A DNA stretch of 64,000 bases from Subtercola boreus. GTDB lineage: Bacteria > Actinomycetota > Actinomycetes > Actinomycetales > Microbacteriaceae. Positions 1-64,000 of this stretch are shown piece by piece. A model generated the notes under the pieces. It did no database searches. It was not told the origin of the DNA and saw only the letters and a program-made list of their open reading frames with translations. The translations under genes and the position numbers were made by a program. Positions within the stretch are counted from its first letter, which is position 1. Each line of letters begins with the position of its first letter. Location: the NCBI RefSeq assembly GCF_003399635.1, contig NZ_NBXB01000041.1:1-64000 (forward strand), written 5' to 3'.

Positions 1-2
1 AG

Positions 3-68
3 ACCATGAACGACCCAACCACCGCGATCGAGGAGGTGACAACACTGCCCGAACTCATCGCCGCCTAA
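3..68 (+). CDS. C-terminal end of a gene cut by the window edge
   Basis: An open frame enters from the left edge and stops at TAA (66-68). The readable tail ends in ...TTLPELIAA. An ATG at 6-8 lies in frame, so this could also be a 20-residue ORF, but no ribosome binding site can be seen before it. The family cannot be recognised from this little sequence. The 86 bases up to the next gene hold nothing I can identify. Confidence 0.3.
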   Translation, partial: TMNDPTTAIEEVTTLPELIAA

Positions 69-154
69 GCTTCAACCACTGACCTCAACCGGCAAAGCGA
101 AAGCACACCACTCGAGGGGACGTCACCACGGATTGTCCCACCATCGCTGCTTCA

Positions 155-661
155 CTACGGAGCGCTTCGTTTCGACCCGAGGGCGCGTGCTGGAACTTTA
201 CGAGAGGCGTCGGCCGGCTGACACAGCAGCCCCAGGCTGATGCCGTAGATTATATGAGCCGCGACTATCGTCCAGGCGCGACCTGGACGGTCGCGATGCG
301 CTGGTGGTAGAACGCCGACGAGCGGCAACCAGCCTTCGTAGCTCACCGCCCACACGAGAAGACCGTAGCCGAACCCACTGCAGGCATTTACTCGGCCAGA
401 GCGCCGGAGTGCGTAAGCAAAAGCTGCGTACCCTGCACCTCCCGCAGCTCCGTACGCGAAGTGGCCGAGCAGAGCCGTCCGGTCAGCAGTATTCGTTCTC
501 GAGGTTGGGAAAAAATGGTCCACAATGATCTGTGGTGGTTTTCGATCGATGAGCCGCATCCTGTCGGCAGCGATGAACACCGTGCTCATCGCCGCCGTGG
601 CTAAAACACCAGCTGTTGTTCCCCCCACCAGGACGCGACGCACGAAGACGTGTTGGCACAT
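155..661 (-). CDS. Small multi-pass membrane protein, DUF1440/YagU-like
   Basis: 168 residues starting at ATG (659-661). Hydrophobic stretches lie near residues 9-31, 64-88, 97-118 and 130-148, which suggests about four membrane spans. The layout (an Ala/Gly-rich first helix, then a polar segment rich in D, R and T, then a Gly-rich second helix) resembles the DUF1440/YagU family of inner-membrane proteins. The C-terminal 20 residues are basic and probably cytoplasmic. The call rests on overall resemblance, not on a diagnostic motif, and the function is unknown. It stands alone, with decayed sequence downstream on the chromosome. Confidence 0.5.
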   Translation of the reverse strand: MCQHVFVRRVLVGGTTAGVLATAAMSTVFIAADRMRLIDRKPPQIIVDHFFPTSRTNTADRTALLGHFAYGAAGGAGYAAFAYALRRSGRVNACSGFGYGLLVWAVSYEGWLPLVGVLPPAHRDRPGRAWTIVAAHIIYGISLGLLCQPADASRKVPARALGSKRSAP

Positions 662-705
662 GCGCCTAGTGTGTCAGAAGTCGCTCGGCGCGACTCTGTT
701 CCGAA

Positions 706-915
706 TCAGTCAGATCTGCCGAGCTTGCTGAGGAAGCCTGCCACCGGCCGCTGCTGTTCGCCCTGCTGCGCGGCGAGAACGATCAGGACCGTCGTCAGCG
801 CAGGGGTGACCCACTGGTAGCACCGTTCAGTCCAACGGCGCCCATCAGGGTACCTCTGAACCAGGCGGCGAGGCCCACATCGTGCAGGCTACGAACAAAT
901 GTGTTGCGTTCAGAT
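706..915 (-). pseudogene. Remnant of an actinobacterial membrane-protein gene, internally deleted
   Basis: Reading the minus strand from about 915, one frame gives FVRSLHDVGLAAWFRGTLMG followed by AVGLNGA, which I recognise as the N-terminal region of a conserved actinobacterial membrane protein of unknown function. After about position 825 the match continues in another frame as QWVTPALTTVLIVLAAQQGE and on to a stop at 706-708, which matches the C-terminal end of the same family. The middle of the protein, roughly 100 or more residues, is missing, the frame changes at the joint, and no start codon remains upstream. This is a dead gene. The family assignment is from memory; the frame change and missing start are seen directly. 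Confidence 0.55.
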
Positions 916-1062
916 ATGCGAATTCCTCTCAAGGGTGAACTCTCAACTATCCGCACTACCCGGACCGGTGTGCACTTCACTGCGGTCGCAGAAGCACTCG
1001 GCGTGACCGCGAAAAAGCGAATGTGGGGTTTTGTGGGGTCTGGAGAGGTCCTGAATTGGAAG

Positions 1063-1102
1063 AGCCCCCCAGATCCTCGTAAGCACGGGGAACTGGAGGG
1101 CT
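1063..1102 (-). terminator. Hairpin downstream of tRNA-Ser
   Basis: On the minus strand, just after the tRNA, a 10-bp stem (1093-1102 with 1063-1072, one G-T pair) encloses a 20-base loop and is followed by CTTCC. It fits a terminator or processing hairpin for the tRNA transcript. There is no true T-tract. Confidence 0.45.
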
Positions 1103-1108
1103 TTCCGA

Positions 1109-1198
1109 TGGCGGTACCGGTGGGATTTGAACCCACGGTGCTCTTTCAAGCACACATGTTTTCGAGACATGTACCTTCGGCCGCTCGGACACGGTACC
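1109..1198 (-). tRNA. tRNA-Ser (anticodon CGA)
   Basis: On the minus strand a 7-bp acceptor stem GGTACCG/CGGTACC closes a class II tRNA with a long variable arm, anticodon loop CTCGAAA (anticodon CGA) and T loop TTCAAAT. The discriminator base is G and CCA is encoded (1109-1111). It reads serine UCG codons. The gene is intact. Confidence 0.93.
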
Positions 1199-1250
1199 GG
1201 GGAATACCTTACGGCACCCCGCAGCAGGGCGCCAATCCGGGCGCCATGCG

Positions 1251-1451
1251 CTACTCCTCGCCAGCCTTCCGGGCATCGCCCGCCTGCTCCATCGCCTCCG
1301 CGTGCCGGGTCTTGCCCTCGGCGATCAGCTCGTCGTGGCCGCGCGCGACCCCGACCGCTTCGGTCAGCCGGCCGTTGACGGCGGCGACAGCATCCGGAAT
1401 CGACACCGGAGTCAGTGCATCCGCGATGCCGTCGACCGACGTGTCGTACAC
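1251..1451 (-). CDS. Small CsbD-like stress protein or fragment
   Basis: From a GTG at 1449-1451 the frame encodes 66 residues ending at TAG (1251-1253). The second half, GRLTEAVGVARGHDELIAEG followed by K, then an Ala/Glu-rich helix, has the pattern of CsbD-type stress proteins (G-K/R-x-x-E-A-x-G-x-x-x-G-x-x-x-L-x-A-E-G-K). The frame stays open upstream to 1808, but the upstream part is not protein-like and crosses a promoter and terminator on the other strand, so I place the start at the GTG. No clear ribosome binding site precedes it, so it may be the tail of a truncated gene. Confidence 0.4.
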   Translation of the reverse strand: MYDTSVDGIADALTPVSIPDAVAAVNGRLTEAVGVARGHDELIAEGKTRHAEAMEQAGDARKAGEE

Positions 1452-1601
1452 ACGGATGCTGTTCGAGTCCTTCAGCGGCGTGTCGCTGGTCGCCTGCTCG
1501 GCGTGTTGACGCGGGCGTACGTGTCGCAGTCTGGCGTGGAGACACGACTGACCTCGACCTGGGTGCGGGATGCCTTGTCTCAGGCTAAACCACACGCTCT
1601 G

Positions 1602-1630
1602 TTGACACGGAATGAGCGCGCGGGTATCGT
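1602..1630 (+). promoter_or_regulatory. Strong sigma-70-type promoter for the rtcB leader
   Basis: A perfect -35 TTGACA (1602-1607) is separated by 17 bases from TATCGT (1625-1630). This is one of the closest matches to the housekeeping consensus in the window. Transcription should start near 1637 and run through the 34-codon ORF into the hairpin at 1810-1840, ahead of rtcB. Confidence 0.65.
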
Positions 1631-1688
1631 CGCAAGGCTGTGTCGGACGGGCACACATCGAGCGAGAACCATCGGAACGGAGCAGGCC

Positions 1689-1793
1689 ATGCGCGGCTAC
1701 CAGCAGCAGTCCACGCTTCGCTCCGACCTGCCCGCAAACGGGCGGCCCCTCCCCCTCGATCCCCGCTCCCTCGATCCCCTCGACGCTCCGTAG
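1689..1793 (+). CDS. 34-residue leader ORF upstream of rtcB
   Basis: ATG (1689-1691) follows a modest ribosome binding site (CGGAG, 6 bases away). The frame ends at TAG (1791-1793), 16 bases before a terminator hairpin. The peptide is polar and rich in Arg, Leu and Pro (MRGYQQQSTLRSDLPANGRP then a repeated LDP/LDPLD tail). It resembles no family I know. Its place between a strong promoter and a terminator suggests either a regulatory leader peptide or a small RNA; the coding status is unproven. Confidence 0.35.
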   Translation: MRGYQQQSTLRSDLPANGRPLPLDPRSLDPLDAP

Positions 1794-1809
1794 AGAAACA
1801 CTCTGCACA

Positions 1810-1840
1810 GGGCTCCGACCATCGAGGTCGGGGCCCTTTT
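1810..1840 (+). terminator. Intrinsic terminator or attenuator in front of rtcB
   Basis: An 11-bp stem (1810-1820 with 1825-1835, one G-T pair) with a 4-base loop is followed by TTTTCTG. It is the best formed intrinsic terminator near this gene. It ends the leader transcript 66 bases before the rtcB start codon, so rtcB needs either read-through or its own promoter. Confidence 0.7.
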
Positions 1841-1906
1841 CTGCGTTGCGGGCCTTTCCGTAGCGCCGGCGCGTCGAAACCTGAAGAAACGAAAGAAAGA
1901 AAGGTC

Positions 1907-3091
1907 ATGAAGAAGATCACCGAACGCCTGCTGTCGTGGGCGAGCATCCTCGAGGAGAACACTCTCGAGCAGGCCCGCACCTCATCGCGCATGCCCTTCA
2001 TCTACCCGCACCTCGCCCTGATGCCCGACGCCCACCTCGGGCTGGGCGCCACGGTCGGTTCGGTCATCCCGACGCTCGGCGCGGTCATGCCCGCGGCGGT
2101 CGGCGTCGACATCGGTTGCGGCATGATCGCGGTGAAGACGCAGTTCACGGCTCTGGATGTCGCGGCCCGCGTCGCCGGCGGCACCCCGCTCAGCGACCTG
2201 CGCGAACAGATCGAGCGCGCCATCCCGCTCTCGGCCGGAGGCCGGAACAACAAGATCGTCGCGACGGCTGCGCCCCGCGTCGCCGAGCTCGAGGCCCTGG
2301 CCGTCGAGGCCGGTTTCGACCCGGCGACGCGCGCGAAGGCGTGGGCGCTGCAGCTCGGCACGCTCGGCAGCGGCAACCACTTCATCGAGGTGTCGCTCGA
2401 CGAGAACGATCAGGTCTGGCTGTTCCTGCACTCGGGCAGCCGCGGGGTCGGCAACCGCATCGCCCAGCACCACATCAAGGTCGCGCAGGCGCTCATGACA
2501 AAATGGTGGATCCCGCTCGCCGACCGCGACCTCGCCTACCTGGTGGAGGGAACGCCGGAGTTCGACCGTTACATCGCCGAGCTCCGCTGGGCCCAGCACT
2601 TCGCCCTGCTGAACCGTGAGGAGATGATGGACAGGGTCATCCGCCAGCTCGGCGACTTCATGGGCGCTGCGGTCGAAGACGTGGAACGCATCAACTGCCA
2701 CCACAACTTCACGCAGAAGGAGACTCACTTCGGAAAGAGCGTGTGGCTGTCGCGGAAGGGCGCGATCTCGGCGCGGGCCGGGCAGGCGGGACTCATCCCG
2801 GGGTCGATGGGCACGGCGTCGTACGTGGTCGCCGGGCGCGGCAATGTGCTTGCGCTCGAGTCGTCGCCGCACGGCGCGGGGCGGTCGCACTCCCGGAGTG
2901 CGGCGCGGCGCGAGTTCACGCACGAGCAGTCGCGGGAGGCGATGGTCGGGATCGAGTTCCGCGACACGGCGGCGTTCATCGACGAGATCCCGGCGGCGTA
3001 CAAGCCGATCGACCAGGTGATGGCCGATGCCGCCGACCTGGTCGAGGTGCGTCACATGCTGCGGCAGATCCTGAACGTGAAGGGCGACTGA
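1907..3091 (+). CDS. rtcB: RNA-splicing ligase RtcB
   Basis: 394 residues, the usual length of the short bacterial RtcB. The family joins RNA 2',3'-cyclic phosphate or 3'-phosphate ends to 5'-OH ends, using GTP and Mn2+. Visible landmarks are VDIGCGM near residue 68 (metal-binding Cys), GTLGSGNHFIEV near 156, HSGSRGVGN near 178, CHHNFTQKE near 264 (metal-binding His) and GRSHSRSAA near 325, which holds the His that takes GMP. The start is the ATG at 1907, because the protein begins MKKITERLLSW as in homologues; longer open frame upstream runs through the terminator. A terminator sits just upstream and a hairpin repeat follows. Bacterial RtcB is often tied to RNA repair, but no RtcA or archease is nearby. 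Confidence 0.93.
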   Translation: MKKITERLLSWASILEENTLEQARTSSRMPFIYPHLALMPDAHLGLGATVGSVIPTLGAVMPAAVGVDIGCGMIAVKTQFTALDVAARVAGGTPLSDLREQIERAIPLSAGGRNNKIVATAAPRVAELEALAVEAGFDPATRAKAWALQLGTLGSGNHFIEVSLDENDQVWLFLHSGSRGVGNRIAQHHIKVAQALMTKWWIPLADRDLAYLVEGTPEFDRYIAELRWAQHFALLNREEMMDRVIRQLGDFMGAAVEDVERINCHHNFTQKETHFGKSVWLSRKGAISARAGQAGLIPGSMGTASYVVAGRGNVLALESSPHGAGRSHSRSAARREFTHEQSREAMVGIEFRDTAAFIDEIPAAYKPIDQVMADAADLVEVRHMLRQILNVKGD

Positions 3092-3140
3092 GGCGCGCCC
3101 CGGTGCCGGGGTGGCCTGGACCGGCCGGCGCCGCTTCATT

Positions 3141-3211
3141 CCCGATCGGGAGGAGCTCAGACGATGTGCGCCGAAGAGCGCGGCATACTCGCTGAGCTCC
3201 TCCCGAACGGG
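3141..3211. repeat. Long imperfect hairpin, class D
   Basis: 20-bp arms (3141-3160 and 3192-3211) with one mismatch and a 31-base loop, between rtcB and the PIG-L gene. The arm core GGGAGGAGCTCAG recurs at 50577-50588, where the loop is again 31 bases long. There is no T-tract on either strand. Confidence 0.7.
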
Positions 3212-3229
3212 TAGCAATACGCTGGGTGG

Positions 3230-4123
3230 ATGCCGTTCACCGAACTCGAAGGGCACCCCGGGGCATCCGTGGTGCTGCTGCACGCCCACCCCGACGACGA
3301 GACTCTCGCAACCGGGGGTCTCATGGCACGCCTCGCGGCGGATGGATATCGCGTGGTGCTCCTCACCGGAACCCGAGGCGAGCAGGGCGAGGTCGTGCCC
3401 GGGCCGCTCAAGCCGCTGGAGGGCACGCGGGAGCTTGCGGCGGTGCGCGTCGCGGAACTCGCCGCCGCGATGCGCGCGCTCGGGGTCGACGACCACCGTT
3501 TCCTCGGCGCCGTCGCCGGTGCAAGAGCGGAGGCCGGTGCCGGAGCGGGAGCCGATGCCCGGGCAGGAGCAAGAGCGAAAGCGGGAGCATCTGCCGAGGC
3601 ATCCGGCGCACGGGCTGCCGGACTGGACCCGCGCGTATATGCCGATTCGGGCATGCAGTGGGGGCCCGACGGCACGGCCATCGCGGCCGACGACGCTCCG
3701 GTTGACGCGCTGGGCCTGGCACCACTCGACGAGATCGTCGAAGACGCCCTTGTGGTCGTGCGGGATGTCGCCCCGCGCCTCTTGGTCAGTTACGACGAGC
3801 GTGGCGGGTACGGGCATCCGGACCACGTGCGGATGCACGACGCGGCCGTCACCGTATCGAGGTTGACGGGCATCCCTCTCTATACCGTCGTCGCTGATTG
3901 GAAGGGTGACGCACCCGCGGCCCCGGGCGACGTGGTCGTGCCACTCGGCGAACATCGCGCCGCCACATTCGCCGCACTGGCCGCCCACGCCACCCAGCTC
4001 ACTGTCGACGGCGGCGACATCATCCTCTCCGGTGGGCAGCGTCATACCGTTGCCGACGTCGAGGTGTTCAGGCGTTTCGATGGCGTCGGCCCGGTCGATT
4101 CCGATCGGGTCACGGCACCCTGA
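3230..4123 (+). CDS. PIG-L family (LmbE/MshB-like) deacetylase
   Basis: 297 residues. The signature AHPDDE near residues 19-24 (metal-binding His, catalytic Asp, metal-binding Asp and Glu) marks the PIG-L/LmbE zinc deacetylases, which remove N-acetyl groups from sugars such as GlcNAc-Ins in mycothiol synthesis. GHPDHVRMHDA near residue 195 supplies the third metal ligand. Between about residues 98 and 127 lies an Ala/Gly/Arg-rich low-complexity stretch absent from typical members, encoded by a quasi-repeated GCGGGAGC-type DNA. The gene stands alone, so the substrate cannot be told; it might be MshB or Mca-like, or act on another acetylated sugar. Confidence 0.85.
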   Translation: MPFTELEGHPGASVVLLHAHPDDETLATGGLMARLAADGYRVVLLTGTRGEQGEVVPGPLKPLEGTRELAAVRVAELAAAMRALGVDDHRFLGAVAGARAEAGAGAGADARAGARAKAGASAEASGARAAGLDPRVYADSGMQWGPDGTAIAADDAPVDALGLAPLDEIVEDALVVVRDVAPRLLVSYDERGGYGHPDHVRMHDAAVTVSRLTGIPLYTVVADWKGDAPAAPGDVVVPLGEHRAATFAALAAHATQLTVDGGDIILSGGQRHTVADVEVFRRFDGVGPVDSDRVTAP

Positions 4124-4150
4124 TTTCCGTCGATCACAAGGGGTCGAGTG

Positions 4151-4166
4151 TTAGGCTCGCCTTACC
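4151..4166 (+). promoter_or_regulatory. Possible DtxR/IdeR iron box
   Basis: TTAGGCTCGCCTTACC, 51 bases before the ATG of the next gene, resembles the actinobacterial iron-box consensus (TTAGGTTAGSCTAACCTAA); 13 of 19 positions agree by my alignment. Such boxes bind DtxR/IdeR with Fe2+ and repress iron-uptake genes. Only a single, imperfect site is seen. Confidence 0.4.
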
Positions 4167-4217
4167 AGGACTCGTAGAAACGTGCTCGGTCTTCAGAAGA
4201 AAGGCACATTCACCCAC

Positions 4218-4994
4218 ATGAGCTTCATCACCTCACCCGCCTTTGCGGAAAAGGGTTACGTCATCCTCGACTCCTACGACCAGGTCGGCGACCCGAAAGA
4301 GTGGCTCGACCTCGAATTCGTGGACTGGAAATCGTCGGGCGTCACCCGTTTCGCCCCCCTCGCAAGCGCGTTCGGCGAGATGGAGTGCAACGGATTCTGG
4401 AACCACACGCCGCCCCGCACCGACAAAGACGGCGTCTGGGTGCAGGCGAACGTGGATGTCGCGCCCATTCTGAAGGCCCGCGCAGAGGAGCCCGGAGCGA
4501 ACATCGGCCGCTGCCGCGTCATCGAACTGCAGCCGAACGACTACACGAATGCCATCTACAACCTGCATCAGGACGACAACAACCGGCTGAACCCCGAGGG
4601 CACTGGTTGGATCGTGCGTGGCTTCTTCAACCTGTCGGATGATCCGTCATCGGTGCTGATCCTGCGCGAAGACCGTTTCAATCCCGATACCGAGGTGCGC
4701 ATCCCGCTCCCCGCCGGCGCGCAGGTCATCGTCGACACCCAGCGGTTCTGGCACGCCGTCTGGCAGGTCGGCCCCGAGCCGCGTTACTGCCTGATCACCT
4801 CGTGGGAGTCGGGCCCTGAGCTCGACGCCTACATCGAGAAGTACCACGGTGCCTCGAACAACGTGAACCCTCCGCTGGATGCGCACGTCATCGAGGATGC
4901 CCAGGCCGAAGTGCGCCGCCGCCTCGCGGAACGCTCCGCCACCCTGGCCTCCCAGGGCAAGAAGCTCGCCGACCCGGTCGACCCCGAGGCGTAG
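4218..4994 (+). CDS. Fe(II)/2-oxoglutarate dioxygenase-like protein of unknown function
   Basis: 258 residues. The start is the ATG at 4218 (MSFITSPAFAEKG); a GTG 36 bases upstream is in frame but gives an unlikely N-terminus. The pattern NLHQDDNN near residue 116 followed by RFWHAVWQ near 178 and PRYCLITSWESG near 190 fits the H-x-D ... H ... R layout of double-stranded beta-helix Fe(II)/2OG enzymes: two metal ligands, a distal His and an Arg that could hold 2-oxoglutarate. I know of no characterised relative. A possible iron box lies upstream and a strong terminator directly downstream, so it is a single-gene unit. A role in iron-dependent hydroxylation or in the iron response is inference. 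Confidence 0.5.
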   Translation: MSFITSPAFAEKGYVILDSYDQVGDPKEWLDLEFVDWKSSGVTRFAPLASAFGEMECNGFWNHTPPRTDKDGVWVQANVDVAPILKARAEEPGANIGRCRVIELQPNDYTNAIYNLHQDDNNRLNPEGTGWIVRGFFNLSDDPSSVLILREDRFNPDTEVRIPLPAGAQVIVDTQRFWHAVWQVGPEPRYCLITSWESGPELDAYIEKYHGASNNVNPPLDAHVIEDAQAEVRRRLAERSATLASQGKKLADPVDPEA

Positions 4995-5018
4995 CTCGTC
5001 CCTGTCTGAAACGGTTCT

Positions 5019-5052
5019 GGATGCTCGCCTCCTCCACAGGGGGCGAGCATCC
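5019..5052 (+). terminator. Terminator after the dioxygenase-like gene
   Basis: A perfect 11-bp stem (GGATGCTCGCC at 5019-5029 with its complement at 5042-5052), a 12-base loop, then GTGTTTCT. It lies 25 bases after the stop codon and separates this gene from radA. Confidence 0.7.
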
Positions 5053-5116
5053 GTGTTTCTCCACAGCTTTCGCCGCGGCTCCCGCGGGTGTCGGTGGCCG
5101 AGCCTAGGGTGGAAGC

Positions 5117-6445
5117 ATGCCCACCAAGCCCCTCAGCAACTTCAAGTGCACCGAGTGCGGGTGGACGACCCTGCGCTGGGCCGGCCGCTGCGGTGAATGC
5201 CAGGCGTGGGGCACGGTCGTCTCTGCGGCCGAGTCCACGGGACTCCAGGGCCAGGTGCGGGCCGCCAACATCGACGAGGCGAGCATCGCCCGGCCGATCA
5301 CCGAGATCGAGACCGACGCCGCGATGCACTGGGCGACGGGCATCACCGAGTTCGACCGCGTGCTCGGCGGCGGCCTGGTGCCGGGGGTGGCGATTCTGCT
5401 CTCCGGCGAGCCGGGGGTCGGCAAGTCGACGCTGCTTTTGGAGGTCGCGGCGCGGGCAGCGCAGGAACACCTGCGGGTGCTCTATGTCAGCGCCGAGGAG
5501 TCCGTCGGGCAGATCAAGATGCGGGCCGAGCGAACCCGATCCCTCTCCCCCACCCTCATGCTCGCCGCCGAGACCGACCTCGCAACGATCCTCGGGCAGA
5601 TCGACGCCGTGATGCCGCACCTCGTGATCGTCGACTCCGTGCAGACGGTGAGCAGCTCACAGATCGAAGGCGCCGCCGGCGGGCCGACACAGGTACGGGC
5701 CGTGGCGTCGGCGCTCATCCGCGTGGCGAAGGAGCGATCGCTGCCGGTGCTGCTCGTCGGGCACGTCACGAAAGACGGCTCCATTGCCGGGCCCCGCGTG
5801 CTCGAACACCTCGTCGACGTCGTCTGCCAGTTCGAGGGAGACCGCCAGACGTCGCTGCGTTTCGTGCGCACCCTGAAGAACCGGTTCGGGCCGACCGACG
5901 AGGTGGGCTGCTTCGAGATGACCGGGGAGGGCATCCGCGAGGTGCCGGATCCGAGCGGGCTGTTTCTCAGCCGGGGCGCCGAGGCAGTGAGCGGCACCTG
6001 CGTCACCGTGGCGCTCGAGGGGCGCCGCGCCCTGCCCGTCGAGGTGCAGGCGCTCGTGGTCGCCACGACCGCGCCGAACCCGAGGCGGGTGACGAACGGG
6101 GTCGACTCCTCGCGTGTCTCGATGCTGCTGGCGGTGCTGGAGCGACGGCTGAAGGTGAAGCTCTCCGACAAAGACGTGTACGTCTCGACCGTCGGCGGGG
6201 TGAAGCTTACCGAGCCGTCGGCCGACCTCGCGATCGCCCTCGCCATCGCGTCGGCGAACAACGACAGGGCGCTCCCCCACAACTTCGTGGCCTTCGGCGA
6301 GATCAGCCTCGCCGGTGAAGTGCGCCCCGTGACATCCAGCGACCTGCGGGCCACGGAGGCGCGTCGCCTCGGTTTCACGAAGATCCTCGGGCCCGGCCAG
6401 ACGGGCATCCGCCAGGCCTTCGTCTCGGCCTTCGAGACGGCTTAG
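5117..6445 (+). CDS. radA: DNA repair protein RadA (Sms)
   Basis: 442 residues, about normal for RadA. Order: a four-Cys zinc finger at residues 10-29 (CTECGW...CGECQAW), a RecA-like ATPase with Walker A GEPGVGKST near 97-105, the RadA-specific KNRFG motif near 254-258, and a C-terminal Lon-protease-like domain without the catalytic site (LSDKDVYVSTVGG onward). RadA drives branch migration during recombination repair. It has its own start ATG at 5117 after a short spacer. No operon partner such as disA follows; the next gene is convergent. Confidence 0.95.
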   Translation: MPTKPLSNFKCTECGWTTLRWAGRCGECQAWGTVVSAAESTGLQGQVRAANIDEASIARPITEIETDAAMHWATGITEFDRVLGGGLVPGVAILLSGEPGVGKSTLLLEVAARAAQEHLRVLYVSAEESVGQIKMRAERTRSLSPTLMLAAETDLATILGQIDAVMPHLVIVDSVQTVSSSQIEGAAGGPTQVRAVASALIRVAKERSLPVLLVGHVTKDGSIAGPRVLEHLVDVVCQFEGDRQTSLRFVRTLKNRFGPTDEVGCFEMTGEGIREVPDPSGLFLSRGAEAVSGTCVTVALEGRRALPVEVQALVVATTAPNPRRVTNGVDSSRVSMLLAVLERRLKVKLSDKDVYVSTVGGVKLTEPSADLAIALAIASANNDRALPHNFVAFGEISLAGEVRPVTSSDLRATEARRLGFTKILGPGQTGIRQAFVSAFETA

Positions 6446-6626
6446 GGGCTCGCCACTTCGCGCACGCGCACTGCCCCCACTTCCCCCGCAGACCGCCCGC
6501 GCACGCGCGCGCTGCCCTCACCGCCCCCGCAGACCGCGCTCGCCACGCCCCACCCCTCCTCGGTACATTCCGCACCCCGCGCCACCCACCCCGCGCATTC
6601 CGCGCCCCGCGCCTCCCACGGCATCG

Positions 6627-6682
6627 CGAAGGGACGCAAATCGTTCCAAAAGCAGCGCGGTCCTACGTTTTGGGGCCCTTCG
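6627..6682. repeat. Long imperfect hairpin, class C
   Basis: Arms starting CGAAGGGACGCAAA (from 6627) pair, with about four mismatches, with the segment ending at 6682. This is the first of a doublet in the radA/esterase spacer. The outer arm sequence is shared with 6730-6785 and 39818-39873. Confidence 0.6.
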
Positions 6683-6729
6683 GCATGGGCAGAGTCGCGG
6701 AGACCACCCCGCAGCAGCCCTGAGAACTT

Positions 6730-6785
6730 CGAAGGACGCAAAATGCTCCACAGCTGCAGGTTTGGAGCACTTTGCGTCCTTTTCG
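6730..6785. repeat. Long imperfect hairpin, class C
   Basis: Arms 6730-6750 and 6763-6785 pair over about 20 bp, with a small bulge and one mismatch around a 12-base loop. It is the second member of the doublet and lies 30 bases from the esterase stop codon, so it could end transcription from both sides. Confidence 0.65.
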
Positions 6786-6814
6786 GGGCCCCGAGCGCGC
6801 CACGCGCCTGCCAG

Positions 6815-8674
6815 TCACACGTGCGGCACGAACGCCTGCCACGCAACCCGCCGCGAGGCCCGCGGATCGCGCTCGACCCGATCCGAAGCGTCGATCACGA
6901 GGGTCCGCCGCGACCGTTCATCGTAGAGCGGCCACTCGATCACGTTGGTCGCCACACCTCGGCTCGCGCCCGGCAACCACGCGCCGAACCCCGCCCGCGC
7001 ACCGCCCCCGTCCGATGCCAGCACAGCACCCCGATCATCCACATCCGAGGCCCGCACAGCACCCCGAACATCCACACCTCCCAGAGGTGCACCACCCCGA
7101 ACCCCTGCCTCCCCGGCCGGCCCACGAACCCCTCCGACCGACCCCGTGTACGCGAAGCGCACCCAGTACTCACGCATCCGTGCCCCCGCAGCCAGGAACG
7201 ACCGACGCCCGCCGAGCAGCGTCATCGTGCGCCCGAACGCCCCGCCCATCCGGTCGAACAGCGCAAACAGTTCGAGCCCGTGGGTCGCATCGAATCCCGC
7301 CAGCCGCACCAGCCGCGGCGCAATGTCGAACCGGTAGAAGTACACCGGGGCGTACCGCGCATGCCGCTCCGCCACCTTCACCGTCGGATACCAGAACGCG
7401 AAATCCCCACCGAAGTCCGCGGCAGCCCGCCGCACCGGCAGGCCCGGATACTCGGCCTTGATCGCCTTCCGCGCCTTCTTCTTCGTGTTCGCGAAGATCG
7501 CCCGGATGCGCTTGGGCGTCGTCGCCAGAATGTCGAGCCTGCCGCTGAACAGCGATCCCTCGCGGTCGTTGGTGCCGATGATCAGCGGCACCGGATGCGC
7601 GCGCCCTGCCTTGAACGCGTCGAGCGGGCGCTCGGGCAGGAAGTCGCCGTCGATCACCGGGCACAGCGCGATCGTGCCCGGGTGCAGGTCGGGCGCAGTC
7701 GTCGTCAGGGCATCCGAGGCCCGAACGAGGTCCCGCCAGTCGGCCGTCACCAACAGCTCGCCGGCATCCTCGGCGCTGGTGTTCTCGACACTGTCGTTCG
7801 CGACCCGCGCGCTCAGCAGCTCCACGAACTCCGAGGCCCACAGCCGCGTCTGGGACGGCGGATATACAGCGTTCGTGGGTGAGCTCTGCGCGATGGCGCG
7901 CGCGAAGAGTCCGGATGCCCGGGGCACCGTCATCAGTGTCGTCACTGCATTGGCGCCGGCCGACTCCCCGAACAGCGTGACTCGGCCCGGGTCGCCTCCG
8001 AAGGCACGGATGTTCGCCGCCACCCATTCGAGCGCAGCGACGCAGTCCTTGAGCCCCAGGTTGTTCTCGATCGTGCGCTCTGGCGTGGAGTACTCGGTGA
8101 AGTCGAGGAATCCCAAGGCACCGAGACGGTAGTTGAAGCTCACGTAGACGACGTTTCCCTGCCGCACGAGAGTGTCGCCGTTGTGCGGCACCTCCGCCGA
8201 CGATCCCACGCTGTACGCGCCGCCGTGGATGAACATCATCACCGGCAGCAGGGGTTCCGGATGCCCGGATCCGCCGGCCTCGGGCATCCGCACGCCATCC
8301 GCCCCACCCTGCGGTGCCATTCGTGTTCCCCGCCCGACCGGCCTCACCACGTTCAGGGTCAGGCAGTCCTCGCTCATCGCCGCATTCTTCGCGGCACCGA
8401 TGAAGTTGCCCTCGCGGGACTGCGGGGCGACCGCCCCGAAACCGCGCGCATCGCGCACCCCGAACCAGGGCTCAGGCGCGCGCGGTGCCCGAAATCGCAG
8501 CTCCCCCACCGGTGCCCGTGCATAAGGCAGCCCGCGCCACGTCTCGACCCCGTGCTCCCGGATGCCGCGGGCGACACCCTGCGCAGTCGTGACCTCGAGC
8601 GCGCCCGGAGTGCGGGCACCCGAACCCTCGCGTTCGCGGCCGGGGCGCGATCTCGGCTGGCGCAGTGTGGGCAT
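6815..8674 (-). CDS. Type-B carboxylesterase
   Basis: 619 residues. Landmarks are EDCLTLNV near residue 108, the oxyanion-hole segment FIHGGAY near 148, and the nucleophile elbow GESAGA near 231, all diagnostic of type-B carboxylesterases/lipases (alpha/beta hydrolase fold). The catalytic Glu and His lie further on, the His probably in DATHGLELFALF. Near residues 485-550 is a Gly/Val/Arg/Asp-rich insert with repeated GGVDVRGAV/DVDDRGAVLAS phrases, followed by the normal C-terminal WPLYDERSRRTLVID. No signal peptide is evident, so it is probably cytoplasmic. It stands alone and its substrate is unknown. Confidence 0.85.
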   Translation of the reverse strand: MPTLRQPRSRPGREREGSGARTPGALEVTTAQGVARGIREHGVETWRGLPYARAPVGELRFRAPRAPEPWFGVRDARGFGAVAPQSREGNFIGAAKNAAMSEDCLTLNVVRPVGRGTRMAPQGGADGVRMPEAGGSGHPEPLLPVMMFIHGGAYSVGSSAEVPHNGDTLVRQGNVVYVSFNYRLGALGFLDFTEYSTPERTIENNLGLKDCVAALEWVAANIRAFGGDPGRVTLFGESAGANAVTTLMTVPRASGLFARAIAQSSPTNAVYPPSQTRLWASEFVELLSARVANDSVENTSAEDAGELLVTADWRDLVRASDALTTTAPDLHPGTIALCPVIDGDFLPERPLDAFKAGRAHPVPLIIGTNDREGSLFSGRLDILATTPKRIRAIFANTKKKARKAIKAEYPGLPVRRAAADFGGDFAFWYPTVKVAERHARYAPVYFYRFDIAPRLVRLAGFDATHGLELFALFDRMGGAFGRTMTLLGGRRSFLAAGARMREYWVRFAYTGSVGGVRGPAGEAGVRGGAPLGGVDVRGAVRASDVDDRGAVLASDGGGARAGFGAWLPGASRGVATNVIEWPLYDERSRRTLVIDASDRVERDPRASRRVAWQAFVPHV

Positions 8675-8868
8675 GCTGCGATGCTAACCCGGCGAGGTGA
8701 ACGCCTGCTGCAGCCGCCGGACGGGTCCGTTCCGCTGCGGATCGCAGGGAACGCCATACCGACATCGGCCGAACGTCAGGACCGGACACGAACGGCAGGA
8801 TTCGAGCATCCAATACAGCCCTTCGACTGGCGCGATCCTCCCCTTCCTTTCATGTCTAGTGCGCTCTT

Positions 8869-8896
8869 GCGTGACTTGCCTAGGGCGATCTAGTCT
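8869..8896 (+). promoter_or_regulatory. Candidate leaderless promoter for hicA
   Basis: TTGCGT (8869-8874) and TAGTCT (8891-8896) are 16 bases apart, and the GTG of hicA begins 7 bases after the -10. That spacing predicts transcription starting at the start codon itself, a common arrangement in actinobacteria. No ribosome binding site precedes the GTG, which agrees. Confidence 0.4.
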
Positions 8897-8902
8897 CCTA
8901 CT

Positions 8903-9097
8903 GTGAAAAGTCGCGATCTTGACAAAAGAATCAGACAGCTCGCCAAGACCGCTGGCGCGAGTGTGCTGTTCGACAATGGAGGAAAGCACGACGTGTTCAC
9001 GGTCAACGGAACCCTGGTCGTCGTCCCGAGACACAGTGAGATCGGCGAGATGCTCGCTCGCACCATCATCAAGCAAGTAATGGAGGCAGCGAAATGA
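8903..9097 (+). CDS. hicA: HicA-like mRNA interferase toxin
   Basis: 64 residues from a GTG at 8903. The segment GGKHDVFTVNG near 27-37 holds the conserved His of HicA, and VVPRHSEIGEMLARTIIKQV near 40-60 matches the P-x-H-x-x-E/K-x-x-x-x-T-x-x-x-I-x-K-Q pattern of the family. HicA folds like a double-stranded-RNA-binding domain and cuts mRNA when free. Its stop overlaps the next start by 4 bases (ATGA), so toxin comes first and antitoxin is translationally coupled, the usual order for hicAB. Confidence 0.8.
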   Translation: MKSRDLDKRIRQLAKTAGASVLFDNGGKHDVFTVNGTLVVVPRHSEIGEMLARTIIKQVMEAAK

Positions 9098-9468
9098 CCG
9101 ACTTCACGGCGCGTGTGGTGCGCGACGGCAAATTCTGGTTCATCACCGTCGATGGCGTCGACGGCGCAACGCAGGCCCGAACCGTTCGCGAGATCGAGCC
9201 CATGGCGCGCGACTACATCTCGATCATGCTGGGCCTTCCTGAGTCAGAGATCATGCTCGCAACGCATATCCAGCTCCCCGCGGGCGCCCAGGCCCACCTC
9301 GACCGAATGGCAGCCCTGCGACGGGAATCGGCACGCGCCCAGACGGAGGCGGCCGAGGAGTCCCGGAGTGCCGCCCGAGAACTGAAGGCATCCGGGCTGA
9401 CAACGCGGGAGGTCGGCAGTCTCATGGGCGTCTCTCACCAGCGCGCGCACCAGCTGCTCTCGGCCTGA
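9094..9468 (+). CDS. hicB: HicB-like antitoxin
   Basis: 124 residues. The N-terminal part (FWFITVDGVDGATQARTVRE) has the HicB partial RNase-H-like pattern that plugs HicA. The C-terminal part, GLTTREVGSLMGVSHQRAHQ, is a helix-turn-helix, so the protein probably also represses its own promoter. A helical linker rich in Arg, Ala and Glu joins them. The 4-base overlap with hicA and lack of other neighbours support a self-contained type II toxin-antitoxin pair. Confidence 0.75.
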   Translation: MTDFTARVVRDGKFWFITVDGVDGATQARTVREIEPMARDYISIMLGLPESEIMLATHIQLPAGAQAHLDRMAALRRESARAQTEAAEESRSAARELKASGLTTREVGSLMGVSHQRAHQLLSA

Positions 9469-9497
9469 CTCACGACCAGAGCCGGGCTTGCCTAACG

Positions 9498-10190
9498 TCA
9501 GTAGAGGATGAACTGCGCCGTCGCCGCCGAGGCGATGCCGTCCACCGAGACGGTGAGGTGGTACGAGGCGCCGCCTGCGGGAACCGCTGCCTGGGTGCCC
9601 GCACACGTCGACGGCGACGAGCGCACCCTGTTCCAGGCGAAGGGCGTCGACGTCACGACCACGCCCGGCTCGAGCATGGCGGGGGTGTCGGAGGGGGCGC
9701 TCTGGCAGTCGGTCGACACCCAGTACGTCTCGGTGCCGCTGGTGATCGTGTAGACCTGCTTCGACGTGCCGGCGTTTATTGTGCAGGCCGTGGATCCGGT
9801 GTTGACGATGCTGAACGAGAGCTGGGGCCCTGAGCCAGCGGCATAGTTGCTCGCGTCGGTGATAGCGGTGACCGTGATGTTTCCGGCGGCGCAGGCGGCC
9901 GAACCGTCGGCGGCGGCGCCCGCTGCAGCGCCGGTCGATGACGGATCGGCAGGTGATCCTGTGGACGCGACATCCGGAGCCCCCGCGGTGCCCGTTGCGG
10001 CCGCAGCGCCGTTCGGAACGGCAGACTGCTGGTTGCCCACCGGCGTCGTACCTCCACCGGAACCCGGCTTCAGGATGACCAGCAGCACGACCACGACCAC
10101 GACGACCACGACGAGAATCCCCAGCAGCAGAACGGCCCGCCGTCTGCGGTAGACCTTCGGCGAGTGTCGACGGGGCGGCGGTGTGGTCAT
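9498..10190 (-). CDS. Membrane-anchored exported protein of unknown function
   Basis: 230 residues from ATG at 10188-10190. After a basic Pro-rich start (TPPPRRHSPKVYRRRR) comes one strong membrane helix near residues 18-42 that includes ten consecutive valines. A Ser/Ala/Gly/Thr-rich linker of about 60 residues follows, then a domain of about 130 residues with four Cys that could form two disulfides (CTINAG, CQSAP, CAGT). The exported domain recalls the DUF4232-type beta-sandwich of actinobacterial lipoproteins, with less than certain match. The gene faces hicB and precedes ptsI on the same strand after a 65-base gap. Confidence 0.6.
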   Translation of the reverse strand: MTTPPPRRHSPKVYRRRRAVLLLGILVVVVVVVVVLLVILKPGSGGGTTPVGNQQSAVPNGAAAATGTAGAPDVASTGSPADPSSTGAAAGAAADGSAACAAGNITVTAITDASNYAAGSGPQLSFSIVNTGSTACTINAGTSKQVYTITSGTETYWVSTDCQSAPSDTPAMLEPGVVVTSTPFAWNRVRSSPSTCAGTQAAVPAGGASYHLTVSVDGIASAATAQFILY

Positions 10191-10255
10191 GGGGAAAGGG
10201 TACCTGCCACGTCTGACAGGCTCCGCGACATCGCTGGCGTGCCCGCGAAAGAGCC

Positions 10256-12028
10256 CTACCCGACCGCGTTCGCGGCGGCGAGCCTCGTCACCGCGATGCG
10301 GGCCCGCGAGGCAGAGGTCGCCTTCAGCGCTGCGCGCGCGAGCGCCTCGGCCTCCGCTGTGGTGTGCCGGGCGAGTTCGGCCCGCACGTCGGCGATGGCC
10401 GCCGGCGTCATCGAGAGGGAGGTGACGCCGAGCCCGACGAGCACGACGGCGAGCAGGGGATCCGCGGCGGCCTCGCCGCACACGCCGACCGGCTTTCCGG
10501 CGTCCAGACCGGCCCGCCCGAGCATCCCGACGAGGCGGAGCACCGCCGGATGCCACGGATCCTGCAGGTTCGCGACGGAGCCGAGCAGGCGGTCGGCGGC
10601 GAGGGTGTACTGGGTGAGGTCGTTCGTTCCGATGCTGACGAAGTCGGCCGTCTCGAAGATCTGGTCGGCGACGAGCGCAGACGAGGGAACCTCGGCCATC
10701 ACGCCGGCGACCTGGATGCCGAGCTCCCGGGCGACGGTGGTGAAGTACTCGGAGTCGTCGGCATCGGCGACCATCGGCGCCATCACCCAGAGGTCGACGC
10801 GACCGGCGCCGGGCGCACCCGCGGCCGCGCCGGCACCCGCCGCGCGACCAGCGCCACCGTCCGCCGCGCCGCTCCCGTGGCGCCCCGCGCCGAGCACCCC
10901 GGCACCGTTCACCGCCTCCTCAGCACGCGCGAGCGCCGTCAGCTGGTCGATCAGGATCTGTTCGCTCGCCCGCAGCGCACGAATCCCCCGGAGCCCGAGC
11001 GCCGGGTTCTCCTCCGGTGCGTCGTTCAGGAAGCTGAGCGGCTTGTCGGCGCCCGCATCGAGCACGCGTACGACCACCTTCTTGCCGACGAAAGCGCGAA
11101 GCATCCGCTGGTATTCGACGAACTGTTCGTCGACCGTCGGCGCGACGCTCGCGTCGAGAAAGAGGAACTCCGTGCGGAACAGCCCGACGCCCTCCGCGCC
11201 GGCGGCCAGCGCCTCGGCAGCGCCGTCGGCCGAGCCGAGGTTCGCGAGCAGCGGGATGGCCGTGCCGTCGGCGAGCGCGCCGGGTGTCAGGGGGGCCGCG
11301 GCGAGGCTCGCGCGTTCGGCGAGGCGCTGGCGGGCATCCTGGACGTCGCCGTCGGAGGGTGACGTGTCGACGGTGCCGGCCGCAGCATCCAGAACCACGA
11401 ACGTGCCGTCGACGATGTTCTCGGCTCCCTCGACCCCCACGATGGCAGGAATCGACTTCGACCTAGCCAGGATCGCAGTGTGCGAGGTCGGCCCGCCCTC
11501 GCGCGTGATCAGCCCGAGAACCTTCCCGAGGTCGAGCAGCGCCGTGTCGGCGGGGGCGAGGTCGTGGGCGACGAGGATGAACGGCGCGTCGGACTCGGGG
11601 ATGCCCGGCGCCGGCACCCCACGGAGATGCGCGATCACGCGGCGGGAGACATCGTCGAGGTCGGTCGCGCGCTCGGCCATGTAACCGCCCATCTGAACGA
11701 GCAGGTCGCGAAACCCGGCGTACGCCTCGAACACCGCGCGCTCGGCGGTCCTGCCGTCGCCGAGCCGGGCCTCAATGTCCTCGACGATGGTGGGGTCGGC
11801 GGCCATCAGGGCCTGGGCGTTCAGAACGTCCTGCGCCTGGCCACCGGCCTTCTCGCCACGCGCCTCGAGGTCGGCTGAGACAGCGGCCAAGGCGGCCTGC
11901 ACTCGCGCGGAAGCCTCGGGCTGCGGCTCTGTGGCGACCTCGTCGATCGGCTCGGCGAGAGGTTCGGGCATCCGCAGTGTCGGGCCCACAGCAACCGACC
12001 GACCGACTCCGACACCGTTCAACACCAT
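10256..12028 (-). CDS. ptsI: Phosphoenolpyruvate-protein phosphotransferase (PTS enzyme I)
   Basis: 590 residues. Enzyme I moves phosphate from PEP to HPr at the head of the sugar PTS. The active-site His is His183 in GGPTSHTAIL. The PEP-binding barrel shows GLFRTEFLFLD, DAGADKPLSFL, ENPALGLRGIR and ASIGTND-type SIGTNDLTQY. The Cys of the C-terminal GVCGEAAAD is present. Near residues 410-440 a Gly/Ala-rich low-complexity insert (GAGAAAGAPGAG) interrupts the barrel, ahead of VDLWVMAPMV. The ATG at 12028 follows a good ribosome binding site (AAGGAG). No HPr gene is adjacent in this window. Confidence 0.93.
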   Translation of the reverse strand: MVLNGVGVGRSVAVGPTLRMPEPLAEPIDEVATEPQPEASARVQAALAAVSADLEARGEKAGGQAQDVLNAQALMAADPTIVEDIEARLGDGRTAERAVFEAYAGFRDLLVQMGGYMAERATDLDDVSRRVIAHLRGVPAPGIPESDAPFILVAHDLAPADTALLDLGKVLGLITREGGPTSHTAILARSKSIPAIVGVEGAENIVDGTFVVLDAAAGTVDTSPSDGDVQDARQRLAERASLAAAPLTPGALADGTAIPLLANLGSADGAAEALAAGAEGVGLFRTEFLFLDASVAPTVDEQFVEYQRMLRAFVGKKVVVRVLDAGADKPLSFLNDAPEENPALGLRGIRALRASEQILIDQLTALARAEEAVNGAGVLGAGRHGSGAADGGAGRAAGAGAAAGAPGAGRVDLWVMAPMVADADDSEYFTTVARELGIQVAGVMAEVPSSALVADQIFETADFVSIGTNDLTQYTLAADRLLGSVANLQDPWHPAVLRLVGMLGRAGLDAGKPVGVCGEAAADPLLAVVLVGLGVTSLSMTPAAIADVRAELARHTTAEAEALARAALKATSASRARIAVTRLAAANAVG

Positions 12029-12222
12029 CGTGATCTCCTTCGACCGGCAGGCAGTGCTGCGTCCGTCGTCTCCAGAGTAGTGCTGTGGATGATCTGGCGG
12101 CCCGCTCCGCACCTCTGCACGTTCCGGCGCCCATCCGCAACCCTCTCGGCTCCGTGAATATCCGAACCTAGGCTCGAACACGACACAACACGAACGTGAA
12201 CGTGAACTCGAAAGGCGGACCC

Positions 12223-12630
12223 ATGTCACAGGAATCCAACATCGAAGCCCAGCAGAAGTTCGGCGAAGCGGTGAACAGCCGCGACTTCGCCGCCTTCGAC
12301 GAACTCGTCGCGGCGGATTGCGTCGACAACGATCCGGCACCCGGCCAGGTCGCCGGCCCCGAAGGCTACAAGACGTTCTTCGGCGAACTCGCCACGGCTT
12401 TCCCCGACTTCGCGCTGGAGGTCGAGCGGCTCGTCGCAAACGACACCGATGTGTCATTCGCCTACACAGCGACGGGCACCCACCAGGGGCCGCTGATGGG
12501 TCACGAGGCGACCGGACGGAAGGTGACGTTCCGGGGGCTGCAGATCAGCCGGTTCGAGGGCGGCAAGATGGTCGAACGCTGGGGAAGCAGCGACCAGCTT
12601 GGGCTGCTGCAACAGCTCGGTCTCGCGTAG
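12223..12630 (+). CDS. SnoaL-like ester cyclase / polyketide cyclase-fold protein
   Basis: 135 residues from ATG at 12223, which follows AAGGCGG. The pattern NSRDFAAFDELVAADCVDND...FFGELATAFPDFALEVERLVA...TGTHQGPLMGHEATGRKVTF is that of the SnoaL-like ester cyclase family (NTF2-like fold). Members of this shape are common stand-alone proteins of unknown substrate in actinobacteria. It is divergent from ptsI across a 194-base shared promoter region. It is not obviously linked to the operon that starts 111 bases downstream. Confidence 0.75.
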   Translation: MSQESNIEAQQKFGEAVNSRDFAAFDELVAADCVDNDPAPGQVAGPEGYKTFFGELATAFPDFALEVERLVANDTDVSFAYTATGTHQGPLMGHEATGRKVTFRGLQISRFEGGKMVERWGSSDQLGLLQQLGLA

Positions 12631-12741
12631 AGCTGCTCCGCCCCTCAGAGCGCGTGCCTGACAAATTCTCAGCTTACGAGGTCGGGAGCATCTAGACTGT
12701 TCCCGGGGATGATCGATGCGGCATTCCCGGGAGGAGATCGC

Positions 12742-14499
12742 TTGTCCAGGCAGAACCCCCGGGCATCCAGAACCGGATCGGCATCTGGCCCATCGCGCCC
12801 GCACTACTCGCGGCCGGGGCGGCTGCTTCGCCAGGCGGTGCTGCGCCTCTCGACGGCGATCGTCACGGCGTTCTACGGCGTCTACCGGCTGCATCCCGTG
12901 CTCTGGCGCTTCACCGCCCGGCACTACCACCCGTCGTTCGAGCGGTTCGCCCGCTGGAACGCGTGGGCCATCTGCCAGCAGGCCTACCTCGACGTTCCCG
13001 CCTATCGCCGGTACCTCGACGAGCACGACTTCGTCTTCGACTGGTGGAATCTGTCGTCGTACCAGCCGACGTCGAAGAAGGAGTACGTCGACCGCTACTC
13101 CGAGGAGGAACGCTGCTGGAACGGTGAGATCGTCACCGTCGGAACCGTCGTCGACGAGTCGAGTGGATCCAGCGGCAAGCCCTACAACTGGATGCGCTCC
13201 AAAGACGAGCTCGACACCGTGCACAAGAACGTCGCCGGCTACATCACCCTCCTGTTCGGCAGCCGCAGACTCTTCTGCATCAACGCGTTCTCGATGGGGG
13301 CCTGGGCGACCGGCACGAACACCGGCCAGGCGATGTCGAAGATCGCGATGGTGAAGAACACCGGGCCGGACATCGACAAGATCGTCGACACACTCGCCCA
13401 CTTCGGCCCCGGGTACACCTACCTGATCAGCGCCTATCCCCCGTTCCTGAAGCACCTGCGCGACCGGCTCGACGCGGAGGGGTTCGACTGGGACGCCTAT
13501 GAGCTCAACGGTTTCGTGGGCGGTGAAGCTCTCACCGAGGGCCTCAGGGACTACATCGAGAAACGCTTTGTGCGGGTGTACTCGGGCTACGGGGCATCCG
13601 ACCTGACCATCGGAATGGCCGGTGAGAGCGACCTCTCGGTGTGGCTGCGGCGCAGCCTCGTGGCCAACAGCGACCTGCGGGCGCTCGTGCTCGGGCCGGA
13701 TGAGGACCGCACGCCGATGGTGTTCCAGTACAACCCGCTCGAGACGTACCTCGAGACGACCGCCGAGGGCGAACTGCTGGTGACGCTCAACTCGACCGCG
13801 ATCATGAGCCCCAAAGTGCGCTACAACATCGGTGACGAGGCGGCCATCGTGACGTTCCCCGAGATGCTGGCGTTGGTCGGGCAGTTCCCGCGGCTCGCGC
13901 TCGCCTTCGAGCGGGCGTTCGCATCCCAGCGCATGAAGTTGCCGTTCGTGCTGCTCTTCGGGCGGAAAGATTCCACGATTTCGTACATGGGCGCGAACAT
14001 CTACCCGATCGACGTGGAGAACGGGCTCTACCTCGACAATCCGTTCGCCTCCAACATCGAGTCGTTCAAGCTCAGCCTGCTCGACATCGGGGGGCTCGAG
14101 CAGCGGCCCGTCATCCACCTGCAGCTGCGGTCCGGCGCAACGCTTGCTCCGGATGACCGGCAGAGGCTTCGCGAGGCATCGGCGTCGGGCGTGCTGCGGC
14201 ACCTCGCAAGCGTCTCGCGCGATATCGCGCAGTCGCTCGAAGAGGATCCGACCGCCGCCGACGTGCGCATCGAGGTGCACGACCACGGCACGGGCGTGTT
14301 CGTGCACGGGTCGTCGAAGATCAAGAACGTGTACCTCGTGGACGCCGCGGACCGCGGTGGGGTGGGTGGTGGTGCGGGCGCGGGCGCGGGCGCAAGCGGC
14401 GGTAGTGCGGGTGGCGCGAGCGCGAGCGGCGCACTCGGCGCCGGCGCGGGCGTAGGTGGCACGGGTGCGAGTGGCGCGGGTGGCAGCGGGGGCGGATGA
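12742..14499 (+). CDS. PaaK/CoF-synthetase-like adenylating enzyme, first gene of a five-gene operon
   Basis: 585 residues if it starts at the TTG at 12742, which sits 5 bases after a strong GGGAGGAG site; an ATG at 12709 in frame lacks such a site. The motifs DESSGSSGKPYNW (phosphate-binding loop), GYGASDLTIGMAGE, RYNIGDEA and FGRKDSTISYMGANIYPIDV are those of the phenylacetate-CoA ligase/CapK branch of AMP-forming enzymes. The N-terminal 150 residues with HPVLWRFTARHYHP and DFVFDWWNLSSYQPTSKKEY also fit. The last 45 residues are almost only Gly, Ala and Ser, encoded by GCGGGCGCG-like DNA. It overlaps the next gene by 4 bases. The acid it activates is unknown. Confidence 0.75.
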   Translation: MSRQNPRASRTGSASGPSRPHYSRPGRLLRQAVLRLSTAIVTAFYGVYRLHPVLWRFTARHYHPSFERFARWNAWAICQQAYLDVPAYRRYLDEHDFVFDWWNLSSYQPTSKKEYVDRYSEEERCWNGEIVTVGTVVDESSGSSGKPYNWMRSKDELDTVHKNVAGYITLLFGSRRLFCINAFSMGAWATGTNTGQAMSKIAMVKNTGPDIDKIVDTLAHFGPGYTYLISAYPPFLKHLRDRLDAEGFDWDAYELNGFVGGEALTEGLRDYIEKRFVRVYSGYGASDLTIGMAGESDLSVWLRRSLVANSDLRALVLGPDEDRTPMVFQYNPLETYLETTAEGELLVTLNSTAIMSPKVRYNIGDEAAIVTFPEMLALVGQFPRLALAFERAFASQRMKLPFVLLFGRKDSTISYMGANIYPIDVENGLYLDNPFASNIESFKLSLLDIGGLEQRPVIHLQLRSGATLAPDDRQRLREASASGVLRHLASVSRDIAQSLEEDPTAADVRIEVHDHGTGVFVHGSSKIKNVYLVDAADRGGVGGGAGAGAGASGGSAGGASASGALGAGAGVGGTGASGAGGSGGG

Positions 14500-15605
14500 G
14501 GACGACCGACTTCTCGCGGGCACCGAAACAGGGGCGGGCCCAGGCGATGGTCGTTGTGGAGACCGCCCTCAGGCCACATGCGCCGCACGGCGCTGCCCGG
14601 GCCTCGAAGGCCATCGCCGCGTCGCCGGCCGAGATTGCAGCGGAGCTGCGGCGAGCGCCCGGCCACATCTGGTCGAAACGGTTCACGCGGCGGGGGATCT
14701 CGGCGGGGGTCGTCGCCTGCTTCGCCACCCCCGGCGACGCCGTTGCCGCCACCGACGCACTCCGCCGAGCGGTATTGGGGGCCGCGACATCCATGACCGT
14801 GCTGGTCGCCGACCCGAACGGGTACAGCAACGGGGTCTGGCGCGCCGAAGGCAACGTGATGGCGCACATCCCGACCTTCACCCCCACCTCCGTCGAGGCC
14901 GGGCGCGGAACCCCTGGCCCGCCCGTCGCCCGCCCCACCGCACCCATCGCAGCCACGTCGGCGGGCGATCGACATACCGAAAATGGTCGGTATCCTCGCT
15001 CCAAACCGACAATTTTCGGTATCTCGATGGGGAAGCGGCGGGGGGAGGCGACGGTGCGAGCGGGAGGGCGGCCAGCGGGGGCGGCGGAGCAGGCGCAGGC
15101 GGCGGGGACTGCGGAGGCGGCGCGCCCGGTGACGGATGCCCGTGCCATGTTCATCGGGGCGACCAAGTATCGCGGGCCGCGGGCACTGGTTCAGTTGTCG
15201 CGCACCTGGTATCCGATGGTGGCGCGCATGCAGACGCTCCGCGGCTACGTCTGGCACACCGTGTACTGGGAACCGCCCTTCACCCTCGGAACCCTCGCCT
15301 TCTTCGCCACGCGCGACGATCTGCTGTCGTTCGCCAGGCTTCCGGCCCATCGCACGCTCATGCAGTGGATCACCCGCGGCACCAGGAACGGCACGGGTGG
15401 CTACATCCGCCTGCACCTCGCCCCCGATGAGGCCCCTGCCGACAGCGCGGCGCACCCGACCACCCCGGGGCCACCCGCACCCCCGACACCGACCACCCCG
15501 CAGCCACCCGCGCCCCGGCCACCGACAAACCCGCAGCCACCCGCGCCCCCGACACAGACAAACCCGCAGCCACCCGCGCCCCGCGCCGACGGGGACGCCC
15601 GATGA
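14496..15605 (+). CDS. Two-domain protein of unknown function with a hairpin repeat in its linker
   Basis: 369 residues. Residues 15-135 and 205-310 both look like compact alpha/beta domains with similar endings (WRAEGNVMAHIPTFTP; YIRLHLAPDE); the second, with VWHTVYWEPPFTLGTLAFFA, recalls ferredoxin-like or dimeric alpha-beta-barrel monooxygenase-type folds, but I cannot name a family. The linker (about 136-205) is Pro/Ala/Gly-rich and contains DRHTENGRYPRSKPTIFGIS, which is simply the translation of a class A hairpin (14968-15028). The C-terminal 55 residues are a PPAP/PTTPQPPAPRP-type Pro-rich tail built from short repeats. ATGA overlaps join it to both neighbours. Confidence 0.6.
   Translation: MRTTDFSRAPKQGRAQAMVVVETALRPHAPHGAARASKAIAASPAEIAAELRRAPGHIWSKRFTRRGISAGVVACFATPGDAVAATDALRRAVLGAATSMTVLVADPNGYSNGVWRAEGNVMAHIPTFTPTSVEAGRGTPGPPVARPTAPIAATSAGDRHTENGRYPRSKPTIFGISMGKRRGEATVRAGGRPAGAAEQAQAAGTAEAARPVTDARAMFIGATKYRGPRALVQLSRTWYPMVARMQTLRGYVWHTVYWEPPFTLGTLAFFATRDDLLSFARLPAHRTLMQWITRGTRNGTGGYIRLHLAPDEAPADSAAHPTTPGPPAPPTPTTPQPPAPRPPTNPQPPAPPTQTNPQPPAPRADGDAR
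14968..15028. repeat. Class A hairpin inside a coding sequence
   Basis: 23-bp arms (14968-14990 and 15006-15028) with two mismatches and a 15-base loop. Outer ends read ATCGA/TCGAT and inner ends GTCGG/CCGAC, as at 26466-26526; the outer ends are also shared with 27500-27560. Here it lies in frame within the interdomain linker of the two-domain protein. Confidence 0.75.
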
Positions 15606-16774
15606 GCGTCACCGTCGAGCAGGTCACCACCCGCGCCGCGCTCGACGAGTTCATCGCCCTTCCGCTCCGACTCCAGCCCCGGAACCTGGCCGTGCCGCTG
15701 CTCGAGGCGAGCATCCGCTCATGGTTCACCGGGCGGAGCCCGCATCCGGAACCCATCGCGCTGCTGCTCGCCCGCGACAGCAGCGGAACCGCGGTCGGCC
15801 GCACGACAGCCCACACCGACCGCCGGCTCGACGCGAAGCTCGGCGAGCGGTTGCAGCTGTTCGGCGCAACCGAGTTCCGCGACGGCGAGGCGGCCGCAGC
15901 CCTCTTCGCAGAACTTGATCGGCGAGCCCTCGCCTCCGGCGGTGAGACGTTGTTCGGCCCGGTGTCGCTGCTGCCGAACCAGGCCGGCGGCGTCATTACT
16001 TCCGGCTTCGAGGAACGCGGCTTCGTGGACTCCGCGTGGAACGACGCCCTCACCCCGATCGTCTACGAGGCGGAAGGGTTCGAACGCTGGGGCGAGGCCG
16101 ACACCTGGATCGTAGAGATGGGCCGGGCGCCAGTGACCGCACCCGAGCCCGAGGAGTGGACGGCCGCTGGCTTGCACCTTGAGCACGGCTCGAAGCGTGA
16201 GATGAAACGGCTGATCCCGGAGTTGCTCACGCTCCTGAACGCCTCGTTCGCCCAGCTGCCGTACTACACCGAGATCTCCGCCGCTGAGATGGATGCGGCA
16301 ACCGACGGCCTCGCGTTCCTGCTCGACGAGAACTTGCTGCTGCTGGCCCGCGATGCTGTCTCGGGCCGGGCGGTGGCGTTTGTGCTGGTCGTTCCCGACA
16401 TCACCGCGTTCGTGCAACGGGTGGGCGGGCGGTTGACGCTCATTCGGCAGCTGCAGCTGCTGGCGACCCGGGGAAACTACCGGCGGGACGCGATCCTCGT
16501 CATCCAGGGCACGGATCCGGGCAGACAGGGGCAGGGCATCCTGAGCCTGCTGAGCCGCCAGCTGCAGGCCAACCTGGCCGCCGGCGGGTACGGCGCGCTC
16601 CGCAGCACGTATGTGGGGCGCGACAATCCCGCGTCGACGGCGCAGTTCACCCGGTTCGGCGGCCGTCCGCTGCACGGTTACACGTTCTATCGGCGCCCGG
16701 TGCAGGCAAGGCTGCCGCCGGATGCCGGGTTGGCCGCAGATCGCACGAAAGACCCAGAGGGAGACCACCTGTGA
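15602..16774 (+). CDS. GNAT-fold acyltransferase-like protein
   Basis: 390 residues, third gene of the operon, overlapping both neighbours by 4 bases. The C-terminal part shows a GNAT-like acetyl-CoA loop (PGRQGQGILSLLSRQLQANL near 300-320), then a strand and NPASTAQFTRFGGRP, typical of acetyltransferases. The N-terminal half (PLRLQPRNLAVPLLEASIRSW and FGPVSLLPNQAGGVITSGFE) resembles the actinobacterial N-acetyltransferase-like proteins of about 380 residues whose substrates are unknown. It probably transfers an acyl group to, or from, the product of the adenylating enzyme; that is inference from context. Confidence 0.65.
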   Translation: MSVTVEQVTTRAALDEFIALPLRLQPRNLAVPLLEASIRSWFTGRSPHPEPIALLLARDSSGTAVGRTTAHTDRRLDAKLGERLQLFGATEFRDGEAAAALFAELDRRALASGGETLFGPVSLLPNQAGGVITSGFEERGFVDSAWNDALTPIVYEAEGFERWGEADTWIVEMGRAPVTAPEPEEWTAAGLHLEHGSKREMKRLIPELLTLLNASFAQLPYYTEISAAEMDAATDGLAFLLDENLLLLARDAVSGRAVAFVLVVPDITAFVQRVGGRLTLIRQLQLLATRGNYRRDAILVIQGTDPGRQGQGILSLLSRQLQANLAAGGYGALRSTYVGRDNPASTAQFTRFGGRPLHGYTFYRRPVQARLPPDAGLAADRTKDPEGDHL

Positions 16775-18096
16775 CCGACCCGAGTACAACACGTCTGCTC
16801 GAGAGCCTCCTCGCGCTGGCGGGGCGGGCGCCGTCGCCGCACAACACCCAGCCGTGGTCGCCGCACATCGTCGGCGGCGGAGGCGGCGAGGCCGACACCG
16901 GGGGCACGGCCGTCGAAGTGTGTGTGGTGCCGAGCCGCACGCTGCCGGCCGGCGACCCGAGCTTTCGCGACGTCGTGCTGTCGCTGGGGGCCTGGGTCGA
17001 GAGTTTCGCGATCGGCGCCGCCGAGGCGGGCTTCGACACGCGCGTGCAGACCCTCGCACTCCTGGAACGACTCGAGGAGCTGCCGCTCACCGGGCCCGCC
17101 GACCACGCACGCCCGGTGCTGCGCGTCAGCCTCGAACCGGCCACGCCGACGAGGATGTCCGGGCCGGCCTCGGCGCCCGGGCCGGGCGATCCCGAGCCTC
17201 GGGGCGGCACATCCCTCCCGCCCGCCACCCCGCCGACGCCGGGCGACCCGGCCACCGTCCGGCACCCCTTCACCTCGGCCGACGTTCGCGACAGGGCGGT
17301 GTTCCGCGGACGCCTGGTAGGGCATCCGGCGACCTGGGACAACCTCAGCGACGTCGACCTGCCCCCGTGGCTCAGCCTCCGGAGGCTCGACGACAGGGCG
17401 ATGGCGTACCTCAGCCGGCTCGGGATCGCGTTCACCGCATCGCGCCCGAGCGTGGCGAGGGAGCTGCTGCACTGGCTGCGCCTCGACCCCGCACACCCGC
17501 GGTACACCGAAGACGGCATGACCGACGTGATGCTCGGCATCCCGGGCCCGCTGGCACGGCTCGCGGCCCCGGCGACCCGGTGGCGACGCATCCGGGACCC
17601 TCTTCTGGGCGCCGCCGGCATCGTGGGGCGCGCTGCCGAGTCGCTCGAACGGGCCCGCACCCTCCGCCCGCTCTCCCTGTCGCTCGGCGAAAGCGCGTCG
17701 GGGTCTGCGACGCACCTCGTGCTCGTGGCGAATGCCCGACTGGCCGCGCTCGACGACGGTCCGCGCGTGACGGCCGCGATGGACAGCCGCATCGGCGTCT
17801 CGGAACCCGACGCCCTCGAAGCGGGACGCGTGCTCCAACGTCTCTGGCTGCACGCGCACCGGCTCGGGCTGGTCGTCTCGCCGCACTCCGAGCTCATCGA
17901 TTCCCCATTGGCGCACGGGCTTCTCCGCAAGCGCCTGTCGCTCGGGCGGAGCGACGTTGCCCTGTCGGTCTTCAGCGCGGGAGTGGCGTCGGCCAAGGTT
18001 CCGCGGTCGCCGCGACTGTCGGACGATCGTGGGCACGGTGCGGCCAGCGCCGACAACGGCACCTACGCCACCAGCGCCGGCAGTGCCACCCGATGA
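16771..18096 (+). CDS. Nitroreductase-family (Acg-like) protein
   Basis: 441 residues from a GTG that overlaps the GNAT stop (GTGA). SPHNTQPW near residue 22 is the flavin-binding signature of the nitroreductase/Acg group, and the C-terminal part (RVTAAMDSRIGVSEPDALEAG onward, LAHGLLRKRLSLGRSDV) fits the long Acg-like type with two pseudo-repeated halves. Between about residues 130 and 170 is a Pro/Gly-rich insert. Members use FMN; the reductive substrate here is unknown. Its place between a GNAT and a hydrolase in a fully overlapping operon points to one shared small-molecule pathway. Confidence 0.7.
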   Translation: MTDPSTTRLLESLLALAGRAPSPHNTQPWSPHIVGGGGGEADTGGTAVEVCVVPSRTLPAGDPSFRDVVLSLGAWVESFAIGAAEAGFDTRVQTLALLERLEELPLTGPADHARPVLRVSLEPATPTRMSGPASAPGPGDPEPRGGTSLPPATPPTPGDPATVRHPFTSADVRDRAVFRGRLVGHPATWDNLSDVDLPPWLSLRRLDDRAMAYLSRLGIAFTASRPSVARELLHWLRLDPAHPRYTEDGMTDVMLGIPGPLARLAAPATRWRRIRDPLLGAAGIVGRAAESLERARTLRPLSLSLGESASGSATHLVLVANARLAALDDGPRVTAAMDSRIGVSEPDALEAGRVLQRLWLHAHRLGLVVSPHSELIDSPLAHGLLRKRLSLGRSDVALSVFSAGVASAKVPRSPRLSDDRGHGAASADNGTYATSAGSATR

Positions 18097-19148
18097 CCGC
18101 GATCCCCCGCCGGGTGCGCGCCTGGGGCTGGGTCATGGACCGCTTCCCCTCGATGCACATCGCCACCATGAGCCCGGCCGAGATCGCCCACAACCAGACC
18201 ATGCAGCATGTGCCGGCGTTCGCCCGCCGGCTTCTGTTCGGCACGAGGCACCGTGGGGTGCTTGTGGATGATCGTTCCCTCCCGACCCCGGCCGGAGACC
18301 TGCCCGTGCGCATCTACCGGCCCGCCCCGGGCATGCCCCTCGCGGGCGCACGGGCCCGCCGCGCCATCGCAGCTCCCGACACCCTGGCCACCCCGGCCGC
18401 ACCCCGCCCCGGCACGCCGCCGGCTGCGGCCCTCCCGATCGCGCTCTACTTCCACGGCGGCGGCTGGACCCTGTTCGGCGCCCTCGACATGTGCGACTGG
18501 CTCCCGAGCCGGGTCGCCGTCGAGCTCGGCGCTATCGTGATCGCGGTCGACTATCGGCTCGCCCCGGAGCATCCGTTCCCCGCCGCCGTCGACGACGCGT
18601 ACAGCGCACTCGAGTGGGCCGCCGCGAATGCTGTCGCGCTCGGCGGTGACCCCGACCGCCTCGCGGTGTTCGGCGACAGCGCGGGGGGCAACCTCGCCGC
18701 TGTGCTGACGCAGCTTTCGCGCGATCGCGGCGGCCCACCGATCGCCGCACAGGGCCTCATCTACCCCGTCACCGACACGGATCTCGACGACCGGTCGATG
18801 CGCCAGAACGCGCGGAAGCCCGTTCTGCACCAAACGGACATGCGACGATTCTTCGATCTCTATCTGGGCGACGGCCCCGCCGATCCGGTGCGGTCGGATG
18901 CCCGTGCAGCCCCGTTGCTCACCGAAGACCTGAGCGGACTCCCGCCTGCGCTGCTGCAGCTCGCCGCGCACGATGTGCTGCGTGATCAGGGTATTCGTTA
19001 CGCAGAGCGACTGGTGGATGCGGGGGTGCTGACCGAGGTGCTGATCTACCCCGAGGCGACACACGGCTGGGTCACGTACCCCGGAATCATGGCCGTCTCC
19101 CGGCGGGCATCGAATGACCTCGTGAGGTTTCTGCGCACACATACGTGA
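18093..19148 (+). CDS. HSL-family alpha/beta hydrolase
   Basis: 351 residues from the ATG (18093) that overlaps the previous stop as ATGA. HGGGW near residue 126 is the oxyanion motif of the hormone-sensitive-lipase family, GDSAGG near 195 holds the catalytic Ser, and the Asp and His lie near DVLRDQG and EATHGWV. DYRLAPEHPFPAA is the usual family phrase. A Pro/Ala-rich insert interrupts the sequence before the oxyanion motif. It is the last gene of the operon; the 249 bases after it hold no gene. Confidence 0.85.
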   Translation: MTAIPRRVRAWGWVMDRFPSMHIATMSPAEIAHNQTMQHVPAFARRLLFGTRHRGVLVDDRSLPTPAGDLPVRIYRPAPGMPLAGARARRAIAAPDTLATPAAPRPGTPPAAALPIALYFHGGGWTLFGALDMCDWLPSRVAVELGAIVIAVDYRLAPEHPFPAAVDDAYSALEWAAANAVALGGDPDRLAVFGDSAGGNLAAVLTQLSRDRGGPPIAAQGLIYPVTDTDLDDRSMRQNARKPVLHQTDMRRFFDLYLGDGPADPVRSDARAAPLLTEDLSGLPPALLQLAAHDVLRDQGIRYAERLVDAGVLTEVLIYPEATHGWVTYPGIMAVSRRASNDLVRFLRTHT

Positions 19149-19397
19149 CACGGGGACATAGTCGGGGGCAAAACGAACAAAGCAATCGAAGAGGACTACG
19201 CGGCGGAGACCGCGGCGGTTAACGCCTGAGTCCCGCCCTCGCTGCGGCGCGGCCTCGTCAGTTCGGACACGGATTCGGGCATGATCCGCGAATAATGCGC
19301 TGGAGGCTCGAATCGGTGTCCGTTCGGACGTGCGAGCAGGCCCGTCGGGCCGGCCACCAAGCCGGGCGGGAGGCGCGTCAGGCGAGTGGGAGGGGCG

Positions 19398-19922
19398 TCA
19401 GCCGAGCGGCAGGTCGCTCGCGGCGACCGTTGCGTTGTCTGCCGCGAACGAGAACCACGCCCGCACGGCGCCGCCCGCGAGCACCCCGGGCAGCCAGTGC
19501 TTCGCGTCGTCCCACATCAGTTCGAACGGGATCTCGTCGACGGCGAACCACTCCGGCGCCAGCTCGTCCGACGCCACCGGCTCACCCTCCCATTGCATGG
19601 CCGTGAAGACGGTCGACTGCTGGCTCCACGAACGCCTGTGCGGAAACTCGTAATCGAGAAATCCGACCTCGCGAAGGTCTGCGGCGGCGACCCGGATGCC
19701 CGTCTCCTCCTCGACCTCCCGGGCGATGGCCTCGACGGCGCTCTCCCCCGGCTCGACCTTTCCGCCCGGCCCGACGAGCTTGCCGACGCCCAGCCCGGTG
19801 AGCTTCCGGCCGAGCAGAAGCTCGGTTCGACCATCCGGAGTCTGCCGCAGCAGGTAGCAGACGCACACCTGGTACGGTTCCGGATGCCCGGGGTCGGCCG
19901 CCTCGCCAGCCACGCCGGTCAC
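19398..19922 (-). CDS. Nudix hydrolase, 8-oxo-dGTP/MTH1-like
   Basis: 174 residues. The Nudix box is complete (GKVEPGESAVEAIAREVEEE followed by TGI near 55-77). LGVGKLVGPGGKVEPGES and the distal MWDDAKHWLP near 138 resemble the MTH1 group that cleans oxidised purine nucleotides. The start lies 2 bases after the argA stop, so the two are co-transcribed. The C-terminal 20 residues (ADNATVAASDLPLG) are less conserved. Confidence 0.8.
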   Translation of the reverse strand: MTGVAGEAADPGHPEPYQVCVCYLLRQTPDGRTELLLGRKLTGLGVGKLVGPGGKVEPGESAVEAIAREVEEETGIRVAAADLREVGFLDYEFPHRRSWSQQSTVFTAMQWEGEPVASDELAPEWFAVDEIPFELMWDDAKHWLPGVLAGGAVRAWFSFAADNATVAASDLPLG

Positions 19923-19924
19923 CG

Positions 19925-20491
19925 TCAGAGGTGCTTCAGCATGCGCGTGTTGCCGAGCGTGTTCGGCTTGACGCGGGCCAGGTCCAGGAATTCAGCGACA
20001 CCCTCGTCGGGTGAGCGCACGAGCTCGGCGTAGACCTCGGGCGCGACCAGCGAGAGCGGCGAGGCGACGAACTCGTGCCGCTCGAAGAACGAGACCTCGA
20101 ACGTGAGGCAGAACAGTCGGCTGAGGCCGAGCTCGCGGGCATCCGCCTCGATGCGTTCGAGCAGCGCATGGCCGACGCCCCTGCCGAGGTACTCACGGTC
20201 GACGGCGAGGGTGCGCACCTCGCCGAGGTCTTCCCAGAACACGTGCAGCGCGCCGCAGCCGACGGGCGTGCCGTTCTCGTCGACGGCGATGCGGAACTCC
20301 TGCACCGCCTCGTAGAGCACCACCGAATCCTTGCCGAGCAGCACGCGCTCCTGCACCAGCGGTTCGGTGAGCTTCTGGATCCACGGGATGTCGCTCGTGC
20401 GCGCGCGTCGCACCGTGACGCCGCCGCGCTTCGCCGGCACGCCTGCCGCGGCTGGGGCGGTGCTGGCGGGAGCGGGCGTCGTTTCGGTCAT
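19925..20491 (-). CDS. argA: Amino-acid N-acetyltransferase (short ArgA type)
   Basis: 188 residues. GNAT features are VRTLAVDREYLGRGVGHALL near 96-116 (acetyl-CoA loop R/G-x-x-G) and LFCLTFEVSFFERHEF near 130. VRRARTSDIPWIQKLTEPLV at the start and the end PNTLGNTRMLKHL are those of the short actinobacterial N-acetylglutamate synthase (Rv2747-like), which makes N-acetylglutamate for arginine synthesis. A Pro/Ala-rich N-terminal tail of about 25 residues precedes the domain. It is upstream of the Nudix gene in the same operon and downstream of clpC in the same direction. Confidence 0.8.
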   Translation of the reverse strand: MTETTPAPASTAPAAAGVPAKRGGVTVRRARTSDIPWIQKLTEPLVQERVLLGKDSVVLYEAVQEFRIAVDENGTPVGCGALHVFWEDLGEVRTLAVDREYLGRGVGHALLERIEADARELGLSRLFCLTFEVSFFERHEFVASPLSLVAPEVYAELVRSPDEGVAEFLDLARVKPNTLGNTRMLKHL

Positions 20492-20541
20492 GCCCCATCC
20501 TCCCGCACCCGCCCCCGAACCCGAAAACGCGCCGCAACAGG

Positions 20542-20612
20542 CTTTGTGAGACTCGGGCGCGCACGTGAGACCGGCACGCGCGTCTCACGTGCGCGCCCGC
20601 GTCTCACGAAAG
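20542..20612. repeat. Long imperfect hairpin between argA and clpC
   Basis: Arms 20542-20570 and 20583-20612 pair over 29 bp with one bulged base and one mismatch around a 12-base loop. The arms contain GTGAGAC twice. It is the most stable-looking hairpin in the window and has no T-tract. It lies just past the clpC terminator. Confidence 0.7.
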
Positions 20613-20648
20613 GTGTGGCGGGGGCGGGGGACGGGAAGGAGGACGCGA

Positions 20649-20678
20649 AAGGGCCGCCCACCGGAGTGGACGGCCCTT
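20649..20678 (-). terminator. clpC terminator
   Basis: A 13-bp stem (20649-20661 with 20666-20678, one mismatch) with a 4-base loop lies 20 bases after the clpC stop on the minus strand, followed by TTCGCG. It probably ends clpC transcription before argA. Confidence 0.6.
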
Positions 20679-20697
20679 CGGACGGAACTAGCGCGCG

Positions 20698-23187
20698 CTA
20701 GACCTTGTCGATCGAGATCGCGTCGTCGGCGGTGATCTCCGCGAGCGGCTCGGGCGAGCGCGTCGCGAAGGTGAACTCACCGTCGACGAAGTCCACCGAG
20801 ATGTGGTCGCCAGCGTTCAATTCGCCCTGCAGGATGCGCTCGGAGAGACGGTCCTCGACCTCGTTCTGCATCGCACGTCGGAGCGGACGCGCACCGAGCG
20901 ACGGGTCGAACCCGACCTCGATGAGGCGCTCCTTGGCCGGAACCGACAGCTCGATCGTGAGGTCGCGGTCGAGCAGACGGTCGCGAAGGCGCCCGATGAA
21001 CAGGTCGACAATCTGGAGCAGTTCTTCTTTCGACAGCTGCGGGAACACGATCGTGTCATCGACGCGGTTGAGGAACTCGGGCTTGAAGTGCTTCTTCAGC
21101 TCCTCGTTGACCTTGCCCTTCATGCGGTCGTACGACGTGGAGACGTTCGTCTGCGACTGGAAGCCGATCGGCGAACCAGTGATGTCCTTCGTGCCGAGGT
21201 TCGTGGTCATGATGATCACGGTGTTCTTGAAGTCGACCACGCGGCCCTGGCCATCGGTCAACCGGCCCTCTTCCAAGATCTGGAGGAGGGAGTTGAAGAT
21301 GTCGGGGTGCGCCTTCTCGATCTCGTCGAAAAGCACCACGGAGAAGGGCTTGCGGCGCACCTTCTCGGTGAGCTGGCCGCCCTCTTCGAAGCCGACGAAC
21401 CCGGGAGGGGCACCGAACAGCCGCGAGACCGTGTGCTTCTCGCCGTACTCACTCATGTCGAGCGAGATCAGGGCGTTCTCGTCGTCGAACAGGAACTCGG
21501 CGAGCGCCTTGGCGAGCTCGGTCTTACCGACACCCGTGGGGCCGGCAAAGATGAACGAGCCCGAGGGGCGCTTCGGGTCTTTCAGGCCCGACCGCGTACG
21601 GCGGATCGTGCGGGAGAGAGCCGCAATGGCCTCCTCCTGCCCGATGACACGCTCGTGCAGCGCCTTCTCCATGAACATGAGCCGCGAGGACTCCTCTTCG
21701 GTGAGCTTGAAGACCGGGATGCCCGTGGCCTGGGCCAGCACCTCGGCGATCAGCCCCTCGTCGACGATTCCCGACGCCTTGACGTCACCCGACTTCCACT
21801 TCTTCTCGAGGCGCAGACGTTCGCCGAGGAGGTTCTTCTCCTCGTCGCGGAGCGATGCGGCCTTCTCGAAGTCCTGCTCCTCGATCGCGGCCTCCTTGCG
21901 GCCGCGAACGGTCGCGATGCGCTCGTCGAACTCGCGGAGCTCGGGCGGGGCAGACAGGATCGAGAGACGGAGACGCGCTCCGGCCTCGTCAATCAGGTCG
22001 ATGGCCTTGTCGGGCAGGAAGCGGTCGGCGACGTAGCGGTCGGCCAGGTTCGCCGCAGCAACGATCGCACCGTCGGTGATCGACACCTTGTGGAATGCCT
22101 CGTACTTGTCGCGGAGCCCCTTCAGGATGTTGATCGTGTGGGGCAGGTTCGGCTCCGCCACCTGGATGGGCTGGAACCGGCGCTCGAGCGCCGCATCCTT
22201 CTCGAAATGCTTGCGGTACTCGTCGAGCGTGGTCGCGCCGATGGTCTGCAGCTCGCCGCGGGCGAGTAGCGGCTTGAGGATGCTCGCCGCATCGATCGCG
22301 CCCTCGGCAGCACCGGCGCCGACGAGCGTGTGGATCTCGTCGATGAAGGTGATGATGTCGCCGCGGGTGCGGATCTCCTTCGTGACCTTCTTCAGGCGCT
22401 CCTCGAAGTCACCGCGGTACCGGCTTCCTGCGATCAGTGAACCGAGGTCGAGCGTGTAGAGCTGCTTGTCCTTCAGGGTCTCCGGAACGTCGCCGCGCAC
22501 GATCGCCTGGGCGAGGCCCTCGACGACGGCGGTCTTGCCGACGCCGGGCTCACCGATCAGCACGGGGTTGTTCTTCGAGCGGCGCGACAGGATCTGCATG
22601 ACCCGCTCGATCTCCTTCTCGCGCCCGATGACCGGGTCGAGCTTGTTGTCGCGCGCCGCCTGCGTGAGGTTGCGGCCGAACTGGTCGAGGATCTGCGAGC
22701 CCTTGTCGGGGGCTGCGTCGTTGCCGCCGACGGCGACCGCCTCTTTGCCCTGGTAGCCCGAGAGCAACTGGATGACCTGCTGGCGTACCCGGTTGAGGTC
22801 GGCGCCGAGCTTGACGAGCACCTGCGCAGCGACGCCCTCGCCCTCGCGGATGAGCCCGAGCAGGATGTGCTCGGTGCCGATGTAGTTGTGGCCCAGCTGC
22901 AGCGCCTCGCGAAGCGACAGTTCGAGCACCTTCTTCGCACGCGGCGTGAAGGGGATGTGGCCGGTGGGCTGCTGCTGGCCCTGGCCGATGATGTCCTGAA
23001 CCTGCTCGCGCACGGCGTCAAGCGAGATGCCGAGGGACTCGAGCGCCTTGGCAGCGACGCCCTCACCCTCGTGGATCAGCCCGAGCAGGATGTGCTCGGT
23101 GCCGATGTAGTTGTGGTTGAGCATCTTGGCCTCTTCTTGGGCCAAAACAACGACGCGACGGGCACGGTCGGTAAATCTCTCAAACAT
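20698..23187 (-). CDS. clpC: ATP-dependent Clp protease ATP-binding subunit ClpC
   Basis: 829 residues, full length. Order: two Clp_N repeats (residues 5-145, each with [13 protein letters not shown]), the first AAA domain with Walker [10 protein letters not shown] near 217, a UVR-type coiled coil with [18 protein letters not shown] near 430, and the second AAA domain with Walker [10 protein letters not shown] near 555. ClpC unfolds proteins for ClpP and, in actinobacteria, also works with adaptor-tagged substrates. The ATG follows an AGGAG site. Upstream there is a 289-base spacer with a small direct repeat. Confidence 0.96.
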
Positions 23188-23274
23188 GCTGACTCCTCAG
23201 GCACCGGGGCAGTGACGGTAACCGGTAGATAAATGCTAACGACGAGTCTCCGGCCTCGGGGCTCTGTTCGCCCT

Positions 23275-23312
23275 CGGCATAGCGGGAGTCGATCCCGGCA
23301 TAGCGGGAGTCG
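23275..23312. repeat. Short direct repeat in the clpC upstream spacer
   Basis: CGGCATAGCGGGAGTCG occurs twice, 21 bases apart (23275-23291 and 23296-23312), with a third weaker start (CCCTCGGCACCGCG) after it. It lies 88-125 bases upstream of the clpC start codon. It could be a regulator site or a small slippage product. The rest of the 289-base spacer shows nothing I can name. Confidence 0.4.
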
Positions 23313-23476
23313 CCCTCGGCACCGCGTCTTAGGACATGCCGGGCCGGCGCCGCCGAGCATCCGGGAACCGCCGCTGAACAGAGCCGGCGCTGACAGAGCA
23401 ACGCGGGCCACGGCTCATGCCGGGCCCGCGTTGCGGATCAAACGGTGACGCGGCCCGCGACGGGAGCGCCCGCGGG

Positions 23477-25030
23477 TCAGACGCCGAAGCGGTACTGCGC
23501 CCGGTTGACGTACTCGGCGTTGCCCGAGAGACCGGAGCGGAGGCCCGAGTCGCCGAGCTGCAGCGCCGTTCCGACCCAGTTCGCGAGGCCCGCCGGGTCG
23601 GGAGTGCGGCCGAGGTACGAGGCGTACATGAGGCTGACGCGCTCCGAGATGGTCTCGGTCGAGTCCCAGAACTGGGCGATCACCCAGGCGCGGCCCTGCT
23701 GCACGATCAGCTTGTTCCAGAACGTGACATCGGCTGAGGATGCGTCGCGGTGCAGCAGGGTGGTGTAGATCGCCTGCACGAACGAGGTGTTCGAGCCGCC
23801 CTGCTTGTCGAAGTACTCCTGTGAGGCGTAGAACGAGGTCTCGATGTCGTCGGTCGTGATGAGGCCCTGCTGCATCCAGCGCAGCCAGTCGGCACGCCCG
23901 CCGGCGTCGGGTCCGCGGCCGAGGATCTTCGAGTACGCGGCGTCGATCCGGATCAGGCGGTATTCGTCACTCGTCACGAAACCGGTGGAGACCGCGCCGA
24001 GCCCGGCGCCCCCGGCGAACTGGCGGTTCCAGAACACGATGTCCGCCTCAGCGGGTGAACGCGAGAGGAAGTCCCAGTAGAGCGCGTTGACGAAGGCGTT
24101 CGTGCCGTTGGAGACGCCACCGACCGCTGCGATCAGCCTGGTCACGATGGTGTCCCGGCGGATGCTCTGGTTCGGGCCGATGCTGAAGGAATCGGAACTC
24201 GACACGGCCTCGTACGACGGGTTCGCGGCATTGATCGCGAAGACGGCGTAGTCCGAGTAGGGCAGCACGAATGCCGCGCCGTACTGGCCCGCGGTGTCCC
24301 AATCGAGCTGCAGAACCGGGTGGTACTTGTTGTCGGAGTCGAGCCGCACGGCGAGGAACAGGTCGATGTCGGATGATTCGGGCGCCGTCTGCCGGTCGCC
24401 GGTGGAGACGCGACCACCCAGCGTGCCGGTCGGCTGCAGGAGCTGCGTCACCGTGAGCTTCTGGCTGCCGGTGAGGCTCACCGCCTTGTTCCCGAACGGG
24501 TTGATCGCCGTGGCTCCCCACCACATCGCGGTGGCGCCGGCCGGGTCGCCGTCGTAGTAGAAGGAGACGTAGTAGAGACCGTCGGGGAGACCGGCGATCG
24601 AGAACGCGCCCGTCCCGGTCGACAGCACCTCGGTGGTTGCGATCGTCTTGTCGTTCGCGTCGACCTGCGTCGCCGTGACGATCACGCCGGCGACGGGCTT
24701 TCCGGGTGCACTTCCCCCCACCGTGACGGTGCCGGAGATGGTGACGGATCCGGTGGCGCGCGAGACCTGCGACTGGTCGGTCGACGCCTGTCGTCCGGCC
24801 GCGGGAACGGCGGCCGTGGCCGGAGCGGGAGGTGCGGCAGGATGCGCGGGGTCGAGCGTCGGCAGAGCATCCGCTGCGAACGGCAGAGCATCCGCCGAGA
24901 CGGGCGACACGTTCGTCACATCCGAAACGGCGGGCAGCGAACCCGACGCATTCGATGCGATCGCCGGCGTCGCCGCGAACACCGATCCGACGACGACAAG
25001 AGCGGCCACAGCCGCGGTGAAAATCTTCAC
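23477..25030 (-). CDS. Secreted protein with prealbumin-like domain and DUF4214 repeats
   Basis: 517 residues. A signal peptide (KIFTAAVAALVVVGSVFAAT, cleavage after about residue 25) is followed by a low-complexity Ala/Pro/Asp stretch to about residue 95. Then comes a carboxypeptidase-regulatory or prealbumin-like domain (GSVTISGTVTVGGSAPGKPV...GAFSIAGLPDGLYYVSFYYDG). From about residue 320 on, DUF4214-type segments follow, with the phrases FVNALYWDFLSRSPAEADI, YSKILGRGPDAGGRADWL, YTTLLHRDASSADVTFW and YASYLGRTPDPAGLANWV. DUF4214 occurs in extracellular and surface proteins; the function here is not known. A truncated copy of the last repeat lies just upstream. Confidence 0.75.
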   Translation of the reverse strand: MKIFTAAVAALVVVGSVFAATPAIASNASGSLPAVSDVTNVSPVSADALPFAADALPTLDPAHPAAPPAPATAAVPAAGRQASTDQSQVSRATGSVTISGTVTVGGSAPGKPVAGVIVTATQVDANDKTIATTEVLSTGTGAFSIAGLPDGLYYVSFYYDGDPAGATAMWWGATAINPFGNKAVSLTGSQKLTVTQLLQPTGTLGGRVSTGDRQTAPESSDIDLFLAVRLDSDNKYHPVLQLDWDTAGQYGAAFVLPYSDYAVFAINAANPSYEAVSSSDSFSIGPNQSIRRDTIVTRLIAAVGGVSNGTNAFVNALYWDFLSRSPAEADIVFWNRQFAGGAGLGAVSTGFVTSDEYRLIRIDAAYSKILGRGPDAGGRADWLRWMQQGLITTDDIETSFYASQEYFDKQGGSNTSFVQAIYTTLLHRDASSADVTFWNKLIVQQGRAWVIAQFWDSTETISERVSLMYASYLGRTPDPAGLANWVGTALQLGDSGLRSGLSGNAEYVNRAQYRFGV

Positions 25031-25115
25031 GTTCCCCTACTCACAATTCTGTGTGCCGGCCCCCGGCAGTTGGCCCGAACCTATCAGACACCTCGGGCAT
25101 TCAGAGTGAAGCGCG

Positions 25116-25349
25116 CTACCGGTTCATATAACGCAGGTGTGCCCGCGCGAGATACTCGGCCGACGAGGTCAGCCCCGCCCGGAGTCCCGAGTCGCCGATG
25201 GCGAGCGCCAGACCGACCCGGGAGGCCAGTCCCGCAGGATCCGGAATCCGCCCAAGGTAGGTGTTGTACATCGCGCTGACGCGGCCCCCGATCGTCTCGG
25301 TGGAGTCCCAGAACTGTTCGATGACCCATGCACGACCGTGCCGGGTGAT
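25116..25349 (-). pseudogene. Truncated DUF4214 copy
   Basis: The minus-strand frame ending at TAG (25116-25118) encodes GRAWVIEQFWDSTETIGGRV followed by SAMYNTYLGRIPDPAGLASR and a tail ending in RYMNR. This matches the last 75 residues of the 517-residue neighbour almost word for word (GRAWVIAQFWDSTETISERV, LMYASYLGRTPDPAGLANWV), yet the sequence breaks off near 25349 without a start codon, 44 bases from the pirin gene. It is the tail of a second DUF4214 gene, left by a tandem duplication or a deletion. Confidence 0.75.
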
Positions 25350-25392
25350 CTGATCACACGGCCGCCGCCCACCCGCCGGTTAGGCTGGAAGG

Positions 25393-26454
25393 GTGAGCAA
25401 CCTCGAACGGCACCCGAGCGAGATCCTGGAGTGCTCCGGCGACACCGGGGATGCAGGTGCGTCCTCGGTCCGGCTTCAGATCCTCACGCCTCGCGTGGTT
25501 CCGCTCGGGGGGCCGCGCGCGATGACCGTCAGGCGAACCCTGCCCAGCAAACAGCGGAGCCTGATCGGCGCGTGGTGCTTCCTCGACCACTACGGGCCGG
25601 AGCCGGTCGCCTCATCGGGCGGGATGCGGGTGCCGCCGCATCCGCACACCGGGCTCCAGACCGTGTCGTGGCTGTTCGAAGGGGAGATCGAGCACCGCGA
25701 CAGTGTGGGCAGCCACGCGATCGTGCGGCCTGGCGAACTCAACCTGATGACGGCGGGGCGCGGGATCAGCCACTCAGAGGTGTCGATGCCGACCACGAAT
25801 GTACTGCACGGCGCCCAGCTCTGGGTCGCGCTGCCCGAGGCCTCGCGGCACGTGCCACCCGCCTTCGAGAGCCAGTCCGCCCGGCGCGTTCGGGTCGGCG
25901 ACGCTGAGGTGCAGGTCTTCATGGGTTCGCTCGCCGGCGTCTCGGCCGACGCCACCCTCTTCAGCGCGCTGGTGGCCGCCCAGCTCGACCTGCCCGCAGG
26001 CGGGGTGGTGGAGCTCGGCGTCGAGGCCGGTTTCGAGCACGGCATCCTGGTCGATTCGGGCGAGGTGAGCATCCGCGGGTCGCTGCCGGGTGACGACGCG
26101 ACTGCTCCGGATGCCGCCACCTCCGTTCAGGCGCACGAGCTGGCCTACCTGCCCACCGGATGCACGGGCATCCGTATCGTCGCGGGCGACACCGCAGTGC
26201 GGCTGCTGCTCATCGGCGGGGAGCCGCTGCGTGAGAAGATCCTGATGTGGTGGAACTTCGTCGGACGGAGCCATGACGAAGTGGTCGGCTACCGTGCCGC
26301 GTGGCAGTCACAGGCGATCGGGGTCGGCGGTCCGCCGCCACCCGGCACCGAAGACCTCTTCACCGCGCGCGTCGCGGGCGCCACTCTGGAGCACGAAGGC
26401 GCGCCCCTGCCTGCGCCCGAACTCCCCTCGGTGCGCCTGCGACCCCGCGACTGA
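25393..26454 (+). CDS. Pirin-family cupin protein
   Basis: 353 residues from GTG at 25393. The bicupin pattern (HYGPEPVASSGGMRVPPHPH, TGLQTVSWLFEGEIEHRDS, PGELNLMTAGRGISHSE) with its metal-binding His residues is that of pirins, and the C-terminal VGRSHDEVVGYRAAWQ matches pirin_C. Bacterial pirins are metal-binding proteins, some with quercetinase activity; the role here is not known. It is divergent from the truncated DUF4214 gene and followed by a class A hairpin 12 bases after the stop. Confidence 0.85.
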   Translation: MSNLERHPSEILECSGDTGDAGASSVRLQILTPRVVPLGGPRAMTVRRTLPSKQRSLIGAWCFLDHYGPEPVASSGGMRVPPHPHTGLQTVSWLFEGEIEHRDSVGSHAIVRPGELNLMTAGRGISHSEVSMPTTNVLHGAQLWVALPEASRHVPPAFESQSARRVRVGDAEVQVFMGSLAGVSADATLFSALVAAQLDLPAGGVVELGVEAGFEHGILVDSGEVSIRGSLPGDDATAPDAATSVQAHELAYLPTGCTGIRIVAGDTAVRLLLIGGEPLREKILMWWNFVGRSHDEVVGYRAAWQSQAIGVGGPPPPGTEDLFTARVAGATLEHEGAPLPAPELPSVRLRPRD

Positions 26455-26465
26455 CCCCGCCGCCA

Positions 26466-26526
26466 ATCGACTGGGGAGTTCCGGTCGGTATTCGCGCCGC
26501 GAACCGACTGGAACTCCCCAGTCGAT
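26466..26526. repeat. Class A hairpin after the pirin gene
   Basis: 23-bp arms (26466-26488 and 26504-26526) with one mismatch and a 15-base loop TATTCGCGCCGCGAA. Outer ends ATCGA/TCGAT and inner ends GTCGG/CCGAC. The 237 bases from here to the next gene contain C/A-rich sequence and no further gene. Confidence 0.75.
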
Positions 26527-26763
26527 GCGTGCTGGGCTCCCGGGAGGCGGCTGCCGAGGCGAAACCGATATGAAGCCGCACCGAAATCTGCGCGTCACAT
26601 TCGCGCGCTAGTTTTGCCGGTGTGACGACCGATTCGGCTCCATCTGTCGGGCGGCCTCACCCCGTCATCCTCTGACGCCGTCACCACGCCCCACCACACC
26701 CACCCGTATTCGTCGACCCCATCACCCGGGTCGCTCAACCGCGCCTGAAAGCGCAGTAAACAT

Positions 26764-27117
26764 ATGAAGACCCTCTGGCGGAACGCCCTGCTGATGACCA
26801 TGGACGACACGCGCTCGAGCGCCGTCTTCCGCGGCGACCTGCTCGTCGACGGCGACACGATCGTCGCGGTCGGCCCTGCCTGTGCGGTCGACCCCCGCAC
26901 CACCGCCGACACCGGCACCACCACCACCATCACCGGCACCGGCACCGGCACCGACTGCGTCATCGTCGACGCCACCGGCCTCCTCATCACACCCGGCCTG
27001 ATCAACGCGCATATGCACTCCTGGGAGTCGCTGCTCCGCGGAACGAGCGAGCGCCTTCCCCTCGAACTCTGGACCCTCGAGACCTACCCCATCACCGCGG
27101 CCCGCCCGATGCCGCCT
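26764..27117 (+). pseudogene. 5' part of an amidohydrolase gene, cut by a deletion
   Basis: ATG at 26764 opens a typical amidohydrolase (SAH/MTA/guanine-deaminase-like) N-terminus: MKTLWRNALLMTMDDTRSSA, then GDLLVDGDTIVAVGP, a Thr/Gly-rich insert, ITPGLINAHMHSWESLLRGT with the metal-binding HxH, and ELWTLETYPI. After about MPPRL (27117) the match ends; what follows in a different frame is the end of an unrelated enzyme. Only about 118 of the expected 450 residues remain, so it cannot be active. Confidence 0.65.
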
Positions 27118-27127
27118 CGGCTGCGGA

Positions 27128-27421
27128 CGGGTGGGGGATGCCCTGCTCACCTTCTCGCAAGACTTCGACCCGGCGAAGTACGGCAACGACGGCGCGCCCC
27201 TGCACGGACCCTTCGTGCCGCGCTACTGCCTCTACCCGGAACTCTTCGGCGGGCGGCAGATCAACGCCCGCGTCGAGATCTCTTTCGAGCTGACGATGGG
27301 GATGCTCGCGGCGGACTGGTGGCAGATCACCGACCTGCCCCGCAACATCTTCTACGCCCGCACCGTGGACGCCCCCGCCTTCTACGCCGCGCTCCTCGCC
27401 CTCATCGCCCGCCTCCCCTGA
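27128..27421 (+). pseudogene. 3' part of a nucleoside hydrolase gene, fused by deletion to the amidohydrolase
   Basis: The frame ending at TGA (27419-27421) encodes FSQDFDPAKYGNDGAPLHGP, then YCLYPELFGGRQINARVEIS and MLAADWWQITDLPRNIFYAR. This is the C-terminal third of an inosine/uridine-preferring nucleoside hydrolase: the APLHDP-type metal-binding loop (His kept, Asp changed to Gly), the ELFxGRxxxxxxE strand and the xxxDWWxxT motif. A GTG at 27131 could start a peptide, but it lacks the catalytic N-terminus. It is therefore a remnant, joined head to tail to the truncated amidohydrolase. Confidence 0.6.
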
Positions 27422-27499
27422 CGCCCGGCCCCCGCCCGCGCCATCCGCCCTGCGCCGCCCGCCCCCACTCCCCGCTCCTCCCTTCCCTGTCCGTCTTCA

Positions 27500-27560
27500 A
27501 TCGATCCCCCGAAATCTGTCGTCTCACCGTGCGGAAAGCGACAACTTTCGGGGGATCGAT
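27500..27560. repeat. Class A hairpin between the chimera and the surface-protein gene
   Basis: 22-bp arms (27500-27521 and 27539-27560) with two mismatches and a 17-base loop. Outer ends ATCGAT, inner ends GTCG/CGAC. It lies between convergent genes, 55 bases from the surface-protein stop codon. Confidence 0.75.
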
Positions 27561-27615
27561 GGCCTCACCGCAGGCCGGAGGCGAGGGATCACACCCTCGC
27601 CTGGCAGATTCGGGC

Positions 27616-29178
27616 TCACCGCACCCTGAACCGGCGGAGAACGAGCGCACCTGCCCCGAACAGGAACAGGGACAGCCCGGCCACCCCGGCAGGGAGGAGT
27701 CCGATCGCCGGCTGGCCGGTCTCGGCGAGCATCCCGAAGGAGGGGCGAGTGAGCGTCGAGACCAGTCTGGGCGCTGGCGCGAACCGGGCTGACGCCCCAG
27801 GGATATCCGTGACGCCACGGCTCACGACTGCAGCTGCGACGGGCGTGGGAGCGACAGCTGCAGCTGCAGCTGACGTTGCGACACCTCCCGGGGAGGCGGG
27901 GGCGCCGGGCACGCCACCACCTTCGGCAGACCCTCCTGGCACCGGCGGCGCAGTGTCACCCACGTCGACCGCCTGGCCGATCACGAGCGGAACGTAGACA
28001 GTGAAACGTGAATCGGGGGATTTCGTCGAGAGAGCGGTCAGGCTGAGGGTGAAGGTGCCCGCCGTGAGGGGTGTTCCCCGGATCAGCCCGGTCGCGGCAT
28101 CCACGACCAGCCCTGACGGCAGGCCCGTCACGACGAAGCTCGCCTTCGGCACATTCGACGTGAGCTGGAAGGCGTACGGTGCGCCCACGACACCCGCCGG
28201 CGGCGCAGGTGAGGTGATGACGGGCACGACCACCGGAACGGCGTTCACCACGAGCGTCTGGAAGACGACCAGGGAGGTGTCGCCGACGTGCTCTCCCACT
28301 GCCTCGAGTCGAACGGTGAACGAACCCGCAGCGGTCGGGGTTCCCGAGATGAGACCGGTGCGCGGGTCGGCCCAGAGCCCCGCCGGCAGCCCCGTCACGG
28401 AATAGGTAACGGGAGACACGTTCGACGTGAGCTGGAAGGAGTAGGGCGAACCGACTGTGGCGGGGCCGAACGGAGGGGAGGTGATGGCCGCAGGAGTGAC
28501 CGTCGGCTCGTCGATCACGAGGGCGTCGTAGCGAACGAGGCTGGTGTCGGCGACCATGGATCCGAACGCTTCCAGCCTCACCGAGAAGGTACCCGCCACG
28601 GTGGGTCTGCCGGTGATCCGTGCTGTCGAGGGGTCGTAGCGCAACCCCGCCGGCAGGCCGGTCACCGAGAAGGTGGCCGGCGACACGTTGGCGGTGAGCT
28701 GGTAGGCGTAATCGACTCCCACCGTGCCCGCCGGAAGGCCGGGAGAGGTCACGACGGGAACGGGCACCAGCTCAGCCTCCGGCGCATCCGCCACCACCAC
28801 CGGGACCTCTGCCGCTCTCGGGGCCTCTGTCACTACCGGTACCCCTGCCTCTTCCGGCGCCTCTGCTACGGCGGGCAGCGGGTCCGGCGTAGCCGCCACG
28901 GCCTCCGGCGCTTCCGCCACCACCGGCGCCTCCTGCGGCGCTCGTGAAACGTCTGGAATGGGCGACGGCGCACCACCCGGCATCTCCGCGACATCCGTCG
29001 TTTCCGATGCCACAGGTGACGGCGCAGCCGCCAGCACGGCTCCGTCCGCTTCTGCAGGCGCAGACCCGACCCCTTCATCGGCCGTGGCGCTGAGCCCGCC
29101 GGCACCCAACAGCAGCACGAGCAGGCCTCCACCCACCACCGCGCGGAGGCCTGGTCGGGACTTCGAGACAACGGGCAT
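27616..29178 (-). CDS. Cell-wall-anchored protein with three Ig-like repeats and an LAETG signal
   Basis: 520 residues. An N-terminal signal peptide (LRAVVGGGLLVLLLGAGGLS) is followed by an Ala/Pro/Glu/Val-rich low-complexity region to about residue 145. Three repeats of about 95 residues follow, each with ITSP..P.G.VG.PY.FQLTSNV...VTGLPAGL..D..TG.I.GTPT.AGTF, the pattern of putative-Ig (He_PIG) domains. The tail MLAETGQPAIGLLPAGVAGL, a hydrophobic helix and a basic end (LRRFRVR) form a sortase signal of the LAxTG type. It should be a surface protein; the ligand is unknown. No sortase gene lies in the window. Confidence 0.8.
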   Translation of the reverse strand: MPVVSKSRPGLRAVVGGGLLVLLLGAGGLSATADEGVGSAPAEADGAVLAAAPSPVASETTDVAEMPGGAPSPIPDVSRAPQEAPVVAEAPEAVAATPDPLPAVAEAPEEAGVPVVTEAPRAAEVPVVVADAPEAELVPVPVVTSPGLPAGTVGVDYAYQLTANVSPATFSVTGLPAGLRYDPSTARITGRPTVAGTFSVRLEAFGSMVADTSLVRYDALVIDEPTVTPAAITSPPFGPATVGSPYSFQLTSNVSPVTYSVTGLPAGLWADPRTGLISGTPTAAGSFTVRLEAVGEHVGDTSLVVFQTLVVNAVPVVVPVITSPAPPAGVVGAPYAFQLTSNVPKASFVVTGLPSGLVVDAATGLIRGTPLTAGTFTLSLTALSTKSPDSRFTVYVPLVIGQAVDVGDTAPPVPGGSAEGGGVPGAPASPGGVATSAAAAAVAPTPVAAAVVSRGVTDIPGASARFAPAPRLVSTLTRPSFGMLAETGQPAIGLLPAGVAGLSLFLFGAGALVLRRFRVR

Positions 29179-29329
29179 GAGCGCTCCTGACCTGAGTGAT
29201 TAAACCTCACTTTAGCGGTTAGTGCCCAAACACTCAAGCCCCAAAGTCTGGGGCCCGCCCCCCGTCGCCCGCTCCCGACCGGCCCTTCCTGCCCCCCACT
29301 CGCGTCCAGCGCAACCTCTCCGGTGGATC

Positions 29330-29389
29330 GGCGCCAGCTGGGCGCATCCGCTACCGTTCGAATTGTGGCGAGTGCGCCAAACTGGCGCC
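29330..29389. repeat. Long imperfect hairpin, class B
   Basis: 23-base arms (29330-29352 and 29367-29389) with five mismatches and a 14-base loop. GGCGCCAG, GGCGCATCCGCTAC and TGCGCCAAACTGGCGCC elements recur at 33185-33243. It lies between the stop of the cardiolipin synthase gene and the start of the surface-protein gene. The rest of this 262-base spacer is C-rich and shows no gene. Confidence 0.6.
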
Positions 29390-29440
29390 CGTGATCGCAA
29401 CGGGGTGGCGAATGCCATCCCGGGCGCCCGCCACGCACAC

Positions 29441-30898
29441 TTATTGCAGGCCGGAGGTGAGGCGGGCCAGGTTGTCGAGCACGGTGGAGCGGAGTGGCTG
29501 GCGCTCCCACTCGGCGAGCGTGAGCTCTCGACTGGATGCCCGGTAACCGTCTTCGATCGCTCTCATCTGCTGCACGAATGCCGTGCCGCGCACCATCATC
29601 GACACCTCCATGTTGAGCTGGAACGACCGGATGTCCATGTTGCTCGATCCCATCACCGCCACGTCGTCGTCGATGGTGAAGTGCTTGGCGTGCAGGATGT
29701 ACGGGGCCTTGTACATCCAGATCTGCACCCCCGCCCGGAGCAGCGCCTCGTAGTAGGACCGCTGCGCGTGATAGACGAGGGCCTGGTCGCCGATCTCCGA
29801 GACGAACAGCTGCACTTCGACCCCGCGCTGCGACGCGGTCGTGATCGCGTAGAGCATCGAGTCGTCGGGAACGAAGTACGGCGACGTGATGATGATCTGC
29901 TTCTGCGCGTAGTACAGCAGCGCGAGGAAGAGTCGCAGGTTGTTTTCGCCGTCGAACCCGGGGCCGCTCGGCACGATCTGGCAGTCGAGCGCATCGTCGG
30001 ATTCGAAGACGACGCCCGGCGTGATGGCCTCGGTCTCGCGCACGAGCAGCTCGTTCGTCTCGCTGTACCAGTCCGTGATGAAGATCGCGTTGATTCCGTT
30101 GACGACCGGGCCCTGCACGCGCGTCATCAGGTCCTGCCACTGCAGGCCCCGGCGGCGGTTGACGCGCTTGTTGTAGCTCCGGTCGATGAGGTTCTGCGAG
30201 CCCATGTAGCCCACCCGGCCATCCACGACCAGCACCTTGCGGTGGTTGCGGAGGTCAGGGCGCTGCCATTTGCCACGGAGCGGCTGTACGGGAAGCATGA
30301 AATGCCAGGTCACGCCGATCTGCCGGAGCTTGCGGAACGTCTTGCGGTGCCCAGGCGAGCGGAAGGATGCCACGTGGTCGAGCAGCACCCGCACGATCAC
30401 GCCACGCTTCACCGCGTTCTCGAGGGCGAGGAAGAAATCGGCCGTCACCGAGTCGTACGACATGATGTAGAACTCGCAGTGCACGAACTTCTTGGCCTGG
30501 TTGATGTCGGCGGTCATCTCTGCGATCGACTGGGAGTAGTCCCCGATCAGACGGGCTTTGTTGCCACCCACGAGCGGCATGGCGCCGAGGTTGCGGTTGA
30601 GCTCGACCACCGACCGGAGCCACGCGGGCCACGGATGATCGTTCGAGACCTGCTCGATGCCCTCCGTCGTCTCGATGATGAAGTCATTGATGGCCTGCTG
30701 CTTCTCACGCCGCTTCTTCGGCAGCTTGTAGCTTCCGATCAGCAGGAAGACGACCAGGCCGAGGTAGGGGATCAGGAAGATCGCGAGCAGCCATGCCATC
30801 GCCGAACTCGGGCGCCGATTGCGGGGCACCACGATGATGGCGGTGACTCGAACCCCGAAATCGAAGAGGAAGAGAACGACGATGACGATCTCCGTCAT
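29441..30898 (-). CDS. cls: Cardiolipin synthase (PLD type)
   Basis: 485 residues from ATG at 30898, which follows GCGGAG; a GTG 45 bases upstream is in frame but has no spacing for a site. Two N-terminal membrane helices (IVIVVLFLFDFGVRVTAIIV and MAWLLAIFLIPYLGLVVFLL) and two phospholipase-D HKD motifs, HRKVLVVDGRVGYMGSQN near 230 and HAKHFTIDDDVAVMGSSN near 400, mark the Cls family, which joins two phosphatidylglycerols, or related lipids, into cardiolipin. Actinobacteria more often use a CDP-alcohol type enzyme, but PLD-type ones also occur. Confidence 0.9.
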   Translation of the reverse strand: MTEIVIVVLFLFDFGVRVTAIIVVPRNRRPSSAMAWLLAIFLIPYLGLVVFLLIGSYKLPKKRREKQQAINDFIIETTEGIEQVSNDHPWPAWLRSVVELNRNLGAMPLVGGNKARLIGDYSQSIAEMTADINQAKKFVHCEFYIMSYDSVTADFFLALENAVKRGVIVRVLLDHVASFRSPGHRKTFRKLRQIGVTWHFMLPVQPLRGKWQRPDLRNHRKVLVVDGRVGYMGSQNLIDRSYNKRVNRRRGLQWQDLMTRVQGPVVNGINAIFITDWYSETNELLVRETEAITPGVVFESDDALDCQIVPSGPGFDGENNLRLFLALLYYAQKQIIITSPYFVPDDSMLYAITTASQRGVEVQLFVSEIGDQALVYHAQRSYYEALLRAGVQIWMYKAPYILHAKHFTIDDDVAVMGSSNMDIRSFQLNMEVSMMVRGTAFVQQMRAIEDGYRASSRELTLAEWERQPLRSTVLDNLARLTSGLQ

Positions 30899-31007
30899 CT
30901 GGACTCCGCTGATGGGGGCTCCCTTCGCCTGCCGACCTGCCACCCCTTACCGTATCGGTTCGGCGGGGGTGCGCTGGCTACAGGCCGCGCAAGGGCGTCC
31001 GATTCGG

Positions 31008-31166
31008 TTACAGGCCGCGCTTCGCCCGCTCTTCGGCCTCGATGCGGGCGAGCACCTTGCGTTCGCTCTTGTCGGAGCGGATGATCGCGCGCATCACGAA
31101 CCAGAACAGCAGGCCGATGGCCAGGGTCGGCAGGAGGGCGCCGAGGGCGGCGAACACATCATTCAT
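31008..31166 (-). CDS. 52-residue single-span membrane protein
   Basis: ATG at 31164-31166 to TAA at 31008-31010. MNDVFAALGALLPTLAIGLL followed by FWFVMRAIIR forms one membrane helix, then a basic, charged tail (SDKSERKVLARIEAEERAKR and GL). The helix plus Arg/Lys/Glu-rich coil suggests a small inner-membrane protein with a cytoplasmic coil. I do not recognise the family. The last 12 bases of the gene recur at 30979-30990, just past its stop. Confidence 0.6.
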   Translation of the reverse strand: MNDVFAALGALLPTLAIGLLFWFVMRAIIRSDKSERKVLARIEAEERAKRGL

Positions 31167-31211
31167 TGTGCTCCAAGGATACGCGGCGAACCTGTCAGCT
31201 GCCCCGGGCGC

Positions 31212-31385
31212 CTATTTCGTGATGAACTGCACGAATCCGACGATGAGGAAGGTGAGTCCGACGCCCGCGACGACCACCCGCGACGCGATCAGGCGTTTGC
31301 GCTTCTGGGCCTCGGTGGGGCCGTCGCCGTGTTCGGGGTCGGGCTCCCCCGCCGCATCCGGAGCCTTCTCGCCGAAGTCGGCCAC
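31212..31385 (-). CDS. 57-residue membrane protein downstream of lysS
   Basis: GTG at 31383-31385 directly abuts the lysS stop (31386-31388), so the two are translationally linked. An acidic Pro-rich start (VADFGEKAPDAAGEPDPEHG) and a basic QKRKRLIASR precede one membrane helix (VVVAGVGLTFLIVGFVQFIT). The family is unknown to me. It is clearly coding by position, codon use and spacing. Confidence 0.6.
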   Translation of the reverse strand: MADFGEKAPDAAGEPDPEHGDGPTEAQKRKRLIASRVVVAGVGLTFLIVGFVQFITK

Positions 31386-33023
31386 CTACTTCACCAGCGG
31401 GAACAGGATCGTCTCGCGGATGCCGAGCCCGGTCAGCGCCATCAGCAGGCGGTCGACGCCCATTCCGAGGCCTCCGGAGGGGGGCATCCCGAATTCGAGC
31501 GCGCGGAGGAAGTCCTCGTCCAATCGCATCGCTTCGTCATCGCCGGCCGCGCCGAGACGGGCCTGCTCGATGAAGCGTTCGCGCTGGATGACCGGGTCGA
31601 CCAGCTCGGAATACGCCGTGGCGAGCTCGAAGCCGCGGATGTAGAGGTCCCACTTCTCGACGACGCCCGGGATGCTGCGGTGCGCGCGGGTGAGGGGGCT
31701 GGTCTCGAGCGGGAAGTCCATGACGAAGGTGGGGCGCACGAGGGATCCTTTGACGAAGTGCTCCCACAGTTCCTCGACGTACTTGCCGTGATTCGGGAGG
31801 TGGATCTCGATGCCCTCACGGTCGGCGAGCGCCTTCAGATCGTCGGTGGTGGTGGCCGGGGTGATCTGGATGGGGTTCGCCCCGCCATCCGCAGCCGTCA
31901 GGGCCTCGCTCAGCGACTCGTACATGCTGATGCGGTCCCAGTCGCCGCCGAGGTCGTACTCTGTGCCGTCGGCCCACGTGACGGTCGTGCTGCTGGCCAC
32001 CGCGATCGCGGCGTTCTGGATCAGCGTCTGCGTCAGCTCGGCCATGGTGATGTAGTCGCCGTAGGCTTCGTAGGCTTCGAGCATCGCGAACTCGGGGCTG
32101 TGCGTCGAGTCGGCGCCCTCGTTCCGGAAGTTGCGGTTGATCTCGAAGACCCGGTCGATTCCGCCGACGACGGCCCGCTTCAGGAACAGTTCGGGCGCGA
32201 TGCGGAGGTAAAGTTCCGTGTCGAAGGCGTTGCTGTGCGTGGAGAAGGGGCGGGCGGCGGCTCCCCCGTGCATCGTCTGCAGCATGGGGGTCTCTACCTC
32301 GATGAACGCACGGTCGGCAAAGGTTTTGCGCATGCTGGCAACGGCCGCGGCGCGGGTGCGCACCATCTTGCGAGCGTCGTCGCGCACGATGAGATCGAGG
32401 TAGCGGCTGCGCATCCGCGTCTCCTCGTTGAGTTCGCTGTGCAGGTTCGGCAGCGGCAGCAGCGACTTCGACGCGATCGCCCACTCGGAGACCATGATCG
32501 ACAGCTCGCCGCGGCGGCTGGAGATGACCTCGCCGCTCACGAAGAGGTGGTCGCCGAGGTCGACGAACTCCTTGAAGGAGGCCAGCGACTCGTAGCCGAC
32601 GGCCCCGAGCGACACCATGGCCTGGATGCGCGTGCCGTCTCCGGACTGCAGGCTCACGAAGCACAGCTTGCCGGTGTTGCGGAGGTGCACGATGCGGCCG
32701 GCGAGGCCGACGATGACGCCGGTGGTCTCGTCGGCGGCGAGCTCGCCGTACTCGGCCCGCACGGCGGGGATCGTGGTGGTGACGGCGACGCCCACGGGGT
32801 ACGGGTCGAGGCCTGTTTCGAGCATCCGCTCGCGCTTTGCCAGGCGGATGACCTGCTGCTCATTCGCGGCGGCATCCGCTGCGGCGGCCTCGGCGTCCTG
32901 CTCTTCGGCGGCCTTCAGCGCGGCGAGGTCGATCGCGTCGGCGCTGTCGGCGCTGTCGGCGCTATCGGCGGTCGCGCGGTCGGCGGCGGGCTCGGGCTGG
33001 GCGTGCTTGGGATGTTCAGTCAT
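31386..33023 (-). CDS. lysS: Lysyl-tRNA synthetase (class II)
   Basis: 545 residues: an Ala/Asp-rich N-terminal extension, an OB-fold anticodon domain from about residue 75, and the class II catalytic core. [10 protein letters not shown] marks motif 1, [20 protein letters not shown] motif 2, and [20 protein letters not shown] motif 3, all as in LysRS. It charges tRNA-Lys. The gene ends in the small membrane-protein pair. A 316-base C-rich spacer with a class B hairpin separates it from panC. Confidence 0.93.
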
Positions 33024-33184
33024 GACGGCGCGTGCTCCTCGAAAGTCGCCCCCAGTTTACGCGGCCCGCCGCCCACCGCCCCGCGCGGGCGGTCGCCTGC
33101 CGCGTCGCGCGCGCCCGCTTCCCGTCCCCCCCGACGGCCTCACCAGCCCCGCGCGCGCCGCCCAGCGTCTCACGCAGCCGGATG

Positions 33185-33243
33185 GGCGCCAGTTTGGCGC
33201 ATCCGCTACAACTCGAACTGTGGCGGTTGCGCCGAAATGGCGC
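33185..33243. repeat. Long imperfect hairpin, class B
   Basis: Arms near 33185-33207 and 33222-33243 with about four mismatches and a 14-base loop. It shares GGCGCATCCGCTAC, TCGAA, TGTGGCG and TGCGCC with 29330-29389. The 316-base spacer between lysS and panC also holds a short GAGGGC tandem run (33267-33291) and otherwise no gene. Confidence 0.6.
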
Positions 33244-33339
33244 GGACGCCCGTGAGCAGACGGGGAGGGCGAGGGCGAGGGCGAGGGCGAGGAGGCGGGA
33301 GAGCGGACGGAGACTGGGGGTGGGGGCGAGGGCGGGGGC

Positions 33340-34221
33340 TCAGCCGCCCAGGTAGACCGTCTCGTTGTCGATGAGGCGGGTGGCGCCGACGCGGGCCGCG
33401 ACCAGCACGATCGCCTTGCCGTGGTAGCCGTCGTCGACGGGCAGGAACGTCGTCGGGTTCACCACGCTGAGGTACTCGAGGTCGACGAGAGGTTCGCCCA
33501 TGCCCGCCGCCTGCGCCGCTGCGATCACCGAGTCGATGCCGCCGTCGGCCGCGGAGTCGGCAGCCTCGAGCGTGCGCGAGAGCACCCGCGCCGCGAGACG
33601 CTCACGCTCGTCGAGAAAACGGTTGCGGCTGGAGAGGGCAAGCCCGTCATCCTCCCGCACCGTCTCGACGACCTCGACGGTCACCGGGATGTTCAGGTCG
33701 CGCACCATGCGGCTGACGACGAACACCTGCTGGGCATCCTTCTGCCCGAACAGCACGAAGTCGGGCTGCACGATGTTCAGCAGCTTCGACACCACGACGA
33801 GCACGCCGTCGAAGTGTCCGGCACGGCTGCGACCCTCGAGCAGGTTGCCGACGTTGCCCGACGTCACCTTCGTCTGCGTCTTGCCGTCGGGGTACATCTC
33901 GCCGGGGGTCGGCGCGAACACGATCGCACCTGCACCGGCAGCGTCGCCGTCGAGGGTGCGGATGTCGGAGTCGAGGTCACGCGGGTACCGGTCGAGATCC
34001 TCAGCCTCGCTGAACTGCAGGGGGTTCACGAAGACTGAGACGACGACGACGTCGGCGATCTCTCGGGCGCGACGAACCAGCGCGAGGTGTCCGTTGTGCA
34101 GGGCGCCCATCGTGGGCACGAGGGCGACGGTCGGTTCTGCGACACCACGGCCCCGGGCATCCGTCTTCCGGGCGGCGACCTGGGCGCGCACCTCAGCGAT
34201 CGTGACAGCGAGTGTCGGCAC
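33340..34221 (-). CDS. panC: Pantothenate synthetase
   Basis: 293 residues from GTG at 34219-34221, which follows AAAGGAG. PTMGALHNGHLALVRRA near 38 is the HIGH-like ATP site, FVNPLQF, YPRDLD and LFGQKDAQQVFVV the family phrases, and SSRNRFL the KMSKS-like loop. It joins pantoate and beta-alanine. The DUF2520 gene lies upstream in the same direction after a 241-base spacer, in which I see nothing convincing. Confidence 0.92.
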   Translation of the reverse strand: MPTLAVTIAEVRAQVAARKTDARGRGVAEPTVALVPTMGALHNGHLALVRRAREIADVVVVSVFVNPLQFSEAEDLDRYPRDLDSDIRTLDGDAAGAGAIVFAPTPGEMYPDGKTQTKVTSGNVGNLLEGRSRAGHFDGVLVVVSKLLNIVQPDFVLFGQKDAQQVFVVSRMVRDLNIPVTVEVVETVREDDGLALSSRNRFLDERERLAARVLSRTLEAADSAADGGIDSVIAAAQAAGMGEPLVDLEYLSVVNPTTFLPVDDGYHGKAIVLVAARVGATRLIDNETVYLGG

Positions 34222-34462
34222 TGGGTCTCCTTTGCTGCGCGGACGTGTTCTCCGCGTGGCCGGCCGGACTCCGGATGCTCGTGCACCCGCCGCGCCCGGG
34301 GCAGTCGTTCGACCGCCGGCCGTGAAGCGGCGCCGGGTGATCGCGTTCTCGCGCTGCCCGGCTTCCGCCCCCAGAATGTTACTCGGGTTCCGGGCCACGT
34401 CGGCGCCGCCGCCGCGCGCCCGCCCTCCACTCCCGCGCCCGCCTCCTACGCGGGGCGCGGCG

Positions 34463-35191
34463 TCAGGAGCCGAGCGGCAGGCCGAGCGAGTCCTCGGGGC
34501 CGACGGCCCGCTGCAGGGCGTTCTCGACGCTCGAACGCACCAGCGGCGCCAGGAAGCGGCCGGGCGAGCCGAAGCCGATTCCGCCGAGGATGCCCGTGGC
34601 CTGGTCGACGATCGAGCTCGAGAACGTCGTGGCCGTTTCGATCGCGTCGGCGTAGGCCGCCCGGTCGCGCTCCGCGACGATGACGGGCTCGCCGCCCATC
34701 TCGACCACGAGCGCCTGGCCGATGGGCAGCACGGGGGCCGGCCCGGTGACGGCGAAGTACGCCCCAGCGAGGCGGGCGATGTCGATGCTCGATCCGGTGA
34801 AACTCATCGCGGGATGGATCGCGAGCGGGATCGCCCCCGCGGCGAGCGCCGGCGCGAGCACACCGATCCCGAACTGCGCCGCGGTGTGGATGACCAGCTG
34901 CCCCGCCTGCCAGGCACCGGCGGTCGCGAGCCCCTCCACGAGAGCCCCCAACTCGGCCGAGGGCACGGCCAGCAGCACCAGTTCGCTCCGCTCGATCAGC
35001 TGCGGGATCTCGAGGATCGGCGCCCCGGGCAGCATAGCCTCCGCCCGGTCGCGGCTCGCGTCGGAGACGGCCGACACCCCCACGATCGCATGCCCTGCGC
35101 CCGCGAGCGCGGCTCCGAGCACCGGACCCACCCGGCCCGCGCCGATGATGCCGATGCCGAGTCGTCCGGAGCGTTGGTGCGGTGAGGCCAT
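34463..35191 (-). CDS. Rossmann/DUF2520 dehydrogenase-like protein
   Basis: 242 residues from ATG at 35189-35191; a longer frame exists but starts with an unlikely N-terminus. GIGIIGAGRVGPVLGAALAG at the start is the NAD(P)-binding glycine loop, and the rest (LAIHPAMSFTGSSIDIARLA, TTFSSSIVDQATGILGG) matches the Rossmann-like/DUF2520 family, which in actinobacteria is regularly found next to panC. A role in pantothenate or related oxidoreduction is inferred only from that neighbourhood. Confidence 0.8.
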   Translation of the reverse strand: MASPHQRSGRLGIGIIGAGRVGPVLGAALAGAGHAIVGVSAVSDASRDRAEAMLPGAPILEIPQLIERSELVLLAVPSAELGALVEGLATAGAWQAGQLVIHTAAQFGIGVLAPALAAGAIPLAIHPAMSFTGSSIDIARLAGAYFAVTGPAPVLPIGQALVVEMGGEPVIVAERDRAAYADAIETATTFSSSIVDQATGILGGIGFGSPGRFLAPLVRSSVENALQRAVGPEDSLGLPLGS

Positions 35192-35325
35192 GCGCTCCAG
35201 TGTCGCACCAACCGCACCCCGCGTGATCCGCAGACCCGCGCGCACGCACCCGCGCTAAACTGGCCACCCCGCGAACCGCACCGCAGCGACCGCCCGCGGC
35301 CACCTGTGAGGGAGAGCGACCGCGC

Positions 35326-38289
35326 ATGGCGAACCTCGTGACCTGGCTTTTCGGAATCGCCGCCACAGAGCCCGGCGACTACCTCAAGCTGCGGAGGATC
35401 CGCCGCCGCATCTACACCGTCGTCGCGCCGCTCGAGGCGGAGATCATCCGCTCACCCGAGCCGATCCCGTTCGGCGACCTCGACCCGGACGCCTTCACCG
35501 CGGCCCGCCCCGGAACGTCGTGGGGCCAGACCCACGACTGCGCCTGGATCCGCCTCACGGGAACCATTCCGGAGAAGCTGCGCGGCGATCCACGAACCGT
35601 CGTGATGCTCGGCATCCGCGGCGAAGCCCTCGTGCACGACGCGGGCGGGCAGGTGATCGACTCGGTGAGCACCGTGTTCCTGCAGGGCGACCTGCCGCAT
35701 GCGGGTGCCCGGTACCGGCCGCTGCACCACGTCGAACCCGACGCGGAGGGCCGCGTCGAGCTGTTCGCCGACGTGAGCTACAACGGCCTCCTGCTCTACG
35801 CGGTCGGTCGGGGCGTCTACCACGGCGCCCACATCGCGGTGCGCGACGAGGAGGCCTTCGCGCTCTACTACGACTACCTCACGCTGCTGGTGCTGGCCCA
35901 TGCGACCGAAGACGCCGACCTCGAAGCGAGCATCCGCGACGCCCTGCACACCTCCTACGAACGCTTCGCCGCCGGAGACCTACGCGGCGCACGAAGAGCC
36001 CTCGCACCTTCGCTCGCGGCCCGCTCCGAGAGCGACTTCGTCTACAGCGCGATCGGTCACGGCCACCTCGACATGGCGTGGCTCTGGCCGCTGCGGGAGA
36101 CGCACCGGAAGGCCGCCCGCACCTACATCCGCGCCGTCAACACGATCGAGGAGCACGACGGCTACCTCTACGGCACCAGCCAGCCGCAGCAGCTGCTCTG
36201 GATGAAGCAGGAACAGCCCGCGCTCTACGACCGGGTGAAGCAGGCCGTCGAAGCCAAGCGGATCGAGCTCCAGGGTTCGTTCTGGGTCGAGACCGACACG
36301 AACCTCGCGGGCGGCGAGGCGCTCATCCGCCAGTCCCTGGTCGGCCGCCGGTTCCTGAAGCAGGAGTTCGGCCTCGGCGACGACGACCTGCGACTCTGCT
36401 GGCTGCCCGACACGTTCGGCTACAGCGGAAATCTCCCGCAGATCATCTCGAAGAGCGGGATGGACTGGTTCCAGACCATCAAACTCGCCTGGAACAAGGT
36501 CACCGTCTTCCCCCATCGCAGCTTCGTCTGGAAGGGCATCGACGGGTCGAGCGTGCTCGTGCACATGCCCCCGGAGGGCGACTACAACAGCCGGGGCGCC
36601 GCCGACGGCCTCCTGACCGGGCTCAAGCAGTACCCCGAGCGCGCGATCAACACCGCCCTCCTCGTCTTCGGCTCGGGCGACGGCGGCGGCGGACCTAACG
36701 AGGTGCACCTCGAAATTACCGGGCGGGAGCACGACCTCCGCGGGCTGCCGCGGGTCGAATACCGCTCGGCGGGTGACTTTTTCAGGGGGCTCGAACGGAA
36801 GGTGGATGACCTCCCGCACACCCACAGCGGCGAGCTCTACCTCGAGACCCACCAAGGCACGTACACGACGCAGGCCCTCATCAAGACGCATGACCGCCTC
36901 GCCGGGCGCAAGCTCCACGAGGCCGAGGCACTGGCCGCGATGGTGGGCGACGACAGCACCGTCGTTCTCGAGCCGCACTGGCGGGCGCTGCTGCTCAACA
37001 ACTTCCACGACATCCTGCCCGGCTCGTCGATCGAGCGCGTCAACCGTGAGGCCGTCGAGGCGTACGAGCGCATCGAGGCGGCTGCCGACGCGTACAGCGC
37101 CGAGCTGATCGCGCGCCTGCCGGGCGCTCAGGATGTCGCGACCCCCGACGCTGCAATCAACCTCACCTCGTTTCCGCGCCGTGAGTTCGTCAAGGTCAAC
37201 AGGCTCTGGCACCAGGCCGACATTGCACCCTACGCGGCTGCACCACTCGTGCGTCTCGACGCGAGCGCAACACCCTTCCCCGAACTCCACCACACCTCCG
37301 ACACGATGGCCAACGGCATCCTCACCCTGCACTTCGCCGCCGACGGATCGATCGACTCCTGCCTCGACGCACAGGGCGCCGAGCACTCCGCCGGCGGCCT
37401 GAACCGCCTGACACTTCACCGCGACCCCTACCAGTGGCCGTTCGACGCCTGGGACATCGGCCAGAAGTACACCGCGCGAACGCCCCAGACGCTCCGCCCG
37501 TCGAGCGTCAGCACGACGATCGACGGCCCCCGGATCATCCGGAGCCAGACCTACACCTGGAAGCGCGGCAGGGTCGAACAGCGCATCGTGCTCGAGTCCG
37601 GCAGCGAGCTGGTGCGCTTTGAGACGCGAGTCGACTGGCACGAGACGCACCGGATGCTCCGCGCCGACTTCTGGCCGACGCACTACGGCGACGTGGCGAA
37701 GTGCGAGATCCAGTTCGGGCACATCGAGCGGGCGACCACGGAGCTCGACGCCCCATCGACGGCCCAGTTCGAGGTGTGCGCGCACAAGTGGCTGGCGACA
37801 TCCGACGCCGACGGCGGCTTCGCGCTGCTCAACGACGGCAAGTACGGGCACCGGGCGAAAGCCGGGCTGATCAGCCTGAACCTGCTGCGCTCCCCCACCT
37901 TTCCCGACAAGACGGCCGACCGCGGGTCGCACACGTTCACGTACGCGTTCCGTCCGTTCGCTCCGGATGCGCTCACCGAGGTGATCCGCGACGGATACCG
38001 GCTCAACAACCCGCTGCTGATCGCCCCGGGTGCCGCGTTCGACAGCGTGGCGTCGGTCGATCATCCAGGAATCGTCATCGAGACGATCAAGCCGGCTGAG
38101 GAGGGCCGCGGGGTGATCGTGCGCCTCTATGAGAGCCTGGGCGAACCGACGACGGCTGCGCTCCGAACAACCCTCGAGCATTTGCGAGCGAGCGAGACCG
38201 ACCTGATCGAGCGGACCATCGGCGACGCCGACCTCGGCAGGCTCGAGTTCACACCGTTCGAGATCAAGACGATCCTCCTGGAGGGCTGA
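35326..38289 (+). CDS. Alpha-mannosidase, glycoside hydrolase family 38
   Basis: 987 residues. GHGHLDMAWLWP near 244-255 (zinc-binding His and Asp) and WLPDTFGYSGNLPQI near 358-372 (second zinc-binding or nucleophile Asp) mark GH38, and VLEPHWRALLLNNFHDILPG lies downstream in the catalytic domain. The N-terminal beta domain and C-terminal beta domain are complete. It removes alpha-mannose residues from glycans. The stop is followed after 3 bases by a sugar symporter, so it is the enzyme of a mannoside use unit. No signal peptide is seen, which fits an intracellular role. Confidence 0.92.
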   Translation: MANLVTWLFGIAATEPGDYLKLRRIRRRIYTVVAPLEAEIIRSPEPIPFGDLDPDAFTAARPGTSWGQTHDCAWIRLTGTIPEKLRGDPRTVVMLGIRGEALVHDAGGQVIDSVSTVFLQGDLPHAGARYRPLHHVEPDAEGRVELFADVSYNGLLLYAVGRGVYHGAHIAVRDEEAFALYYDYLTLLVLAHATEDADLEASIRDALHTSYERFAAGDLRGARRALAPSLAARSESDFVYSAIGHGHLDMAWLWPLRETHRKAARTYIRAVNTIEEHDGYLYGTSQPQQLLWMKQEQPALYDRVKQAVEAKRIELQGSFWVETDTNLAGGEALIRQSLVGRRFLKQEFGLGDDDLRLCWLPDTFGYSGNLPQIISKSGMDWFQTIKLAWNKVTVFPHRSFVWKGIDGSSVLVHMPPEGDYNSRGAADGLLTGLKQYPERAINTALLVFGSGDGGGGPNEVHLEITGREHDLRGLPRVEYRSAGDFFRGLERKVDDLPHTHSGELYLETHQGTYTTQALIKTHDRLAGRKLHEAEALAAMVGDDSTVVLEPHWRALLLNNFHDILPGSSIERVNREAVEAYERIEAAADAYSAELIARLPGAQDVATPDAAINLTSFPRREFVKVNRLWHQADIAPYAAAPLVRLDASATPFPELHHTSDTMANGILTLHFAADGSIDSCLDAQGAEHSAGGLNRLTLHRDPYQWPFDAWDIGQKYTARTPQTLRPSSVSTTIDGPRIIRSQTYTWKRGRVEQRIVLESGSELVRFETRVDWHETHRMLRADFWPTHYGDVAKCEIQFGHIERATTELDAPSTAQFEVCAHKWLATSDADGGFALLNDGKYGHRAKAGLISLNLLRSPTFPDKTADRGSHTFTYAFRPFAPDALTEVIRDGYRLNNPLLIAPGAAFDSVASVDHPGIVIETIKPAEEGRGVIVRLYESLGEPTTAALRTTLEHLRASETDLIERTIGDADLGRLEFTPFEIKTILLEG

Positions 38290-38292
38290 GAC

Positions 38293-39657
38293 ATGACCAC
38301 GCAGACAGTGCCGTCTGCTGCTCGAACACCGTCCATCCGAACGCAGGGCATCGCGATCGTCACGGCCGGGTTCGGGCAGAACGCCATCCTCACGACGGTC
38401 ACGACGTTCCTGCTGGTGTACCTGCTGCAGTATGCGCACATCACGACGGCGGGCATCGCGGTGGTCACGACGATCATCGCGGTGGCGAAGATCCTCGATG
38501 CGGTCAGCGACCCGGTGATGGGCAGCATCATCGACATGACCCGCACCCGCTGGGGCAAGATGCGCCCGTTCATCCTGTTCTCGGCGGCGCCCGTCGCGGT
38601 GCTGACCGGCCTGCTCTTCAGCGTTCCCACGATCGACGAGCCCGCCCAGCTCGTCTACTTCGGCATCGTGTACGTGCTCTGGGGTTTCGCGTACACGGTG
38701 TGCGATGTTCCGCTCTGGGGGCTCATCGGCTCGGCCTTCGCGGATCCCGTCTCCCGCAACCGGGTCATCTCCCGGGTGCGGGCCTTCGGGGCGATCTCGC
38801 TCGGACTCGCGACCCTCGGCATGCCGTGGCTGGCCCAGCTGCTGAGTTTCGCCCCTGCGTCGGCGTCTGCTGCTGAGCAGACGACGGGTGCAGGATGGTC
38901 GCGGGCGGTGTTCCTCGTCGCGATGGTCGGCATGGGGCTGTACCTGTTCGCGTTCGTGTTCGGGCGGGAGCGCCCGCAGGCGGTCAGCGCGCCCCGGCTG
39001 CGGTTCCGGCAACTGTTCGGAGAGCTCTTCCACAACACACCGCTGCTGATGGTGCTGATCGGATCCGTTCTCGGTTTCGGACGATTCGTCGTGCAGGCCG
39101 GCGGCGCGGTCTTCGTCGTGATCGCGTACGGCAACGCGGGGCTCTTCACATTCATCGGGGCGGCGATCATCCTGGGACTCGTTCTGGCCTCGTTCTTCAC
39201 ACCGATGCTGCTGCGCCGGATGTCGGCCCGGCGCCTCATGGTAGCGAGTTCGGTCGCCGGGGCCGTGTTCTATCTGGCCATGTACCTCGTCGGATTCCAG
39301 AGCATCATCGCGCTGGCCGTCTTCATCTTCCTCACCGGGCTCACCCTCGGAGTCTTCGGTGTGGTGCAGGCGACGATGATCGCCGATGCGGTCGATGACG
39401 CCGAAGTGCGCACGGGCGTTCGGAACGACGGGATCTCGTTCGCATCCCTGACATTCGTGTCGAAGATCATGAACGCGCTGGCCGTGCTGGTGTTCGGGAT
39501 GTTCGTCGTGATCGCCGGCTACGAATCCGGGGTGACGGTGACGCCCGGCATGCAGAACACGATCTTCCTGTCGATCACGATCGTGCCGGCGGTCAGCTGC
39601 CTGCTCTCGGCGGTGCCGTTCCTGTTCTACCGCCTCCGCGGCGCGCCGGCGGCCTGA
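38293..39657 (+). CDS. GPH-family sugar:cation symporter (MelB-like)
   Basis: 454 residues, about 12 membrane helices. LDAVSDPVMGSIIDMTRTRW and GKMRPFILFS near the start are diagnostic of glycoside-pentoside-hexuronide symporters. It starts 3 bases after the alpha-mannosidase stop, so it probably brings in the mannoside, or another sugar, that the enzyme cuts. The stop codon is embedded in GCGGCCTGA, the motif from which the tandem repeat after it could have grown. Confidence 0.88.
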   Translation: MTTQTVPSAARTPSIRTQGIAIVTAGFGQNAILTTVTTFLLVYLLQYAHITTAGIAVVTTIIAVAKILDAVSDPVMGSIIDMTRTRWGKMRPFILFSAAPVAVLTGLLFSVPTIDEPAQLVYFGIVYVLWGFAYTVCDVPLWGLIGSAFADPVSRNRVISRVRAFGAISLGLATLGMPWLAQLLSFAPASASAAEQTTGAGWSRAVFLVAMVGMGLYLFAFVFGRERPQAVSAPRLRFRQLFGELFHNTPLLMVLIGSVLGFGRFVVQAGGAVFVVIAYGNAGLFTFIGAAIILGLVLASFFTPMLLRRMSARRLMVASSVAGAVFYLAMYLVGFQSIIALAVFIFLTGLTLGVFGVVQATMIADAVDDAEVRTGVRNDGISFASLTFVSKIMNALAVLVFGMFVVIAGYESGVTVTPGMQNTIFLSITIVPAVSCLLSAVPFLFYRLRGAPAA

Positions 39658-39672
39658 CCGCGGCCCGCGCAC

Positions 39673-39790
39673 GGCCTGAGCAGTCTCCGCGGCCTGAGCA
39701 GTCTCCGCGGCCTGAGCAGTCTCCGCGGCCTGAGCAGTCTCCGCGGCCTGAGCAGTCTCCGCGGCCTGAGCAGTCTCCGCGGCCTGAGCA
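39673..39790. repeat. 18-bp tandem repeat (VNTR) after the symporter gene
   Basis: GGCCTGAGCAGTCTCCGC occurs six times in an exact head-to-tail array (39673-39780), then a 10-base partial copy. It starts 16 bases after the symporter stop. There is no spacer between units, so it is not a CRISPR array. On both strands, 18 bases is a multiple of three, so copy-number change would not shift frames that read through it. The array is followed by two class C hairpins. Confidence 0.9.
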
Positions 39791-39817
39791 CGCACCCCGC
39801 ACGCGGCGCCCCACGCG

Positions 39818-39873
39818 CGAAGGGACGCATATCGTCCCAAAGCGCTTGTCGTGCCGCGATATGGGTCCCTTCG
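39818..39873. repeat. Long imperfect hairpin, class C
   Basis: 17-bp arms (39818-39834 and 39857-39873) with one mismatch and a 22-base loop. The outer sequence CGAAGGGACGCA matches 6627-6682. It is the first of a doublet. Confidence 0.65.
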
Positions 39874-39900
39874 GGGACTCCGCGCCGGGGCAGCCCACGG

Positions 39901-39955
39901 CGAAGGGACCCATAGTGCTCCTACCGCTCGGGGATGGAGCGATATGGGTGCCTTG
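39901..39955. repeat. Long imperfect hairpin, class C
   Basis: Arms starting at 39901 and ending at 39955 pair over about 20 bp with several mismatches. It is the second of the doublet, 27 bases after the first. Together with the VNTR it fills most of the 362-base spacer between the symporter and the PH-domain gene. Confidence 0.5.
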
Positions 39956-40019
39956 GCGCGGCCTGCGGAGTACCTGTGGGGGCGGGGGGCGGGACTGGAA
40001 GGGCGGGGCAAGGGGGGGG

Positions 40020-41741
40020 TCAGGACGCCCAGCGGTGCGAGCCGTCGGCGCGCAGCGCTTCGACCGCCGCCGCCGACACCTCGGTGAACACCGCCACGGC
40101 CGCGCGGCGGTCGATCACCCCGAGTTCGGCCCGCACCGGCCCCGCGATCGTGTTGAAGTGGAGTTCGGCGATGTCGAGCATCCGCCGCACCGGACCCTGC
40201 GACACGCGCACACTCTGCAGGCGCGCGAGCGGCAGCACGGTGAGTCTCCGCCAGAAGAATCCCGTCCGCAGCAGAACGGCGTCGTCGGTGCGGGCGAGAC
40301 CCGTGCGACCCCACGAGAACGGACGGAGCCACTGCGCGCGCCGCGGAGCACGCGAGAATCCCGAAGCCGCACGCCCCCGCGCGACCAGGCCCTCCATCAC
40401 GAGGCCCTGGGTGTCGGCACCGGCCAGCCCGGGCAGCAGCAGAGCGAGAACCTTCTCGACGTCGGCGAGGCGCCCGACGGGCAGCAGAAGCGTGTGCGGC
40501 GCCGACGAACCCCCGCGACCGGAGGCGTGCCCGGCACGGTTGATCCGGATCATCCACCACCCCATCGGCCGCCACAGGATGGGCTGGGTGACCTCGATCG
40601 CGTGGATCCGCCCCGGCGGCAACGTGTCGTTGCTCGTGCTCAGCAACCCGAAACCCACCCGCACGCCATCGGATGTCGCGGCGATCGAATAGCGGGCCGC
40701 CTTCGAGAATCGCCTCACGTAGTAGCCGAGCGAGCCGAGAACGCTGGGCAGCAGCAGGAACAGGATGAAGTAACGGTGCAGCACGAAGGTCGAGAAGAAG
40801 AGCGCCGCGACGACGAGCAGCAGCACGAGGGTGAACTCGCTGACCACCAGCGAACCGATGAGCCGGAGCGGGCTGATCTTCACCACCGACTCGGGCGGAG
40901 CTGCGTCGAGGTCGAGCTCCGGACCCAGAAGTTCCTGCACACGCCGGTTCAGGATGCCGGCCTCGCGGCTCTGTTCGGCGGGTGACGACGTCGTGGCGGC
41001 TGGAGCTGCGCCGACGACACCCGCCGACGTGCCAGCGGCCGATAGAGGCGCGCTGGACCTCGTGGTGGCAGCCACGACCGCCGCAGCCGCCTCGGCGCGC
41101 TGCACGCCCGACGCCCGGCGCAGCAGCTCGCGGCGGAGCTCGTCGACCTGCCGGGAGCCGAGGTAGGAGAGCTCCACCTTCGCGTCCTGTCCCGCCACGT
41201 TGAGCTCGATCCGGGCCGCGCCGAACAGCCGCGCGAAGAGGGGCCGGGTGATGTGGATGCCCTGGATGCGGTCGAGCCGGGCCTGGCGGTTGTGGCGGAA
41301 GACCACACCGCTCCGCACCTCGACGGCATCTGCGCCGATACGGAAGGAGTGCATCCGCCACGCCACAGCGAACAGCGCCACCGCGAGCAGCAGCACCCCG
41401 ATCACGATGAGGATCGCGACACCCGTGAAGCCGGTCTCGTAGATGGCGCTGATCGGGTCGCCGTTGAAGGTGCGGCCAGCGTCCCCGCCGCCACCGCCGC
41501 CCCGCCCTCCCCCGCCCGGACCGGCCGGCCCGCCGGTCTGGCCGATCACGAGTTCGACGAGGCGTTCCCTCAGGTTCGCGAGCACGAAAGCGAGGATCGC
41601 GATGAACGCGATTCCCCCCTTCAGCAGCGGCGACGCCCAGTGCAGCCGGTGCCACTTCCCGTCGGTGAGCTGCTCGACGGCCCGCCGCACGGCCGCCGGG
41701 GCGACAGGACGTTGCGCTCCGCCGCCCCCGGCCTCGCTCAC
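40020..41741 (-). CDS. Bacterial PH-domain membrane protein (YdbT-like)
   Basis: 573 residues from GTG at 41739-41741. Membrane helices lie near 44-60, 108-130 and 285-330. PH-like segments follow each pair: WRMHSFRIGADAVEVRSGVV, RHNRQARLDRIQGIHITRPL, TLPPGRIHAIEVTQPILWRP, FFWRRLTVLPLARLQSVRVS. These match the bPH_2 (YdbT/DUF304) family. A Gly-rich loop lies near 75-90. The gene is the last of the block with a second PH-domain gene 30 bases upstream of it. Confidence 0.8.
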   Translation of the reverse strand: MSEAGGGGAQRPVAPAAVRRAVEQLTDGKWHRLHWASPLLKGGIAFIAILAFVLANLRERLVELVIGQTGGPAGPGGGGRGGGGGGDAGRTFNGDPISAIYETGFTGVAILIVIGVLLLAVALFAVAWRMHSFRIGADAVEVRSGVVFRHNRQARLDRIQGIHITRPLFARLFGAARIELNVAGQDAKVELSYLGSRQVDELRRELLRRASGVQRAEAAAAVVAATTRSSAPLSAAGTSAGVVGAAPAATTSSPAEQSREAGILNRRVQELLGPELDLDAAPPESVVKISPLRLIGSLVVSEFTLVLLLVVAALFFSTFVLHRYFILFLLLPSVLGSLGYYVRRFSKAARYSIAATSDGVRVGFGLLSTSNDTLPPGRIHAIEVTQPILWRPMGWWMIRINRAGHASGRGGSSAPHTLLLPVGRLADVEKVLALLLPGLAGADTQGLVMEGLVARGRAASGFSRAPRRAQWLRPFSWGRTGLARTDDAVLLRTGFFWRRLTVLPLARLQSVRVSQGPVRRMLDIAELHFNTIAGPVRAELGVIDRRAAVAVFTEVSAAAVEALRADGSHRWAS

Positions 41742-41771
41742 AGCACCGCCTCGCTCACTGCACTGCCCCGC

Positions 41772-42326
41772 TCACAGCCCCGACCGGCGCGACTCCGCGA
41801 GGGCCACCAGGCGGTCCCGCAGCTTGTCGGCCTCAGCCGCCGGGAGGCCCGGAATCGACACCCCGGTCGAAGCAGCGGCGGTCACGAACTTCAGGTCGCT
41901 GAGGCCGAGCACACGTGCCAGCGGTCCTCGATTGATGTCGATGAGCTGCATCCGGCCGTAGGGAACCGCGACGATGCGGAAGAACATGATCCCCTGCCGG
42001 AACAGCAGGTCGTCATCGCGCAGCTGGAACCCGATCGCCCGCGCCCGCCGGGGTGCCACCACGAGCAGCACGACGGTGACGAGAACGGAGGCTCCGAGCA
42101 TCCACCAGCCGAACCAGGCCCCGATGACGAGCGCGAAGAAGAGGCTGATGCCCGCCAGAACAACGCCCGTGACGATCGATTCAGCCACCACGACACCCAC
42201 GTACTTGCGGCTGACCCGCCGCCACGGGCCGCCGTAGTCGAGCCGGCCCCCGTCGGGCGATCCGCCTGCCCGCACCTCACCGACGGCTGTCACGGGCTGC
42301 CCGGCGTCGGGCCGGTGGTCGGTCAT
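41772..42326 (-). CDS. PH-domain membrane protein (YdbS-like)
   Basis: 184 residues from ATG at 42324-42326. Two membrane helices near 48-90 (VVVAESIVTGVVLAGISLFF, WWMLGASVLVTVVLLVVAPR) are followed by a bPH_2 domain (GFQLRDDDLLFRQGIMFFRI, VPYGRMQLIDINRGPLAR). It is the usual partner of the longer YdbT-like protein. Here it also follows the DUF3180 gene with a 4-base gap. Function unknown; a role in membrane or cell-envelope biology is often assumed. Confidence 0.8.
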   Translation of the reverse strand: MTDHRPDAGQPVTAVGEVRAGGSPDGGRLDYGGPWRRVSRKYVGVVVAESIVTGVVLAGISLFFALVIGAWFGWWMLGASVLVTVVLLVVAPRRARAIGFQLRDDDLLFRQGIMFFRIVAVPYGRMQLIDINRGPLARVLGLSDLKFVTAAASTGVSIPGLPAAEADKLRDRLVALAESRRSGL

Positions 42327-42330
42327 CCGC

Positions 42331-42816
42331 TCAGCTCCGCCGGCGGTCGGCGACGGCTTCCGGATGGTCGGGGTCACGGTCGTCCGGCGGCAGCGTGCAG
42401 AGCTTCTCGGCGACGAGCCCACAGGCCAGGAAGACCACGCCCGCGACAGCAGCCAGGATGCTCAGCCAGAGCGTGGAGACGGTCGGGATCACGGCTCGCG
42501 ACAGCAGGTAGACGACGACACCGACACCGACACCGACGATGAGCGAGCCGACCATGCTCGATGCCTTCGCGAGCACGGCGACGCGCATCGCCCGGAACGG
42601 GTTGATCGGGTTCTGGTTGGTTCCCCGGATCGCCCGGGCGATGGGCACGGCCAGCGAGACGACGATGGCGCCCGCTGCGATGAGCGTGATCGACAGCGTC
42701 AGGGGAAGCGCGATGATGGGCCGACCCGAGGAGGCGAGCCCGAGTTCGACGATGAACCCCGCGAATCCGCCGACCACAGCCAGCAGCACCAGGGTGACCG
42801 GACGGGTGCGCCTCAC
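42331..42816 (-). CDS. DUF3180 membrane protein
   Basis: 161 residues from the GTG at 42814-42816 that overlaps the folK stop (GTGA); a GTG 9 bases upstream is also possible. Four membrane helices (TLVLLAVVGGFAGFIVELGL, LTLSITLIAAGAIVVSLAVP, SSMVGSLIVGVGVGVVVYLL, LSILAAVAGVVFLACGLVAE). DUF3180 proteins lie behind folK in many actinobacteria. Function unknown, though its fixed place hints at a link to folate or to the cell envelope. Confidence 0.85.
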   Translation of the reverse strand: MRRTRPVTLVLLAVVGGFAGFIVELGLASSGRPIIALPLTLSITLIAAGAIVVSLAVPIARAIRGTNQNPINPFRAMRVAVLAKASSMVGSLIVGVGVGVVVYLLSRAVIPTVSTLWLSILAAVAGVVFLACGLVAEKLCTLPPDDRDPDHPEAVADRRRS

Positions 42817-43337
42817 GACGACCACCGAGCGTGCAGTCGCGGGCTCTCGTAGGTCGCTGCGAGGAGGGCTGCGATCGGCCCGCGGCCCGGGATCTCGGCA
42901 CCCGGTTCGATCTCGTACCACGGGGCGAGCACGAAAGCCCGCTCGAACGCACGCGGATGCGGCAGCGTCAGGGTGTCGTCCTGCTGCACCAGGCTCGCGA
43001 AGGTCACGATGTCGAGGTCGAGGGTGCGATCCCCCCACCGCTCGAGACGCACGCGGTCGTGGGCCTGCTCGATGGCCTGCAGGGCGATGAGGAGCTCGTG
43101 CGGCGTGAGGGCAGACCGCACCAGGATGACGGCGTTGATGTAGGCTGGCGCATCCAGATCGACGCCATCGGGCTTCAGCGCGTCGGTCTCGTAGAAACTC
43201 GACACCTCATCGACCCACACCCCGTCGAGCCGCCCGATCTCGGCGATCGCCTCGCGGAGCGTCGTGTCGCGGTCGCCGAGATTGCTGCCCAGCGCGATGA
43301 CGGCCGGCAGCGTCACGCGCAGCTTCTCGCGTCTCAC
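42813..43337 (-). CDS. folK: 2-amino-4-hydroxy-6-hydroxymethyldihydropteridine pyrophosphokinase
   Basis: 174 residues from GTG at 43335-43337, overlapping the folB stop. ALGSNLGDRDTTL near the start, GDRTLDLDIVTF near 95 and LPHPRAFERAFVLAPW near 120 are the three HPPK signatures. It adds pyrophosphate to the pterin before DHPS. It is the fourth enzyme of the folE-folP-folB-folK run. Confidence 0.93.
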   Translation of the reverse strand: MRREKLRVTLPAVIALGSNLGDRDTTLREAIAEIGRLDGVWVDEVSSFYETDALKPDGVDLDAPAYINAVILVRSALTPHELLIALQAIEQAHDRVRLERWGDRTLDLDIVTFASLVQQDDTLTLPHPRAFERAFVLAPWYEIEPGAEIPGRGPIAALLAATYESPRLHARWSS

Positions 43338-43744
43338 GCGCGACTCCTCGTGATCGTGATCGACACATCGGCGAATGGCACGGTGATGGGGGCCTCGGGT
43401 TTGTGCACGGTCACCCGCACCCGGTTCGCCACAGGCGAGGCGAGGGCGATGCCGGCCACCCGCTCGGCGAGGGTCTCGATCAGGTCGACAGGGTCTGCCG
43501 CCACGGCATCGTGCACCTGCTTCGCGAGCACCCCGTAGTTGAGCGTCTGGTCGAGGTCGTCGGATGCCGCAGCCGAGGTCGTGTCGAGCCACACCGTCAG
43601 GTCGATCACGAACGGCTGGCCGTCACGGCGCTCGTGCTCGTAGACGCCGTGGTTCGCCTGCACCGTCAGACCGGTCACGGTGAGGGAGTCGAGTTCGTCG
43701 GGCACTCTGGCGAGGTTACTGGATGCCCCGGGCTCAGCCGTCAC
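43334..43744 (-). CDS. folB: Dihydroneopterin aldolase
   Basis: 136 residues from the GTG at 43742-43744 that overlaps the folP stop; a GTG nearer the domain is also possible. GLTVQANHGVYEHERRDGQP near 30 and DPVDLIETLAERVAGI near 88 are the DHNA signatures, with the catalytic Glu and Lys (VTVHKPEAP). It converts dihydroneopterin to the hydroxymethyl pterin used by FolK. Confidence 0.92.
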   Translation of the reverse strand: MTAEPGASSNLARVPDELDSLTVTGLTVQANHGVYEHERRDGQPFVIDLTVWLDTTSAAASDDLDQTLNYGVLAKQVHDAVAADPVDLIETLAERVAGIALASPVANRVRVTVHKPEAPITVPFADVSITITRSRA

Positions 43745-44634
43745 TCGGCACCGCGTTTCCACGCTTCCGCCACGACAAGGGCGGACTTCGTGAGAGCGAC
43801 GTCGTGCACCCGCACGGCCCAGGCGCCGTGCTGGGCGACGAGGGCGGCGATCACCGCGGAGGGGAAGTCCCGGGCATCCATCGGCGCACCCTTCTCGATG
43901 AGCTCGCCGACGAAGCGCTTGCGCGATGCACCCACCACGACGGGCAGCCCGAAGGCGACCAGACGTTCGAGGTGCCCCAGCACCTTCCAGTTGTGCTCGG
44001 AGTTCTTCGCAAAACCGAGGCCCGGGTCGACGAGGATGTTCGAGGGGGCCACACCGCGCACGATCAGCTCGGCGACCCGGTACTCGAGTTCGTGGGCCAC
44101 CTCCGACACGACGTCGTCGTAGGTCGCATGGGAGCTCATGACGTCGCTGTGCCCACGCCAGTGCGAGACCAGGAGAGGCACACCGAGCGCGATCATCGTC
44201 GAGATCATGTCCGGGTCGGCCAAGGCACCCGACACGTCGTTGACGATGATGGCACCCGCCTCCACAGCCAGCCGGGCGGTCGAGGCGTTCATGGTGTCGG
44301 CGCTCACCGCCACGCCCTGTTCGGCGAGGCTCCGGATGACCGGCAGCACCCGCGCCTGCTCCTCCGCCGGGGCGACGCGGTGCGCTCCGGGCCTGGTCGA
44401 CTCTCCCCCGATGTCGACGATGTCGGCACCGGCAGCCGCCAGCTCGAGCCCGTGGGCGACGGCGGCCTCCGTGCGGAGCCACCGGCCGCCGTCGCTGAAG
44501 GAGTCGCTCGTCACGTTGACCACGCCCATGACCAGGGTGCGGCCCGTCGGCAATCCGGCGAAGGTCGCGGGCACGACGGGTTCGCTCCGCTCAGAGCGGC
44601 GCCGCCTGGAGAACGCTGCGCCGACCTCGCTCAC
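43741..44634 (-). CDS. folP: Dihydropteroate synthase
   Basis: 297 residues from GTG at 44632-44634, overlapping the folE stop (GTGA). VMGVVNVTSDSFSDGG near 35 and IGGESTRPGA near 72 are the two DHPS signatures, and GVPLLVSHWRG, DPGLGFAKN and VGASRKRF follow in order. It joins the pterin to p-aminobenzoate and is the sulfonamide target. A short N-terminal tail rich in Arg and Ser precedes the barrel. Confidence 0.94.
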   Translation of the reverse strand: MSEVGAAFSRRRRSERSEPVVPATFAGLPTGRTLVMGVVNVTSDSFSDGGRWLRTEAAVAHGLELAAAGADIVDIGGESTRPGAHRVAPAEEQARVLPVIRSLAEQGVAVSADTMNASTARLAVEAGAIIVNDVSGALADPDMISTMIALGVPLLVSHWRGHSDVMSSHATYDDVVSEVAHELEYRVAELIVRGVAPSNILVDPGLGFAKNSEHNWKVLGHLERLVAFGLPVVVGASRKRFVGELIEKGAPMDARDFPSAVIAALVAQHGAWAVRVHDVALTKSALVVAEAWKRGAE

Positions 44635-45344
44635 AGGGCCACCTCGTGGGGTGTCGGATGGGGCGTGGGTTCGGGCGTGGGTTCGGCTGTGGCTGCAGGG
44701 TCGGGCGTGGCCGCCGGTCCCGGCGTGGCCGCGAACCCGGGCGCCGCGCCGATCAGCCCCATCAGCTCCGCGCGGGCCGCGGGCTCCGAGAGCGAGCCCC
44801 GCGAAGCCACCGTGACCGTCGTGCTGGCGACCTGCTGCGGGCCGCGCATGGTGACACAGCCGTGCGTGGCCTCGAGCACCACGAGCACCCCCCGGGCATC
44901 CAGACCCTCGAAGAGCGTGCTGGCGATCTGCTCGCCGAGCCGCTCCTGCAGTTGCGGCCGGTTCGCGAGAACCTCGATGACCGCCGGGATGCGGCCGAGG
45001 CCAACCAGTCGGTCCCGTGGAACGTAGGCGACGTGAGCCGTGCCGCGGAACGGCAACAGATGGTGCTCGCACACGGAGCGGAACGCCAGGCCCTTCATCA
45101 GCACCGGCTCAGGCGAGGCGCCGGAAGCGGCGCCCGAGCCGTCTGATCCCTCCGATCCGCCGTCGAACGGGTACGTCTCACCGAGCTGGTCGCGGGCATC
45201 CACACCCACCCCGGAGAAGAACTCGGAGTACGCCTCGGCGACCCGCCGGGGCGTACTCTCTAGTTCGGTCCGCGACGGGTCCTCGCCGATGGCTGCGATC
45301 AGTTCGTACACCGCAGCCTCGACGCGTCGCCTGTCAACCGCCAC
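44631..45344 (-). CDS. folE: GTP cyclohydrolase I
   Basis: 237 residues from GTG. SVCEHHLLPF near 90 (zinc-binding Cys and active-site His) and GRIPAVIEVLANRPQLQERL and THGCVTMRGPQQ near 155-167 (third zinc-binding Cys) mark FolE-I. Between the N-terminal helices and the core is a short Gly/Ser/Ala insert (SEGSDGSGAASGASPEP). The C-terminus carries a 40-residue extension with TPDPAATAEPTPEPTPHPTP. It makes dihydroneopterin triphosphate from GTP and opens the folate run. It starts 15 bases after the ftsH stop. Confidence 0.93.
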   Translation of the reverse strand: MAVDRRRVEAAVYELIAAIGEDPSRTELESTPRRVAEAYSEFFSGVGVDARDQLGETYPFDGGSEGSDGSGAASGASPEPVLMKGLAFRSVCEHHLLPFRGTAHVAYVPRDRLVGLGRIPAVIEVLANRPQLQERLGEQIASTLFEGLDARGVLVVLEATHGCVTMRGPQQVASTTVTVASRGSLSEPAARAELMGLIGAAPGFAATPGPAATPDPAATAEPTPEPTPHPTPHEVAL

Positions 45345-45359
45345 CGGGCCCTGGCCGGA

Positions 45360-47372
<2,013 letters not shown>

Positions 47373-47477
47373 GTCTTTTTTAGGTTCTTGCGGCAAAGCC
47401 GGCACCTTTCTGGTCACCAAGTACTCGGCAAGGCTACCTGTGCCGGGCTGGACGGCGCCTGCGTGTTCCCCGTGGGC

Positions 47478-48128
47478 TTAACTTGCGGAGGGCTTGGCGC
47501 TGAGCCCGAGCGACGGCAGGATGACGCCGTCGATGAGCGAGACCAGGAATTCGCGGTCGACCGGCTTTCTCAGCATGAGCGTGCGATAGGTCACCATGCA
47601 GGGGCTGATCATCGCGATGCTCTCGATGTCGCAGGCGCTGGAGATCTCCCCCCGCTCCACTGCCCGATACATGAGTTGTCGGTTCAGGGCCGCTCGCGGT
47701 TCCATGATTGCCGCATTCGCCGCGTCGGCCAGCTCGGGCGCCTGGGAGATCATCGACATCAGCCCCGCCATGATCTGCATCTTGCGCTCGCTGTCTTCAA
47801 TCGAGTGAGGCTTGATCATCGCGACGAGGTCACCACGCAAAGTGCCGGTGTCAGGCAACGGTTCATCACCGTGCATGTTCTTCTTCATGCACGCGACCGC
47901 GTCTATCACGAGTTCGGCCTTCGACGGCCAGCGGCGGTAGAGCGTTGCCTTGCCGGCTTTCGCCCGGGAAGCGACCATGTCGATGGTCATACCGTCGTAG
48001 CCGGTCTCTGCGAGCACCTCGAGCGCAGCATCCAGAATCTTGGGGTCTCGCGTGTGGTCTCGCTTGCGACCGAGCTTCGGGGGGAATCTTGCCTGCACCT
48101 GATCGGTTTCAGGTTTGAGCAGCGTCAT
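47478..48128 (-). CDS. TetR-family repressor of the adjacent efflux gene
   Basis: 216 residues from ATG at 48126-48128 after GAAAGGAG. KILDAALEVLAETGYDGMTI and DMVASRAKAGKATLYRRWPS form the TetR helix-turn-helix (residues 35-75), and the C-terminal part has the layout of the TetR_C_33 type. It is divergent from the DHA2 transporter across a 102-base spacer with inverted repeats, the usual layout for a local repressor of efflux. The ligand is unknown. Confidence 0.88.
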   Translation of the reverse strand: MTLLKPETDQVQARFPPKLGRKRDHTRDPKILDAALEVLAETGYDGMTIDMVASRAKAGKATLYRRWPSKAELVIDAVACMKKNMHGDEPLPDTGTLRGDLVAMIKPHSIEDSERKMQIMAGLMSMISQAPELADAANAAIMEPRAALNRQLMYRAVERGEISSACDIESIAMISPCMVTYRTLMLRKPVDREFLVSLIDGVILPSLGLSAKPSAS

Positions 48129-48182
48129 TGCAGCTCCTTTCTGTGATTCGGGCATCGTCTAGGTTACGTGAGTGTTAATTCA

Positions 48183-48198
48183 GGAACTGATTGGTTCC
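48183..48198. promoter_or_regulatory. Candidate TetR operator
   Basis: GGAAC-TGATTG-GTTCC (48183-48198) is a perfect 5-bp inverted repeat in the spacer between the TetR and transporter genes. A second, weaker inverted repeat (TACTCGACAGTA) follows at 48201-48212, and TATAGA (48216-48221) could be the transporter -10. Which one the repressor binds is inference. Confidence 0.4.
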
Positions 48199-48230
48199 GA
48201 TACTCGACAGTACCGTATAGAGTTCAGAAC

Positions 48231-49769
48231 ATGTCCCAGACTTCTCAAGCCGCGCCGGTCGCGGTCTCCTCCCGCCGCTGGTGGACGCTGACTGTCGTCG
48301 CGCTCGCCCAGCTCATGGTGGTGCTCGACTCGACCGTCGTCAACATCGCCCTCCCCGCCGCGCAGGCCGACCTGCAGTTCTCCAACGGCGACCGCCAGTG
48401 GATCGTCACCGCCTACTCCCTCGCCTTCGGCAGCCTCCTGCTGCTCGGCGGCCGCGTCTCCGACCTCATCGGCCGAAAGCGCACCTTCATCATCGGCCTG
48501 ATCGGCTTCGCAGCAGCCTCCGCGCTCGGCGGCGCTGCTGACAGCTTCGGGATGCTCGTCTTCGCCCGCGCGCTGCAGGGTGCTTTCGGCGCCCTCCTCG
48601 CCCCCACGGCCCTCGCCGTGCTCACCACGACCTTCACCATCCCGAAGGAACGCTCGCGTGCCTTCGGGATCTTCGGTGCGATCGCCGGTGCCGGCGGCGC
48701 GATCGGCCTGCTGCTCGGCGGATTCCTGACCGAGAAGTTCGACTGGCGCTGGAACCTCTACATCAACGTCTTCATCGCCGTCATCGCCGTCGTCGGCGCC
48801 GTCATCTTCGTGGTGAACGCCAAGCGCGAGGGCCCGCGCCCGAAGCTCGACGTGCCCGGCACGATCCTCGTCTCCGGCGCGCTGTTCAGCCTCGTCTACG
48901 GCTTCTCCAACGCCGAGACGGATGGCTGGGACTCCCCGCTCACGTGGGGCTTCCTCGCTGCGGCCGCCGTGCTTCTGGTCGCGTTCGTGCTCTGGCAGCG
49001 TCGCGCTGCGCATCCGCTGCTGCCCCTGACGATCATCCTGGACCGCAACCGCGGTGCCGCCTACTCGTCTGTGCTGATCGCGGGTGCCGGCATGTTCGGC
49101 ATCTTCCTGTTCGTGACCTACTACCTGCAGGCGTCGCTCGGCTACTCCCCCATCCAGACCGGGCTGTCGTTCCTGCCGATGATCCTGATGCTCGTGCTCG
49201 CCGCGCAGCTCGGCAACAACATCTTCCTGCCGCGGTTCGGCCCGAAAGTTCTCGTGCCCATCGGCATGCTCCTCGGGGCGACCGGCATGGTCTACCTCAC
49301 GCACCTCAACCTGACGAGCACGTATGCGGCCGACATCCTGCCGCCGCTGATGATCCTCGGGTTCGGTATGGGCACGATCATGCCCGCGTCGATCCAGACC
49401 GCGACGCTCGGCGTCGACCGCCGGTTCGCCGGAGTCGCCTCGGCGATGGTGAACACGAGCCAGCAGGTCGGTGGCTCGATCGGCACGGCGCTACTGAACA
49501 CTCTCGCGGCGTCGGCTGCGACCGGATACGTGGCGTCGCACCTGCCGGCGTCGGCTTCTGTGGCTGCGGATGCCGCGGTGGCGAGTTATGCGACGGCGTA
49601 CTGGTGGGGTGCCGGGTTCTTCGCGTTCGGCGGCATCCTCGCGGTGCTGCTGTTCCGCCGGAAGCCGGTCGCTGCCGCGCCCGGCGCCCCCGAGGCCGCC
49701 GCCCCGGCGGTATCCGGAACCAAGGCCTCGGCGTCGGACGACCTCCCGGAGCCCGTCGTAGCCCACTGA
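48231..49769 (+). CDS. DHA2-family MFS efflux transporter
   Basis: 512 residues from ATG at 48231 (MSQTSQAAPVAVSSRRWWTL). LDSTVVNIALPAAQADLQFS near 35 is the DHA2 signature, GGRVSDLIGRKRTF the motif A, and about 14 membrane helices follow, with RWNLYINVFIAVIAVVGAVI and GSIGTALLNTLAASAATGYV. Such pumps export dyes, antiseptics or antibiotics with protons. The C-terminal 30 residues are Ala/Pro-rich. Its repressor lies upstream in the other direction. Confidence 0.9.
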   Translation: MSQTSQAAPVAVSSRRWWTLTVVALAQLMVVLDSTVVNIALPAAQADLQFSNGDRQWIVTAYSLAFGSLLLLGGRVSDLIGRKRTFIIGLIGFAAASALGGAADSFGMLVFARALQGAFGALLAPTALAVLTTTFTIPKERSRAFGIFGAIAGAGGAIGLLLGGFLTEKFDWRWNLYINVFIAVIAVVGAVIFVVNAKREGPRPKLDVPGTILVSGALFSLVYGFSNAETDGWDSPLTWGFLAAAAVLLVAFVLWQRRAAHPLLPLTIILDRNRGAAYSSVLIAGAGMFGIFLFVTYYLQASLGYSPIQTGLSFLPMILMLVLAAQLGNNIFLPRFGPKVLVPIGMLLGATGMVYLTHLNLTSTYAADILPPLMILGFGMGTIMPASIQTATLGVDRRFAGVASAMVNTSQQVGGSIGTALLNTLAASAATGYVASHLPASASVAADAAVASYATAYWWGAGFFAFGGILAVLLFRRKPVAAAPGAPEAAAPAVSGTKASASDDLPEPVVAH

Positions 49770-49804
49770 CCCGGTGCGCCTCCCGACCCCTGCGCTTCTC
49801 CATC

Positions 49805-49858
49805 GAGTGGGCAGTTTGGGCCCCAAGACTCCGGTTTTGGGGCCCAAACTGCCCACTC
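49805..49858. repeat. Perfect 22-bp hairpin after the transporter gene
   Basis: Arms 49805-49826 and 49837-49858 are exact complements around a 10-base loop. The outer flank ATCGAGTGGGCAGTTTGGG is close to the class A hairpin at 26466. First of a doublet. Confidence 0.8.
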
Positions 49859-49885
49859 CCGGTCCCACTCCCGCGCTTTCGCCCG

Positions 49886-49941
49886 TCGGGAGTCGATTTC
49901 GGCCCCAAAACCTCGGTTTTGGGGCCGTTTTCGACTCCCCG
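49886..49941. repeat. Hairpin with an internal T/T block, second of the doublet
   Basis: Arms 49886-49911 and 49916-49941 pair except for three T-T mismatches in the middle and the outermost bases, around a 4-base loop. Inner arms CGGCCCCAAAAC match the neighbour hairpin GGGCCCCAA. It ends 6 bases before the hpt stop codon. Confidence 0.75.
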
Positions 49942-49946
49942 TTCTG

Positions 49947-50498
49947 CTAGCTGTAGACGTGGGGGGCGAGGACGGCGATGTCCTTGAGGTTCCGGTACTT
50001 CTCGGCGTAGTCGAGGCCGTAGCCGATGACGAAGTCGTTCGGGATGTCGAAGCCCACGTACTTCACGTCGAGCTCGATGCGCACGGCATCGGGCTTTCGG
50101 AGCAGCGCGCACACCTCGACGGATGCCGGCCCGCGCGAGCGCAGGTTGCCGAGCAGCCAGGAGAGCGTGAGGCCTGAGTCGATGATGTCCTCGACGATCA
50201 GCACGGTGCGGCCCTCGAGTTCGCTGTCGAGATCCTTCAGGATGCGCACCACCCCGCTCGACTGGGTGCTGGTGCCGTAGGAGCTGACGGCCATCCAGTC
50301 CATCGTGATGGGCAGGCGGAGTTCGCGGGCGAGATCGGCCATCACCATGACCGCGCCCTTGAGCACGCCCACGAGCAAAACGTCCTGCCCGGCGTAGTCG
50401 GCCTCGATGCGGCGCGCGAGCTCGGCGATCTTCGCTCGGATCTCGGCTTCGGTGATGAGAACAGAGGTGAGGTCGCCTGAGACGTCGCTGGAATCCAT
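49947..50498 (-). CDS. hpt: Hypoxanthine phosphoribosyltransferase
   Basis: 183 residues. [20 protein letters not shown] near 42 and the PRPP loop [14 protein letters not shown] near 105 are diagnostic, and [20 protein letters not shown] follows near 145. It salvages hypoxanthine or guanine with PRPP. In many bacteria it lies between tilS and ftsH, and so it does here except for the inserted efflux pair. Confidence 0.94.
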
Positions 50499-50567
50499 GC
50501 GATGAGCCTACCGAAGGTGGCGGGGCGGGCGCTGGGCCGGCTCTGCCGCGAAAGCGGACCTCCCCGC

Positions 50568-50640
50568 CCCCAACCGGGAGGAGCTCAGTCGATCCAGGCT
50601 CCATACCGCGTCGGTTGGGCTGGGGTCCTCCCGGGTGGGG
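50568..50640. repeat. Long imperfect hairpin, class D
   Basis: 21-base arms (50568-50588 and 50620-50640) with about four mismatches and a 31-base loop. The arm core GGGAGGAGCTCAG is the same as at 3148-3160 and so is the loop length. It lies in the 209-base spacer between tilS and hpt. Confidence 0.6.
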
Positions 50641-50707
50641 GTGACGGGTCAGCAAGAGACGACGGACGGCTCCTTACGTGTGCGGGGTGGGGGTGGTGGG
50701 TGGTGGG

Positions 50708-51745
50708 TCAGCGGCGGGCGAAGACGAGCTGCGGGCCGGCGCGGGTGACATGGATGCCCGGAAGATCAACCCCGTGTTGCCCGTGCCAGTCGGTCACGAG
50801 CCGCAGGGCGCCGAGCGTCTGGGTGCGGCTGAGGCTCACCCCGAACTCGCTCGCGACGACGAACCGAACGATGCGCTGCGCCAGCGCGGGCGGGTTCGAG
50901 GCGAGCCCGTGCACATCGACCGCGATGCCGGCCTCGGCGTGCTCGACGATCTCAGCCGCCCATTCGGCGGCCAGGGCATCCAGAGCCTCATCGTCTTCCC
51001 GCAACTGCTCGGCCGTGCGCGCGAGAGCCTCGCTGATGCCCGGTCCGAGCTCGCTCTCGAGCAACGGAAGCACGCTCTGCCGCACCCGCACCCTGCTGTA
51101 CGCCAGGTCGAGGTTCTGGGGGTCGTGCCAGGGCGTGAGTCCGGCATCCGTCACCGATTGGTGCACCGTCTGCCTCCGGATGCCCAGCAGCGGCCGCACG
51201 AAGACGCCGTTCACAGCGGCCATGCCCGACAAGCTCGACGGGCCGGAGCCGCGCGCGAGGCCGAGCAGCACGGTCTCCGCCTGGTCGTCGAGGGTGTGGC
51301 CGAGGAGGATGCGGCTCGCGCCGGTCGCGGCGCGCGCCTCCTCGAGAGCCGAGTAGCGCGCGGCACGGGCGGCGGCTTCCGGACCGTCAGGACTCTCGGA
51401 GTCGACCCGCACGCGGATCACGGTCACGGGGTCGAGGCCGAGCGAGCGCGCCTGCGCGGCGGCGGACTCCGCGACGGCAGCAGACCCGTCTTGCAGGTCA
51501 TGGTCGACAACGACGGCGCCAGCGCGGAACCCAGCGCGCGGCGCCTGGAACGCGATCGCGATGGCGAGGGCGACGGAGTCCGGGCCGCCGCTGAGGGCGA
51601 CGAGTACGAGCGGCGCGGTCGAGTCGGCATCCGGAGCCGGCAGTGGCGCAATCGCCTCGGGCAGCGCCGTGAGCGTCTCGCGCACCGCCCTTCGCACATC
51701 GGCCATCGCCGGGGTGAGGCGCGGGCGACGAGCGGCAGGGTGCAT
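50708..51745 (-). CDS. tilS: tRNA(Ile)-lysidine synthetase
   Basis: 345 residues. The PP-loop SGGPDS near 52 and GHTLDDQAETVLLGLARGSG near 150 are those of TilS, which turns C34 of one tRNA-Ile to lysidine. ARAARYSALEEARAA and the following RPLLGIRRQTVHQ fit. The N-terminus may begin at the inner ATG (residue 14, MADVRRAV). It is divergent from ppa across 70 bases. Confidence 0.9.
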   Translation of the reverse strand: MHPAARRPRLTPAMADVRRAVRETLTALPEAIAPLPAPDADSTAPLVLVALSGGPDSVALAIAIAFQAPRAGFRAGAVVVDHDLQDGSAAVAESAAAQARSLGLDPVTVIRVRVDSESPDGPEAAARAARYSALEEARAATGASRILLGHTLDDQAETVLLGLARGSGPSSLSGMAAVNGVFVRPLLGIRRQTVHQSVTDAGLTPWHDPQNLDLAYSRVRVRQSVLPLLESELGPGISEALARTAEQLREDDEALDALAAEWAAEIVEHAEAGIAVDVHGLASNPPALAQRIVRFVVASEFGVSLSRTQTLGALRLVTDWHGQHGVDLPGIHVTRAGPQLVFARR

Positions 51746-51815
51746 CCAGTAACGTTATTGCAGTTTCGCCACCACGCACGCGCCTCCTCATGGGGCGAGA
51801 GAAGGAGCAGCCGCC

Positions 51816-52310
51816 ATGGCAAGTTACGATGCCGTCATCGAGATCCCCAAGGGGAGCCGCAACAAGTACGAGGTCGACCACGTGACCGGCCGCGTCTACC
51901 TCGACCGCGTGCTCTTTACAAGTTTCGTCTACCCGACCGACTACGGGTTCTTCGAGAACACCCTCGGGCTCGACGGCGACCCGGTCGACGTGCTGGTGCT
52001 GCTCGAGTACCCGGTCTACCCGGGTGTGGGCGTCAAGGTGCGCCCGGTCGGGGTCTTCAACATGTCCGACGAGGCCGGTATCGACTCGAAGGTGATCGCC
52101 GTTCCCGCGAAGGATCCACGCTGGGCCCACATCACCGACGTCGACTCGATCCCCGCCCAGCTGCGCAGCGAGATCGAGCACTTCTTCGAGCACTACAAAG
52201 ACCTCGAGCCCGGCAAATGGGTCAAGACCGAGGGCTGGGGTTCGGCGGAAGACGCCGAGCAGATCATCCAGAACGGCCTCACGAAGCTCGCCGAAGAGGG
52301 CGCACACTAG
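51816..52310 (+). CDS. ppa: Inorganic pyrophosphatase
   Basis: 164 residues, the usual length. IEIPKGSRNKYE near 8, YPTDYGFFENTLGLDGDPVD near 40-59 (four metal-binding Asp) and LVLLEYPVYPG follow in the family order. It splits pyrophosphate and pulls biosynthetic reactions forward. Own promoter region shared with tilS; a strong terminator follows the stop. Confidence 0.95.
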   Translation: MASYDAVIEIPKGSRNKYEVDHVTGRVYLDRVLFTSFVYPTDYGFFENTLGLDGDPVDVLVLLEYPVYPGVGVKVRPVGVFNMSDEAGIDSKVIAVPAKDPRWAHITDVDSIPAQLRSEIEHFFEHYKDLEPGKWVKTEGWGSAEDAEQIIQNGLTKLAEEGAH

Positions 52311-52324
52311 GTTCTCTGCGACGA

Positions 52325-52360
52325 GGGGGCGGCGGGCATCGGATGCTCGCCGCCCCCCTT
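52325..52360 (+). terminator. ppa terminator
   Basis: A 16-bp stem with two mismatches (52325-52340 with 52343-52358) lies 15 bases after the ppa stop and is followed by TTCTG. It fits an intrinsic terminator. Confidence 0.65.
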
Positions 52361-52446
52361 CTGCGTCTCCAGCAGGAGGGACTTCCCGTCCCATTTCTGA
52401 GATAAATTCGGTTGTGATTTCCGGACAGATCGCTTAAAATCGACAC

Positions 52447-52935
52447 ATGCTCATTAACTCTCGACTCGTTCTGGTCGCTGCCGTGTCGGCGGTCCTTCTC
52501 AGTGGCTGCTCCTCTGCCGGTTCCGGCGCTGCCTCCTCGACGACGTCGCCGACATCCGGCACCTCGGCAGATGCGCACCAGTCCGATGTGTTCAGCCTCG
52601 AGGTCGGAGACTGCCTCAACAAGGCAGCCAGCGACACTGTCGGCGAGGTTCCCACGGTCGACTGCTCAGCCCCGCACGAATTCGAGGTCTTCGCCGAATA
52701 CACCCTCGCCGACAGCACCTACGACGAGGCCGCCATCGGGCAGAAGGCCGACGACGAGTGCACCTCGCGGTTCGCCGACTTCATCGGGGTCGCCTATGAC
52801 GATTCGTCACTCATCGAGATCAGCTACAAGCCGACCGAGAAGTCCTGGGCGATCGGTGACCGACTGATCACGTGCACGGTCGGCGAAGACGGTGGCGTGA
52901 AGACGGTCGGAACGCTCAAGGGCGCGATGCGCTGA
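52447..52935 (+). CDS. Septum-formation-domain lipoprotein
   Basis: 162 residues. LVAAVSAVLLSGCSS is a signal peptide with lipobox LSGC, so the mature protein starts at Cys near residue 21 and is lipid-anchored outside the membrane. After a Ser/Thr/Ala-rich linker, FSLEVGDCLNKAASDTVGEV, PTVDCSAPHEFEVFAEYTL and CTVGE fit the Septum_form domain with its paired Cys. Family members affect septation or are of unknown role. Own promoter likely after the ppa terminator. Confidence 0.8.
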   Translation: MLINSRLVLVAAVSAVLLSGCSSAGSGAASSTTSPTSGTSADAHQSDVFSLEVGDCLNKAASDTVGEVPTVDCSAPHEFEVFAEYTLADSTYDEAAIGQKADDECTSRFADFIGVAYDDSSLIEISYKPTEKSWAIGDRLITCTVGEDGGVKTVGTLKGAMR

Positions 52936-52990
52936 GGTGCCCGCGGGAGCGGCGGGCGCGACCGGGAGCAGCGGGCGCGCCCGAGAGCGG

Positions 52991-54358
52991 CTAGAAGCCG
53001 GTGCCGTACTGCGCCAGCACCTGGCGGGGGTTCTCCGCCGTGCCGTTCAGGCGGGTCTCGAAGTGCACGTGGCATCCGGTGGACGCACCCGTCGTACCCG
53101 CCTTCGCGATGAGCTGGCCCTCGGCGACGGCCCAGCCCGAGCGCACCACGAGCGGCGTGTTGTGGCCGTAGACCGTGGTGCGACCGCCACCGTGGTTGAT
53201 CGTGACCGCGTTTCCGAGCCCGCCGTTCGACCCCGCGAACGTCACAGTTCCGGCCGAGGCCGCATAGACGTTCGCGCCGCAGGTGCCGCCAGGGCTCACG
53301 AGGTCGATGCCGGCGTGCAGTCGCCAGACCGCATCGATCGGGTGGAAACGGTTGCCGAACTCGCTCGACACTCTCGCGTTCGGGAGCGGGTTGCTCCAGC
53401 CCTGCCCGCCGGGGCCGCTCACGATGGGGGCGGGAGATCCGCCCGGGCTTCCGCCCCCGCCGCCGCTGCCCCCACTGCCACCCCGCGCCGCCCGTTCACG
53501 CTCAGCCGCGGCCCTCGCCTCGCGCTCTGCCCTGGCCTGCTCCTCCGCGATGCGGGCCCGCTCGACCACACCGGCCTGGTAGTCAGCCTCTGTCGCTGCC
53601 CTGTTGGACACCAGCACGTCGAGCTGCACCGCCAATTCCACCCGGCGGCTCTGCTCTTCGGCGAGCATCGTCTCGACGGCCGCCTGCGCAGCCGCAGCCT
53701 CGGCGAGCGCCTGCTCGGCAGCCACCCTGAGCACGTCGAGCGCGGATTTCGCCATAGCCGCCTGGCTGGCGAGAGCCGCTGCACTGTTGCGGCTCTGCGC
53801 CGCGAGTTCGTAGATCTGCGAGGTCTGCTCGGTGAGTTTGCTGAGGGCTCCGAGCTGGTAGAGCAGAGCATCCACATCGCCGCCGCCGGAGCTCCCGAGC
53901 AGGGCAACCGACAGGTCTGACCCGCCGGAGCGCGCCAATTGTGCCGCCAGGGCCCCCGCTCGCTGACTGGATGCCTGCGCCTCCGCCGTTGCCTCCCCTG
54001 CCTTGCCCTCGAGCTCGTCACTCCGCCGCATACCCTCGTCGAACGCGATCTGAGCGGTCTCATACTCGGCCCCGCGCTGCTCAGAGAGAGCCTGCGCCGC
54101 GACCGTCTCGGCCTCGAGCCCGGCGATCAGGCCCCGGATGCGTGTGATCTCACCCTGCTTCGACGCCTCGTTCGAGCGGGCTGCGAGAACGTCCTCCCAG
54201 CTCGGGTAGTCCACGGCGCGGGCGGACTCCGACGCGAGCCCGTCACCGAGAACCAACGCAAAAGCGACAGCGGCCGCCTGCACGAGCGCGCGGAACGGAC
54301 GGCGCGGGCGTGTTTCGGCGCGACTTTTCGTAAGCGAAGAGGCGGGATGATCGGTCAC
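52991..54358 (-). CDS. M23-family peptidase with coiled coil (cell-wall hydrolase)
   Basis: 455 residues from GTG at 54356-54358. A signal or membrane segment (ALVQAAAVAFALVLGDGLAS) precedes an Ala/Glu/Gln-rich coiled coil of about 250 residues (residues 60-310), then a Gly/Ser linker and an M23 domain with FGNRFHPIDAVWRLHAGIDL and GCHVHFETRLNG, which hold the zinc-binding His, Asp and HxH. This EnvC/NlpD-like layout fits peptidoglycan hydrolases or activators at the septum. It faces the Septum_form lipoprotein tail to tail. Confidence 0.85.
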   Translation of the reverse strand: MTDHPASSLTKSRAETRPRRPFRALVQAAAVAFALVLGDGLASESARAVDYPSWEDVLAARSNEASKQGEITRIRGLIAGLEAETVAAQALSEQRGAEYETAQIAFDEGMRRSDELEGKAGEATAEAQASSQRAGALAAQLARSGGSDLSVALLGSSGGGDVDALLYQLGALSKLTEQTSQIYELAAQSRNSAAALASQAAMAKSALDVLRVAAEQALAEAAAAQAAVETMLAEEQSRRVELAVQLDVLVSNRAATEADYQAGVVERARIAEEQARAEREARAAAERERAARGGSGGSGGGGGSPGGSPAPIVSGPGGQGWSNPLPNARVSSEFGNRFHPIDAVWRLHAGIDLVSPGGTCGANVYAASAGTVTFAGSNGGLGNAVTINHGGGRTTVYGHNTPLVVRSGWAVAEGQLIAKAGTTGASTGCHVHFETRLNGTAENPRQVLAQYGTGF

Positions 54359-54596
54359 GAGCTCGTCCTGTCGGGTGAGGTGGCGGCGGGCTTCCGTCGA
54401 CCACCGGGGCTTTCGGCCACAATAATCTGGCCTGCTGGGAGCCTCCACCCCCACGCCGAGCGTCCCCACATGCACAGATCACGCCCAGCCCGGCACGCGC
54501 GGACATTCGCCCAGCCACCCTGCCCTGCCGGCCTCGCCCGGCAAACGATTGGCGAGGAGGGCCTCGCGTGTGGCATACTCGTTGAGTTGTCAAAAC

Positions 54597-54669
54597 GGCC
54601 CCATCGTTTAGCGGCCTAGGACGCTGCCCTTTCACGGCAGTAGCACGGGTTCGAATCCCGTTGGGGTCA
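54597..54669 (+). tRNA. tRNA-Glu (anticodon TTC)
   Basis: A 73-base cloverleaf: acceptor GGCCCCA/TGGGGTC, anticodon loop CTTTCAC (anticodon TTC), T loop TTCGAAT. CCA is not encoded. CATACT 18 bases upstream is a likely -10. Confidence 0.94.
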
Positions 54670-54686
54670 CTGCTAGCTAACGATGT

Positions 54687-54704
54687 GATTTGCTTCGGCA
54701 AATC
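54687..54704 (+). terminator. UUCG-loop hairpin after tRNA-Glu
   Basis: GATTTGC-TTCG-GCAAATC is a perfect 7-bp stem with a very stable TTCG loop. There is no T-tract, so it may be a processing or pause hairpin rather than a full terminator. Confidence 0.5.
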
Positions 54705-54778
54705 GGGTCAGCCAGCAGCAGGAAATCGGAACGCCACAATTCAGGTATAGTTGGGGCGGTTCACAATTTCACACGTTT

Positions 54779-54852
54779 GGCCCTGTAGCGCAGTTGGTTA
54801 GCGCGCCGCCCTGTCACGGCGGAGGTCGCCGGTTCAAGTCCGGTCAGGGTCG
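54779..54852 (+). tRNA. tRNA-Asp (anticodon GTC)
   Basis: A 74-base cloverleaf: acceptor GGCCCTG/CAGGGTC, anticodon loop CTGTCAC (anticodon GTC), T loop TTCAAGT. No encoded CCA. TATAGT upstream near 54735 could be its -10. Confidence 0.94.
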
Positions 54853-54866
54853 CAAAGGTTCGAATG

Positions 54867-54889
54867 CCCTTCCCTCGGGAAGGGTTTTT
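54867..54889 (+). terminator. Terminator after tRNA-Asp
   Basis: CCCTTCC-CTCG-GGAAGGG is a perfect 7-bp stem followed by TTTTT. It is a classic intrinsic terminator 15 bases after the tRNA. Confidence 0.85.
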
Positions 54890-54915
54890 CGGCCTCTGGA
54901 GGGGTTCACCTCTTC

Positions 54916-54988
54916 GGCTCTGTAGCTCAGTTGGTAGAGCGTTCGACTGAAAATCGAAAGGTCACCGGATCGATGCCGGTCGGAGCCA
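54916..54988 (+). tRNA. tRNA-Phe (anticodon GAA)
   Basis: A 73-base cloverleaf: acceptor GGCTCTG/CGGAGCC, anticodon loop CTGAAAA (anticodon GAA), T stem ACCGG/CCGGT. The T loop reads ATCGATG, so position 54 is A where almost all tRNAs have T. The other three tRNAs of the window have a normal TTC. No encoded CCA. Confidence 0.92.
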
Positions 54989-54990
54989 CT

Positions 54991-55026
54991 GCCTCGCCTT
55001 GCGGCTTCTACGCAGGGTGAGGCTTT
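54991..55026 (+). terminator. Terminator after tRNA-Phe
   Basis: An 8-bp stem with one mismatch (GCCTCGCC at 54991-54998 with the segment 55016-55023) is followed by TTTTTCTTT. It ends the tRNA-Phe transcript. Confidence 0.75.
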
Positions 55027-55060
55027 TTCTTTGCCCCCGGCAGCCGTTCCATGCTGCGGC

Positions 55061-55137
55061 CGGGCGATCGGGCCAGGCGGGCGGATCGGGTCAAGCGGGC
55101 GATCGGGCTAGGCGGGCGGATCGGGTCAAGCGGGCGA
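55061..55137. repeat. 35-bp tandem repeat, 2.2 copies
   Basis: The unit beginning CGGGCGATCGGGCCAGGCGG (55061-55095) repeats at 55096-55130 with one base changed, then breaks off after 7 bases. Each unit is itself built from two GATCGGG-containing halves. It lies between tRNA-Phe and the DUF2277 gene. Confidence 0.8.
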
Positions 55138-55143
55138 AAACGT

Positions 55144-55416
55144 TCAGGCGGGCGCGAAGCGGCGCGCCGAGCGCTCCTTCGCCTTGGCCGCCTCGACGTC
55201 GCGGTCCTTCGGCGGGGCCACGCTCACCAGGTCTTCGAGCAGGTGCCCGGTGATGTGCGCGATCTCTGCGACGGCGCGGTCGAACGCCTCCGCGTTGGCC
55301 TTCGAGGGCTTCGTTGTTCCGCTGATCTTCCGCACGTACTGCAGCGCTGCGGCATGCACTTCGTCGCCGGTCGCGGCCGGCTCGAAGTTGTGGAGAGTGT
55401 GGATGTTGCGGCACAT
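55144..55416 (-). CDS. DUF2277 protein
   Basis: 90 residues from ATG at 55414-55416. MCRNIHTLHNFEPAATGDEV is the conserved start of DUF2277, and ALQYVRKISGTTKPSKANAE and the end KAKERSARRFAPA fit. The Cys and His at the N-terminus are kept. Such proteins are widespread in actinobacteria; function unknown. Stand-alone gene. Confidence 0.85.
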   Translation of the reverse strand: MCRNIHTLHNFEPAATGDEVHAAALQYVRKISGTTKPSKANAEAFDRAVAEIAHITGHLLEDLVSVAPPKDRDVEAAKAKERSARRFAPA

Positions 55417-55659
55417 GTGAACCTCCGGGAGTCGGATGATCGCGATCAGGTTGTGAACAGCGTACACATCGCTTTCGGCCTGATCAAGGGCGCCGCCGAC
55501 CCCGTGCTGTTCACCAGGGCGCGGTTGCGGCGCCCGGGCTTCCGGCACGAGGATCGGGGCATGGGGCGACCAGCATCGGCACAGCCAGGCGGAACCGGAG
55601 ACGGGAGCAGCGCCGAAGCGCGAGGCGGAGGCAGCGTGCGGACGAGCCCCGCTGCACGG

Positions 55660-56404
55660 ATGCTCGCACGGAGGCCGCTCGCGACACTGTCCGTTCTGCT
55701 GCTGGGCCGCGGGGGCGCTGCAGGCGGTCGCCGCGACGATCAGGTGGGCACCGTGCATCCGGGATCTCGGCACTCTCGACTGCGCGCAGATCCAGAACCA
55801 CACATTCGACTACAAGATCGTGAGCCAACCGTTCGAGGCGATCCCCGTCGCCGTTCCGCTGGCCGGAATCTCGTCGCTGCTCCTGGTGGTCTTCTGGCTC
55901 GTCGCAGCGCGGTCGCTTCCCGTGCCGGGGAGCCGGAGCGCATCCGTGGCCCGGATCTTCTGCGTCGGGGCCGCGGCCGCCATCGCTCTCGTGGGCGGAA
56001 GCCAGCTGATCGCTGCCGCGAGCGGAAGCGTCCTCGGGGTCGTCGGCCCGACGGTGGGCCTCGCGGTCTGGTTCGTCGCAACTGTGCTGCCGATCACGGC
56101 GTCAGCACTGCTCATCGCCGTGTCGGCGGGAGTGCGTGCTCGCATCGTCTGGAGCGTGCTGCTGCTGGCGACGCTCGGCGGCGACGAGCTTGCCGAATAC
56201 GTGTTGCTGGAGCCGATCGACTCCTCCTACGACTCACCGCCCGGAATCGGCTACCCGGGTGCAGCGGGCCTCCTGCTCGCGGGGATCGCCTTCGCCGTCG
56301 CCGCGTTCACGGCCGGTCGCCGCCGCACTGCCGCACCCGGGGGTTCTGACCCGGCATCCGGCCCACCCCGCCCGGCTCAGAGCCTCAGCAACCCGTTCTC
56401 GTAG
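55660..56404 (+). pseudogene. Membrane-protein gene with a frameshift near its start
   Basis: ATG at 55660 reads MLARRPLATLSVLLL, a signal or first membrane helix. If one G of the run near 55704-55706 is removed, the frame continues without a break as AAGALQAVAATIRWAPCIRD, LGTLDCAQIQNHTFDYKIVS and then five further membrane helices (AVPLAGISSLLLVVFWLVAA to AGLLLAGIAFAVAAFTAGRR) to TAG at 56402-56404. Without that correction the only start is a GTG at 55820, in the middle of the conserved part. It is a frameshifted gene or a sequencing error. Multi-pass membrane protein of unknown function. It overlaps the end of the response regulator. Confidence 0.55.
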
Positions 56405-57075
56405 GCGAAGACGACGATCTGCACGCGGCTCTGCAGGGCGAGCTTCGACAGGATACTGCGGATGTGCGTCTTGGCCGTCGTCTCGCTGATGAACGCCGAC
56501 GCCGCGATGTCACCGTTGCTGAGGCCGGTGGCGGCGAGCAGGAAGATCTCCTGTTCGCGCGGTGTGAGGGGTGCCAGGGCGTCCGACGGGGCGGGGCCGG
56601 GCGCGTGTTGGCGGCCCGGCCCGGACGGCGGCGCAGCCCCGAACTCCCGCACGAGCGCGAGCGTCGCGGCGGGCGAGGCCACGGCATTCCCCGCATGGAC
56701 GGTGCGGATGGTCTCCAGCACCGACTCCGGCGACGCATCCTTGGTGAGGAATGCGCTCGCCCCGTGCTTCATCGCCTCGAATACCGCCTCCTCCCGCTGG
56801 AACGTGGTCAACACGATGACGCGAGGTGCGACCCCATCCGAAGCGCCGCCCGGCCCCTGCGTGATGCGGTGGGTCGCCTCGATGCCGCCCATCACGGGCA
56901 TCCGGATGTCCATCAGCACCACATCGGGACGGAACTCCTCGACCAGCCGCACGGCTTCCGCACCGTCGCCGGCCGAGCCGACGAGTTCGAGGTCGGGCTG
57001 GGATTCGATGAGCATCCGGATGCCGTAGACGAACAGTCGCTGGTCGTCGACGACCAGGACGCGGATCGGGCTCAC
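56377..57075 (-). CDS. NarL/LuxR-family response regulator
   Basis: 232 residues. VLVVDDQRLF at the start and VVLMDIRMPVMGGIEAT near 53 (phospho-acceptor Asp) form the receiver; LTPREQEIFLLAATGLSNGD near 170 forms the LuxR-type helix-turn-helix. A Pro/Gly-rich linker lies between. Its start overlaps the kinase stop by 4 bases, so the two form one signalling pair. The target genes are unknown; the adjacent membrane protein is a candidate. Confidence 0.93.
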   Translation of the reverse strand: MSPIRVLVVDDQRLFVYGIRMLIESQPDLELVGSAGDGAEAVRLVEEFRPDVVLMDIRMPVMGGIEATHRITQGPGGASDGVAPRVIVLTTFQREEAVFEAMKHGASAFLTKDASPESVLETIRTVHAGNAVASPAATLALVREFGAAPPSGPGRQHAPGPAPSDALAPLTPREQEIFLLAATGLSNGDIAASAFISETTAKTHIRSILSKLALQSRVQIVVFAYENGLLRL

Positions 57076-58358
57076 GCGGCCTCCTCCCCCGGCGCCTGCG
57101 ACGCCTGTGACGCGGCGGGGATGTAAGCGGTCACGATGTAGGCGGTATCCTCGCCACCCGCACCGTCGCCCGGGCCGGCCGTGAGCCAGCCGCCTGCGAG
57201 CCGGGCCCGATCCGTCATTCCCCGCAGCCCGAACCCCGGTCGGGCATCCGGTGCCCCACCCGCCGACCGGGCAGACGCCCCAGCCGCCGACCCGGGCGGC
57301 ACTCCGTCGCCGGTGCTCATGATGGCGAGCGCGAGCCCGGGGCCCTCCCAGGTGAGGGTGACCACGGCCGCCGGATGCGCGCCGCTGTGCCTCAGCGCGT
57401 TCGTGAGACTCTCCTGCACGATGCGGTAGACGGCCAGCTCCTGGCTGGGGGTGAGCGGGCGCGGGGCCCCGAACGCCTGCACCTCCACGGGCATGCCTGC
57501 CGCCGCGAGCCGGGAGGTGAGCGCGGGCAGATCCTCGAGGCCGGGCTGCGGGCGATCGGGCGTCTCGTCGCGGAGACCCTCGATCAGCCCGCGCAGGTCA
57601 CCGAGGGCGGTGCGCGCGGTGTCGGCGATCTCCCGCAGAGCGAGGTCGGTCGTCTCGGGCTTCGTTTCCCGCAGGAAGCGCGACCCGTCGGCCACGGCGA
57701 CCACGACAGCGAGCGAGTGGGCGAGCACGTCGTGCACCTCCTGCGCGATGCGCGCACGCTCCTTGACACCCTGCAGTTCGAAGGCCGCCAGGGTCAGTTC
57801 GGCCTCTGCCTCGTCGAGGAGCTTGCGGTCGTCACGGCGGCGGGCGCTCACCGTCATCGCGAAGCCGGCGGTCCAGGCTGCGGCACAGAACACCGCGCCC
57901 ACCACGGCGAGCGTGATCGCATAGCGCAGGTATTCGCCCGGAGACGACAGCAGCCCTCCCCCTGCCCAGCCCAGCCAGTCGCCGCTGAAGACCAGCAGGA
58001 AGCCGACGAGCACAGCCTGCAGCACCACGACGAGCAGCCCGGCCCAGCGCACGCGCGGGGAGGCGTGGGCCGCGACCACGAAGGCGACGAGGATGCTCGC
58101 CCCGGCGATCTGCCAGGTCGTCGACTGCGGCCGTTCGAGCAGTCCGGCGGCCTGGGCAAGCGGCACCACGAGCAGGATCCCGAGCGCGATGCGGGGAAAC
58201 TCCCGTGCGATGCCGATGGCGACGGCGTACGCGGCGAGGGCGAGGTAGAACGAGACGGCGTGGATGCGGCCCGCTTCGGCCATGATCCAGAGCACCAGGA
58301 ACACGACCGCGATCGCGGGGAGGATGGCGGGGCGGAGGAGCTTGAGCAGGGCGGGCAT
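57072..58358 (-). CDS. NarX/DesK-type sensor histidine kinase
   Basis: 428 residues. About five or six N-terminal membrane helices (residues 10-165) are followed by the HisKA_3 box (RARIAQEVHDVLAHSLAVVV near 202-221, with the phospho-acceptor His) and a HATPase domain with N box QESLTNALRHSGAH and G box GFGLRGMTDRARLAGG. There is no extracytoplasmic sensor domain, so it probably senses within the membrane. An Ala/Gly-rich insert lies between the N and G boxes. It is the first gene of the pair. Confidence 0.92.
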   Translation of the reverse strand: MPALLKLLRPAILPAIAVVFLVLWIMAEAGRIHAVSFYLALAAYAVAIGIAREFPRIALGILLVVPLAQAAGLLERPQSTTWQIAGASILVAFVVAAHASPRVRWAGLLVVVLQAVLVGFLLVFSGDWLGWAGGGLLSSPGEYLRYAITLAVVGAVFCAAAWTAGFAMTVSARRRDDRKLLDEAEAELTLAAFELQGVKERARIAQEVHDVLAHSLAVVVAVADGSRFLRETKPETTDLALREIADTARTALGDLRGLIEGLRDETPDRPQPGLEDLPALTSRLAAAGMPVEVQAFGAPRPLTPSQELAVYRIVQESLTNALRHSGAHPAAVVTLTWEGPGLALAIMSTGDGVPPGSAAGASARSAGGAPDARPGFGLRGMTDRARLAGGWLTAGPGDGAGGEDTAYIVTAYIPAASQASQAPGEEAA

Positions 58359-58452
58359 GTCTTCACGCTAGGGGTCCACGCGCCCCGCACCCAGCGTCGC
58401 GGCCGGATCTCATCCCCCCGGACGATCCCCCGCGCCGCCCGCGAGCCAGAAG

Positions 58453-58512
58453 CGCGCCCGTTTGGGTCATCCGCGCGTGCGCGCGCAGGGGCGGGTGACC
58501 CAAATAGGCGCG
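58453..58512. repeat. Long imperfect hairpin, class B-like
   Basis: 22-base arms (58453-58474 and 58491-58512) with three mismatches and a 16-base loop. GCGCC, TTTGGG, TCATCCGC on one side and GCGGGTGA, CCCAAAT, GGCGC on the other follow the class B plan (29330, 33185) with altered cores. It lies between the DUF998-like gene and the kinase gene. Confidence 0.6.
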
Positions 58513-58565
58513 GAACGAGAACGGCGGGCGGGGCGGGGGGAGGGGCGAGGGGCGGGGGGCGCGCG

Positions 58566-59162
58566 TCAGCGCGCCAGCACCGCGACGGCCACCACCGCCA
58601 TCCAGAGCAGGATGGCGGCGTAGAGCAGCCGCTCGGCCAGCCCGAACACGGGACGCGCGGCCGGCGCGACGACGGCGGCGACCACGAAGGCCGCGAGCAC
58701 CGCCATCGCCCACGCGAGCGCGCCGGAGTGGCCAGCGATCGGTCCGAAGACGGGATCCCCCGCGAAGGAGGCGCTGAACAGGAACGCCGCTGCCGTCGCC
58801 GACGCGAAGAAGAGAGTCGCCAGCACGGTGTGCGCGCGGCCCGTTCCTGTGCGCGGGGCCCCGGGCCGATCCATCGGCGCCCAGCTGATGACGAGGCGCG
58901 CTACGCCGAACAGCAGCAGGAAGAGGAACGCGGGGAGGTTCGGCACGGCCAGGTAGAAGGTGATGGCGACACCGAGGGCGATGGCTGCGACACCGAGCGC
59001 GATCGTGGCGACCCGGTAGCCGCCGCGGAGCGCCGAGATACCGTATTCGCCGACAGCCGCGGTGACCGGACTCAGCCCCGTTCGGCCGAGATGCAGGAAG
59101 ACGAGCGCGGCGAGGGTGACCGCCACACCGACGAGGGCCACGATTGCAGCGAGGAACGCCAT
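58566..59162 (-). CDS. DUF998-like membrane protein
   Basis: 198 residues with about six membrane helices (LAAIVALVGVAVTLAALVFL, YRVATIALGVAAIALGVAIT, LPAFLFLLLFGVARLVISWA, TVLATLFFASATAAAFLFSA, LAWAMAVLAAFVVAAVVAPA, LLYAAILLWMAVVAVAVLAR). The spacing and WAPMDRPGAPRTGTGRAHTV loop resemble DUF998 family proteins. Function unknown. Confidence 0.65.
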   Translation of the reverse strand: MAFLAAIVALVGVAVTLAALVFLHLGRTGLSPVTAAVGEYGISALRGGYRVATIALGVAAIALGVAITFYLAVPNLPAFLFLLLFGVARLVISWAPMDRPGAPRTGTGRAHTVLATLFFASATAAAFLFSASFAGDPVFGPIAGHSGALAWAMAVLAAFVVAAVVAPAARPVFGLAERLLYAAILLWMAVVAVAVLAR

Positions 59163-59333
59163 CGGTGCCCTCCCTCGACTCGCGGATGACCGTGGGGCCG
59201 TGCTCGGAACGAGCTGCTCATCCCCCGACCGGTCGCTTCACCCCGATTCTAGGGGCCGGGCACGTTCGAACGGGGTCGTCGCCACGCCGCAGCACCGCCG
59301 GCTGGCCGGAGGGTCAGGTCACCGAAGCGGCCC

Positions 59334-60083
59334 CCGGCACAGGCGCTGCTCGCGATTGCAGCCGGCAAGAACGTGCTCGTGAGAAGGCCTTCACGGTGGA
59401 ATCAGCATCCGCCCGCCGCGTCTTCGCCGCCGCCCGCGAGGCCGGTGTGTTCGTGATGGATGCGCTGTGGACGGGGTTCACTCCGACGAATCTCGCCCTG
59501 CGGGAGCGCATCGCCCGGGGGTGATGTCGGCATCGTGCGGGCGATCACGACGGCGCACCACCAGCGGCTCGACCTGTCACCGACCGGACGGCACGGCGAC
59601 CCGGCCCTCGCCGGTGGCGTGCTGCTCGACCTCGGGGTCTATGCGTTCGCGCTCGCGGTCGACGTGCTGGGAACTCCGCGCTCGGTCAGTGCTGCGGGGC
59701 GGGTGGATGCCGTGGGCGTCGATCTCGGGCTGCAGGTGCTTCTCGGCTACCCCGACGCGGTCGCCACACTCTCCTTCTCGATGGAGCACCCGGGCCCGAA
59801 CGATGCGTCGATCATGGGCGACGAGGGCTGGATCCACCTCGACGCCCCGTACTTCGCGTGGACGCCCTTCCGGCTCCACGACGCCTCCCGCCCGACCCGG
59901 CTCGTCGAATCGCGGGAGCCATATGCCGCCAGCGGCATGAACGTTACGCGAGGTATGCAGTTCCAGGCACTGGATCTCGAGCGTGCGGGCGCGGCGGGCC
60001 TGACGAAATCGACGATGATGCCGAACGCGCACACCCTCGCCGTGCTCGAGGCGATGGACGCGGCCCGCGCCCAGCTCGGCTGA
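59334..60083 (+). pseudogene. Decayed Gfo/Idh/MocA-family oxidoreductase
   Basis: PAQALLAIAAGKNVLV (from 59334) is the end of the NAD-binding domain; a missing base near 59380 shifts the frame to EKAFTVESASARRVFAAARE and AGVFVMDALWTGFTPTNLAL; an extra G in the run near 59516-59521 shifts it again to GDVGIVRAITTAHHQRLDLS and the C-terminal domain (DLGVYAFALAVDVLGTPRSV and so on) to TGA at 60081-60083. The first 70 or so residues with the Rossmann glycine loop are gone. It has a 5' deletion and two frameshifts and is not functional. The substrate of the parent gene was probably a sugar or a trans-dihydrodiol. Confidence 0.75.
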
Positions 60084-60092
60084 ACCCAGTGG

Positions 60093-60821
60093 TCAGTCGA
60101 CCCAGAGCACCACGCCGGTCTGGCCGTGAAGCACGGAGGCGACACCCGCGCGAAGGGCCCGTTCGCTGCGCTCCGGGGTGAACGTCGCCGCGTCATACTC
60201 GGAGGCCGCTCCGAGGCCGACACCGCGGAACGACGCGCCGGTCCAGTCGACGGCGGTCACGTTCTGCGTGGGCTCGGCGATCTCGGCTCCGACGATCAGG
60301 AAGTCCTGTTCGAGGTGGCTCGGCGTCACGACCGCGAGAGCATCGACGAGGTCATTGCCGGCGCTCACCACGAGGTCGGGCCTCATCTCCAACGCCTGCA
60401 CGATTCCGCCGATGTGGTCGTCGCCGGCCGAGACGGTACGGAGTTCCACCTTCTCGGCAGTCGCCCAGGACTCGATGGCCGAGACGAGCGTGCGTGTGGG
60501 GTCGTCGTCGCCGGCGGTGACCAGCACGACCCGGAGGCCGGCTGACGGATGCACGTCGTCCCACGATCCCGCCTTCGGCTGCACCGTCGCCTCGGGGCTG
60601 GGGGAGGATTCGGGCAGGAACCCGGCCCCGACAGCTCCCACCAGAGTTGGTGCCGGATGCGGCTGTGCCCAGCTGTCGCCCGGGGCGCAGCCGGAGAGGA
60701 GCGCAGAACCGGCGCCCGCGAGGGCGAGGACAGTCAGCATTCGGGCGCGGAATCGCAAGGGGCATCCGTCTCGGATCGGGCCCGGCCGGGTCGGGCCAGG
60801 GGCATGGTCGCGTGCTTCCAT
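60093..60821 (-). CDS. BMP-like extracellular lipoprotein
   Basis: 242 residues from ATG at 60819-60821; a GTG 12 bases upstream is also possible. After a basic stretch, MLTVLALAGAGSALLSGCAP is a signal peptide with lipobox LSGC. The mature part (GLRVVLVTAGDDDPTRTLVS, MRPDLVVSAGNDLVDALAVV, FLIVGAEIAEPTQNVTAVDW) fits the basic-membrane-protein/periplasmic-binding fold but is shorter than the ABC-transporter type. No transporter genes are adjacent. It may be an orphan nucleoside or sugar-binding lipoprotein. Confidence 0.65.
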   Translation of the reverse strand: MEARDHAPGPTRPGPIRDGCPLRFRARMLTVLALAGAGSALLSGCAPGDSWAQPHPAPTLVGAVGAGFLPESSPSPEATVQPKAGSWDDVHPSAGLRVVLVTAGDDDPTRTLVSAIESWATAEKVELRTVSAGDDHIGGIVQALEMRPDLVVSAGNDLVDALAVVTPSHLEQDFLIVGAEIAEPTQNVTAVDWTGASFRGVGLGAASEYDAATFTPERSERALRAGVASVLHGQTGVVLWVD

Positions 60822-60943
60822 ATCCTGCGTCACGACGGTGACGCGGATGCGCCATCCGGCCCAGAGTTCCCCGTTCGTTGGCCGTCGGTCCTCACTCCGT
60901 TCACCGGTTCACGACAGCCTCCCTAGCTGACCCAAGGAGAACC

Positions 60944-62158
60944 ATGTCCACCCGGATGCATCGCGCCCTTCTGGCGCTCCCGCTCGTCGCTCTGGCTTTC
61001 GCACCGGCGTTCGGTTCGGCCTCGTCTGCTTCCGCCCACGGATTCTCCTCCGTTGCATACATCGACGTCAGCTCGGCAGACCAGGGCGTCGTCCGAACCG
61101 AACTCCAGCTGGAATACGACCTGCTGGTGGTCTCCGCCGCCGATGCGGAGCACGACAACGACCTGTTCCTGACGGGCACGGATGCCTTCGAGAACGGCGA
61201 CGAGACGACCCGCCCTGCCGTGCTCGCGAACCACGCGACATCCGTCGCCGACTACCTGGCCAGCCACCTCACCGTGACGGCCGGAGGCAAGACCTGCACC
61301 CCGACTCTCGCCGGCGACATCACGGAGACGCTCCAGCAGGGCGTTCCCTACGCGAAGATCATCGTCGACCAGGCCTGCGCCCCGACAAGCCAGGGGCACA
61401 TCGTCACGAGCACCCTGTTCGGGGACTCGGAGGGCTATGTCACCGGCACCAAGACGATCCTCACCTACGAGATCGACGAACGCTCGGGCACCGCTGCGCT
61501 CGACGCGAACCAGCCCTCGTTCTCGACCGAGCAGGGCACCGCCGAGCGGTTCTGGGAGTTCTTCCGCCTCGGGGCCGAGCACCTGCTCTCCGGCATCGAC
61601 CACATCCTCTTCCTCCTGGCCCTCATCGCCGGCTCCCGCAAGTTCCGGGAGGTGATCCTCGCCGCCACCACCTTCACCGTGGCGCACTCGGTGACGTTCA
61701 TCCTCGCCGCCACCGGTGTCATCTCGGTCTCGGCCCGCATCATCGAACCGATCATCGCCCTCTCGATCGCGGTCGTCGCGTCGTGGTACCTGTGGCGGCT
61801 CTGGCGGCGGGGGGATGCCGCGAATGAGCTCGATTCGTCGAGCGGGCCGCTCGGGCTCGACCGGGCAGGATGGCTGCGCCTCGGGGTCGTGTTCCTGTTC
61901 GGACTGGTGCACGGGCTCGGGTTCGCCTCGGCCCTCGGCATCGACGAGCCCTGGTCGTGGACCCTGCTCTGGTCGTTGCTCGTCTTCAACCTCGGCATCG
62001 AGGCGGTGCAGGTCGCGATCATCGCTGCGCTGTTCCCGCTTCTCGCACTGCTGCGTCGCCGCCGGCCCCGGATCGGGTTGTGGGCGACAGGTGCCCTCGC
62101 CGTGGCGGTTTCTGTGTTCGGGCTCATCTGGTTCGTCGAACGCCTCGTGGACCTGTGA
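60944..62158 (+). CDS. HupE/UreJ-family membrane protein
   Basis: 404 residues from ATG at 60944, which follows AAGGAG. Signal peptide (LLALPLVALAFAPAFGSASS), an extracytoplasmic domain of about 180 residues with two Cys, then about six membrane helices with AEHLLSGIDHILFLLALIAG near 210, FTVAHSVTFILA and GLVHGLGFASALGI. These His/Glu-containing helices are those of HupE/UreJ-type proteins, some of which carry nickel or cobalt. The metal and the role are unknown here. Stand-alone. Confidence 0.82.
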   Translation: MSTRMHRALLALPLVALAFAPAFGSASSASAHGFSSVAYIDVSSADQGVVRTELQLEYDLLVVSAADAEHDNDLFLTGTDAFENGDETTRPAVLANHATSVADYLASHLTVTAGGKTCTPTLAGDITETLQQGVPYAKIIVDQACAPTSQGHIVTSTLFGDSEGYVTGTKTILTYEIDERSGTAALDANQPSFSTEQGTAERFWEFFRLGAEHLLSGIDHILFLLALIAGSRKFREVILAATTFTVAHSVTFILAATGVISVSARIIEPIIALSIAVVASWYLWRLWRRGDAANELDSSSGPLGLDRAGWLRLGVVFLFGLVHGLGFASALGIDEPWSWTLLWSLLVFNLGIEAVQVAIIAALFPLLALLRRRRPRIGLWATGALAVAVSVFGLIWFVERLVDL

Positions 62159-62226
62159 GAAAGCCACACCGTTCATGTGAATCGGCTCAGAACATTTGCA
62201 CTCGATCAACTACCCCAGCGACATCC

Positions 62227-62248
62227 GTTCAACCGCCGTTCACTCCGC
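62227..62248 (+). promoter_or_regulatory. PHO-box-like direct repeat
   Basis: GTTCAACCGCC and GTTCACTCCGC lie head to tail with an 11-base period (62227-62248), 63 bases before the phosphatase start. Actinobacterial PhoP binds such 11-base GTTCAYC-type direct repeats. The position upstream of a phosphatase gene is what phosphate control predicts. Confidence 0.55.
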
Positions 62249-62310
62249 GCCGAGAGCGTGAAGCAGTCAACCTGTTCCTTTCACGGGAACCCCAAGAGAA
62301 CGGAAGACTC

Positions 62311-64000
62311 ATGTCCTCCCCCACAGCATTCACAGCAGGGCGGCGGCGCACCCGCTACCGCGCCGCCGTGATCCTGACCGCCGCAGCCCTCGTGGGCTGC
62401 GTCTCGGTCGGCAGCGGCTTCGCTGCCCCCTCCGCATCGGCGGCCGAGACCGCGAACCTCACCGGGGTCATCCTCGGAGTCGGCGCGAGCGAATCGCAGC
62501 GCATCGTGTCCTGGTACTCCTCGGCCGACACCAGCCAGCAGGTGCAGCTCGCACCGACCTCGGCGATCGTCGCGGGTGCGTTCCCGGCCGGCGCCCAGAC
62601 GTTCGCAGCCATCGGCGCGGCGAACATCGCGACCAGCGGCGGCTACAACCGCCACGCCACCATCACCGGGCTCAGCGAGAACACGACGTACTCGTACCGG
62701 GTCGGCTCGGAAGGCAACTGGTCTGCGGCCTACAGCTTCAAGACGCAGAGCTTCGACGGCAACTACGACTTCCTGTTCCTCGGCGATCCGCAGATCGGTT
62801 CGTCGGGCAACGTGGCGAAGGATGGCGCTGGCTGGGCCGACACGCTCGCCGTCGCCACTGCCGCCAACCCGAACGCCGAACTGCTCGTCTCGGGCGGCGA
62901 CCAAGTCGAGACCGCGAACACCGAGGCGCAGTGGGACTCGTTCCTCGCGCCCGACCAGCTGCGCCAGGTTCCCTACGCAGCGACGATCGGAAACCACGAC
63001 GTCGGCGGCAAGGCCTACGAGCAGCACCTCTCCACCCCGAACACCGACCGGTCAGCCGCCTACTATTCCAACGGCAACCCCGCGTCGGCCACCTCGGGCG
63101 GCGACTACTGGTACATCTACAAGGATGTTCTGTTCATCGACCTGAACAGCAACAGCTACTCGACCGCACAGGGTGGTGGCGGAGACGCCGCGCACGTCGG
63201 CTACGTCACCGACGTGGTCACCCAGCACGGCGCAGAGGCGAAGTACACGGTTCTCGTGTACCACCACTCGATCTACTCCGCGGCCGACCACGCGAAGGAC
63301 AGCGATGCCAAGGTGCGCCGCGTCGACTTCCCGACGACGTTCTCCAACCTCGGCGTCGACCTCGTTCTGCAGGGACACGACCACGTGTACACCCGCAGCT
63401 ACGAGATCAAGAACGGCATCAAGGCGAACCCGGCGGAACAGCCCGGCGCGAACGATGTGTTCCCCGGCCCCGGCGGCGTCATCTACGTGACGGCGAACAG
63501 CGCCTCCGGCTCGAAGTACTACGACATCACGGCTCCCGACAACTCCGGCACCACGGGTGCCGGCAACGGCGCCGACCCGCTGAACCCGTCGAACTACTGG
63601 TACAACTCCTCCGAGAACCAGGAGCACGTGCGCTCGTACGTCAAGGTGCAGGTGCAGGCCGATCAGCTCGTCGTGCAGAACGTGCGCTCCGGCACGTGCG
63701 CCGCGCCGAACGCTGCTGTCGAGCTCGGCAAGGTCGCGTGGTGTGGACCGAACAGCGGTGCGACCGCAGCGCAGCCCGTCGGTTCCGTCACCGACTCGGT
63801 CACGATCCACGCGAACCACGGTAGCGGCGAAGACATCCAGGTGACAGTTCCGACCGCCGCCCCGGGTGAATTCGGCTGGACGATCGACGGCGGCAACCGC
63901 CTCGTCGACCTCGGCACCGCGACCGAGGTGAACGGCCAGTACTTCCAGGCCGCCGGCTCGATCAACCCGATCGTCGTCTCTGACACCCGTCACACGCAGT
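62311..64000 (+). CDS. Secreted purple-acid-phosphatase-like metallophosphoesterase, 3' end outside the window
   Basis: 563 codons are visible from ATG at 62311; the gene runs off the right edge. Signal peptide (RYRAAVILTAAALVGCVSVG), a fibronectin-like N-terminal domain (GVGASESQRIVSWYSSADTS, GYNRHATITGLSENTTYSYR), then a metallophosphoesterase domain with FLFLGDPQIGSS, SGGDQVE, TIGNHDVGG, VYHHSIYS and LQGHDHVYTRS, the five metal-ligand blocks of purple acid phosphatases. After about residue 430 a further beta-rich domain begins (TIHANHGSGEDIQVTVP). It should release phosphate from organic esters outside the cell; the PHO box supports this. Confidence 0.88.
   Translation, partial: MSSPTAFTAGRRRTRYRAAVILTAAALVGCVSVGSGFAAPSASAAETANLTGVILGVGASESQRIVSWYSSADTSQQVQLAPTSAIVAGAFPAGAQTFAAIGAANIATSGGYNRHATITGLSENTTYSYRVGSEGNWSAAYSFKTQSFDGNYDFLFLGDPQIGSSGNVAKDGAGWADTLAVATAANPNAELLVSGGDQVETANTEAQWDSFLAPDQLRQVPYAATIGNHDVGGKAYEQHLSTPNTDRSAAYYSNGNPASATSGGDYWYIYKDVLFIDLNSNSYSTAQGGGGDAAHVGYVTDVVTQHGAEAKYTVLVYHHSIYSAADHAKDSDAKVRRVDFPTTFSNLGVDLVLQGHDHVYTRSYEIKNGIKANPAEQPGANDVFPGPGGVIYVTANSASGSKYYDITAPDNSGTTGAGNGADPLNPSNYWYNSSENQEHVRSYVKVQVQADQLVVQNVRSGTCAAPNAAVELGKVAWCGPNSGATAAQPVGSVTDSVTIHANHGSGEDIQVTVPTAAPGEFGWTIDGGNRLVDLGTATEVNGQYFQAAGSINPIVVSDTRHTQ

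What the first reader, a model, noticed from the sequence alone, without database searches (positions are those of the whole stretch)
3141..58512. About fifteen long imperfect hairpins, mostly between genes, in a few sequence classes
Inverted repeats of 55-75 bp with 17-29 bp arms lie at 3141, 6627, 6730, 14968, 20542, 26466, 27500, 29330, 33185, 39818, 39901, 49805, 49886, 50568 and 58453 (start positions), about one per 4.3 kb. They are not ordinary terminators: they lack T-tracts, are much longer, and fall into classes with shared sequence (D: 3141, 50568; C: 6627, 6730, 39818, 39901; B: 29330, 33185, 58453; A: 14968, 26466, 27500, probably 49805). Several occur as close doublets. This resembles REP/BIME-type elements but I know of no such description for this lineage.
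Basis: partly seen in the sequence, partly recalled or inferred. Interest (0 to 1): 0.75.

Follow-up and report, generated by a model that had tools for sequence, protein, structure and literature searches.

The report
Palindrome families paired with Vsr-like nucleases
The hairpins between genes in this bacterium are copies of several fixed-length DNA palindrome families, and for most of them a relative of a DNA-cutting enzyme gene was found sitting between or beside copies of the same palindrome, a pairing that may be a new kind of genome-wide repeat system.

Summary
In detail: all 15 hairpins exist, fall into sequence families and exceed chance. The genome is a Subtercola (Microbacteriaceae). 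The families recur genome-wide (family C: at least 72 places). Copies have a nearly constant length (C 56 bp, A2 60), conserved dyad arms, a free centre and no T-tract; they lie after genes, seldom in divergent gaps.

They are not REP/RAYT: Y1 transposase was found in 0 of 12 Subtercola genomes, and GTAG at the ends of 1 of 60 copies. Instead, DUF559/Vsr-like (PD-(D/E)XK) nuclease genes carry one palindrome family on both sides: 17 of 52 loci in Subtercola against 1 of 655 control genes, 12 of 27 top loci in other genera, 10 of 16 in other families of the order. Nuclease and palindrome similarity correlate (Mantel r 0.70 and 0.48). Family K is abundant in exactly the five of 12 genomes with its nuclease; families C and A2 have exceptions.

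In 9 of 11 groups the nucleases sit at shared chromosomal places; they are under purifying selection, yet usually diverge faster than neighbours. Best reading: a system that works like REP/RAYT but uses an unrelated nuclease. The pairing is shown; recognition, cutting and spreading are inferred.

The parts
3141..3211 (.). Family D palindrome, 71 bp. D palindromes stand on one side of clade II nuclease genes in G003 (L212) and G007 (L213); no D nuclease recognised in this genome.
6627..6682 (.). Family C palindrome, 56 bp, diverged; orthologue in G001, none in G003.
6729..6784 (.). Family C palindrome (GAGGACGC subtype), doublet with 6627.
14968..15028 (.). Family A palindrome, 61 bp; orthologous elements in G003 and G001. 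My gene caller put it inside a low-scoring frame (14547-15605). Cognate nuclease proposed at G000:C29:28911-29852 (L201).
20532..20621 (.). Family H palindrome with repeated GTGAGAC; H copies stand on both sides of a clade III gene in G002 (L397). The same gap holds an A2 element in G001 and an H element in G002.
26466..26526 (.). Family A3 palindrome, 61 bp; 58 of 61 bases, centre included, match an element at another locus in G003. An A3-type palindrome adjoins the G003 allele of the A-locus nuclease (L249).
27500..27560 (.). Family A palindrome, 61 bp, convergent gap; absent from G003.
29330..29389 (.). Family B palindrome, 60 bp; G003 has an A3 element in the same gap. Link to clade III nucleases tentative.
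33185..33244 (.). Family B palindrome, 60 bp; G003 has a weak E-type stem in the same gap.
39818..39873 (.). Family C palindrome, 56 bp. Cognate nucleases proposed at G000:C29:131224-132195 (L187) and C24:18072-19091 (L199).
39901..39956 (.). Family C palindrome, 56 bp, doublet with 39818; both absent from G003.
49802..49861 (.). Family A2 palindrome, 60 bp; orthologues in G003 and G001. Cognate nuclease at G000:C42:5388-6332, between two A2 copies (L200).
49888..49939 (.). Palindrome related to L128:8634-8691, family unassigned; no counterpart in G001 or G003; G002 has a differing stem at the site.
50567..50641 (.). Family D palindrome, 75 bp; orthologues in G003 and G001.
58453..58512 (.). 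Family E palindrome, 60 bp; orthologue in G001 with changes on both arms. An E palindrome lies 63 bp after a clade III gene at G000:C41:94082-94873.

Best explanation
The hairpins are members of several families of dispersed, dyad-symmetric DNA elements, most about 56-62 bp long, tied to chromosomal nuclease genes of the DUF559/Vsr-like PD-(D/E)XK type. Shown: the families; a nearly constant length; conserved arms with a free centre; position after genes; nuclease genes set between two copies of one family far more often than other genes; correlated divergence of nuclease and palindrome; copy numbers that differ greatly between species and, exactly for family K and with exceptions for C and A2, follow the nuclease; nucleases that in most groups keep their chromosomal place, stay under purifying selection and usually diverge faster than their neighbours. 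Inferred: the nuclease recognises its palindrome as a symmetric site (constant spacing, half-site degeneracy and few G-U pairs favour duplex DNA bound by a dimer over an RNA hairpin); its nicking or cutting promotes copying of the palindrome to new intergenic places, which persist where they do little harm, after stop codons; when nuclease specificity drifts, old copies decay and a new family amplifies. It works like REP/RAYT but is not a member of that family.
For: Both-sided same-family flanking: 17 of 52 nuclease loci against 1 of 655 control genes (Fisher 6e-20); 12 of 27 against 0 of 55 in other genera; 20 of 29 order-wide, 10 of 16 outside Microbacteriaceae. Mantel r 0.70 (26 loci) and 0.48 (14 loci), 0 of 5000 permutations each. 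K: 89-145 matches in the five genomes with a K nuclease, 0-4 in the other seven. Invariant catalytic-type residues in clade I. dN/dS 0.16-0.21 in five pairs. A near-identical element at different loci in two species, 58 of 61 bases.
Against: 35 of 52 loci lack a same-family pair and 10 have no stem within 350 bp. G007 has 40 C matches without a C nuclease found; G004 and G010 have 26 and 14 A2 matches without an A2 nuclease, and G002 carries an A2-group nuclease with 0 A2 matches. No clean empty site or target duplication was seen. Many nuclease pairs at 50-60% identity have unlike palindromes. Near-random centres beside conserved arms do not fit plain transposition followed by neutral decay. 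The two stricter covariation counts (pairs and types) were not above shuffles. No activity is known. Genomes are related, so the 5-of-12 pattern is not 12 independent trials.
Confidence: 0.6

Rival explanations
1. The palindromes act mainly as transcription terminators or mRNA 3'-end stabilisers; their sharing of sequence is a by-product and nuclease genes merely carry such ends.
For: 59 of 61 intergenic stems lie in convergent or tandem gaps; in 60 model-picked copies the median stop-codon distance is 31-57 nt; strong RNA folding in all 15 windows folded.
Against: No T-tract in 0 of 15 and 0 of 60 tested; family sequence shared between loci and copy number tied to a nuclease; the upstream palindrome of a nuclease gene lies before its start codon in 30 of 52 loci, not at its 3' end.
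Confidence: 0.2
2. The palindromes are self-marks, decoys or operators for a defence- or toxin-like nuclease: binding sites that restrain or feed back on the enzyme, not things that the enzyme spreads.
For: Clade II carries an AbiEi_4 domain and weak AbiEi matches; arms stay conserved while centres are free, as for a bound site; nucleases diversify quickly in place.
Against: Clade I has no defence-model match above chance in 3 of 3 scanned; dozens of dispersed copies with wide differences between related species are hard to gain without a copying mechanism.
Confidence: 0.25
3. REP/BIME elements moved by a RAYT, or MITEs of another resident transposon.
For: Dispersed intergenic palindromes, doublets, enzyme gene between two copies, as reported for rayt genes (passages of PMC2817692).
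Against: PF01797 found in 0 of 12 genomes; GTAG at 1 of 60 ends, CGTC at 10 of 60, about what base composition gives by my estimate. I did not search for insertion sequences with matching ends.
Confidence: 0.04
4. Palindromes that keep themselves symmetric by template-switch (quasipalindrome) mutation, with no dedicated enzyme.
For: Changes on both arms at orthologous sites and a half-deleted element in G001.
Against: Does not explain family sharing between loci, flanking of nuclease genes, or correlation of nuclease and palindrome. May act in addition.
Confidence: 0.05

Closest known systems
REP elements with REP-associated tyrosine transposases (RAYT/TnpAREP, REPtrons)
   Same: Enzyme gene flanked by two copies of a palindrome, solo copies dispersed between genes, several families per genome, enzyme and repeat diverging together (PMC2817692 passages; PMC8266576 abstract).
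   Different: Enzyme is a DUF559/Vsr-like PD-(D/E)XK nuclease and not a Y1 HUH transposase; elements are about 56-62 bp with long dyad arms and an unconserved centre; no GTAG tag; actinobacterial host, whereas the word Actinobacteria has 0 occurrences in PMC3733652 and PMC2817692.
CGTC-tagged REPs without a known transposase (PMC3733652, passages)
   Same: Palindromic repeats without a RAYT.
   Different: Stems there are 8-9 bp with loops of 4-5 nt and a CGTC end; here arms are 17-23 bp and CGTC is at 10 of 60 ends.
Vsr, DUF559 and Vsr-like homing endonucleases
   Same: Nuclease domain by profile: PF04480 above cut-off, weak PF18741 and Vsr matches; PDB 3hrl at E 3e-4 and, only weakly, mobile intron protein 3r3p at E 0.31; PADLOC homing-endonuclease match at 2e-5 for one clade II protein.
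   Different: Described roles are mismatch repair or homing (Caulobacter VsrA with a DUF559 domain: passages of PMC12907096); no dispersed palindrome family was described in the passages seen.

Membership tests
REP/RAYT (REPtron) | Y1 (IS200/IS605-like) transposase in the genome | tested here: not met
   PF01797 matches in 0 of 12 Subtercola genomes; control rings in 5 of 14
REP/RAYT (REPtron) | GTAG (or CGTC) tag at one end of the repeat | tested here: not met
   GTAG 1 of 60, CGTC 10 of 60 copies of three families
REP/RAYT (REPtron) | dispersed intergenic palindromes in many copies | tested here: met
REP/RAYT (REPtron) | enzyme gene between two copies of the repeat | tested here: met
   met for 17 of 52 loci, but with a different enzyme
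DUF559/Vsr-like PD-(D/E)XK nuclease (the enzymes) | profile match above the curated cut-off | tested here: met
   PF04480 above cut-off in 6 of 6 clade I and II proteins scanned; clade III: no nuclease domain above cut-off in 4 scanned, linked by homology only
DUF559/Vsr-like PD-(D/E)XK nuclease (the enzymes) | conserved acidic and Q/H core residues | tested here: met
   E213, D246, E257, D259, Q262, H263 invariant in 17 clade I proteins
DUF559/Vsr-like PD-(D/E)XK nuclease (the enzymes) | DNA cleavage | not testable with these tools
   needs purified protein
MITE | terminal repeats matching a resident transposon | not tested
   no survey of insertion-sequence ends was made
MITE | target-site duplication | tested here: inconclusive
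   no clean empty site among the gaps aligned with G001-G005; flanks of 60 copies show no duplication-like pattern by column majority
intrinsic terminator | T-tract after the stem | tested here: not met
   0 of 15 and 0 of 60
intrinsic terminator | RNA 3' ends at the stem | not testable with these tools
   needs RNA data

The most novel reading that the evidence does not exclude
A previously undescribed, order-wide class of nuclease-palindrome systems: chromosomal Vsr-like nucleases whose DNA specificity changes quickly in place and drags a genome-wide set of dyad target sites with it, so that palindrome families amplify and die as the nuclease allele changes. This would be a bacterial counterpart of PRDM9-hotspot turnover (recalled comparison), reached independently of RAYT-REP.
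Probability: 0.45. Interest if true: 0.92.

Novelty: categorically new. Interest (0 to 1): 0.86.

Why it matters
It gives DUF559, a widespread family of unknown role, a DNA context, and gives intergenic palindromes in Actinomycetota a candidate enzyme. If the nuclease drives the palindromes, the RAYT-REP layout has arisen at least twice from unrelated enzymes, so the question of why cells keep such enzymes and their fields of palindromes can be tested on two independent cases. It also offers many natural nuclease-site pairs of differing specificity. The layout resembles REPtrons; I rate it categorically new because both the enzyme superfamily and the build of the repeat differ and no paper in the searches listed describes the pairing.

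Tried and rejected
RAYT/Y1 transposase: no match in 12 genomes. Rfam at gathering scores: only 4 tRNAs in the window. Phage carriage: 600 stretches of viral contigs matched a pattern, none encodes a relative by tblastn. Known defence families: of 5 proteins, 2 clade I had no PADLOC match, 1 had two at E 0.02-0.04, and the 2 clade II had AbiEi and homing-endonuclease matches. Clean empty sites: sought in gaps aligned with G001-G005, none clean (the printout was cut). Shared slots: relatives hold a long stem in 14 of 29 comparisons where this genome has one and in 3 of 35 convergent or tandem ones where it has none; only 6 of the 14 are unlike families and 3 of the 6 come from one gap, so I do not rest on it. 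Recent mobility of the whole nuclease unit within the genus: not supported in 9 of 11 groups, which share flanks; open in the other 2 (one of them limited by a contig end) and for L204 in group K. Integron attC sites: considered from recall only. Literature: ten searches, in open-access papers only, so absence is weak evidence.
Full report
WHERE IT IS. The window is contig C41:1-64000 of a 3.85-Mb genome in 97 contigs. The closest named record is Subtercola boreus P27444 (82% protein identity in the best segment), so it is Microbacteriaceae. Eleven further genomes of the genus were searched (G001-G011).

THE OBSERVATION. All 15 hairpins are there. An ungapped stem scan found 28, 15 and 10 stems in the window at scores >=11, 13 and 15, against 1-11, 0-2 and 0 in ten shuffles. 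14 of the 15 are among them; 6627 was recovered as a diverged family member. In 451 kb of this genome 30 stems reach score 15, against 0, 1 and 0 in three second-order shuffles. In 835 kb, 72 stems reach 13.5 and 46 of them fall into clusters. Of the 72, 32 lie in convergent gaps, 27 in tandem, 2 in divergent, 10 in called coding sequence and 1 at an edge (gene calls are from my own simple caller). By gap length about 17 of 61 would be expected in divergent gaps (P 6e-7).

FAMILIES. In the sample plus the syntenic parts of five relatives, 20 family-C copies (17 in this genome, 3 in G001) have 17-bp arms and a 22-bp centre; 18 are exactly 56 bp and 2 are 57. Alignments of A2 (11 copies) and K (12) are gapless at 60 and 48 columns; in G004 K goes on symmetrically by a few bases on each side. 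The C model gives 143 matches in this genome, both strands counted and only 150 of 1704 first-look candidates scored, so at least 72 places. In the capped lists spans are nearly all 56 (C; a few 55 or 57), 60 or 61 (A2) and 48 (K). I fetched 60 copies from the upper part of those lists (20 each of K in G004, A2 in G001, C in G000), all of the commonest length. Arm identity is 0.92, 0.94 and 0.79; centre identity 0.47, 0.61 and 0.48; 35 lie in convergent, 20 in tandem and 5 in divergent gaps. None has a T-tract. Cells with changes on both arms number 34 of 374 (C), 10 of 253 (A2) and 12 of 204 (K), above all 500 shuffles in each case and above the slid controls; but the stricter counts (pairs with such a change, further pair types) are within the shuffles. 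By my count of those tables G-U pairs make 20 of 831 cells, and in C mismatches gather at a few columns (10, 13, 15, 19-22). With the constant centre length I take this to favour two half-sites in duplex DNA over an RNA hairpin; that is inference.

TURNOVER. Against G003 (about 93% DNA identity), 14968, 49805 and 50567 have counterparts, while 6627/6730, 27500, 39818/39901 and 49888 have none. Other gaps hold another family: the 29330 gap has an A3 element in G003 that matches window 26466, at another locus, in 58 of 61 bases, centre included; the 33185 gap has a weak E-type stem; the 20532 gap has an A2 element in G001 and an H element in G002. G001 keeps only the left part of 26466. 14968 and 58453 have orthologues in G001 with changes on both arms.

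THE ENZYME. Y1 transposases were not found in the 12 genomes. Two C copies flank a 324-residue gene in this genome and its orthologue in G001. Pfam gives DUF559 above cut-off and a sub-threshold REase_MTES_1575 match. Paralogues stand beside other families: the C2 subtype at C24:18072, A2 on both sides at C42:5388, A at C29:28911. PF04480 finds 61 places in the 12 genomes. I examined 54 loci: 52 of those places and two more (L201, L202). Nine places were left out, eight of them a protein type of about 1250 residues. A homologous frame could be assigned in 52 of the 54 (L248 and L253 dropped). Stems lie within 350 bp upstream in 30, downstream in 30, on both sides in 18, on both sides and of one family in 17 (15 of 33 clade I, 2 of 19 clade II), and nowhere near in 10. 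For 655 control genes the numbers are 66, 154, 18 and 1 (Fisher 6e-20). Two loci counted as one-sided have a second like stem inside the end of the frame (L201, L218). Clade I has an EYDGxQHR core; clade II an AbiEi_4 domain and a DUF559/Vsr-like domain. Clade III is linked by homology only; Pfam shows AbiEi_1 in 2 of 4 and no nuclease domain above cut-off. Of 17 clade III loci, 10 have a stem near and 2 have one family on both sides; one of these is family H, that of window 20532. This is the weakest link, and with it the assignment of B, E and H.

GENERALITY. Clade I occurs in 111 of 150 Microbacteriaceae genomes, 65 of 85 genera, and in 159 of 198 genomes of the order. Of 27 top loci from other Microbacteriaceae genera, 12 have one family on both sides against 0 of 55 control genes. 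Of 29 order-wide loci it is 20, among them 10 of 16 from five other families. These are the best-scoring loci, not a random draw, and the control there is small.

CORRELATION. Nuclease identity and palindrome similarity correlate (clade I, 26 loci, r 0.70; clade II, 14 loci, r 0.48; 0 of 5000 permutations each), although many pairs at 50-60% identity have unlike palindromes: the median score is 11 above 50% identity against 8 below 45% in clade I. By eye the nuclease tree (49 rows, 22 of 46 inner branches well supported) groups by palindrome family. The K model matches 89-145 times in the five genomes with a K nuclease and 0-4 times in the other seven; it was built from copies beside those nucleases, but 2-3 seeds per genome cannot make dozens of matches. 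C is high where its nuclease is (G000 143, G001 116) and low in G003 (9), but G007 has 40 without a C nuclease found. A2 is highest in G001 (106), G003 (92) and G000 (42); G004 has 26 and G010 14 without an A2 nuclease, while G002 and G006 carry A2-group nucleases with 0 and 2 matches; the G006 gene has a variant palindrome.

PLACE AND PACE. Related nuclease loci share flanks in 9 of 11 groups, so there the genes are inherited in place; two groups and L204 show no shared flank. In 18 of 19 compared pairs the nuclease (51-85% identical) is less alike than its best neighbouring protein (78-99%), for example 52% against 94-99% at the A locus of G000 and G003; the exception is the A2 pair of G000 and G003 (92% against 83%). 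In 18 of 19 pairs the N-terminal 110 residues are less alike than the nuclease core (neighbour values include some spurious frames). Five pairs give dN/dS 0.16-0.21, so the proteins are kept. At the place of the C nuclease, G003 and G002 hold a single palindrome of another family and G006 none; the remaining genomes were not resolved.

READING. The layout is that of RAYT-REP: an enzyme gene between two repeats, solo repeats after genes, and linked divergence. The enzyme is of another superfamily and the repeats are built differently, so I say that it works like REP/RAYT and is not a member. What the nuclease does to the palindrome is not shown. Spread by nicking or cutting and repair would account for the copy-number differences and the changes of family in a gap. 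Conserved arms beside near-random centres show that arm sequence matters after insertion, which plain transposition does not explain and a bound site would; hence the self-mark or operator rival keeps weight.

LITERATURE. Ten searches of open-access full text listed no paper that, by title or abstract, links DUF559 with dispersed palindromes. I saw passages of PMC3733652, PMC2817692 and PMC12907096, a term search without hits in PMC6006769, and the abstract and outline of PMC8266576.

Noticed in passing
window 39673-39780: Six tandem copies of an 18-bp unit (GGCCTGAGCAGTCTCCGC) between two convergent genes, just before the family-C doublet.
   Followed up: no
L036:41-151 and 10627-10736: A Subtercola contig has palindromes with 47-48-nt arms near both ends; C and A2 matches in G007 also lie close to contig ends, as if assembly broke at palindromes.
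   Followed up: no
G005 syntenic region (L160-L163): Stems with GTATCGAAACCCC / GGGGTTTCGATACG beside CTACTCAAC, which I recall as a common repeat of this bacterial group; no nuclease link was sought.
   Followed up: no
window 33500-35182 (+): A 561-residue frame with relatives in many bacteria, but interrupted or in pieces in most Subtercola genomes, while my gene caller prefers minus-strand frames there.
   Followed up: no
G000:C11:318415, G000:C34:125827, G000:C15:39524: Clade II DUF559 genes of this genome without a convincing palindrome beside them; family D has copies here but no recognised nuclease.
   Followed up: partly
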